A stretch of DNA of 33,382 nucleotides from Aurantimonas coralicida. GTDB lineage: Bacteria; Pseudomonadota; Alphaproteobacteria; Rhizobiales; Rhizobiaceae. Each line of letters opens with the position of its first letter. The first letter of the stretch is position 1. Positions 1 through 33,382 of this stretch are shown here, in pieces. The stretch is from positions 1 to 33,382 of the forward strand of contig DRFF01000072.1 of the NCBI GenBank assembly GCA_011050685.1, in the 5' to 3' direction. The notes beneath the pieces were generated by a model. That model was not told where the DNA came from. It was given only the letters and a program-made list of their open reading frames with translations, and did not search any database. The translations under genes were made by a program, and so were the position numbers.

Positions 1-495
1 AAGGTTGGCGGCGCCCGCCATGGTGTCAGCCCTGACGGAGTGGACCACCCCGGTGGACACGCTGGGAGTCCCTCGGACGATCGACCGATCAAAGCGGTGC
101 GGAAACAATAGCTTGGGAGAAAATTGGCTGGGGAACCTGGATTCCCAGCACACTTTCGATGCCGCCCGCTACTCGCGACCGTTGATGCGTTGAAAAGGCC
201 GATCAATGCGATTTTGGACCACCTGGGTGGACCCGTCAATTCATGACGTTTTTTCAGGTCAGGTTCGATACTGGCGTGGCTTGGAGATCTGTTGCGCGAG
301 CGGCGCTGGGGGAGATAGAGGGCCAGCGAAAGAGGACGAGAAAGGGGAGCCCGTTTGACGGGCTGAAAAATGAGAGAGAGGCTTTCCGGGGCCGTCGGAC
401 AGGAGTTCTTCTGATGAAGACCCATGCGGCTGCGTCGCCCCCCGTGCGGGGGCGTGGATCGAAGACGGCGACGCCGGTCGTCGAGATGTGGGAAA
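1..495. other. Left-edge region without a recognised gene
   Basis: I see no convincing gene here. Short reading frames exist on both strands, but none shows a recognisable domain or a good ribosome binding site. The only structure I can point to is a pair of near-identical 18-bp palindromic words (separate entry). The stretch ends at the left terminal repeat of the IS481-type element. It may be decayed mobile DNA, but nothing proves that. Confidence 0.5.
41..232. repeat. Pair of 18-bp palindromic repeats
   Basis: TGGACCACCCCGGTGGAC at 41-58 and TGGACCACCTGGGTGGAC at 215-232 differ at two central positions. Each is itself nearly palindromic. They lie about 155 bp apart with no gene between them. 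TGGACCAC-type words are common in the terminal repeats of IS21-family elements, so this could be the trace of a lost element. That origin is an inference. Confidence 0.4.
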
Positions 496-523
496 TGTAG
501 GATTGTCGGTACTCACGGGACAT
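496..523 (+). repeat. Left terminal inverted repeat of the IS481 element
   Basis: It starts TGTAGGATTGTCGG and includes GGTACTCACGGGACAT at 508-523. It pairs with 1470-1496 on the opposite strand, with a one-base length difference near the tip. Confidence 0.8.
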
Positions 524-563
524 CTCCCTTAAGCTCCCATTTCTGGGGAAGAAGGAGATATCC

Positions 564-1457
564 GTGAGCAAGGATGGACGCGAGATCGCCCGCAAACTGC
601 GAGTTCTCCCGCATGCCGATATGGTCGGGGACGTTTCGAAGACTTGCCGATATTTTGGTGTCGGCCGCAGCAGCTTTTACCGGTGGCGGACAGCCTATCG
701 AAAGCATGGCGAGGCGGGACTGGTGAACCAGCCGCCGATCCCGAAGTGGCAGGCAAACCGCACGCCGATCGAGATTGAGGAGAAGGTCCTTCATCTCAGA
801 AGCCAATATCATCACGGCCCGATGCGGATCGTCTGGTATTTGGCGCGCTACCACGACATCAAGATATCAGACGCCACCGTTTCTCGGATGCTGAAACGCA
901 ATGGCGTCAACCGGCTGCCCCGTGGCACGCGGCTCCGGAAGGTTCATACGAAGCGCTACAACAAGCAGGTACCAGGCCATCATATTCAAATGGACGTTAA
1001 GTTCCTGATGTTTAAAGGCGAAAATGGAAAGAATGTCCGTCGCTTTCAGTTCACAGCCATCGATGATGCAACGCGTGTGCGTGCGCTCAAGATCTGCGAG
1101 AAGCACACACAGGCCAGCGCCATCGACTTCGCCGATTACATCATCGAGAAGTTCCCCTTCCGCATCCGCGAGATCAGGACCGACAACGGCCATGAATTCC
1201 AGGCGAAGTTTCACTGGCATGTCGAGGATCAGGGTATCCGCCATGCCTACATTCGACGCGGAACACCGCAACTGAACAGGAAAGTCGAACGATCGCACCG
1301 TTCCGACGAGCAGGAGTTATACCAACTCCTCAGCTACAACGGCGACGTCGACCTGGAGGCAAAACTCGTCGAATGGGAGCGATTTTACAACTTCGGAAGA
1401 CCCCATGGCGCCTTCAACGGAAAAACGCCTTACGAGGCGCTCCGAGAGAAGCTATAA
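564..1457 (+). CDS. IS481-family transposase
   Basis: The 297-residue DDE transposase moves the surrounding element. A helix-turn-helix region spans roughly residues 20-60 (CRYFGVGRSSFYRW). The integrase-like catalytic core follows: D144 in HIQMDVKF, D207 in TDNGHEF and E242 in KVERSH, the usual DDE spacing for the family. The usual N-G-K before the catalytic Glu reads N-R-K here. The GTG start at 564 is supported by GAAGGAGATA just upstream. The length is near full for IS481, so the enzyme may be active. It carries no cargo. Confidence 0.92.
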   Translation: MSKDGREIARKLRVLPHADMVGDVSKTCRYFGVGRSSFYRWRTAYRKHGEAGLVNQPPIPKWQANRTPIEIEEKVLHLRSQYHHGPMRIVWYLARYHDIKISDATVSRMLKRNGVNRLPRGTRLRKVHTKRYNKQVPGHHIQMDVKFLMFKGENGKNVRRFQFTAIDDATRVRALKICEKHTQASAIDFADYIIEKFPFRIREIRTDNGHEFQAKFHWHVEDQGIRHAYIRRGTPQLNRKVERSHRSDEQELYQLLSYNGDVDLEAKLVEWERFYNFGRPHGAFNGKTPYEALREKL

Positions 1458-1469
1458 TCAATCCTGGGA

Positions 1470-1496
1470 ATGTCCCACGAGTACCAGCAGCTTACA
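1470..1496 (-). repeat. Right terminal inverted repeat of the IS481 element
   Basis: Read on the minus strand it begins TGTAAGCTGCTGGTACTC and continues GTGGGACAT, matching the left end. It starts 12 bp after the transposase stop codon. Confidence 0.8.
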
Positions 1497-1531
1497 AAAC
1501 TCCCGTCCACACGGCCTTCGTCAACGGTGGT

Positions 1532-2209
1532 CTATGCGTCACCGTCGAGCGCAGACTTCGCTGAATTCGCCACGTGCAATTCGGCAGCCTGCCGAGCCTG
1601 CTGTTTATTGCCGGCCAGAATTGCCGAAACCATAGCTCCGATCTCGACGATACTCTGCTTTTGGCGCACGCCGCGCTCGACCGAGCGGCGCCTTAGGCTG
1701 GACGTGAGAAGCGTCAGTTTGTTGAGGAGGTCGAAGGCGATCTGATTGGCCGCGCCGCTACAGATATGGTCGTAGAACTCCCGCTTGATGGTAACGATGT
1801 CGTCGGCTCGCCCCGAGCGATAGGCGGCTTTCAGATGCTCCGCAGCGTCCTCCAGCGCCTGCCGATCGCCGGGCGAGCTGTTCTCGATGAACTGTTCGAC
1901 AACAAGCGATTCCAGGAGCGCACGGATACGGTAGATATTCTCCGCGTCGTTACGGGATATCTGGACAACAGCGAGGCCGCGATTATTGACCTCGACCAGC
2001 AGCCCCTCGGCCTGAAGCTGACGCAGCGCTTCGCGCAGGGAGGTACGGCTAACGTTGAGCTGCTGGCACAGATCCTTCTCGACCAGGCGTGTGCCCGGCT
2101 CGAGCAAGCCTGTCTCGACCGCGTGCCGGAGCGATTTGATGATCTTGTTGCGCAGGGGCGCCGGTTCATGCTGGACCGGCTCAAAGGCGGCTGGGCGCAA
2201 ATTGCTCAT
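1532..2209 (-). CDS. GntR-family regulator with FCD ligand domain
   Basis: A 225-residue transcription factor. A winged helix occupies about residues 17-85, with the recognition region NVSRTSLREALRQLQAEGLL typical of GntR proteins. An all-helical C-terminal half of FCD type follows (IYRIRALLESLVVEQ, then EFYDHICSGAANQ and the AELHV ending). FCD domains usually bind small organic acids and often a metal. The ATG at 2209 is chosen because the longer frame upstream lacks family similarity; the ribosome site is weak. It lies 262 bp downstream of the UbiD gene on the same strand and could be cotranscribed with it. Its family consensus fits the motif repeated in the five divergent promoters, so it is the likely regulator of the cluster. 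Whether it represses or activates cannot be told from sequence. Confidence 0.88.
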   Translation of the reverse strand: MSNLRPAAFEPVQHEPAPLRNKIIKSLRHAVETGLLEPGTRLVEKDLCQQLNVSRTSLREALRQLQAEGLLVEVNNRGLAVVQISRNDAENIYRIRALLESLVVEQFIENSSPGDRQALEDAAEHLKAAYRSGRADDIVTIKREFYDHICSGAANQIAFDLLNKLTLLTSSLRRRSVERGVRQKQSIVEIGAMVSAILAGNKQQARQAAELHVANSAKSALDGDA

Positions 2210-2471
2210 CCACGTTCTTTCATGACGGACGTTCTCCACTGTCGGGGACAGATTTCCGGGATGCTGCCCTACTCTTGTCTCAAAGGCCGGCAGCGCCGAC
2301 GATCCACAGCCGCCGACGGTGCCGACGTCCAATTCGGAAACGACCGAATCGTTGGCCCAACAAAGCCCCACTTCTGCCTGTGCCGCAAGAACATTGGTGT
2401 CTTAGCGCGCCGATCGCGGGTCTCTCGCCAGCCGCCTTGCCGCAACAGTGCAATGGGTGTGCAGGCTGTTC
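2210..2471. other. Gap between ubiD-like and gntR genes
   Basis: These 262 bp lie between two minus-strand genes. I see no copy of the shared operator motif, no strong hairpin and no small gene with a good ribosome site. Frames crossing it on the plus strand are shadows. Confidence 0.4.
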
Positions 2472-4109
2472 TTAGCCGCGCTTCTCAACTGAGCGCACGG
2501 GCGTTTCCGGCTTCATGCCCCCCTGGCGCCGCGAGAAGGTGTCGGCGCCATTGTCGCGCCAATCCCCCGACGCAGCCGCTTCGGCGAACGCGGTCCAGCT
2601 TTCGCTCCAGTCACCGAGCGAATAGCCGTGCCAGGGCGACTGTGGGGTCAGGCTCGGCAGGCCCAACTCCTCCCATATTTCCTTGGCCTTGACCATGAAC
2701 GGCTCGGCTGGCAGCGCCAAAGGCGGCATCGCCTGCTTCAGCGTTGCATCGATCATCAGCGTTCCCTCCGCAGCGCCGGCCCCCGATTTCGGACCGTGGC
2801 CCCCAGAGCGAAACGGCGTGACGTGAACGTCGGTTATCATGTTCGCCCGGTAGGCGAGCGACCAGAACACGGCATCGGCATTGCGTGCGTCGATATCGTC
2901 GGAGACGGCAACGACGATCTTGCCGCATTGCGCCTGCAGCGTCGCCGCGCCTTGGAGACCGCGCCAGACCTCGGTCTGCGGCGTGCCGCGCTCGAACTCC
3001 AAAAAGATGACCTTGCGGATATTCGTCAGCGGCTCATGCATGACGACGTTCTTGATCCCCTTGATCGCCAGGGTGCTTTTCAGATGCGTCATGAACAGGG
3101 GCTCGTAGGCCACCCGCTTGAGAACGCTCGACTCGCTCGGCGTCACCTGGCTGATGATCGAAACGAAGACAGGCGAACGCTTGCGGGTGATCGCGGTCAC
3201 CTGCATGGACATGTTGAAGTCCTCCAGAGCCACATGGCCGTGGCTTTCGCCGAACGGCCCTTCCGGCTCCAGGAGCTCCGTATCGATCAGCCCCTCGATG
3301 ACGATTTCCGCGTCGGCGGGCACTTCGAGATCGATCGTCTTGCATTTCACGATGCGGACGGGGGCGCCCATCAACCCGCCGGCGACCGCCATCTCGTCCT
3401 GATCGACGGGCAGTTTCTGGGGGCCTGTGAAAAGGACGGCGGGAGCGCAGCCGATGACGATGGCGCAGGGCATTTTCTCGCCGCGCGCCTGATATTTTAA
3501 CCAGTGGAGATAGCCGCCCGCTCCGCTCAGGCGGCTTGCCATGCGCACGCCCAGCCGGTCCTGCGCCTTCAGGGCGGCGCGGTAGGTTCCCATGTTGCGA
3601 ATCCGGCTATCGGGGTCGCGGGTCACGCACAAGGTGGCGGTCAGATAAGGAGCGCTGTCGAAGCCGGGGGTCGACACCGGAACGGGAAGCGTGGCGAGGC
3701 CGCCACCCTCTCGCGTCAGGTCGGCGCCCGTCAGCACCACCTCTTGGCAGGGCGCCTCGTCGACCATGACCGGCTCGATCGGATTGTCCATCGCCCGAAC
3801 CCAGACATTGCCGATCTCGGCGACCGACACACCCAGGCCTGCCGCGTAGATGGCGGCAGAGCCGGCGAGTACGCCCGTGGCGACCGGAATGTCGTAGCTC
3901 TCACCTTTGGCGCCGCGCACATCGGTAAACAGGAAGCCGCGGCGCTGTTCCTCGCCAAGTCCCCCTTGGAACTGCCAGCGCGACAACGGGTGCAACTCGG
4001 TGTCTTTGTCGATGGCCCTGTCGATTCGTGTGAGCAGTCCGGCGGCATCGAGCCGCGCAATGTGCTCCTGCAGATCCCTCGGCGCCAAAGTCTGCGGCAT
4101 TTCGTTCAC
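2472..4109 (-). CDS. UbiD-family prenylated-FMN (de)carboxylase
   Basis: The 545-residue enzyme belongs to the UbiD family, which uses prenylated FMN to remove or add carboxyl groups on aromatic, heteroaromatic or unsaturated acids in the cytosol. The family's active-site elements are present: RNMGTYR (N172 and R177, equivalent to Asn168 and Arg173 of fungal Fdc1) and EGPFGE (E283 and E288, equivalent to Glu277 and Glu282). Length is slightly above the usual 450-500. The GTG at 4109 is preferred over the ATG at 4100 because AAAGGAG lies 7 bases before it. The gene diverges from the Mo-hydroxylase operon across an operator copy. The cofactor-forming UbiX is encoded at 8996-9622. The substrate cannot be read from sequence. 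The context suggests an aromatic or heteroaromatic carboxylate. Confidence 0.92.
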   Translation of the reverse strand: MNEMPQTLAPRDLQEHIARLDAAGLLTRIDRAIDKDTELHPLSRWQFQGGLGEEQRRGFLFTDVRGAKGESYDIPVATGVLAGSAAIYAAGLGVSVAEIGNVWVRAMDNPIEPVMVDEAPCQEVVLTGADLTREGGGLATLPVPVSTPGFDSAPYLTATLCVTRDPDSRIRNMGTYRAALKAQDRLGVRMASRLSGAGGYLHWLKYQARGEKMPCAIVIGCAPAVLFTGPQKLPVDQDEMAVAGGLMGAPVRIVKCKTIDLEVPADAEIVIEGLIDTELLEPEGPFGESHGHVALEDFNMSMQVTAITRKRSPVFVSIISQVTPSESSVLKRVAYEPLFMTHLKSTLAIKGIKNVVMHEPLTNIRKVIFLEFERGTPQTEVWRGLQGAATLQAQCGKIVVAVSDDIDARNADAVFWSLAYRANMITDVHVTPFRSGGHGPKSGAGAAEGTLMIDATLKQAMPPLALPAEPFMVKAKEIWEELGLPSLTPQSPWHGYSLGDWSESWTAFAEAAASGDWRDNGADTFSRRQGGMKPETPVRSVEKRG

Positions 4110-4175
4110 GATTTCACTCCTTTGGGCGCCACCTGCGCTTGCCTGTTCCCGACCCGGGCGTTCCGCCTTGTAAAA

Positions 4176-4196
4176 CATACTGTCATACATTAATAC
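4176..4196 (-). promoter_or_regulatory. Shared operator motif, copy A
   Basis: On the minus strand this reads GTATTAATGTATGACA followed by GTATG. It lies in the 140-bp divergent region between the ubiD-like gene (start 4109) and the Mo large-subunit gene (start 4250). The core TGTATGACA fits the GntR-family operator pattern (TGTA, one base, GACA). Copy A and copy E (28915-28935) agree at 20 of 21 positions. It is also bracketed by a wider inverted pair, CTTGTA (4167-4172) and TACAAG (4194-4199). Confidence 0.7.
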
Positions 4197-4249
4197 AAGC
4201 CGCAACGAGCAGGAGAAGTGCGCCTTGGGCGTGTGGGCGGAGGTCGACG

Positions 4250-6706
4250 GTGACGGAAACGATGACGAGTGCTTCCGCGGATTCGACGACCGCGCGAAAC
4301 TCCGACGTCCCGATCCCGCGCGAGCATAGTCCCGCCGATCTGAAGGCGATAACGGAGAAACTCTTCCGACATATTGGCCGGCCGGTCGAGCGTAAGGAGG
4401 ACGCAAGGCTGGTGACCGGCCAGGGACGGTTCACCGACGATTTCCGATTGCCCGGCCAGGCCTACGCGGCAATTGTCCGCTCGCCCTATCCGCACGCCCG
4501 CATCCTGGGGATCGACAGCGCCGATGCCGTGGCGAGTCCGGGCGTCCTGCTGGTCCTGACCGGCGAAGATGCGTCGAAGGATGGTCTCACGCCGATCCCG
4601 CACAATCCGGTTCCTTCCACGGATTTCGACATGAAGCTGACCGCGGCGGACGGCAGCAAGGCTTTCATCGGGCCGCATCATCTTCTGCCGACGGACAAGG
4701 TACGCCACGTCGGTGAAGCGGTGGCCATCGTCGTTGCCGAGACCCAGACTGAAGCCTTGGATGGCGCCGAACTGGTTGCCGTCGACTATGAGATATTGCC
4801 GCATGTCGTCCATTCCGAGGAGGCGATCGGCGAGGGTGCCGCGAGTGTCTGGGACGAGGTGCCCGACAACTGCTTCATCGACTCGCGTTTCGGCGATTGG
4901 CAGGCGACCGACCAGGCATTCGCCGATGCGGCGCATGTGGTCTCGGCCAAGTTCCACATCGGCCGGGTAACGGCCGTGCCGCTCGAGCCGCGATCGGCGC
5001 TCGCGGACTATGATCCCGAGACCGGCCGTTACGTCCTTTATGCGGGCAGCGGCGGGGCTGTTCGCCAGAAGCGGGAACTCGCGACTGTCCTCGGCATCGA
5101 GCAGCGTCGACTGCGGGTTCTATCCTACGACGTCGGCGGGAATTTTGGCGCGCGCAATCGCGTCTATCCGGAGTTCGGCCTGGTTCTCTGGGCTAGCGAA
5201 AAACTGCAGCGGCCGGTGAAATACACCGCAACGCGATCCGAGGCGTTCCTCACCGATTATCAGGGACGCGATCTCGTCACCACGGTGGAATTGGCCTTGG
5301 GGGAGGATGGAAGCTTTCTCGCCCTTCGCGCCGACAACATCTCCAATGTCGGCGCCCGCTGCGTGTCGCTGTCGCCGCTCAGCAAGGGGGCGGGCTTGAT
5401 CACCGGCTCCTACCGGATTCCCGCCGCCTCCCTGCGGGCCCGCGCGGTTTTCACCAACACGATGTGCACCCAGGCCTATCGCAGCTCCGGCCGGCCGGAG
5501 GTAACCTTCGCGATCGAACGGCTGGTCGAGATCGCCGCGCGCGAGCTGGGCATGGATGCTGTGGAGCTGCGCCGCAGGAACCTCGTGCCGCCGGAGGCGA
5601 TGCCCTACACCAACGCCGTCGGCTCGGTCTACGACAGCGGCGAATACGAGGCCAACATGGACCGGGTGCTTACGCTTGCCGAATGGCAAGATTTCGAGAG
5701 CCGGCGCACGGAGACGGCGAAGCGCGGCAAGTGGCTCGGACGGGGCTTGGCGCATTATGTCGAATCGTCCATCGGCACGCCGAAGGAGCGTGCCGAGATC
5801 ACCGTCAGGCCCGACGGTTCGGTCGAGGTGGTGATCGGAACGCAGCCGAGCGGACAAGGGCATGAAACGAGCTTTGCCCAGGTTGTTGCGGACATGCTGG
5901 ACCTGCCGGTCGAAGACATCGATATCGTACTCGGCGATACCGACATCGTCAGTGTCGGAGGCGGCTCCCATTCGGGCCGCTCCATGCGCCATGCGGGCAC
6001 AGTGATGGCGATGGCGTCCGCAGATCTGGTTGCCGAAGGCCGGCGCCGCGCGGCGGATCTTTTCGATGAGCCGGAAGACAGTGTCGTCTTCGCTGATGGC
6101 CGCTTCGTCATTCCGGACACAAACCATGCCGTCGACCTCGTGCAACTCGCGCGTGACACCGCCGAGACCCACGGGCCCCTGCGCGCGGCACGGACGAACG
6201 AGATGCATACGCCGGTCTTTCCGAACGGCGCAGCCGTCTGCGAGGTGGAGGTCGATCCCCAGACCGGGCTTGTCGAAATCACCCGTTACGCCAGCGTCGA
6301 CGATGTCGGCCGCTGCATCAACCCGCTGATTGTTCACGGACAGACACATGGCGGCATCGCCCAGGGCGTTGGCCAAGCGATGTGGGAGCAGTGCCACGTC
6401 GATTCCGACACCGGCCAGCCGATGTCTGGATCTTTCATGGACTATGGCATGCCGCGCTCGGACAACATGCCCTCCTTCACCTGTGAGATCGCCGAAGTCA
6501 TTTCGCCGACTAACCCGCTTGGCATCAAGGCGGGCGGGGAAGGCGGCACGACGCCGGCTTTGGCCAGCGTCATGAACGCGGTGCTCGACGCGCTGAAGCA
6601 TACCGGCGTCGTCGACCTGCCGATGCCGCTCACGCCATTGACCGTGTGGACGGCAATCCGTGGCGCCACGGGCCAAACAGATCAGAAAATGACGGGATCA
6701 CGTTGA
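4250..6706 (+). CDS. Mo-hydroxylase large subunit (xanthine dehydrogenase/CoxL family)
   Basis: The 818-residue protein is the molybdopterin-binding catalytic subunit of an aldehyde oxidase/xanthine dehydrogenase-type hydroxylase. Such enzymes insert water-derived oxygen into aldehydes or electron-poor ring carbons. The N-terminal a/b hammerhead domain (VERKEDARLVTGQGRFTDD on) precedes the Mo-binding domains, with TQPSGQGHETSFAQ, a GGGSHSGRS segment, and catalytic Glu764 in KAGGEGG. The loop that reads AYxCSFR in true CO dehydrogenase reads AYRSSGR (409-415) here, so a CODH role is unlikely. GTG 4250 is chosen because GGAGG lies 6 bases upstream; ATG 4262 is an alternative. The stop overlaps the next start (TGATG). 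Partners are the iron-sulfur and FAD subunits at 7679 and 8178. The substrate is unknown. Confidence 0.9.
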   Translation: MTETMTSASADSTTARNSDVPIPREHSPADLKAITEKLFRHIGRPVERKEDARLVTGQGRFTDDFRLPGQAYAAIVRSPYPHARILGIDSADAVASPGVLLVLTGEDASKDGLTPIPHNPVPSTDFDMKLTAADGSKAFIGPHHLLPTDKVRHVGEAVAIVVAETQTEALDGAELVAVDYEILPHVVHSEEAIGEGAASVWDEVPDNCFIDSRFGDWQATDQAFADAAHVVSAKFHIGRVTAVPLEPRSALADYDPETGRYVLYAGSGGAVRQKRELATVLGIEQRRLRVLSYDVGGNFGARNRVYPEFGLVLWASEKLQRPVKYTATRSEAFLTDYQGRDLVTTVELALGEDGSFLALRADNISNVGARCVSLSPLSKGAGLITGSYRIPAASLRARAVFTNTMCTQAYRSSGRPEVTFAIERLVEIAARELGMDAVELRRRNLVPPEAMPYTNAVGSVYDSGEYEANMDRVLTLAEWQDFESRRTETAKRGKWLGRGLAHYVESSIGTPKERAEITVRPDGSVEVVIGTQPSGQGHETSFAQVVADMLDLPVEDIDIVLGDTDIVSVGGGSHSGRSMRHAGTVMAMASADLVAEGRRRAADLFDEPEDSVVFADGRFVIPDTNHAVDLVQLARDTAETHGPLRAARTNEMHTPVFPNGAAVCEVEVDPQTGLVEITRYASVDDVGRCINPLIVHGQTHGGIAQGVGQAMWEQCHVDSDTGQPMSGSFMDYGMPRSDNMPSFTCEIAEVISPTNPLGIKAGGEGGTTPALASVMNAVLDALKHTGVVDLPMPLTPLTVWTAIRGATGQTDQKMTGSR

Positions 6707-7650
6707 TGAATGCCGAGCAAAACCTGTCCGAGATTCGCGTCATCGCGTTTCCCGGCGCTCCCAACCTGCCCACCTTCGCCGCCATCGAGAAGGGTTTCTT
6801 CGCCGAGGAGGGGCTGAACGTCACGGTCGAAACGACGCCGAACTCGGTCTATCAGTTCGAGAAATTCGCGGCCGGCGCGTTCGATATCGCCTTTACCGCC
6901 TTCGACAACGTCGTCGCCTATAGCGAGGGCCAGGGCGCGGTACAGCTTGCCGAGGATCCGGGCTTCAAGGTCATTCTGGGTGCGACGCAACTCGAGCTGT
7001 CCTTCGTCGTCGCCTCCGATGTGCAGTCCTACGCCGATCTGAAGGGCCGCTCCATCGCGCTCGACGCGTTGTCGACGGGCTTTGCCTTCGTGCTCTACGA
7101 CATGCTGGCGAAGGGCGGCTTGAGCGAAGGCGACTACGAGTTTGCCGCGGTCGGCGCGACGCCGCAGCGCTGGCAGTCGGTCAAGGCGGGCGAGCATGCC
7201 GGAACGCTGACCATCGAGCCTTTCACCAGCATCGCGAAGAAATCGGGGTTCAATGTACTCGGCACCTCCACCGCACTCTACGACTCCTATCAGGGGGGCA
7301 TCGTTGCGGCGCGTCAGGGTTGGGCGCGCGATAACGCGGACTCGGTGAAGGCCTTCATCCGCGGTTATCTCAAGGGGCTCGACTGGACACTCGACGCGGC
7401 CAATCGCAAGGAAGCCGAGGCGCTGCTGGTCGAGAAGATGCCGCAGATCCAGCCATCGGCCGTCAATCCGGTGATGGCGAGTCTGCTGTCGGCGCGCTCG
7501 GGCCTCACCCCCGGAGGCGGCATTCTGCGTGACGGGATGGCACGGGTCCTGGAACTGCGTTCACGCTATGGCTCCGACCGCCCGCTGACCGATGTCGATC
7601 GCTATCTCGACCTGTCCTTCCACGATGCCGTTCAGGGAGCGGCCGAGTGA
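6706..7650 (+). CDS. NMT1/SsuA-type binding protein without signal peptide
   Basis: The 314-residue protein has the fold signature of NMT1/THI5-like periplasmic binding proteins: the N-terminal RVIAFPGAPNLPTFAAIEKG with the GFFAEEGLNV strand, and the AAGAFDIAFTAFDN segment. These normally bind small molecules for ABC import. No signal peptide or lipobox precedes the domain, which begins about ten residues after the ATG. The upstream in-frame extension is not hydrophobic, so the protein is probably cytosolic. Its start overlaps the Mo large-subunit stop by one base, and the iron-sulfur subunit follows 28 bp later, so it is translationally tied to the hydroxylase. A ligand carrier, sensor or enzyme role is possible. 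I cannot choose between them. Confidence 0.78.
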   Translation: MNAEQNLSEIRVIAFPGAPNLPTFAAIEKGFFAEEGLNVTVETTPNSVYQFEKFAAGAFDIAFTAFDNVVAYSEGQGAVQLAEDPGFKVILGATQLELSFVVASDVQSYADLKGRSIALDALSTGFAFVLYDMLAKGGLSEGDYEFAAVGATPQRWQSVKAGEHAGTLTIEPFTSIAKKSGFNVLGTSTALYDSYQGGIVAARQGWARDNADSVKAFIRGYLKGLDWTLDAANRKEAEALLVEKMPQIQPSAVNPVMASLLSARSGLTPGGGILRDGMARVLELRSRYGSDRPLTDVDRYLDLSFHDAVQGAAE

Positions 7651-7678
7651 CCCGTCTCGGCCATCGTGAGGAATGCCC

Positions 7679-8161
7679 ATGAATGAGGTGACCCTGACGG
7701 TGAATGGCGAACGGGTGACGCGCGGCGTCGACGATCGCACGCTTCTCGTCCAGTTCCTGCGCGACGAACTTGGCCTCACCGGCACGCATGTCGGCTGCGA
7801 CACCTCCCAGTGCGGCGCCTGCGTCACGCTGGTCGACGGTCGTACGGTGAAGTCGTGCACGGTGCTGGCTGCTTCGCTCGATGGATCCGAGGTCACCACG
7901 ATCGAGGGACTGGCGCCGAAGCAAGGCGAACTGCACCCGGTGCAGGCGGCATTTCGCACCCATCACGGTCTGCAGTGCGGCTTCTGTACGCCCGGGATGA
8001 TCATGACCGCCGTCGATATGATCCGGCGGCATGGGGCCGGCCTCGACGAGGCGACGGTGCGCCATGAGCTCGAGGGTAATCTTTGCCGCTGCACCGGCTA
8101 CCACAACATCGTCAAGGCGATCTTGGCCGTGGCCGGATCGCCCGAGGCTGCCGAAGTTTGA
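7679..8161 (+). CDS. 2x[2Fe-2S] iron-sulfur subunit of Mo-hydroxylase (CoxS type)
   Basis: This 160-residue electron-transfer subunit passes electrons from the Mo centre to FAD. The plant-ferredoxin-like N-terminal cluster is bound by C40, C45, C48 and C60 ([11 protein letters not shown]). The C-terminal helical cluster domain has C100, C103, C136 and C138 (QCGFCTPGM and LCRCTGY). All eight cysteines are present and the length is normal. Start 7679 is preferred over ATG 7673 because GAGGA ends 6 bases before it. No Tat signal is present, so the enzyme is cytosolic. It is the only such subunit in the window and may serve both large subunits. Confidence 0.95.
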
Positions 8162-8177
8162 ACGAGGTCCGAGGGAC

Positions 8178-8993
8178 ATGTACCAGCTCACCTACCGCCG
8201 GCCCGCCACCGTGGCGGAGGCTGTCGCCTTCTTCGCGGAAGGCGACGATTCAGCCTTCGTTTCCGGCGGACACACATTGCTGCCCACCCTCAAGGGCCGG
8301 CTGGCCGCGCCCGACGCGCTGATCGACCTGCGCCGACTGGCCGAGCTGAAGGGAATCAGGCGCAGTGCGGACAGCCTCACCATCGGAGCGGGCGAGTTTC
8401 ACGCCGCCGTCGCGGCCTCTACCGATGTCGCGTCCGCCATCCCGGCTCTTGCTGGCCTCGCCCGCTCGATCGGCGATATCCACGTTCGCAATTTCGGAAC
8501 GCTTGGCGGCTCGATCGCTAACAACGATCCCGCTGCCGACTACCCCAGTGCGGTTCTGGCGCTGGACGCGGTGGTCCATACGGATCGCCGCCAGATCGCC
8601 GCCGAAGACTTTTTCGCCGGCTTTTTTACGACCGCGCTGGAGGACGGCGAACTTGTCGTCGCCGTGTCGTTTCCTACCGACGCGGAGTGTGGTTACGCCA
8701 AATTCCGTAATCCGGCATCGCGCTATGCGATGGCGGGCGTCTTCGTCGCGCGGTTTCAGGATCGGGTTCGAGTCGCCGTGACCGGTGCCGGCAATGAGGG
8801 CGTCTTCCGCTGGCCGGAAGCCGAGGAGCGGCTGGCGCGCAATTTCGCGGCCTCGGAAGTCTCAACGCTCTCCTTGCCCCCCGAGGGGATGATCGGCGAC
8901 ATGCATGGAACCGCTGAATATCGGGCCCATCTCGCCGCCGTCATGCTGGTCAGGGCGGTGGAAAACATGGGCCGCGCCGTCGTTACCCCCTGA
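8178..8993 (+). CDS. FAD-binding subunit of Mo-hydroxylase (CoxM type)
   Basis: This 271-residue medium subunit carries FAD and hands electrons to the final acceptor. The two FAD-contact stretches of the family are present: VSGGHTLLPTLKGRL near residue 28 and TLGGSIANNDPAADYP near residue 112. The C-terminal CO_deh_flav_C domain is recognisable though short. The ATG at 8178 is preceded by GAGGTCCGAGGGAC. It lies 16 bp after the iron-sulfur gene and completes the L-NMT1-S-M operon. It converges with ubiX, with two bases between the stop codons. Confidence 0.93.
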   Translation: MYQLTYRRPATVAEAVAFFAEGDDSAFVSGGHTLLPTLKGRLAAPDALIDLRRLAELKGIRRSADSLTIGAGEFHAAVAASTDVASAIPALAGLARSIGDIHVRNFGTLGGSIANNDPAADYPSAVLALDAVVHTDRRQIAAEDFFAGFFTTALEDGELVVAVSFPTDAECGYAKFRNPASRYAMAGVFVARFQDRVRVAVTGAGNEGVFRWPEAEERLARNFAASEVSTLSLPPEGMIGDMHGTAEYRAHLAAVMLVRAVENMGRAVVTP

Positions 8994-8995
8994 CG

Positions 8996-9622
8996 TCAGT
9001 CCGATTCGTCTAGCGATCGGATCGTCGCTTCGCCCTGCTCGATTTCCTTCACGCCCTCGGTCCAGCGTTTGACGATCGGAAGGTCTATGTCGAACAGGTC
9101 GAGGCTGCGGCCGACCGTCTGGTCCACCATGTCCTGGATCGTCTGCGGACGCGCGTACATGGCCGGAACCGGCGGCATGACGATCGCGCCGTTGTGATTG
9201 GCCTGCGCCATCAGGTCGATATGGCCGGCGTGAAGTGGGGTCTCCCTAAAAAGAAGCACAACCCGCCGACGTTCCTTCAGACAGACGTCCGCCGCCCGGA
9301 CGACCAGATCGTCACTACGGCAATGAGCGATGCCGCTCAGCGTCTTCACGGAGCACGGTGCGATCAGCATGCCGATCGTGCGGAACGAACCCGAGGCGAT
9401 CGAGGCGCCGATGTCACGGTGGCTGTAGACCTGATCCGCGAGTCCCTTGATGTCATCGAGACTCCGGTCCGTCTCGGCCAGGGAGGTCCGGGCCGCGGCG
9501 GGAGAAATCACGACATGGGTCTCGATCGACTCGACCTGGCGCAGCAGTTCGAGCGCCCGAATGCCGTAGATTGTCCCGGATGCTCCGGTGAGGGCGATGA
9601 TGAGCCGGCGTTTTCCTGCCAC
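8996..9622 (-). CDS. ubiX: UbiX-type flavin prenyltransferase
   Basis: The 208-residue enzyme joins a dimethylallyl group to reduced FMN, making the prenylated FMN used by UbiD enzymes. Family marks are TGASG at about residues 12-16 (flavin phosphate binding), PCSVKTLSGIAHCRSDDL, the KERRRVVLLFRETPLH block and MPPVPAMY. Length is normal. It starts with GTG at 9622, with AAGGA about 9 bases upstream. It ends the minus-strand set that begins with the flavin reductase, which could supply reduced flavin. It is apart from the ubiD-like gene but inside the same putative regulon, so it likely serves that enzyme rather than ubiquinone synthesis. Confidence 0.93.
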   Translation of the reverse strand: MAGKRRLIIALTGASGTIYGIRALELLRQVESIETHVVISPAAARTSLAETDRSLDDIKGLADQVYSHRDIGASIASGSFRTIGMLIAPCSVKTLSGIAHCRSDDLVVRAADVCLKERRRVVLLFRETPLHAGHIDLMAQANHNGAIVMPPVPAMYARPQTIQDMVDQTVGRSLDLFDIDLPIVKRWTEGVKEIEQGEATIRSLDESD

Positions 9623-9715
9623 GCAGTTTGTCCTTTTTTATCCAAGCTTTCGCCGCGTCGCCGTCCGGGCGATCCAGTCCCGTCCGCAGGGGTGTACCCG
9701 GGCCAGGTGACTGTC

Positions 9716-10249
9716 TCAATCCGGGGTGGTGAGCGTGGCGAGAAGCGCGCGTATGGCCGGTACCGAAGGGTCCGCGCCGAGGTGCCCGAGAAGGGCGGCA
9801 AGATTGGCCGCCGCCAAGGCGCCGTCCCCGCCGGCGCCCCCGGTCCATCCTCGCTGCTCGGCGAGATCGGCCAATGCCGCCAGTTCCATTCGCTCCGCAT
9901 CGAGTTCGGCGGATTTGATCTGCTGCCGCAGTTTTTCGGACGCGCCGGACGGCGCCCTCAAAGGGTCGGACTTCAATCGTCTGCGCGCCGCGCGCAGGGG
10001 CTGGACGATTCCCGCGTGCCAGGTACCGATCTCGGCCTGGATCAGCGAAAGCTCGGCTTCGCCGACCCCGCAACCGTGTTCGACCCCTATCCAAACGACG
10101 AAAAGAGCGACCGGTACGTCCACGCCGTGTCGATCCTGGAGGGTGAGGCAAGCCTCCGAGACACCGCCGCGACCGTACAGCGTGACCGCGAAACGCCAGA
10201 GCGAATCGACACTGTCCTGGATGTCGGGGGATGGTTCAGCCAAAGCCAC
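9716..10249 (-). CDS. TIGR02444/DUF2390-family protein
   Basis: The 177-residue protein resembles the TIGR02444 family through its opening segment, LWRFAVTLYGRGGVSEACL, and the LQDRHGVDVPVALFVVWI stretch. No biochemical role for the family is known to me. It has no signal peptide or clear membrane segment and is Ala/Leu-rich and mostly helical. GTG 10249 is preferred over TTG 10255 because AGGAG lies 6 bases before it. It lies between the flavin reductase and ubiX on the same strand, with gaps of 162 and 93 bp. Homologues often occur in core genomes, so it may be a passenger here. Confidence 0.72.
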   Translation of the reverse strand: MALAEPSPDIQDSVDSLWRFAVTLYGRGGVSEACLTLQDRHGVDVPVALFVVWIGVEHGCGVGEAELSLIQAEIGTWHAGIVQPLRAARRRLKSDPLRAPSGASEKLRQQIKSAELDAERMELAALADLAEQRGWTGGAGGDGALAAANLAALLGHLGADPSVPAIRALLATLTTPD

Positions 10250-10411
10250 GGCCAACTCCTGGTTCGGTTCCTACGCCAGCCGCCCCTCGGGCATCGGCGC
10301 GCGGCAGCTTTAGCAAACGCCATTTCGCCTGTCCTGCGTAAACGCCCGCTATCCCATCCTCGGACGTCGCGATCCACGCATGGGCTGCGGGCAGGTTGCC
10401 ATCCGGCCCTG

Positions 10412-11005
10412 TTATTCAGCCGCCTGGAGGGACTGCGGTAGCACGATGCTGGGCGCAAGGCGGACGACTTGCCGCGCCATGCATCGGAGCTGCTCGGCGA
10501 TCGTCGGATCCTGCGGCCCGTCGGATGTGAACGTGCACAGGCTGCTGTTGATCGCGACCCCCAAGGGCGTCGGCCAACCGCGAAGCGCGTGCGCGATGGA
10601 GCGCAGTGCCATCAGTGTCGTCCCCGCCGCTTGAGCGCCATAGGAGCAGGTGACGCACCCAACGGTCCGCCCGTCGAGATAGATACGGTCGTCGTCCCGC
10701 ATGTCTTCGATATAGTCGAGCGCGTTCTTGATCAGGCCGGAAAGGCTGCCGTGATAGGCAGGCGAGCCGACGATGATGCCATCCGCATTGCGGAGCGCCT
10801 CGATCAGGGCGATCGCCGCATTCGAGCGCTCCGGACGCTCGGGCGAATACATCGGCAGGAGAAGCTCCCGTCCGCTGAACATCCGCGTGCGCGCGCCAAG
10901 TTCCTCAGCGTGGAGGAGCGCATAGCGCACCGCCTGTTCGCTCGATGAACCTTCCCGCGTCGTACCGCCCAGTCCAACAATGAACGGCGCCCCGGTCGAT
11001 GCCAT
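10412..11005 (-). CDS. NADPH-dependent FMN reductase-like flavoprotein
   Basis: The 197-residue flavodoxin-fold protein belongs to the NADPH-dependent FMN reductase family. The phosphate-binding loop is GGTTREGSSSE near the N-terminus, and GSPAYHGSLSGLIKNALDYI is the conserved second flavin-contact region. It is probably cytosolic. ATG 11005 is chosen because GGAGGGAAGG lies directly before it; the ATG at 11020 is not needed. The gene diverges from the second Mo large subunit across operator copy B. It could supply reduced FMN to the luciferase-like monooxygenase at 16440, or reduced flavin for UbiX. Both roles are inferences. Confidence 0.87.
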   Translation of the reverse strand: MASTGAPFIVGLGGTTREGSSSEQAVRYALLHAEELGARTRMFSGRELLLPMYSPERPERSNAAIALIEALRNADGIIVGSPAYHGSLSGLIKNALDYIEDMRDDDRIYLDGRTVGCVTCSYGAQAAGTTLMALRSIAHALRGWPTPLGVAINSSLCTFTSDGPQDPTIAEQLRCMARQVVRLAPSIVLPQSLQAAE

Positions 11006-11179
11006 GTCCTTCCCTCCCATTCGTCGCTTTGTTGCGGCAACATATGGCCCTTGGCCGAGTCTGAGCAGACTGTAACGGACCGGTAGCTATAGCGGCAGGT
11101 TATCTCCCGTCCGACGTTTGGCGTTGCGGTAGATGCCTCACGCCGCTGGATGAGGGCGCTCACACTGGTCCGAAAGTTT

Positions 11180-11200
11180 GTATTACAGTATGACGATTCT
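11180..11200 (+). promoter_or_regulatory. Shared operator motif, copy B
   Basis: GTATTACAGTATGACG and the following bases lie in the 250-bp divergent region between the flavin reductase (start 11005) and the second Mo large subunit (start 11256). It agrees with copy A at 13 of the first 16 positions and keeps the invariant GTATGAC. It is the least similar of the five copies. Confidence 0.6.
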
Positions 11201-11255
11201 GCGCATGGGCTACGCGTGGCAAGAAGATCTCGGGCCTTTGGAATAGGATCACGGA

Positions 11256-13562
11256 ATGTCATACCGTACCGGACGCTCGCAGTTTCGTCTTGAGGACGGA
11301 CCGCTCATCCGCGGTCAGGGTCGATACGTCGGCGACCGCCGTGCCTCCGGCGAGGCCTACCTGCTGGTGGTTCGATCCCCTGTCGCCGCCGGCCGGATCA
11401 CCGAACTTGACGTGGCCGACGCGCGCCAGTCGCCGGGCGTTCTGGCGGTCCTGAGGGCGGCCGACCTTCCGCCTGAACTTGTTCCGTTCGAGCCGCGGCT
11501 GCGACATCCGGGTCCGGACGGGGCGCCGATGTTCGTCCCCCCTTATCTTCCTCTGACGGGGGGCGCTGTCCGTTATGTTGGCGATCCCGTCGTTGCGATC
11601 GTTGCCGACACGCCAGCGGCCGCAGAAGCTGCCGGCGAACTGGTGCGGCTGGAGATCGCGGAGACGGAATCCGTCGTCGACCCGGACGCGGCCTTGGCAA
11701 AGCAAGCGCCGCTCGTCTGGTCGGAAAGTGCCGGCAACCTCGCCTTCCGCTTTGAGCGGGGCGACCGTCCCGCTGTCGAGGCCAGCATTGCCAAGGCGGC
11801 GCACCGTATCAGTCAGCGTCTGGAGATCAGCCGCGTCATCGCCGCTCCGATCGAAACCCGTAGCGCGCTCGCCGAGTACGATCCGGCGAGCGGGCGCTAC
11901 AGCTTGGCGGTCGGCACGCAGTCGCCGCACCGGATGGCCGAGGCGCTGTCTATTGCCATGGGCGTGTCGCTAGACCGGCTCCGCGTTGCCAGCGAGGACA
12001 CCGGCGGCGCCTTCGGCATGAAGAACTCGCCCTATCCCGAATATGTGCTTGCCCTTCTCGCGGCTCGTCTCGTTGGTCGGCCCGTGCGCTGGGATTCGAC
12101 ACGGGTTGAGTCCTTCATGGCGGACAGCCATTCGCGCGAGCAGGTGGTCGATGTGACCCTAGGGGTTGACCAAGATGGCCGCTTCCTGGCGCTTGACGTT
12201 CGATCCCGTGCCAGTCTGGGCGCTTATCTCGGGCCCATGTCGACGCATCCGATGACCGCGAATATCGGGGGCCTCGCCGGCGTCTACAGGACACCCGCCA
12301 TCGCCGTCACGGTCGAGGGTGTCTTCACCAACACGCAGAACATGGCCCCTTACCGCGGTGCTGGTCGCCCGGAGGCGACCTATTTGATCGAGCGGATGGT
12401 CGACCTGGCGGCACACCATCTCGGCCTCGATGCAGCGGAGATCCGCCGCCGCAACATGGTGACGCCGCAGCAGATGCCGTACCGGACGCCACTGGGCTTG
12501 ACCTATGACTGCGGTGACTTTCCCGCAGTCCTCCAGCGCGCGCTCGACCAAGCAGACTGGGAGGGCTTTCCGACACGCCGCGCGGACTCCGCGGCCCGCG
12601 GACAATTGCGAGGTATCGGACTATCGAATCCGATCGAAATCGCTGGCGGCCCGCCTGGCAATCCGATGCCGGAATTCGCGCGGATCGAGGTGGATGAGGC
12701 CGGCGACCTCGTCGTGCGGCTCGGCTCCGGCGATACCGGGCAGGGACACCGGACGACATTCGCCCACATGCTCGCGGATCGACTTGGAGTCGCGCCCGAC
12801 TCCATCCGGTTCCTGAGCGGCGATACGGATCTCGTGCCTCGGGGTACGGGCACCTTCGGATCGCGCACCAGTTCGGCCGCCGGCACGGCGTTATACCGCG
12901 CTACGGACGAGATACTGGAAAAGGCGTTGCTGCGCGCGGCCTCCCGGCTTGAGGTGGCCGCCGACGACATCGAGTTTGTCGACGGCAGCTTCCGCGTCGT
13001 CGGAACCGACCGAAGCATAAGCTTCCCGGATGTGGCGAAAGGACCGGGAGAACCGCTTTCTGCGGAGAACTTCACGTCCACCGAGGGCGCCACCTACCCC
13101 AATGGATGCCATGTTTGCGAGGTGGAGATCGATACGGAAACAGGCGTGACGAGGATTGTCTCCTACCTCGTTGTCGACGATGTCGGCACAGTGCTCAATC
13201 ACGCGTTGGTCAAGGGGCAAATCCACGGAGGGGTCGCGCAGGGCGTCGGCCAGGCGCTGATGGAGCGGATGGTCTATTCGCCGGAGTCCGGGCAGCTCCT
13301 GACGGCGTCCTTCATGGACTATGCGATGCCGCGCGCCGACGATTTCCCGGCGCTGGATGTCACCTCCCATCCGGTGCCGACGGCGACAAATCCGCTTGGC
13401 GCGAAGGGCGTCGGCGAGGCGGGCGTCGTCGGCGCGCTACCGGCGGTCATCAATGCGGTCTGCAACGCTCTGGCCCCGCTCGGCATCGCCCATATCGACA
13501 TGCCGGCGACGCCGGATCGGGTATGGCACGCCATTCAGGCGGCCAAGCGCACCGCCTCCTAA
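11256..13562 (+). CDS. Second, solitary Mo-hydroxylase large subunit
   Basis: The 768-residue protein is a second xanthine dehydrogenase/CoxL-family catalytic subunit. The hammerhead domain begins at LEDGPLIRGQGRYVGD. The Mo-domain motifs are PYRGAGR (365-371, the loop form of ordinary form-II enzymes), GSGDTGQGHRTTFAHM, GTFGSRTSS and catalytic Glu721 in KGVGEAG. It differs clearly from the first large subunit, so it is not a recent duplicate. No iron-sulfur or FAD subunit gene accompanies it; the next gene is LysR on the opposite strand. It may share the subunits at 7679 and 8178. It probably hydroxylates a second intermediate or related substrate. The ATG at 11256 follows operator copy B by 56 bp. 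Confidence 0.9.
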   Translation: MSYRTGRSQFRLEDGPLIRGQGRYVGDRRASGEAYLLVVRSPVAAGRITELDVADARQSPGVLAVLRAADLPPELVPFEPRLRHPGPDGAPMFVPPYLPLTGGAVRYVGDPVVAIVADTPAAAEAAGELVRLEIAETESVVDPDAALAKQAPLVWSESAGNLAFRFERGDRPAVEASIAKAAHRISQRLEISRVIAAPIETRSALAEYDPASGRYSLAVGTQSPHRMAEALSIAMGVSLDRLRVASEDTGGAFGMKNSPYPEYVLALLAARLVGRPVRWDSTRVESFMADSHSREQVVDVTLGVDQDGRFLALDVRSRASLGAYLGPMSTHPMTANIGGLAGVYRTPAIAVTVEGVFTNTQNMAPYRGAGRPEATYLIERMVDLAAHHLGLDAAEIRRRNMVTPQQMPYRTPLGLTYDCGDFPAVLQRALDQADWEGFPTRRADSAARGQLRGIGLSNPIEIAGGPPGNPMPEFARIEVDEAGDLVVRLGSGDTGQGHRTTFAHMLADRLGVAPDSIRFLSGDTDLVPRGTGTFGSRTSSAAGTALYRATDEILEKALLRAASRLEVAADDIEFVDGSFRVVGTDRSISFPDVAKGPGEPLSAENFTSTEGATYPNGCHVCEVEIDTETGVTRIVSYLVVDDVGTVLNHALVKGQIHGGVAQGVGQALMERMVYSPESGQLLTASFMDYAMPRADDFPALDVTSHPVPTATNPLGAKGVGEAGVVGALPAVINAVCNALAPLGIAHIDMPATPDRVWHAIQAAKRTAS

Positions 13563-13569
13563 CGCGGGA

Positions 13570-14481
13570 TCAAAGATGGTCGAATTGCTTGGCGACCTGG
13601 CGGAAGTCGCGGGCGAGACGCGCGGCTAGCGGCGTCAGCGGCACTCCGGCGCGCGAGACCAGCGATACGACGGTCCGTGGTGCCGGCTCGGCCAATGTCA
13701 GGCCGATCATCCGGCCTTGGATCAGCGGGTGCTGCAGGATGCTTATCGGCAAGGCGGCGACGAGATCGGAATGCGGCACCACATCGAGAATCGTCGGAAA
13801 TGATTCGCATGTGAGGGCGACGGTCGGTGACGGCAGCGAATGGCGTGCGAACTGATCCTCTATCAGCGTCATGAAGGCCGGTTGCTCGTTTGTGAACAAC
13901 CATTTTGCGTCGGCGAGCTCGGTGAGAGAGCGTGCCCCCGCCAAGGGATGGCCTCGGCGCACGATAGGGACGATGCGGTTCTCGAACAGTGGCTCGACGG
14001 TCAGTTCGTGCGAGACCGAGTGCGGTGAAATCCCGCCGACGGCAAAGTCGAATTCACCCTGCCGCACGCCGCTGATGAGGCGGTCGAGAAGGCCGTCCAT
14101 GACCCGAACGTGGACGCCGGGATTGCCTTTCCAGAATCGCTCGAGCGAGCGTGAGGCCATCAGCATGGCCGCGATCGCCGAGAGGCCAACAGAGACGCGC
14201 CCACCTTTGACGCCGAGCATCTGCTCGATCTCTTCATGGGCACGTTCGAACTCGCTGCTGATGGCGCGGGCCCGGCAAAGGAAGGCGCGACCATATTCGG
14301 TCACAACGCTGCCTTGTGACGAGCGAGTGAGAAGCGGCGCGCTCAACAGCGCCTCCAACTCCTGAATGGTCTTGGAGAGCGCCGGCTGTGAAACCCCCAG
14401 TCGCAGCGCGGCGGTGCGAATGCTGCCGGTCTCGGCAACCGCAAGAAAAGCACGTACATGGCGCAGCTGCATCGCCGTCAT
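13570..14481 (-). CDS. LysR-family transcriptional regulator
   Basis: The 303-residue regulator has the N-terminal winged helix at about residues 4-63 (LRHVRAFLAVAETGSIRTAA, then LGVSQPALSKTIQELE) and a periplasmic-binding-protein-like effector domain from about residue 95. Its length is typical. ATG 14481 is taken, though the ATG three codons later is equally possible; no strong ribosome site separates them. It starts 15 bp after the esterase stop on the same strand and so is likely cotranscribed with it. This adds a second, ligand-responsive regulator to the cluster besides GntR. Its target sites were not identified. Confidence 0.92.
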   Translation of the reverse strand: MTAMQLRHVRAFLAVAETGSIRTAALRLGVSQPALSKTIQELEALLSAPLLTRSSQGSVVTEYGRAFLCRARAISSEFERAHEEIEQMLGVKGGRVSVGLSAIAAMLMASRSLERFWKGNPGVHVRVMDGLLDRLISGVRQGEFDFAVGGISPHSVSHELTVEPLFENRIVPIVRRGHPLAGARSLTELADAKWLFTNEQPAFMTLIEDQFARHSLPSPTVALTCESFPTILDVVPHSDLVAALPISILQHPLIQGRMIGLTLAEPAPRTVVSLVSRAGVPLTPLAARLARDFRQVAKQFDHL

Positions 14482-14496
14482 CGATCGGTCCCGTGG

Positions 14497-15366
14497 TTAC
14501 AGTCGTGCTGCAAGGAAGCGCTCCAGTCGGCGTGCGAAAAAGCCCGAGAAACTGCCGGGTTCATCCAGTGGCTCCGACAGCCAGTAATGACCGGCGCCCG
14601 CAACCGGGACCGCGCGCACGAACTGGCCGGCCTGCTTAAGGGCGAGGAGGAATGCCTCGCTCTGGGTCGCTGGCTCGACGACATCGTCATGCGTGCCCCA
14701 GGACAGGAGGAAGGCGGTCTCCTTGCGGCGCGACGTGACATACGACAGCGGCGAGGCATCGAAATAGAGCTGCCGGTCTGCTGTAAGCCGCTCCCCGAGA
14801 AATCGTTCGACGATGTGATCGTCGAACCGGACCCGCTGGTCGTGCTGCCATTGCGCGGCCAGGTCGAAGATCCCGTAGACGGCGATCGCGGCCTTGACCG
14901 TGCTCGGCCATTCTTCCAGCGCGCTGTTCGGGCGGGTGTCCGTGAACGACGGTCGGTCTCCGGCCAGCGCCGCCAGACAAGCCAGGTGGCCGCCCGAAGA
15001 TTCCCCCAGCAGGGCTAGCCGCTCGGGGACGACGGCATACTCCTCCGCCCGCGCACGCAGAAATTGGAGCGCTGCGCGAATGTCGTGAACGGCAGCTGGA
15101 TAGGAGGCCGCTTGCGCGTCGGCCAGCCGATATGATGGCGCGAAAACCACATAGCCGCGCGCCGCCAACCAAGGACCGAGATAGGCGAAGGCATCCTTGG
15201 GTGCCAAGCGCCAACCGCCGCCGTGGACAGCGACGATCGCTGGAAACGGGCCTGGTCCCGATGGCCTGTACAGGGTGCCGGACAGCTGCCGATCACCCCG
15301 GTCGACGAAAACGATCTGATCGGCTGTTGAGGCGAGGACGCGTGAACCCTTGCTCGATATATCCAC
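14497..15366 (-). CDS. Alpha/beta hydrolase, esterase/lipase type with HGGGW
   Basis: The 289-residue protein is a hormone-sensitive-lipase-like esterase. HGGGW at 48-52 forms the oxyanion hole. Nucleophile Ser123 sits in GESSGG. An acid residue lies in SWGTHDDVVEP, and the catalytic His is in GAGHYW near residue 261. There is no signal peptide, so it acts in the cytosol, probably hydrolysing an ester, lactone or amide. The ATG at 15366 lies only 27 bp from operator copy C. It heads a two-gene unit with the LysR gene. The same family includes amidases and kynurenine formamidase-like enzymes, so deformylation is also possible. Confidence 0.87.
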   Translation of the reverse strand: MDISSKGSRVLASTADQIVFVDRGDRQLSGTLYRPSGPGPFPAIVAVHGGGWRLAPKDAFAYLGPWLAARGYVVFAPSYRLADAQAASYPAAVHDIRAALQFLRARAEEYAVVPERLALLGESSGGHLACLAALAGDRPSFTDTRPNSALEEWPSTVKAAIAVYGIFDLAAQWQHDQRVRFDDHIVERFLGERLTADRQLYFDASPLSYVTSRRKETAFLLSWGTHDDVVEPATQSEAFLLALKQAGQFVRAVPVAGAGHYWLSEPLDEPGSFSGFFARRLERFLAARL

Positions 15367-15392
15367 GCTACAGCCCCCATTTCTGTGTGTTT

Positions 15393-15413
15393 ATCCTAAT
15401 GTATGACGGTATA
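15393..15413 (+). promoter_or_regulatory. Shared operator motif, copy C
   Basis: TAATGTATGACGGTAT (15397-15412) is the conserved part, in the 267-bp divergent region between the esterase (start 15366) and the hydrolase/monooxygenase operon (start 15634). The GTATGAC core and the preceding TAAT match the other copies. The site abuts the minus-strand start, as expected for a repressor site. Confidence 0.65.
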
Positions 15414-15633
15414 ATGGGATCAATTGTGACCTTGTAAGCGATTTCTGTATGGGGCGGTACTCTGTGGAACGAAGGGGATCGCAGGGCAAAAAGGTCGGAA
15501 TCTGAAGCGATCAACGACCACGAGCTATAATGGGTAGCTATCACGATAGGGAATTTTATGTCTGCCGCCCCCTCATCATCTTTGTCAGGGTGGCGGTATT
15601 GCAGAAACGTTGAGCGTGGGAGGGCGTTGAAGC

Positions 15634-16440
15634 GTGATGAAACAAATAATCCGGTTGGGGGAACTGGATCTCGAATGTCACGAGTTCGGTGACGGCGAGC
15701 CACTGCTGCTTCTTCATGGAGGCCGTGGATTTTTCCCTGACGAGGAGGCGGTGGCGCTTCTTTCCGCAGGGCGGCGGCTGATCGTTCCCTCTCATCCCGG
15801 TTTCGGCAATTCCTCGCTCCCCGACTGGCTCGACAGCGTCACGGACATTGCTCATGTCCATCTCGGTCTGCTCGACAGTCTCGGCATTCACCGGATCGAT
15901 GTGGTCGGATGCTCGATCGGCGGCTGGATCGCAGCCGAGATCGGGACAATGGCCCCGGAGCGTATCAAGCGCCTGGTCATGGCCGCGCCGGTAGGCGTCA
16001 AGGTCGGCAGCGTCGACCGCCTCGACGTCCCCGATATCTTCGCGATGTCGCAGGACGATCTGGCGGACCTCTTCTATCACGACTCCGGAGCCGCGCATCG
16101 AGACCCGGCCGATCTCTCCGACGAACAGCTCAGGATCATGCTGGGCAATCGTGAGACGCTGACGTTGATCAGCTGGGAGCCCTACATGCACAATCCCAAG
16201 CTGAAGCATCTTCTCCACCGTCTCCATGCTCCCACGCTGTTCCTGCGCGGTTCCAGCGACGGCTTCGTCTCGGCCGACTATCTCGAAGCCTACGCGCGTC
16301 TGCTCCCCAATGCGTCGACCGAGACGCTTCCCGATGTCGGCCATGATCTTCTGGGCGAGCGACCCGCGGCGTTCGTTGCACGCGTAAAGGCCTTTCTGTC
16401 CGAGGCCACGCAGCCGCAAGCGAAGCTGGAGAACGCCTGA
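15634..16440 (+). CDS. Alpha/beta hydrolase, first gene of monooxygenase operon
   Basis: The 268-residue hydrolase has the classic fold: LLLLHGG (oxyanion region, about 24-30), SHPGFGNSS, and nucleophile Ser94 in VGCSIGGW. An Asp in RGSSDGFV and a His in DVGHDLL complete the triad. It resembles ring-fission-product and enol-lactone hydrolases. The start is GTG 15634 or the adjacent ATG 15637; GGGAGGG lies about ten bases before the GTG. Its stop overlaps the monooxygenase start (TGATG), so the two are translationally coupled and likely act in sequence. That pairing suggests it hydrolyses the monooxygenase product, as N-formyl or carbamate hydrolases do in N-heterocycle pathways. This is an inference. 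Confidence 0.86.
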   Translation: MMKQIIRLGELDLECHEFGDGEPLLLLHGGRGFFPDEEAVALLSAGRRLIVPSHPGFGNSSLPDWLDSVTDIAHVHLGLLDSLGIHRIDVVGCSIGGWIAAEIGTMAPERIKRLVMAAPVGVKVGSVDRLDVPDIFAMSQDDLADLFYHDSGAAHRDPADLSDEQLRIMLGNRETLTLISWEPYMHNPKLKHLLHRLHAPTLFLRGSSDGFVSADYLEAYARLLPNASTETLPDVGHDLLGERPAAFVARVKAFLSEATQPQAKLENA

Positions 16441-17636
16441 TGAGAGCCTGGTTTTTCAGCGAGAATGCCTATCCCGACCTGCCGCCGGAGAGCGAATACA
16501 GTTCGATACGCGTCACATTGCCCAGCCGGCACTACGATCCCAAACGCGGTGCCGAACTTTACGATCGCTATATCGCGGAATGGCTGACCGCGGAGGAAGA
16601 AGGTCTGGATATCATGCTCAACGAGCATCACCAGACCCCGACCTGCGTCGATCCGGCCGCGCCCCTTGTGTTGGCGGCGTTGGCGCGGCTGACGTCGAAG
16701 GCGCGGCTCTTATTGCTGGGTAATCCGATCGCCAATCGCCGCGACCCGATCCGGGTGGCCGAGGAAATGGCGCTCGCCGACATCCTCTCGCATGGTCGGC
16801 TGGAGGTCGGTTTCGTGCGCGGCGTGCCTTACGAACTCGCTGCCGCCAATAGCAACCCGGTGCGCACCAACGAGCGCCATGCCGAGGCGCTGGATCTGAT
16901 CATCAAGGCATGGACCAGCCATGATGGCCCGTTCAGCCACGAAGGCCGGTTCTTTCATCACCGCAACGTCAACATCTGGCCGCGGCCGTATCAGGACCCG
17001 CATCCGCCGGTCTGGGTCAGCGCCACGAGCCCGGGTGGGGCAGAGCGGGTCGGCGGCCAAGGCTTCGTTCAGGCAACCTTCCTGACCGGCTTCGGCGGAA
17101 CCCCGCGGGTTTTCGAATCCTATCGCAAAGGCTGGCGCCAGGCCGACCGCGGCGACAACGTGCCGATCAACCGGTTGGCCTACGCGCCGCTGATCTACAC
17201 AGCCGACAGTGAGGCACGGGCTTTGGCGGGGGCCGAGCAGTTGCTGTGGTATCTGAAGGCAAACAAGGTTCCGCTGCACTACAAGAATCCGCCCGGCTAC
17301 GTACCGGTCGACGTCAATGTGAAGTTCTTGCGCGGCGCCATGCCCCAACTCGCCGCCTCGATCAAAGACCTGACGGTCGAGAAAGCGATCGCTGCGGGCA
17401 TCATGTTCGCTGGCACCCCGGATCAGGTCTTCGAGCAGGTGAAACGTTTCTACGAGCAGGTTGGCGGCTTCGGACAAATGCTGCTGATGGGGCAAGCCGG
17501 TTTCCTGAACCATGAGGACACGGTGCACGGAATCCAGATGTTCGGGCGGGAGGTCTATCCCCGGCTCAAGGAAGAGTATCCCGACGACGCCCTGTCGGGG
17601 ATGGAACACATGCAACAGGCCGCAGCCGCCGAGTGA
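16440..17636 (+). CDS. Luciferase-like (LLM class) flavin-dependent monooxygenase
   Basis: The 398-residue protein belongs to the bacterial luciferase/SsuD/RutA superfamily, which uses reduced FMN supplied by a separate reductase and O2 to oxidise a substrate. The TIM-barrel marks are the ADILSHGRLEVGFVRG segment, NEHHQTP in an early strand, the GTPDQVFEQV segment near the C-terminus and WVSATSPGGAE. Families with this fold open uracil (RutA) and other N-heterocyclic rings. It is coupled to the upstream hydrolase and followed by an ABC importer and an isochorismatase-type amidase, which favours ring cleavage of a nitrogen compound over desulfonation. The flavin reductase at 10412 is a plausible partner. 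The substrate is unknown. Confidence 0.9.
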   Translation: MRAWFFSENAYPDLPPESEYSSIRVTLPSRHYDPKRGAELYDRYIAEWLTAEEEGLDIMLNEHHQTPTCVDPAAPLVLAALARLTSKARLLLLGNPIANRRDPIRVAEEMALADILSHGRLEVGFVRGVPYELAAANSNPVRTNERHAEALDLIIKAWTSHDGPFSHEGRFFHHRNVNIWPRPYQDPHPPVWVSATSPGGAERVGGQGFVQATFLTGFGGTPRVFESYRKGWRQADRGDNVPINRLAYAPLIYTADSEARALAGAEQLLWYLKANKVPLHYKNPPGYVPVDVNVKFLRGAMPQLAASIKDLTVEKAIAAGIMFAGTPDQVFEQVKRFYEQVGGFGQMLLMGQAGFLNHEDTVHGIQMFGREVYPRLKEEYPDDALSGMEHMQQAAAAE

Positions 17637-17680
17637 GGTGGCAGGCGGAACAGTGCAAGAATCAACGGGAGGAAAAAAAC

Positions 17681-18661
17681 ATGAAGATCAGGAATGCTAT
17701 CCCCGCCGCCCTCGGCGTGGCGATCATCGGGCTGACCGCCTTTACGGCCCAGGCGGCGGAAAAATGGCGGCACGGCGTCGTCGATGCGAAGGGCGATGCC
17801 GGCATTTCGTTTATGCCGACCAAATACGATGAGGAGTTCGGCATCGATATCGAGATGATGCAATTCTCCAGCAGCACGGTTCCCGTGAAGGCGCTCCTCG
17901 CCGGCGAGATCGACAGCTACGCCACGACGCCGCTGACAGGCATCGCCGCCATGGCTCAGGGCGCCGGCCTGAAATTCGTCGGCTGCGACTGGCCGGGCAT
18001 GACCTACGACGTCTATGGGGCCGGCACCCTCAATTCGCTCGCCGACCTGAGGGGCAAGACCGTTGGCATTTCCGGCCCGGGCGGGGCGCCCGATCTGTTC
18101 GCGCGGGAGGCTCTGCGTTCGGCGGGTGTCGACCCGTCCGAGGTCACCTTCGCCAATGCTGGCGGTGGCGGGGATCGTTTCAAGGCGCTGGTCGCCGGTG
18201 TTGTGGACGCCACCGCCACGTCGAGCGAGTACGAGCCCGAAGCCGAGAAACGTGGCCTCAAGATACTGGCTCGCGCACCTGAAGCGACGCCCAACCTGCT
18301 GCGGATCTGCATCGTGACGACCGACAAGGTCATCGCGGAGAAGCACGACCAGCTGGTCGGCTTCCTCGCGGCGCAGATGAAGGGCTACCAGTATGCGATG
18401 GACCATCCAGAGGAGACCTACACACTGGCCCAGGAAATTGCGGGCCTGTCGCCCGATGATGGTGGCCCGAAGTTCATTTTCGAAGAGGCGGTCAAATACA
18501 ACGCGGTGACGCCGGACCTCGCGATCCAGACCGAGAAGTTGCAGTGGAACGCCGACATGCTGCAGCGAAACGGCCGGATCGATAGCAAGGTCGACATCGC
18601 CAAATTCGTGGACGACGGGCCGCGCCAGGAAGCGCTGAAGATGGTCGAAGCGAAGAAGTAG
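17681..18661 (+). CDS. ABC transporter periplasmic binding protein (NMT1/SsuA type)
   Basis: The 326-residue binding protein has a clear Sec signal peptide (MKIRNAIPAALGVAIIGLTA and onward) with a likely cut after AQA at residue 25. The mature part shows the NMT1/THI5-like fold: TKYDEEFGIDIEMM, then LLAGEIDSYATTPL and DLRGKTVGISGPGG. It captures the substrate for the permease and ATPase downstream. The ATG at 17681 is chosen because GGGAGGA stands 8 bases upstream and the longer frame would bury the signal. It lies 44 bp after the monooxygenase gene and is followed by a hairpin that may raise its expression relative to the rest. Confidence 0.9.
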   Translation: MKIRNAIPAALGVAIIGLTAFTAQAAEKWRHGVVDAKGDAGISFMPTKYDEEFGIDIEMMQFSSSTVPVKALLAGEIDSYATTPLTGIAAMAQGAGLKFVGCDWPGMTYDVYGAGTLNSLADLRGKTVGISGPGGAPDLFAREALRSAGVDPSEVTFANAGGGGDRFKALVAGVVDATATSSEYEPEAEKRGLKILARAPEATPNLLRICIVTTDKVIAEKHDQLVGFLAAQMKGYQYAMDHPEETYTLAQEIAGLSPDDGGPKFIFEEAVKYNAVTPDLAIQTEKLQWNADMLQRNGRIDSKVDIAKFVDDGPRQEALKMVEAKK

Positions 18662-18667
18662 CAGGGC

Positions 18668-18699
18668 CGGGCCTGAGGCGCACCGCGCTCTCAGGCCCG
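18668..18699 (+). terminator. Intercistronic hairpin after the binding-protein gene
   Basis: CGGGCCTGAG (18668-18677) pairs perfectly with CTCAGGCCCG (18690-18699) around a 12-base loop. No T run follows, so it is more likely an mRNA-stabilising or partial attenuating structure than a strong terminator. That would favour excess binding protein over ATPase and permease, as is common in ABC operons. Confidence 0.6.
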
Positions 18700-18778
18700 C
18701 AATCTTGCGAAAACGAAACCATCGATTGGCAGCGGGTCGACGTCTCGATCACGCTGTCTAGCCGTCAAAGCGATCACG

Positions 18779-19573
18779 ATGTCACATGTCGAACTAAGTA
18801 ACGTCTCCAAAGTTTTCGGCCTGAAGGTAAAGGGCGCCCAGCGTTTCACCAAAGCGCTGGACAGCCTTTCCTTCTCGGTCGACCAGGGCGAGGTGGTGGC
18901 GCTTGCGGGTCCGAGCGGCTGCGGCAAGACGACGGCGCTTCGCATCATTATGGGGCTGGAATCGGCGAGTTCCGGGACGGTGAGCGTCGCCGGAAACATC
19001 GTCTCAGGCTGCGGCCTCGACCGTGGTATGGTGTTCCAGCATGCGGAGTTGCTGCCGTGGCGAAGTGCGGCCGACAACATCCGTTTTGGGCTGGAAATCA
19101 AGAACCTGTCGGACAGCGAGGTCAATGAGCGCGTGGAACGCTATCTCGATCTCGTCGGATTGGTGCATGCCCGGGACCACCGCCCGCATCAACTCTCAGG
19201 CGGCATGAAACAGCGGGTCGGCATCGCCCGTGCGCTGGCCATCGATCCGGAGGTTCTGTTGATGGACGAACCGTTCGGTGCCCTCGATTCGCAAACACGC
19301 GAAACGTTGCAGATGGAGCTTCTCGATATCCACCGCCGCACCGGCAAGACCATCGTCTTCGTTACCCACGATCTCGACGAAGCGGTGCTGCTGGCCGACC
19401 GTGTGGTCGTGCTCGTCGGTGGCCAGTTGCGCGAGATCATTCCGATCGAGCTCGATCGGCCGCGGACTGACATGCGTGTAATCCGGACAGCCCATGAATT
19501 CGTGACCAAACGCGCGATGATCTGGGAAGCCCTTCATGACACCGCCGTACCGCGGCAGCCGCTGCGGGCGTAG
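18779..19573 (+). CDS. ABC transporter ATPase (SsuB/TauB type)
   Basis: This 264-residue nucleotide-binding subunit couples ATP hydrolysis to import. Walker A is GPSGCGKT (44-51), the signature is LSGGMKQR (139-146), Walker B is LLMDEP (160-165), and the switch histidine lies in FVTHDLDEA. The sequence groups with the nitrate/sulfonate/taurine importers, matching the binding protein and permease on either side. The ribosome site is weak; the ATG at 18779 is the first plausible start. Its stop is 9 bp before the permease start. Confidence 0.93.
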
Positions 19574-19582
19574 GAGAGGACG

Positions 19583-20425
19583 ATGACGATTACAGCTGAA
19601 GATACGCAACCGAAGCCGGTCGAGGCCGAGATGGTCGCGATGACGGAATCGTCATGGCAGATGCCCAACTGGTCGATCACTCTCCTGTCGCTGATCCTGG
19701 TGATCGGCTTGTGGCAATTGATGGCGCCGTTCATCGATCCGCTGTTCGGCTCCTACCCCTCGCAGATCTTGTCGTCCTTCGTCGTGATGATGAAGAGCGG
19801 CGTCCTGCCGAAAGCTTTCCTGACCAGCATCCAGCCATTCTTCGCCGGATACTTTCTGGCCGCCGTGATCGGTATTCCCATGGGTCTGTTGCTGGGCCGC
19901 TCCCGCATTCTGGAAGCGGCATTCGGCATCTACATCATGGCTGGCTACGCGACGCCGTTGATCGCCCTGGTGCCGCTGTTGATGGTCTGGTTCGGTCTCG
20001 GTTTCATGGTCAAGATGGTGATCGTCTTCCTGCTCGCCTTCTTTCCGATCTGCATCAACACCTGGGTCGGGGTGAAGGCGGTGCCGAAGAGCCTCATCGA
20101 GGTCGGCACGGCCTTCTGCGCCTCGCAGGGGCGGATCATGCGCCAGATCGTGCTGCCGGCCGTGCTGCCCTACATCATGGCGGGCCTGCGGCTGGCGATC
20201 GGCAAGGCTGTCATCGCCATGATCATCGCCGAGTTCCTGACCGCCATCTCCGGTCTTGGTGGCATCATCATCAGTGCCGCGAACAGCTTTCGGACGGCCG
20301 AGATGTTCGTGCCGATCATCGTCGTCATGATCTTTGCCGTGTTGATGGACCGGTTGGTCGCCTGGCTCGAGCGCAAAGTGGCGCCGTGGCAGAGCGAAAT
20401 CGCCGGGGAACACGGCAATGGCTGA
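19583..20425 (+). CDS. ABC transporter permease (SsuC/TauC type)
   Basis: The 280-residue membrane protein has about six hydrophobic segments and a BPD_transp_1 domain. The coupling-helix EAA-like region is VGTAFCASQGRIMRQIVLPA near residue 175. The ATG at 19583 follows GGAGAGGACG. Together with the neighbouring ATPase and binding protein it makes one complete importer. Eight bases overlap the amidase gene that follows, so the transporter is coexpressed with the catabolic enzymes and probably imports their substrate. Confidence 0.93.
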   Translation: MTITAEDTQPKPVEAEMVAMTESSWQMPNWSITLLSLILVIGLWQLMAPFIDPLFGSYPSQILSSFVVMMKSGVLPKAFLTSIQPFFAGYFLAAVIGIPMGLLLGRSRILEAAFGIYIMAGYATPLIALVPLLMVWFGLGFMVKMVIVFLLAFFPICINTWVGVKAVPKSLIEVGTAFCASQGRIMRQIVLPAVLPYIMAGLRLAIGKAVIAMIIAEFLTAISGLGGIIISAANSFRTAEMFVPIIVVMIFAVLMDRLVAWLERKVAPWQSEIAGEHGNG

Positions 20426-21182
20426 CCAAGCCACGGGCGATCGGCCTCGCGTCTGGGATCGCTATCTGACGGATCGTGACAAGGAGATCGTCTCCCTGGC
20501 CGGCTACGGTGCTCGGCAGGGTTTCGGCAAGCGGCCCGCTCTCCTCGTCGTCGACGTAAACTATGCCTTTTGCGGCGACCGGCGCGAGCCCGTCGCCCAG
20601 TCGATCCTCCGATGGCGCCAGTCGGGCGGCGAGGAAGCCTGGGATGCGCTGCCGGTCCTGGCCACGACCCTCGAAGCGGCGCGCGAGCGCGGCGTCCCGG
20701 TGATCTACACCACGGGCATTCAGCGCGACGACAAATGGGACCGCGGTGGCTGGGCCTGGAAGAACCGGCGCAGCAACGAGCGACCCGCTCAAACCAATCT
20801 CGACGGCAACGAGATCATGCCGCAGATCGCGCCCGGCCCGCGGGACATCGTCATCCGCAAGCAGAAGCCGAGCGCCTTCCACGGCACCCATCTTCTCGAC
20901 TATCTGCTGCTGCTGCGTTGCGACAGCCTGATCGTGATGGGCACCGCGACGAGCGGCTGCGTTCGGGCGAGCGTCGTCGACGCATTCAGTTACAACCTGC
21001 GGGTCGCGGTGGTGGAGGATGGCTGCTTCGAGCGCTGCCAGGCCAGCCATGCGATCAACCTGTTCGATCTCCATGCCAAATACGCCGACGTGCTGCCGAG
21101 CTCCGACGTGCTGGCCTTCCTGGGGGGGCTCCCTGACGGCCTGTTCGAACTGCCGGCCGGTACCGCGCATGGCAAGGCCTGA
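20418..21182 (+). CDS. Isochorismatase-family amidohydrolase
   Basis: The 254-residue cysteine hydrolase belongs to the family of N-carbamoylsarcosine amidase, maleamate amidase and RutB. The triad is visible: D46 in LLVVDVNYAF, K148 in RKQKPSAF, and C181 in ATSGCVRAS. A cis-peptide-forming segment precedes the Cys. The N-terminal tail of about 35 residues is longer than in nicotinamidases, as in carbamoylsarcosine amidases. Reactions in this branch release ammonia or carbamate from open-chain amides. It starts inside the permease gene and ends 42 bp before the GMC gene. It probably acts after ring opening, freeing nitrogen. The exact amide is unknown. Confidence 0.9.
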   Translation: MADQATGDRPRVWDRYLTDRDKEIVSLAGYGARQGFGKRPALLVVDVNYAFCGDRREPVAQSILRWRQSGGEEAWDALPVLATTLEAARERGVPVIYTTGIQRDDKWDRGGWAWKNRRSNERPAQTNLDGNEIMPQIAPGPRDIVIRKQKPSAFHGTHLLDYLLLLRCDSLIVMGTATSGCVRASVVDAFSYNLRVAVVEDGCFERCQASHAINLFDLHAKYADVLPSSDVLAFLGGLPDGLFELPAGTAHGKA

Positions 21183-21224
21183 GCTGCCGCCGCGCGCCGA
21201 TCCGTCGGCACCCGGCTTCTGACG

Positions 21225-22874
21225 GTGGAAAGTCATCGCTTCGATTACGTCATCGTCGGCGCGGGCACGGCCGGCTGCGTCCTGGCCAACCGGCTGAGCG
21301 CCGACCCGGATGTGACCGTCGTTCTGATCGAGAGCGGCGGCCGCGACTGGAATCCGCTTTTGAGTATCCCGCTGGGGGTCGGCATGCTCTGGTCGCGGCG
21401 GTTGTACGACTGGGGATACGACAGCGAGCCGCAACCAGAACTTGGTGGGCGTCGTCTCGAAATGATGCGCGGCAAGGTTCTCGGCGGCTCCTCCTCGATC
21501 AATGCCATGTCCCATGTTCGCGGGCGTCCCGGCGACTTCGACCGCTGGGCCGCGCGCGGCTGTCCGGGCTGGTCGTTCGAAGAGGTTGCGGGCTATTTCG
21601 CCAGGAGCGAGCGCTGGGAAGGCGGGCGGACGAGCGCCTCCGCCGGCGCGCGTCGCGGGCACGACGGGCCGCTCGGAGTGATGGCGTCCACATCCGACGA
21701 TCCGCTATTTGATGCTTGGCTGTCAGCTGCCGCGGCGCTCGGCTACCCAGTCCTCGACGACTACAATCTTGGGGCGGTCGAAGGCTTCGGACGAAGCCAG
21801 TTCTCGATCGACAGAGGGCGACGGGCCAGTGCGTCTCGGGCTTTTCTGGAACCTGCCAGGCACCGGCCGAATTTGACGATTTGGACGCAAGCGACGGTCG
21901 ACAGCCTGATCCTCAAAGGGGATCGGGCGCTGGGCGTCGTTTGCAACCGCAAGGGCCGCGCGCGCAACGTCATCGCCGAGCGGGCCGTCGTTCTCTGCGC
22001 GGGAGCCTTTGGCACGCCGGCATTGCTCATGCGCTCCGGCATCGGCGACCCGGCCGAAATGCGACCCTACGACATTCCCGTCGTCGCGGACCGGCCTGCG
22101 GTCGGCAAGAATTTGCAGGACCATCCGGGCGTGGTCGTCGGCTATGGACGGCGCGAACCGGGCGCGTTCCGCCGCTCGATGCGCGCGGACCGCGTCGCGC
22201 TGAACATGCTGCGCGCTTTGGTGCTGGGGACCGGACCGGCGACGATCCTGCCGTCCGGGCTGCACGGTTTTGCCAGGCTCAGGCCGGAATCGGCCGTCCC
22301 CGACATACAGTTCATGTTCCGCGGCGCGCCGCGCGACGCGAGCCCATGGTTTCCTGCCGTCAGGCCCGCTTATCGCGACTCCTACGCGATCCGCCCGGTG
22401 CTGCTGAATCCGCGCTCGCGTGGCCATGTGCGCTTGGGCGGATCGGAGCCGGATGTCGCTCCCCGCATTGACCCGCGGCTGCTGAGCGATCCAGCCGATC
22501 TGGCCGATCTTCGCGAGGGCGTGCGATTGGCGCGCGATCTCGGCCGCCACGCGTCGCTCAGCGCCTTCCGGTCGGACGAGATAACTCCGGGCCGGTCGGT
22601 TCGCTCCGACGCCCAGATCGATGCGTTCATCCGCCGCAAGGCCGCCACTGCCCATCATCCTGCAGGAACCTGCCGGATGGGGGCCGATGACTCGGCCGTG
22701 GTGGATACGCGGCTGCGGGTGAACGGAATCGCGGGACTGCGGATAGCCGACGCCTCGGTGATGCCGGATCTCGTCTCCGGCAACATCAATGCGACGGTGA
22801 TGATGATTGCCGAGCGCTGTGCGGATTTTCTGTTGAAGCCCGAGTTGGATCGGATGCCAAATTTGCAGCGATGA
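21225..22874 (+). CDS. GMC-family FAD oxidoreductase
   Basis: The 549-residue flavoprotein belongs to the glucose-methanol-choline oxidoreductase family, which oxidises alcohols (sometimes aldehydes) with FAD. The ADP-binding motif VIVGAGTAGCVLANRLS is at the N-terminus. GMC signature 1 (GKVLGGSSSINAM) follows near residue 86, signature 2 (GAFGTPALLMRSGIG) near residue 260, and the C-terminal active site has HHPAGTCRMG and a second-position Asn in NINATVMM. The start is GTG 21225 without a clear ribosome site. As last gene of the operon it could oxidise an alcohol side chain or intermediate. HMF oxidase (HmfH) is a family relative that also occurs beside UbiD genes. Confidence 0.92.
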   Translation: MESHRFDYVIVGAGTAGCVLANRLSADPDVTVVLIESGGRDWNPLLSIPLGVGMLWSRRLYDWGYDSEPQPELGGRRLEMMRGKVLGGSSSINAMSHVRGRPGDFDRWAARGCPGWSFEEVAGYFARSERWEGGRTSASAGARRGHDGPLGVMASTSDDPLFDAWLSAAAALGYPVLDDYNLGAVEGFGRSQFSIDRGRRASASRAFLEPARHRPNLTIWTQATVDSLILKGDRALGVVCNRKGRARNVIAERAVVLCAGAFGTPALLMRSGIGDPAEMRPYDIPVVADRPAVGKNLQDHPGVVVGYGRREPGAFRRSMRADRVALNMLRALVLGTGPATILPSGLHGFARLRPESAVPDIQFMFRGAPRDASPWFPAVRPAYRDSYAIRPVLLNPRSRGHVRLGGSEPDVAPRIDPRLLSDPADLADLREGVRLARDLGRHASLSAFRSDEITPGRSVRSDAQIDAFIRRKAATAHHPAGTCRMGADDSAVVDTRLRVNGIAGLRIADASVMPDLVSGNINATVMMIAERCADFLLKPELDRMPNLQR

Positions 22875-22911
22875 GAGCGGGTGCCGGCAGGGCGTGTCGT
22901 CCGCTCCTTCG

Positions 22912-24012
22912 TCAGTGCGGGCGGCGAAACCGGTCGACTACACGGAAGACGAGCCCGGCTGACGTCATGACCAGAAACACCCGCATGATATGATGGGTGG
23001 CGACGAAGGCCACCTCGACGTGGAGGGCGAGCGCGATGAGACTGGTTTCGGTCAGGCCGCCGGGCGAATAGGCCAGCAGCAGGTCCAGCAGCGGCAGCCC
23101 ACTAAGTCGACTCAGTCCCAGCGAGAAGGCTAGGCTGATCACGATCAGGATCAGCGTCGACCCCACCGAGAAGCCGAGGATCCGCAGGATTTCCTGCAGC
23201 CGCGCGCCTGCGAAGCGGCAACCGAGCATCGTGCCGAGCACGAGCTGAGCCATTGCTACCAGCTCGTAGGGCGGGCGAAATTCCGTCACTCCGGACAGAT
23301 GTACGATCGCGCTCGCCAGCATCGGTCCCATCAGGTCCGGTGCCGGCAGTCGCATCCAGCGTCCCAGAGCAATGCCGACCAGTCCTGTCAGGACGAGCCA
23401 CAGCTCCACCGTCCAGCCGGCATCGACGATCGACAGTCCTGAGTTTGGCCGGGTCACGACCGATTGTCCGGTCACCAAGTGCAGCACAAAGGGCAGGGCG
23501 AAGACGATCAGCATGATCCGGCTGGAATGGACGAGCGCGATGATGCGGGGATCACCGCCCTTGGCTTGGCCGAGCGTGACCATTTCGATCAGGCCGCCTG
23601 GCATGCCCGCGAAATAGGCGGTCGGCAGATCGAATCCGGCAACCCAGTGGAAATAGGTGACACAGGCGGCCGCAGCCACGAACAGGAAAAGCACCAGCCC
23701 GAGCAGGCTCGGCAGCCAATCCGCCATCCCGGCGACCATTCCCGGCGTAAAGCCGGCACCCAGCAACACGCCCACGAGCATGGTCATGGGCGGCCGAACG
23801 ATTGATGGAGCCCTGACCGGCAGGCGCAGAAGCGAGGCCGCGAGACAGGCTGCCATCGGACCCAGCATCCACGGCAGGGGAAGCGAGAATTCCAGGAAGA
23901 TGATCGCGCCGACGAGGGCGACGACGAGGGCCAGAGCAAAACGCCCATACGGGAATTGGGAAGGCGACAGCGGCTCCAGGACCGACGAGAATCGTTTCAG
24001 AACAGGCAGCAT
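22912..24012 (-). CDS. AbrB-family inner-membrane protein
   Basis: The 366-residue protein has about ten hydrophobic segments in two repeated halves and belongs to the AbrB family (once annotated as ammonia monooxygenase). The repeat signature occurs twice, as FAGMPGGLIEM and LAYSPGGLTETSL, typical of this duplicated family. The function of such proteins is poorly defined, and transport is likely. It has no partner gene of its own and diverges from the hydrolase at 24185 across operator copy D, so it is probably an exporter or importer for the pathway. The start at 24012 has no outstanding ribosome site. Confidence 0.85.
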   Translation of the reverse strand: MLPVLKRFSSVLEPLSPSQFPYGRFALALVVALVGAIIFLEFSLPLPWMLGPMAACLAASLLRLPVRAPSIVRPPMTMLVGVLLGAGFTPGMVAGMADWLPSLLGLVLFLFVAAAACVTYFHWVAGFDLPTAYFAGMPGGLIEMVTLGQAKGGDPRIIALVHSSRIMLIVFALPFVLHLVTGQSVVTRPNSGLSIVDAGWTVELWLVLTGLVGIALGRWMRLPAPDLMGPMLASAIVHLSGVTEFRPPYELVAMAQLVLGTMLGCRFAGARLQEILRILGFSVGSTLILIVISLAFSLGLSRLSGLPLLDLLLAYSPGGLTETSLIALALHVEVAFVATHHIMRVFLVMTSAGLVFRVVDRFRRPH

Positions 24013-24091
24013 TCGCGACCCTTCCCGAGCTCGCGTCGCCGAGTGAGTCGCGACGCGCGACGCTCGTTCAGGCCGGCTGTGGATGGCACTT

Positions 24092-24112
24092 GATTATGTC
24101 ATACGTTAATAC
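24092..24112 (-). promoter_or_regulatory. Shared operator motif, copy D
   Basis: The minus strand reads GTATTAACGTATGACA, one mismatch in 16 from copy A. It lies in the 172-bp divergent region between the AbrB-family gene (start 24012) and the hydrolase (start 24185). TGTCATAC on the plus strand is at 24097-24104. Confidence 0.7.
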
Positions 24113-24184
24113 GATCATATGGAAGACCGGCGCAAGAGCGCGCGCAAGCCTGTTCAGACATCGACGATTCCGAAGGAAAAATAT

Positions 24185-25003
24185 ATGGCGGACGATCACG
24201 CGCAGCCGATCAGAGCGACTTCACGCGACGGGACCCACTTGGCCTATCGGCTGGTCGCCGGTGGCGGCGCCGGCCGCTGCGTCTTGATTCACTCCCTCGC
24301 CATGGACGGTTCCTTTTGGGACGGGGTGACGCCGCTGCTTGCCGATCATGGCGACGTTCTCGTCTATGACTGCCGTGGGCACGGCGCCTCCGACAAACCC
24401 GAGGGTCCCTATTCCGTCAGCCTGTTTGCCGACGATCTCGCCGATCTGTTCGACCACGTCGGATGGGAGAAGGTCGTCGTGTGCGGTGCGTCGATGGGCG
24501 GCTGTGTCGCGTTGGCTTTCGCCGAACGCTATCCCCGGCGCGTCGATGGCCTCGGCCTCTTCGATACCACCGCCTGGTACGGTGAGGACGCGCCGTCCGC
24601 CTGGGAGACGCGCGCGCAAAAAGCGCTCGAAGGCGGCATGGGCGCGCTTGTCGACTTCCAGAAGACTCGCTGGTTCAGCGATGCGTTCAGACAGGCCCAT
24701 CCGAAGAGCGTCGACGGCGCCATCGCCGTCTTCCTGCGCAACGACCCGAAGGCCTATGCCGCGACCTGCCGGATGCTCGGTGCGGCCGACGCGCGCGCCG
24801 CACTGTCAGGCTTTGACTTTCCCTGCCGGATCCTTGTTGGCGAGGAGGACTATGCAACCCCCGTGGCGATGGCCGAGGCAATGCATGCCGCAATTCCACG
24901 CTCCGAGCTGCGCGTGATCGAGAAGGCTCGGCACTTCACCCCCATCGAGCGACCCCTGGAGATTGCCGAGGCTATCGGCGCGCTTCTGTCGGCGACGCGA
25001 TAG
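24185..25003 (+). CDS. Alpha/beta hydrolase, enol-lactonase-like
   Basis: The 272-residue hydrolase resembles 3-oxoadipate enol-lactonase-type enzymes. The oxyanion segment is LIHSLAMDGSFWD, the nucleophile Ser103 is in CGASMGG, the acid lies in VGEEDYATP, and the catalytic His in EKARHFTPIERP. YDCRGHGASDKP is the usual post-strand loop. ATG 24185 is chosen because GAAGGAA lies about 8 bases upstream; the upstream ATG at 24119 would overlap the promoter and has no family similarity. It stands alone on the plus strand downstream of operator copy D. A role in ring-fission product or lactone hydrolysis is an inference. Confidence 0.87.
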   Translation: MADDHAQPIRATSRDGTHLAYRLVAGGGAGRCVLIHSLAMDGSFWDGVTPLLADHGDVLVYDCRGHGASDKPEGPYSVSLFADDLADLFDHVGWEKVVVCGASMGGCVALAFAERYPRRVDGLGLFDTTAWYGEDAPSAWETRAQKALEGGMGALVDFQKTRWFSDAFRQAHPKSVDGAIAVFLRNDPKAYAATCRMLGAADARAALSGFDFPCRILVGEEDYATPVAMAEAMHAAIPRSELRVIEKARHFTPIERPLEIAEAIGALLSATR

Positions 25004-25068
25004 CTTGCGCCTCAGCTAAGGCCTCTTTTCAGCGCCGCTTCCGAAACGGCAGTCGTTCCGCTCGGCGT

Positions 25069-26841
25069 TCAACCCAATTCAACCATCGCCTGATCGATGT
25101 ACTCTGGTCGGACATGCACATCGAGGACATAGGCGGCACCGGCCTCTAGCCTGTCGAACGCCTTTTCCAAGGCGGCCGGGAGATCGCGCAGATCGGTGAC
25201 CGGTTCGCCGGCCTCCAGGCCTTGCGCCCGGGCCAGGGCAGGCAGATCGGGCGCCGGCTGCTCCATGCGCTGTCCGATAGGCGCGTTCTCGACAGGCCTG
25301 CCGCGATCGCGCGCGATGTGTATCTGGTGGTTCTCGTCGTTATAGTAGGAGTGATTGTTCGCGACGAGAAACAGCAGCGGTAGGCGGAGCGTCGCTGCAT
25401 TCCAGAGCGCGGTCGCCCCCATCGTGTAGTCACCGTCGCCGAGGATTGCGACGGCGCGACGCTCCGAGCCGATTTCGCGCAGGCCGAGCGCCGCTCCCAC
25501 GGCGATGGAGGGGCCGGCGCCCAGGCCGCCGCCTCCGGTGTGGCCGAGGAAATCGTGGGGATGCTCGATGCGATTGCCATTGGTCGGCCATCCCAGCGGT
25601 CGTCCGGTGATCGACAATTTGCGGTTCTCGCTCACGGTGGCAAAGGCGCGGGCAAGATCCATCAGGCCGATTTCCCCCGTTCCGGAAACCGGCGGAAGTG
25701 CAGGGAAGGAGAGTGTCGCCGGGACGGGGGCAGGGCGCTCTTCCGTGAGCCGCTCGATCAGCCGCCGCACAGTCGGCTCCGGCGTCGTTGGGATGTTTAC
25801 ATCGACATGTGGCAGGCCGCCATAGTCCATGTTCCAGCCGCGGTGGATATGGAAGTCGTTGGAGACGTTGATGACCGGCGGGCGTTCCACGCCGGCCGGG
25901 AAGGCAAGCTTCAACGTGTTGCCGGCATCGAGCCAGTCGAGCATGAGGATGGCGTCGGCCGCGCGGATTTCCTCCAGAACGCGGCCCTTCAACCGCCAGC
26001 CTGTCTCGGCGACGAACGCCGGATGGGTGGTCGGGAAACCGGCGGCGAGCTTCATGTGCGCGGTGGTGCGCGCGTTGAGCATCTCTGCGAGCGTGATGCG
26101 GTCCTGCCAGGCGCCGATGTCGCGCGTACCGCGGCCGCAGAAGATGAAGGGCCGGTCCGCCCGGGCGAGGATGCCTGCGGCTTGCTCGAGTGCCTCAGCC
26201 GGGGGCTCGGCATCGCCTGCGGCGGCCGTCAGAGAGACCGGGTCGAAATGGGGTCGCTCGGCGATCTCGGCTTCTTGGACGCTGACGTCGAGATTGACAT
26301 AGACGGGGGCGCAAGGCCGCGTGTTGGCGAGAAAGACGCCGCGCCGGATCGACTCGACCGCGGCCTCGGCCGAACCGGGCTGGTCGTCCCACTTCGTGTA
26401 GCCTCGCACCAGTCCGCCCTGGTCATTGGTGGTGTGGATCCATTCGATCCAGGGTCGTCGTTTGGCCGCGTCCACCGGACCGGTGGCGCCGATCACCAGC
26501 ATCGGGGCGCGATCGCACCAGGCATTGAAAATTCCCATCGAGGCATGCATCAGCCCAACATTGGAATGCACCGCGACGGGCAGCGCCCTGTCGGTGATCT
26601 TGGCATAGCCCTGGGCTATGCCGACGGCATGCTCCTCATGCATGCAGACGATCATCTCTGGTCGTTGATTGCCGAGATGATTGACGATCGAATCGTGCAG
26701 GCCGCGGAAGCTCGCCCCGGGATTGAGGCAGATGTAGGGGAAATTCTGCTCCCGGAGCGCCTCGGCAATGAGGTCGCTTCCATAGAGCGTTTCCGCATCC
26801 TGGTGTTGCGCGGTCCTGGCCGCGCCATTTCCGTTCGGCAT
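25069..26841 (-). CDS. Thiamine-diphosphate-dependent enzyme (acetolactate synthase/benzoylformate decarboxylase-like)
   Basis: The 590-residue enzyme has the three-domain plan of pyruvate-oxidase-like ThDP proteins. The N-terminal PYR domain carries the activating Glu in MHEEHAVGIAQGYAK (about residue 69). A central domain follows, and the PP domain has the ThDP/Mg motif from GDGDYTMG (468) to NN (495-496). Reactions in this family decarboxylate or carboligate 2-keto acids. The ATG at 26841 is preceded by GGGAGAAAA; longer frames running into the permease gene are not coding. It follows the fused TctA-TctB gene by 35 bp on the same strand. The substrate is unknown. A keto acid made late in the pathway, or a benzoylformate-like acid, is possible. 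Confidence 0.88.
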   Translation of the reverse strand: MPNGNGAARTAQHQDAETLYGSDLIAEALREQNFPYICLNPGASFRGLHDSIVNHLGNQRPEMIVCMHEEHAVGIAQGYAKITDRALPVAVHSNVGLMHASMGIFNAWCDRAPMLVIGATGPVDAAKRRPWIEWIHTTNDQGGLVRGYTKWDDQPGSAEAAVESIRRGVFLANTRPCAPVYVNLDVSVQEAEIAERPHFDPVSLTAAAGDAEPPAEALEQAAGILARADRPFIFCGRGTRDIGAWQDRITLAEMLNARTTAHMKLAAGFPTTHPAFVAETGWRLKGRVLEEIRAADAILMLDWLDAGNTLKLAFPAGVERPPVINVSNDFHIHRGWNMDYGGLPHVDVNIPTTPEPTVRRLIERLTEERPAPVPATLSFPALPPVSGTGEIGLMDLARAFATVSENRKLSITGRPLGWPTNGNRIEHPHDFLGHTGGGGLGAGPSIAVGAALGLREIGSERRAVAILGDGDYTMGATALWNAATLRLPLLFLVANNHSYYNDENHQIHIARDRGRPVENAPIGQRMEQPAPDLPALARAQGLEAGEPVTDLRDLPAALEKAFDRLEAGAAYVLDVHVRPEYIDQAMVELG

Positions 26842-26876
26842 GGTTTTCTCCCGTCGAGATCGCGTGCTGTCCGGTG

Positions 26877-28883
26877 TCAGATCAGCCGAGTCGTCAAAAC
26901 GCGCAGTTGCGGAATAGCCTCCCCGAGCCACGAAGCGGGCCAGGGAATGTGCAAGGTGAGGTGGAACAACAGAAAGAGCGCGGTGCCGAACAGGGCGGCG
27001 ATGATCAGTGCGCGAGCCGGAGCGGTGTTGCCGGCAAACACCATGTAGGAGAACGTATATACAACGATAGCTGGAATCATGCCGACCATGGCCACCCCAA
27101 GAACGAGGCCGGCTACCCACAGGCCCTCCTTTATCAGGACGGCGGCGGGCGCGACCGCTTCGTTCGTGATGGACGGAATTCGATTGAGAAACCGGACAAT
27201 GGCGAAGAGGGCCGCGGCGACAAGACAGGCGAGTGCGACGGCCTGCGGCATCAGGCGCGCGGCGAAATCCCAGTCGCTCGATGAGACGAGAACGTAGATG
27301 GCGACAGCGACAACGCCAGCCCACATAACCACGTCGGCAATCAGAAGGCCTCTAGTGGCAGGCGTGTGCAGTACCGGCGCCGCCTTACCCGCGGACGCTG
27401 CCACGCGATTGCGTCCGACTAAGTGCAGAAGCAGAGGCTTTCCCAGCATCACGGCGATCAGACTGAGCAGAACGAAGGGGATCGGCTGCAACATCCACGC
27501 CGCGCCGTAGCGCAGTTGCGAGATGAACAGGTAGTTCTCGATCAATCCGCCCAAGACGAAGGCGAGGATGACGGGTGGCCGCGGCCAATTCAGCCGCTTC
27601 ATCACCCAGCCGAGCAGACCGAAGCCGGCCAGGACAAGGAGATCGGCATAGGCTTGAGCCCCCTGATAGGCGCCGATCAGCATCAGGCCGAAGATCAGCG
27701 GTACCAGAAGCCCCGCCCGGACCGAGGCGACCTTGGCAAACTGTCCAGCGAAGGCGAAGCAGATTCCCGCGCCCAGGATGTTGGCCAGCGCCACCGTCCA
27801 GATCAGCGTGAAGGTGATATCAAGATCCTTGCCGAGCATATTCGGACCAGGGGCGACGCCGTGGATGAGGAACGCGCCGAGCAACAGCGCCATCGAGGCG
27901 GAGCCGGGCACGCCGAAGGCCAACGTTGGCACGAGCGCGCCGCCTTCCTTGGCATTGTTGGCACTTTCAGAAGCGATGACTCCCCTGACGTCTCCCTTGC
28001 CGAAAGTTTCCGAGGCGCCCTTCACCGAGCGCGCCGCATAGCCATAGGCAATCCAATCGATAACAGAGGCCCCCAGGCCGGGAATCGCGCCGAGAATGCT
28101 GCCGATCGCCGAGCAGCGCAGAACGAGCCAATAGTTCGTCAGAACGTCCCGGGCGCCACGTAGCTGCTGCCATCGGTCCGCGCGTGTGTCGACTTGGGAA
28201 ATCGAGCGTTTGGAGGCAGCCAGATCGATGATCTCGGGGACGGCGAAGAGGCCGAGCGCTAGCGGGACGAGGGAAATGCCATCCCATAAGTAGAAACTAT
28301 CGAAGGTCCAGCGCTGAATTCCCGTCTGCGGCTCGTCTCCGATCGTCGAAAGGAGCAGCCCGATCCCGGCCGCAGCGATACCTTTGAAAAGCGCGCCTTG
28401 GCTGAGCGACACGATCAGCGTCAGACCGAGAAGGCAGACGGCGAGCAACTCGGGCGTCCCGATCGACAGGATGAAGGGACGCAGCAGTGGTACTGAAAGA
28501 GCCAGCAGGAGCGCGCCGAAAAGGCCGCCACAAACGGAGGCGGTAAAGGCGGCGCCGTAAGCTCGGCCCGCCTCGCCCTTTTTCGCCATTGGATGACCGT
28601 CGAGCACGGTGGCGGCGGAGCCGACGGTTCCCGGCACCCCGAACAGCACGGCTGGAATGGTATCGGATGTGGTGGTGACGGATTGCACGCCGACCAGGAA
28701 GGCGAGCGCGGTATAGGGGTCGAGCGAAAAAGTGAATGGCAGCAGCAGCGCAAGGCCGACCAGGCCGCCGATGCCGGGGATCACACCGATCATCAGACCC
28801 AGCAATGTGCCGAGAGCGACGAAGAGAAGTCGAGACGGCTCGAAAATGATGCCGAGAGCATCGATCGCCGCTTCCGCCACCAT
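26877..28883 (-). CDS. Fused TctA-TctB tripartite tricarboxylate transporter permease
   Basis: The 668-residue membrane protein joins the large and small permeases of a TTT transporter. Residues 1 to about 500 are TctA (LMIGVIPGIGGLVGLALLLP, then VLFGVPGTVGSAATVLDGHP and the second-half repeat TLAFGVPGSASMALLLGAF). From about 515 to the end there are four more hydrophobic segments with TctB features (AARLMPQAVALACL and the closing HIPWP). Ordinary TctA is about 500 residues and TctB about 150 as a separate gene, so this is a fusion. It diverges from its binding-protein gene tctC across operator copy E. The substrate is probably a carboxylate. Confidence 0.9.
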   Translation of the reverse strand: MVAEAAIDALGIIFEPSRLLFVALGTLLGLMIGVIPGIGGLVGLALLLPFTFSLDPYTALAFLVGVQSVTTTSDTIPAVLFGVPGTVGSAATVLDGHPMAKKGEAGRAYGAAFTASVCGGLFGALLLALSVPLLRPFILSIGTPELLAVCLLGLTLIVSLSQGALFKGIAAAGIGLLLSTIGDEPQTGIQRWTFDSFYLWDGISLVPLALGLFAVPEIIDLAASKRSISQVDTRADRWQQLRGARDVLTNYWLVLRCSAIGSILGAIPGLGASVIDWIAYGYAARSVKGASETFGKGDVRGVIASESANNAKEGGALVPTLAFGVPGSASMALLLGAFLIHGVAPGPNMLGKDLDITFTLIWTVALANILGAGICFAFAGQFAKVASVRAGLLVPLIFGLMLIGAYQGAQAYADLLVLAGFGLLGWVMKRLNWPRPPVILAFVLGGLIENYLFISQLRYGAAWMLQPIPFVLLSLIAVMLGKPLLLHLVGRNRVAASAGKAAPVLHTPATRGLLIADVVMWAGVVAVAIYVLVSSSDWDFAARLMPQAVALACLVAAALFAIVRFLNRIPSITNEAVAPAAVLIKEGLWVAGLVLGVAMVGMIPAIVVYTFSYMVFAGNTAPARALIIAALFGTALFLLFHLTLHIPWPASWLGEAIPQLRVLTTRLI

Positions 28884-28914
28884 GAGCGTACCTCTCCTCT
28901 CCGCGTTGTTTTAT

Positions 28915-28935
28915 GTAGTAATGTATGACAGTATG
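28915..28935 (+). promoter_or_regulatory. Shared operator motif, copy E
   Basis: GTAGTAATGTATGACA and the following GTATG differ from copy A at one of 21 positions. It lies in the 151-bp divergent region between the fused TctA-TctB gene (start 28883) and the tctC gene (start 29035), 31 bp before the minus-strand start. Confidence 0.7.
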
Positions 28936-29034
28936 TTTGGCAACGCGGGCTGGGAGGAACAGTCGACGCGTCCGCAGACACAGGGCCGGCGATCGACCGG
29001 TCGCCGCAATGTCGCATGGGACAGGGAGAGAGCT

Positions 29035-30105
29035 ATGACGATGTGGAGATCAATAGTGGCGGGGGTCGCCGTGGCCTCGGCTGCCATCCTGGCCGGGGTG
29101 ACGTCCAGCGCTGCCCAGACCGGTGATGTCAAAGACCTATACACCGGCAACACGCTGACCATTCTGATCGGCCATCCACCGGGTGGTTCCTATGATCTTT
29201 ACGCGCAGCTTGCGGCCGCGCATATGGCCCAGTTTATCCCGGGGGAGCCAAACATCATCGTCCAGCACATGCCGGGTGGCGGTGGGCGCCGAGCAGCGGC
29301 CAATTTCGTCAACAATGTCGAGCCGGATGGGCTGACGGTGGCTATCCTGCCGGACACGCTCGCCCATATTCAGTTCCTGTCGCCCGACCAGGCAGACTGG
29401 GACGCGGCGAAGTTCCGCTACATCGGCCGCTTCGCCCCGGCCAACTCTGCTTTCGCGATCGGTCCCAAGGCGCCAATCTCCTCGGCTAAGGAAATGGCCG
29501 ACACCGAGGTCGTGGTCGGCTGCACCGGCAAGGCAGCCCGCAGCGCGCAGATGCCAGCCCTCCTCAAGAACCTTCTCGGTTACAAGCTGAAACTCATTTG
29601 CGGCTATAAGGGATCCTCGGCGGCCAAGCTGGCCACGATTCGCGGCGAAGTCGACATGTTCTCGCAGAACTGGGCGTCATTCGCCGCCAATGACCGGTCG
29701 GACATGGATTCCGGCGATCTCAGGATCATTATGCAGGCGGGGCTTGAAGCCGATCCCGATCTCCCCGATACGCCGCTGCTGCAGGAACTGACGGACGATC
29801 CTCAAGCGCAGAAGATCTTGCGTTTCGCCTCGGCGGGCGCGCCGGTGGGTCGGTCGATGATGGCCGTTCCCGGCACCTCAGAGGACGTCATTGCTGGCCT
29901 GCGCGAGGCCTTCCAGAAGATGGTAAAGGACGAGGATTTTCTCGCTGACGCCAAAAAGCGCGGTGCGATCATCATTCCCGCGACCGGAGAGGAGGTTGAG
30001 GCGGTCAACCAGGATATCGTCTCGGCGCCCAAGGAACTCATCGAGGCGACGGTCGCGGCAATGGACGCCTCGAGCGCCGAAGAAACTTCTGGCGAGGCAA
30101 AATGA
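29035..30105 (+). CDS. TctC/Bug-family periplasmic binding protein
   Basis: The 356-residue binding protein belongs to the tripartite tricarboxylate transporter receptors. A signal peptide covers residues 1 to about 27 (hydrophobic SIVAGVAVASAAILAGV, then SSAA). The mature protein shows LTILIGHPPGGSYDLYAQL, the NIIVQHMPGGGGRRAANFV block and the late GTSEDVIAGLREAF. The ATG at 29035 is preceded by GGGAGAGAGCT. The first motif, GHPPGGSYD, is the ligand-carboxylate contact region of this family. It partners the divergent permease fusion. Substrates of this family are small or aromatic carboxylates, consistent with a UbiD substrate. Confidence 0.92.
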   Translation: MTMWRSIVAGVAVASAAILAGVTSSAAQTGDVKDLYTGNTLTILIGHPPGGSYDLYAQLAAAHMAQFIPGEPNIIVQHMPGGGGRRAAANFVNNVEPDGLTVAILPDTLAHIQFLSPDQADWDAAKFRYIGRFAPANSAFAIGPKAPISSAKEMADTEVVVGCTGKAARSAQMPALLKNLLGYKLKLICGYKGSSAAKLATIRGEVDMFSQNWASFAANDRSDMDSGDLRIIMQAGLEADPDLPDTPLLQELTDDPQAQKILRFASAGAPVGRSMMAVPGTSEDVIAGLREAFQKMVKDEDFLADAKKRGAIIIPATGEEVEAVNQDIVSAPKELIEATVAAMDASSAEETSGEAK

Positions 30106-30128
30106 ACGTTTGAGGCACAATCACAGAA

Positions 30129-30163
30129 CCGCGTATCCGGCGGCCATGCTGCCGGATACGCGG
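30129..30163 (+). terminator. Strong hairpin after tctC
   Basis: CCGCGTATCCGGC (30129-30141) pairs perfectly with GCCGGATACGCGG (30151-30163) around a 9-base loop, 24 bp after the tctC stop. The stem is 13 bp and GC-rich. There is no T run downstream, so efficiency is uncertain. It marks the right end of the catabolic cluster. Confidence 0.7.
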
Positions 30164-30301
30164 TGCGCTTAAGAAGAGCGCCGAGGCCCGTCCTCGAATT
30201 CCTGCCAATGCCGTGCGAGTGTTTGCGATCACATCCAACTGTCACAGCAGAGAGAAATTCCAGAACTTCGCGCAACGAATTCAGTGACTTGAGGAAAGAT
30301 C

Positions 30302-30327
30302 GGGGTAGAATCCCCCCCTCTCCGCCA
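30302..30327 (+). other. tRNA-Ser 3'-end remnant, likely attachment site
   Basis: The last 20 bases, GAATCCCCCCCTCTCCGCCA (30308-30327), match the 3' end of alphaproteobacterial tRNA-Ser: part of the T loop, the T-stem strand, the acceptor strand CCTCTCC, the discriminator G and encoded CCA. Similarity stops to the left of GAATCC, and no tRNA body is present, so this is not a functional gene. A 3'-terminal tRNA piece just before an integrase gene is the usual form of an integration site. No second copy is apparent in the window. Confidence 0.75.
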
Positions 30328-30404
30328 TACCTAAGCCATTGATTCATCGTCTCTGAAGTGTCCGGATTTTTCGCCTTTCTGTCACAGCGCCCTGTCACAT
30401 TTTT

Positions 30405-31172
30405 GTGGGCGTTTGTTACTTGCAAGATTCCCTCGCACCCTTCGTCACGAGGCGCGGATCAGTCTTCTGGTTTCGCAAACCGGTCCCGGTCGATCTGGTC
30501 CCGCGTCTTGGTAGGTCGGATATCCGGCGATCGCTACGAACCTGCGATCGCCGGACCGCCGCAAGACGAGGCTGGATACTGGTGCGGGCAGTCGAGGAGG
30601 CATTCGAGACGCTGAGGAGCGCGGGGCTTGGCCCCGACGCTCGCTCGGCGTTCGGTGCCGTTCTCAATTGCGTCATGAACGAGTTCGACGCTGGCCCATG
30701 CGCTGGGCGGAGCGCGCGAAGTATCGCTACCTCGTCGAACGGCTGGCTGGAGACCAGCCGCTCATTCCGCGGTCGCAGCCGTCCGCAGAGAGCTTTGATC
30801 TGGAAGATCCGGAGGGTGCCTCCTGTTACCTGAAGCGCGAGGCGGAGACGGCGCAAGCCTTGCAAGCGGCGGGAATCGCCGTCGGCAGCGGCGTCGACCT
30901 AGGGGAACTCGATTCGGAGGCGGATGCCACGCTGATCGCTCCGGCCGCTCTGATCTCCGCCGCTGATGTCGCGGCACTCATCGAAAAAGGGGTCGGGACT
31001 GCGATCAAGCGAGCCATGGCGCGTCCGGGCTCCGAAGACCTGCTCTCCTCAAGGGTTCCCGCCTTTATCGAAAAGAAGCGCGAAGAGCTGGGGCCGCAGG
31101 CAAAGCACCTCGCCGACTACCCGGGACGGATCGCGGTCTTTCGCGCCATCGTCGGTGACAAGCCGATTGGCA
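30405..31172 (+). pseudogene. Broken tyrosine-type site-specific integrase (DUF6538 N-terminus)
   Basis: The start reads like phage/island integrases with a DUF6538 N-terminal region: VTRRGSVFWFRKPVP, then PRLGRSDIRRSLRTCDRRTA. The reading frame shifts once, between about 30680 and 30730, and continues in the frame containing KYRYLVERLAGDQPL and EKKREELGPQAKHLADY. Similarity ends at VGDKPIG near 31172, where IS21-type sequence begins. The core-binding half is thus partly kept, and the catalytic C-terminal half with the Arg-His-Arg-Tyr residues is missing. It lies about 80 bp after the tRNA-Ser remnant and would be that element's own integrase. It cannot be functional. Confidence 0.8.
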
Positions 31173-31181
31173 TGTCAACGA

Positions 31182-31223
31182 CGGAGCAAATCCAGGCCAG
31201 TGGGGCGGAGTAAAACCAGGCCA
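31182..31223. repeat. Two IS21-type terminal subrepeats
   Basis: CGGAGCAAATCCAGGCCA (31182-31199) and CGGAGTAAAACCAGGCCA (31206-31223) differ at two positions and repeat with a 24-bp period. Multiple terminal repeats of this kind are binding sites for the IstA transposase. Confidence 0.8.
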
Positions 31224-31240
31224 CGGCGATGGCAGTCACG

Positions 31241-31276
31241 ACGCACGAAGGGGCCCGATCGGGCCCCTTCGTGCGT
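31241..31276. terminator. Perfect 36-bp palindrome, probable two-way terminator
   Basis: The 18 bases from 31241 (ACGCACGAAGGGGCCCGA) are followed at once by their exact reverse complement. A T run, GGTTTTTG, follows at about 31285-31292. It lies between the broken integrase (plus) and the istB-type gene (minus) and so would serve convergent transcription. It sits inside the IS21 element, just behind the terminal repeats. Confidence 0.7.
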
Positions 31277-31296
31277 GGGCGATCGGTTTTTGATGG

Positions 31297-32175
31297 TCAG
31301 CTCTTGGAGATTTCGCTGATTTCAGTATCGACGGCGTCGTCGGTAACCTGGTTTTGCTCCGCCCTTTTGTCGGGCGCAGGGGAACGACGTCGGCCCGACG
31401 ACTGCTTGAGCCGATAGCTGTCGCTGTTCATCGTCAAGATGTGGACGTGGTGCGTCAGGCGATCGAGCAGCGCTCCGGTCAGCCGCTCCGATCCAAGGAC
31501 GCTGGTCCAGTCCTCGAATGGCAGGTTCGAGGTGACAATCGTCGATCCGCGCTCGTATCGCTGGGAGAACACCTCGAACAGAAGCTCGGCGCCCGTTGGC
31601 GACAGCGGCACGTAACCAAGCTCGTCGACGATCAGCAGTTTGACCACTTGCAGATCGCGCTGCAGCTTTAGGAGACGGCGTTCGTCGCGGGCTTCCATGA
31701 GTTGATGGACGAGCGCGGCGGCGGTCGTGAAGGCGACGGTGAAGCCCTTCTGGCAGGCGGCCAGTCCGAGAGCCAGAGCGACATGCGTCTTTCCCGTGCC
31801 GGAATTACCCAGCGCGATCACATTCTCCCGGCGAAGGATGAACTCGCACCGCGCCAGCTCGAGCACCAGCATCTTGTTGAGTGTCGGAATGGCGGTGAAG
31901 TCGAAGGTGTCGAAGCTTTTGACGGCCGGGAACCGTGCCGCCTTGATCCGACGCTCGACCATGCGCCGTTCCCGGTCGATCAGCTCCAGCTCGATCAGGC
32001 GCAGCAGATAACGGGGATGGTCGACACCGTCGCGGGCGCACTCGCGGGCGACCTTGTCGTATTCCCGGAGCACCGTCGGCAGCTTCAACTGCTTGAGGTG
32101 ATGGGCAAGAAGCACCTGCGGCGTGCCTCTCGTCGTCCCCCTTGGCATAGGGTCTGGCGTCGCTTTGCCGGTCAT
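31297..32175 (-). CDS. istB: IstB-type ATP-binding helper of IS21 family
   Basis: The 292-residue AAA+ protein assists the IstA transposase. Walker A is GNSGTGKT (123-130), Walker B lies in VKLLIVDELGYVPL, and the family element SNLPFEDWTSVLGSERLTGALLDRL is split between the sensor and C-terminal regions. The ATG at 32175 overlaps the istA-type stop by 4 bp, the usual IS21 arrangement. The length is slightly above the common 250-260 because of an extended C-terminal tail. The gene looks intact, but its partner is broken. Confidence 0.95.
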   Translation of the reverse strand: MTGKATPDPMPRGTTRGTPQVLLAHHLKQLKLPTVLREYDKVARECARDGVDHPRYLLRLIELELIDRERRMVERRIKAARFPAVKSFDTFDFTAIPTLNKMLVLELARCEFILRRENVIALGNSGTGKTHVALALGLAACQKGFTVAFTTAAALVHQLMEARDERRLLKLQRDLQVVKLLIVDELGYVPLSPTGAELLFEVFSQRYERGSTIVTSNLPFEDWTSVLGSERLTGALLDRLTHHVHILTMNSDSYRLKQSSGRRRSPAPDKRAEQNQVTDDAVDTEISEISKS

Positions 32176-32547
32176 GCCGCTCGCCCGGGAATGAGGACGG
32201 CGTAGTCGGCGGCGGCCGTCGTCCTGACGTGCGTCTTCGGCAGATGCGGATAGGCCGACAGGTCTAGGCGTGCCGGGCGACGCTCGATCCGGGCAAGCGC
32301 GATCAGCTTGACAGCGTCGAACCCGATGGCCCCGAGCCGGATCGCTTCCGTCACCGCCTCGGTGACGATCGGCATGGGGAGCGTTTCCATCAGCCGCAGC
32401 ACCTGGATGAACTCGCGCCGGCCCCGGTTGCCCATGCGCGCCTCCAGGAGATGTCGAAGATGCTGGAAGGCTTCCGGCAGGTCCCAGCCCTGGAGCGCCG
32501 CCGCCTGGTCGAGCGCGTTCGGCTTGGTCTCGATCAGTGCCAGGTAG

Positions 32548-32558
<11 letters not shown>
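32172..32558 (-). pseudogene. istA: IstA-type transposase, C-terminal remnant
   Basis: Translation from about 32558 to the stop gives the IstA C-terminus: [11 protein letters not shown], then the [20 protein letters not shown] block, [20 protein letters not shown] and the [11 protein letters not shown] tail. About 128 residues remain of some 500. The DDE catalytic domain and helix-turn-helix are missing. Upstream, the frame continues into unrelated IS3-type sequence, so the break is a junction between elements rather than a point mutation. Confidence 0.85.

Positions 32559-33382
<824 letters not shown>

Follow-up and report, generated by a model that had tools for sequence, protein, structure and literature searches.

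Five similar sites as putative operators of a GntR/FCD regulator in a UbiD/Mo-hydroxylase island of Aurantimonas coralicida

A catabolic island of Aurantimonas coralicida contains five divergent gene pairs, and a similar block of sequence stands between the two genes of each pair. Are these blocks the operators of a single regulator, and is the GntR/FCD protein encoded in the same island the one which reads them? The window which we analysed is a whole contig of 33,382 bp from a draft genome of 4.86 Mb (4,861,057 bp), and IS genes are found on both sides of the island (Table 1). UbiD and UbiX are a prenyl-FMN decarboxylase and its cofactor enzyme; the best solved relative of the UbiD-family protein of the island is an enzyme which we take to be a furandicarboxylate decarboxylase. 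The Mo-hydroxylase genes amount to a three-subunit set and one extra large subunit. Because the UbiD/UbiX and Mo-hydroxylase families are present, the substrate is probably an aromatic or heteroaromatic acid. A search of the open literature (from the angles of pyrazinoic acid, heteroaromatic compounds, homarine or trigonelline, and gene names) gave no paper on this gene cluster among the matches listed, and a search with the string TGTATGACA gave only unrelated titles among the matches listed.

Table 1. Genes and putative operators of the window; the site sequences are all given in one common orientation.
Feature	Position	Strand	Remarks
IS481 transposase	564-1457		left edge of the island
GntR/FCD regulator, the candidate protein for binding the operators	1532-2209	-	Pfam
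UbiD-family decarboxylase	2472-4106	-	best solved relative 6h6v
Operator 1 (putative)	4176-4196	-	GTATTAATGTATGACAGTATG; mid-gap, UbiD (start 4106) / XdhA1 (start 4250 or 4262)
XdhA1 Mo-hydroxylase large subunit, NMT1-like protein, 2Fe-2S and FAD subunits	4262-8993	+	presumed single operon
UbiX prenyltransferase, TIGR02444/DUF2390 protein, FMN reductase	8996-11005	-	
Operator 2 (putative)	11180-11200	+	GTATTACAGTATGACGATTCT; between FMN reductase (-) and XdhA2 (+)
XdhA2, second Mo-hydroxylase large subunit	11256-13562	+	
Sixth exact core match	11258-11268	-	overlaps the start codon of XdhA2 (11256); distance to the 11184 copy 74 bp
LysR regulator (13570-14481) and alpha/beta esterase	13570-15366	-	
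Operator 3 (putative)	15393-15413	+	ATCCTAATGTATGACGGTATA; between esterase (-) and hydrolase/LLM/ABC operon (+)
Hydrolase, luciferase-like monooxygenase, ABC transporter (SBP, ATPase, permease), isochorismatase-like hydrolase, GMC oxidoreductase	15634-22874	+	
AbrB-type membrane protein	22912-24012	-	TIGR03082, PF05145
Operator 4 (putative)	24092-24112	-	GTATTAACGTATGACATAATC; between AbrB-type membrane protein (-) and PcaD-like hydrolase (+)
3-oxoadipate enol-lactonase-like (PcaD-like) hydrolase	24119-25003 (start may be 24185)	+	under NCBIfam cut-off
TPP-dependent enzyme	25069-26841	-	
TctA-TctB fusion	26877-28883	-	Pfam TctA 438.5 bits; TctB 21.4 bits, below the cut-off of 29.1
Operator 5 (putative)	28915-28935	+	GTAGTAATGTATGACAGTATG; between TctAB (-) and TctC (+)
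TctC binding protein	29035-30105	+	
IS21 IstB	31297-32175		right edge of the island
IS3-like fragment	32663-33154		right edge of the island; under curated cut-off

A preliminary description of this DNA had listed five 21-mers with TA(A/C)-N-GTATGAC in common. We found all five at the positions given there, with TA(A/C)NGTATGAC in each, and the copies at 4176 and 28915, which it had picked out as alike, are identical at 20 of 21 positions. The same description held that every divergent pair of the cluster has exactly one copy and that none lies elsewhere. The presence of a copy at every pair stands, as all five real divergent gaps contain one, while the uniqueness does not, since a sixth exact TAMNGTATGAC covers the start codon of XdhA2; this match has more than one mismatch from the extended pattern GTNNTANNGTATGAC and is either an auxiliary site or a coincidence. 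The gene model itself has seven divergent gaps, and the two without a site lie one between IS genes and the other beside an ORF opposite tctAB which we took as spurious. GTATGAC is absent from the 8 co-directional and 5 convergent gaps of the window, and from its coding sequence more than 30 bases inside gene ends. When up to one mismatch is allowed, the window has 6 matches, each of them exact, whereas 100 shuffles gave 0.73 +/- 0.76 and never more than 3. A sigma-70 scan placed no promoter at the sites (0 and 2 matches against 2.2 expected per half); we infer that sites and promoters overlap.

In the complete draft genome, the exact 11-mer has 7 occurrences, of which 6 lie in the 33-kb contig analysed here and the seventh on contig C24, and the reversed 11-mer, taken as a control, does not occur in this genome. 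Hence the genome scan for unrelated copies, which had been proposed as a check, shows that exact copies are few. At the rate observed outside the contig, 0.007 copies would be expected in it, a figure which is post hoc as the motif had been found in the window; the tests on other genomes therefore weigh more. The extended pattern is matched exactly at 4 places of the genome, none of them outside the window, but with up to one mismatch it has 13 (the fifth window site and 8 places elsewhere are added) against 14 for the reversed control. This means that the exact forms, and not the one-mismatch extended form, carry the signal in the own genome. The motif is thus genomically rare and stands at the promoters of all the units, as a single regulon requires, with the exception of gntR, which is downstream of ubiD and has no clear site in the window.

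We then turn to the relatives. A scan of genome contigs gave 61 UbiD loci, 18 of which encode an orthologue of the GntR, defined by an identity of 45% or more over 150 residues. The exact motif is present in 15 of these 18 loci and in 1 of the 43 others (Fisher p 1.7e-10, for loci which are kin and therefore non-independent), and the density of the exact 11-mer is 23 sites in 385 kb for the former against 1 site in 682 kb for the latter. Loss of the motif in relatives, a check suggested beforehand, is therefore not what is seen: the motif is mostly kept where the GntR orthologue is kept, and the interpretation as a GntR regulon is upheld on genomes other than the one from which it was drawn. 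The lone locus with the motif and without GntR, L008, is a 7-kb contig which stops inside XdhA2, short of the position that gntR has in several relatives. The three GntR-bearing loci where the exact 11-mer is missing (L014, L018 and L020) still have the 7-mer GTATGAC.

The position of GTATGAC relative to genes was counted after six plasmid loci, five with GntR and one (L113) without, had been added to the 61, which gave 23 GntR-bearing relatives and 44 GntR-less ones; gaps of 20-700 bp were considered. In the GntR-bearing relatives the 7-mer is found in 38 of 68 divergent gaps, 15 of 262 co-directional gaps and none of the 67 convergent ones; their coding sequence (496 kb) has it 14 times. The corresponding figures for the GntR-less loci are 2 of 79, 1 of 261, 1 of 74, and 19 times in 620 kb. 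For divergent gaps (38/68 against 2/79) Fisher's test gives 6e-14, to be read with the caution that the loci are related. The reversed core CAGTATG, counted as a control, occurs in 13 of 68 divergent gaps with GntR and in 2 of 79 without it, but this control is unclean because the third box contains CAGTATG. Among the 30 of 68 divergent gaps of GntR-bearing relatives which have no exact 7-mer, 6 lie between genes homologous to those of the window; SBP2/isochorismatase gaps account for 4 of them.

A site stands 47-96 bp upstream of gntR in 8 of the 23 relatives (L010, L011, L012, L015, L054, L108, L110 and L111), and these make up 8 of the 17 sites classed as co-directional; judging from this placement, gntR appears to be autoregulated in these eight relatives. 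Several loci are not independent: L010 and L108 are both N. petrolearium, L054 and L111 both S. fredii, L058 and G129 have the same contig coordinates, and L024 and L071 have the same site sequence. Among 397 genomes of the same order, 5 have the GntR at E<=1e-50, and the 16-mer TAATGTATGACARTAT occurs in 2 of the 397, the own genome and G129 (GntR identity 100 and 78%). The other three, with a GntR at 48-49%, do not have the exact 16-mer. In the stretch from one of them, L071, there is a GTATGAC site with the sequence of the L024 site, and in the two others, L072 and L073, about 3.6 kb around the GntR are without GTATGAC, which is weak evidence since the comparable stretches from the own genome and from G129 (L069 and L070) lack it too. 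Phyllobacterium zundukense (L109) has kept the GntR, and the exact motif is absent from its 37.6-kb stretch, in which the GntR gene adjoins an apparently broken UbiD and XdhA1 was not found. Over the whole genomes of 13 relatives the bare 11-mer occurs 36 times against 51 for the reversed pattern; it is not rare there, and therefore only position, extended form and covariation count outside the own genome.

Not every site of the window is backed in the same way. At the FMN-reductase/XdhA2, esterase/hydrolase and AbrB/PcaD pairs the 7-mer is found in the window only (it is not present at the AbrB/PcaD pair of L058), so that sites 2, 3 and 4 receive no individual support from relatives. PcaD-like genes are preceded by sites in other relatives, and 7 TctA/TctC gaps, the window counted, hold a site.

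The sequence of the regulator places it in the GntR superfamily, FadR/FCD subfamily: the N-terminal part matches the GntR winged helix PF00392 (6.4e-16, 58.2 bits for a cut-off of 27) and the C-terminal part the FCD domain PF07729 (1.6e-19, 71 bits for a cut-off of 24.3). The stretch SRTSLR of the recognition helix is invariant in 19 of 19 orthologues. The sole NCBIfam match at E<=1e-20 is TIGR03338 (PhnR-like), with 100 bits, far under its cut-off of 271.5 bits, and assignment to the PhnR equivalog was rejected. In a comparison with the FCD structure 7xp0, 2 of the 3 aligned His positions, presumably metal ligands in that structure, are not His in the family of this regulator; because of this replacement, its effector site may differ from that of metal-binding FCD proteins.

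What does the operator look like? In 14 aligned UbiD/XdhA1 gaps, where mean column identity is 46%, the invariant columns all fall within the motif or some 20 bases from it: they are a TTG, AATGTATGACA preceded by GT and followed by TAT, and one A of the next element, CAA, this CAA being nearly invariant once gaps are allowed. Such an outer frame, with TTG at -17 and CAA at +18, is present at 10 of 64 sites; it may well represent the promoter and enclose the operator. For the spacing of the boxes we took the 64 GTATGAC sites of 24 GntR-bearing loci (window included), which deduplication reduced to 34, and counted as a copy any box matching at 5 or more of the 7 positions, at offsets 7 to 21. 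Copies are found at -8 (11 direct, 11 inverted), at +8 (9 direct, 6 inverted) and at -16 (4 direct, 3 inverted), and each remaining offset has at most 2. No offset exceeded 5 in any of 2000 shuffles, against 11 and 9 direct copies at -8 and +8. Because GTATGAC is nearly palindromic, a direct copy is not easily told from an inverted one. Position -8 is a G in 27 of 34 sites and position -7 a T in 27 of 34, the left box being mostly GTMNTAM beside the central GTATGAC; N. petrolearium has a perfect palindrome, GTCATAC-N-GTATGAC. The predicted operator is an array of GT-N3-AC boxes with a pitch of 8 bp and not one palindrome, and the core of all five sites of the window, GTATGAC, does fit the GntR operator consensus, as had been remarked at the outset.

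Could something other than this GntR read the motif, or could the motif be something other than an operator? A LysR gene lies inside the island, and LysR regulators often adjoin and control catabolic operons, so one may think of the motif as the site of LysR, or of LysR and GntR both. The window LysR was matched in just 1 of the 61 loci (tblastn, E<=1e-10; 29% identity), the motif-less L030, against the motif's presence in 15 of 18 GntR loci, and LysR was rejected as the conserved main reader; near the cluster of N. petrolearium there is an annotated LysR gene, unmatched by the window LysR, and a LysR role at some promoters is conceivable. Taken together, we hold a LysR site to be very improbable, and we give the same small chance to a regulator, of the GntR family or another, encoded elsewhere in the genome. 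Such candidates exist, with 16 further GntR-family matches at E<=1e-3, but these are just 22-33% identical, and the motif follows the local GntR orthologue across genera and often sits before gntR.

The block might also be a core promoter element common to divergent promoters, or two promoters face to face. The TTG/CAA frame described above speaks in this direction, as does the TATAAT which site 3 includes; yet a general promoter element would hardly be limited to 2 of 79 divergent gaps in GntR-less loci, nor would its 11-mer be nearly absent elsewhere in the own genome, and we regard this reading as slightly less probable still than a foreign reader. Least credible of all, to the point of being negligible, is chance, or copies left over from duplication of a promoter segment within the island. 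Sites 1 and 5 are nearly identical, as such a duplication would have them, but the flanks differ among the five sites, and the motif was tested in loci outside its definition, with results strongly against chance; chance and recent duplication were rejected on 6 of 7 genomic copies being here and on the locus and gap counts in relatives. Hence it is very probable, on these comparisons of sequences, that the GntR/FCD regulator uses the five sites as the operators of a local regulon, and one protein probably controls the whole island, about ten transcription units.

This GntR is likely to be a repressor. Its dimers would take the central box first and the side boxes cooperatively, and GntR bound between the two start sites of a divergent pair would block both promoters. 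The acid of the pathway, or an intermediate, would bind the FCD domain and release GntR, and about ten transcription units would then be induced together: two Mo-hydroxylase large subunits, the prenyl-FMN decarboxylase, a flavin monooxygenase, hydrolases, and the ABC and Tct transporters. The regulon is well supported, a new example of an ordinary kind of gene control. We advance a wider proposal with rather more doubt than confidence: an FCD regulator without the NanR extension would use a graded GT-N3-AC array on a strict 8-bp pitch, with two or three dimers per divergent pair, and this module would have travelled with a mobile, undescribed pathway of acid degradation by UbiD and Mo-hydroxylase among rhizobia, roseobacters, Sphingomonas and Puniceispirillum-type bacteria, with further operons (at sites 2 and 3 here) joining as each received an operator of its own. 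A widespread catabolic island would now have a regulator, an operator and some ten transcription units assigned to it; its substrate could be sought through what relieves GntR binding, and the operators, which in nature come with one, two or three boxes, offer a test of close box spacing in the GntR family.

Several known systems can be set beside this one. Neither this orthologous group nor GTATGAC appears in the part of PMC4494728 accessible to us; the supplements of that survey may list them. According to the same part, operators of the GntR family follow the consensus GT-Nx-AC, the spacer is usually three bases long in the FadR subfamily, accessory boxes or half-sites are common in this subfamily at 7-12 nt from the centre, and a single site in a divergon usually serves both operons. 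The operators proposed here resemble these FadR-subfamily sites by the GT-N3-AC core, the weaker extra boxes and the mid-gap position in divergons.

Atu1419 of Agrobacterium fabrum, an FCD/GntR protein of the VanR group, represses several promoters of a hydroxycinnamate region, as far as the available text of PMC7797058 goes, and is thus, like our regulator, an FCD protein in an alphaproteobacterial aromatic-acid catabolic region. Its DNA contacts given there are Ser44, Arg45, Thr46 and Arg49, a recognition-helix Arg touching a G, and in a by-eye comparison with that same text they correspond to Ser54, Arg55, Thr56 and Arg59 here. The operator of Atu1419, as quoted from this source, is ATGTATACAT, whose ATGTAT half is common to the most frequent form here; it is a 10-bp palindrome, whereas the array proposed here repeats GT-N3-AC boxes every 8 bp. 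The accessible text (PMC7797058) also reports, for Atu1419, a second site of degenerate sequence that lies within a gene.

The operator layout has a likeness to that of NanR of E. coli, for which the part of PMC8012715 open to us describes three GGTATA boxes bound cooperatively by three dimers. In both operators boxes are repeated at a fixed short pitch, here at -8 and +8. By the same part of this source, the differences are that the box of NanR is GGTATA and ours GTATGAC in the centre and mostly GTMNTAM to the left, that NanR has an N-terminal extension of 32 residues whereas 19 residues precede the helix-turn-helix Pfam match here (it begins at residue 20), and that the pathway which NanR controls is not the one encoded in this island (PMC8012715).

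The island was probably acquired, since genes of insertion sequences lie at its edges and a search of 20 genomes from the same family found no match to the GntR regulator at E values up to 1e-50. On a plasmid of Phyllobacterium zundukense (locus L109) the GntR gene is kept; UbiD is matched in pieces there, XdhA1, the first Mo-hydroxylase large subunit, was not found near them and, despite the GntR, neither was the exact operator at this locus, which is therefore perhaps an island in decay.

Features of the window and of related loci
Feature	Location	Strand	Remark
IS481 gene	window 564-1457		island edge
IS21 gene	window 31297-32175		island edge
IS3-like gene	window 32663-33154		island edge
NMT1/THI5-like binding-protein family member	window 6706-7650		within presumed Mo-hydroxylase operon
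TctA + TctB	window 26877-28883		single reading frame, 668 codons
Sixth exact core match	window 11258-11268	-	covers XdhA2 start codon
Sites with outer TTG/CAA frame	window 4176-4196, 28915-28935 and flanks; L015, L016, L019, L021, L022, L024, L058 (other genomes)		
Perfect GTCATAC-N-GTATGAC palindrome	L108 31761-31775 (N. petrolearium)		5' of PcaD-like gene
UbiD region	L109 18001-20382 (P. zundukense plasmid)		three pieces, without annotation

The NMT1/THI5-like gene adjoins XdhA1 in many relatives too, and in N. petrolearium this neighbourhood also includes a gene whose annotation is CO dehydrogenase subunit G. The TctB part of the fused frame scores under its Pfam cut-off.

A TTG at -17 and a CAA at +18 flank 10 of the 64 GTATGAC sites of the GntR-bearing loci (window included, before deduplication); this frame could possibly supply the -35 elements of two face-to-face promoters. 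As for the regulator (1532-2209), two of the three His positions of the FCD structure 7xp0 have no His in its FCD domain in alignment A1, and by its sequence this domain may bind an effector without metal.

Operator 2 and the sixth core match are 74 bp apart. For Atu1419, the FCD/GntR regulator of Agrobacterium fabrum, a passage of PMC7797058 places a degenerate site within a gene; the match at the XdhA2 start is comparable to it.
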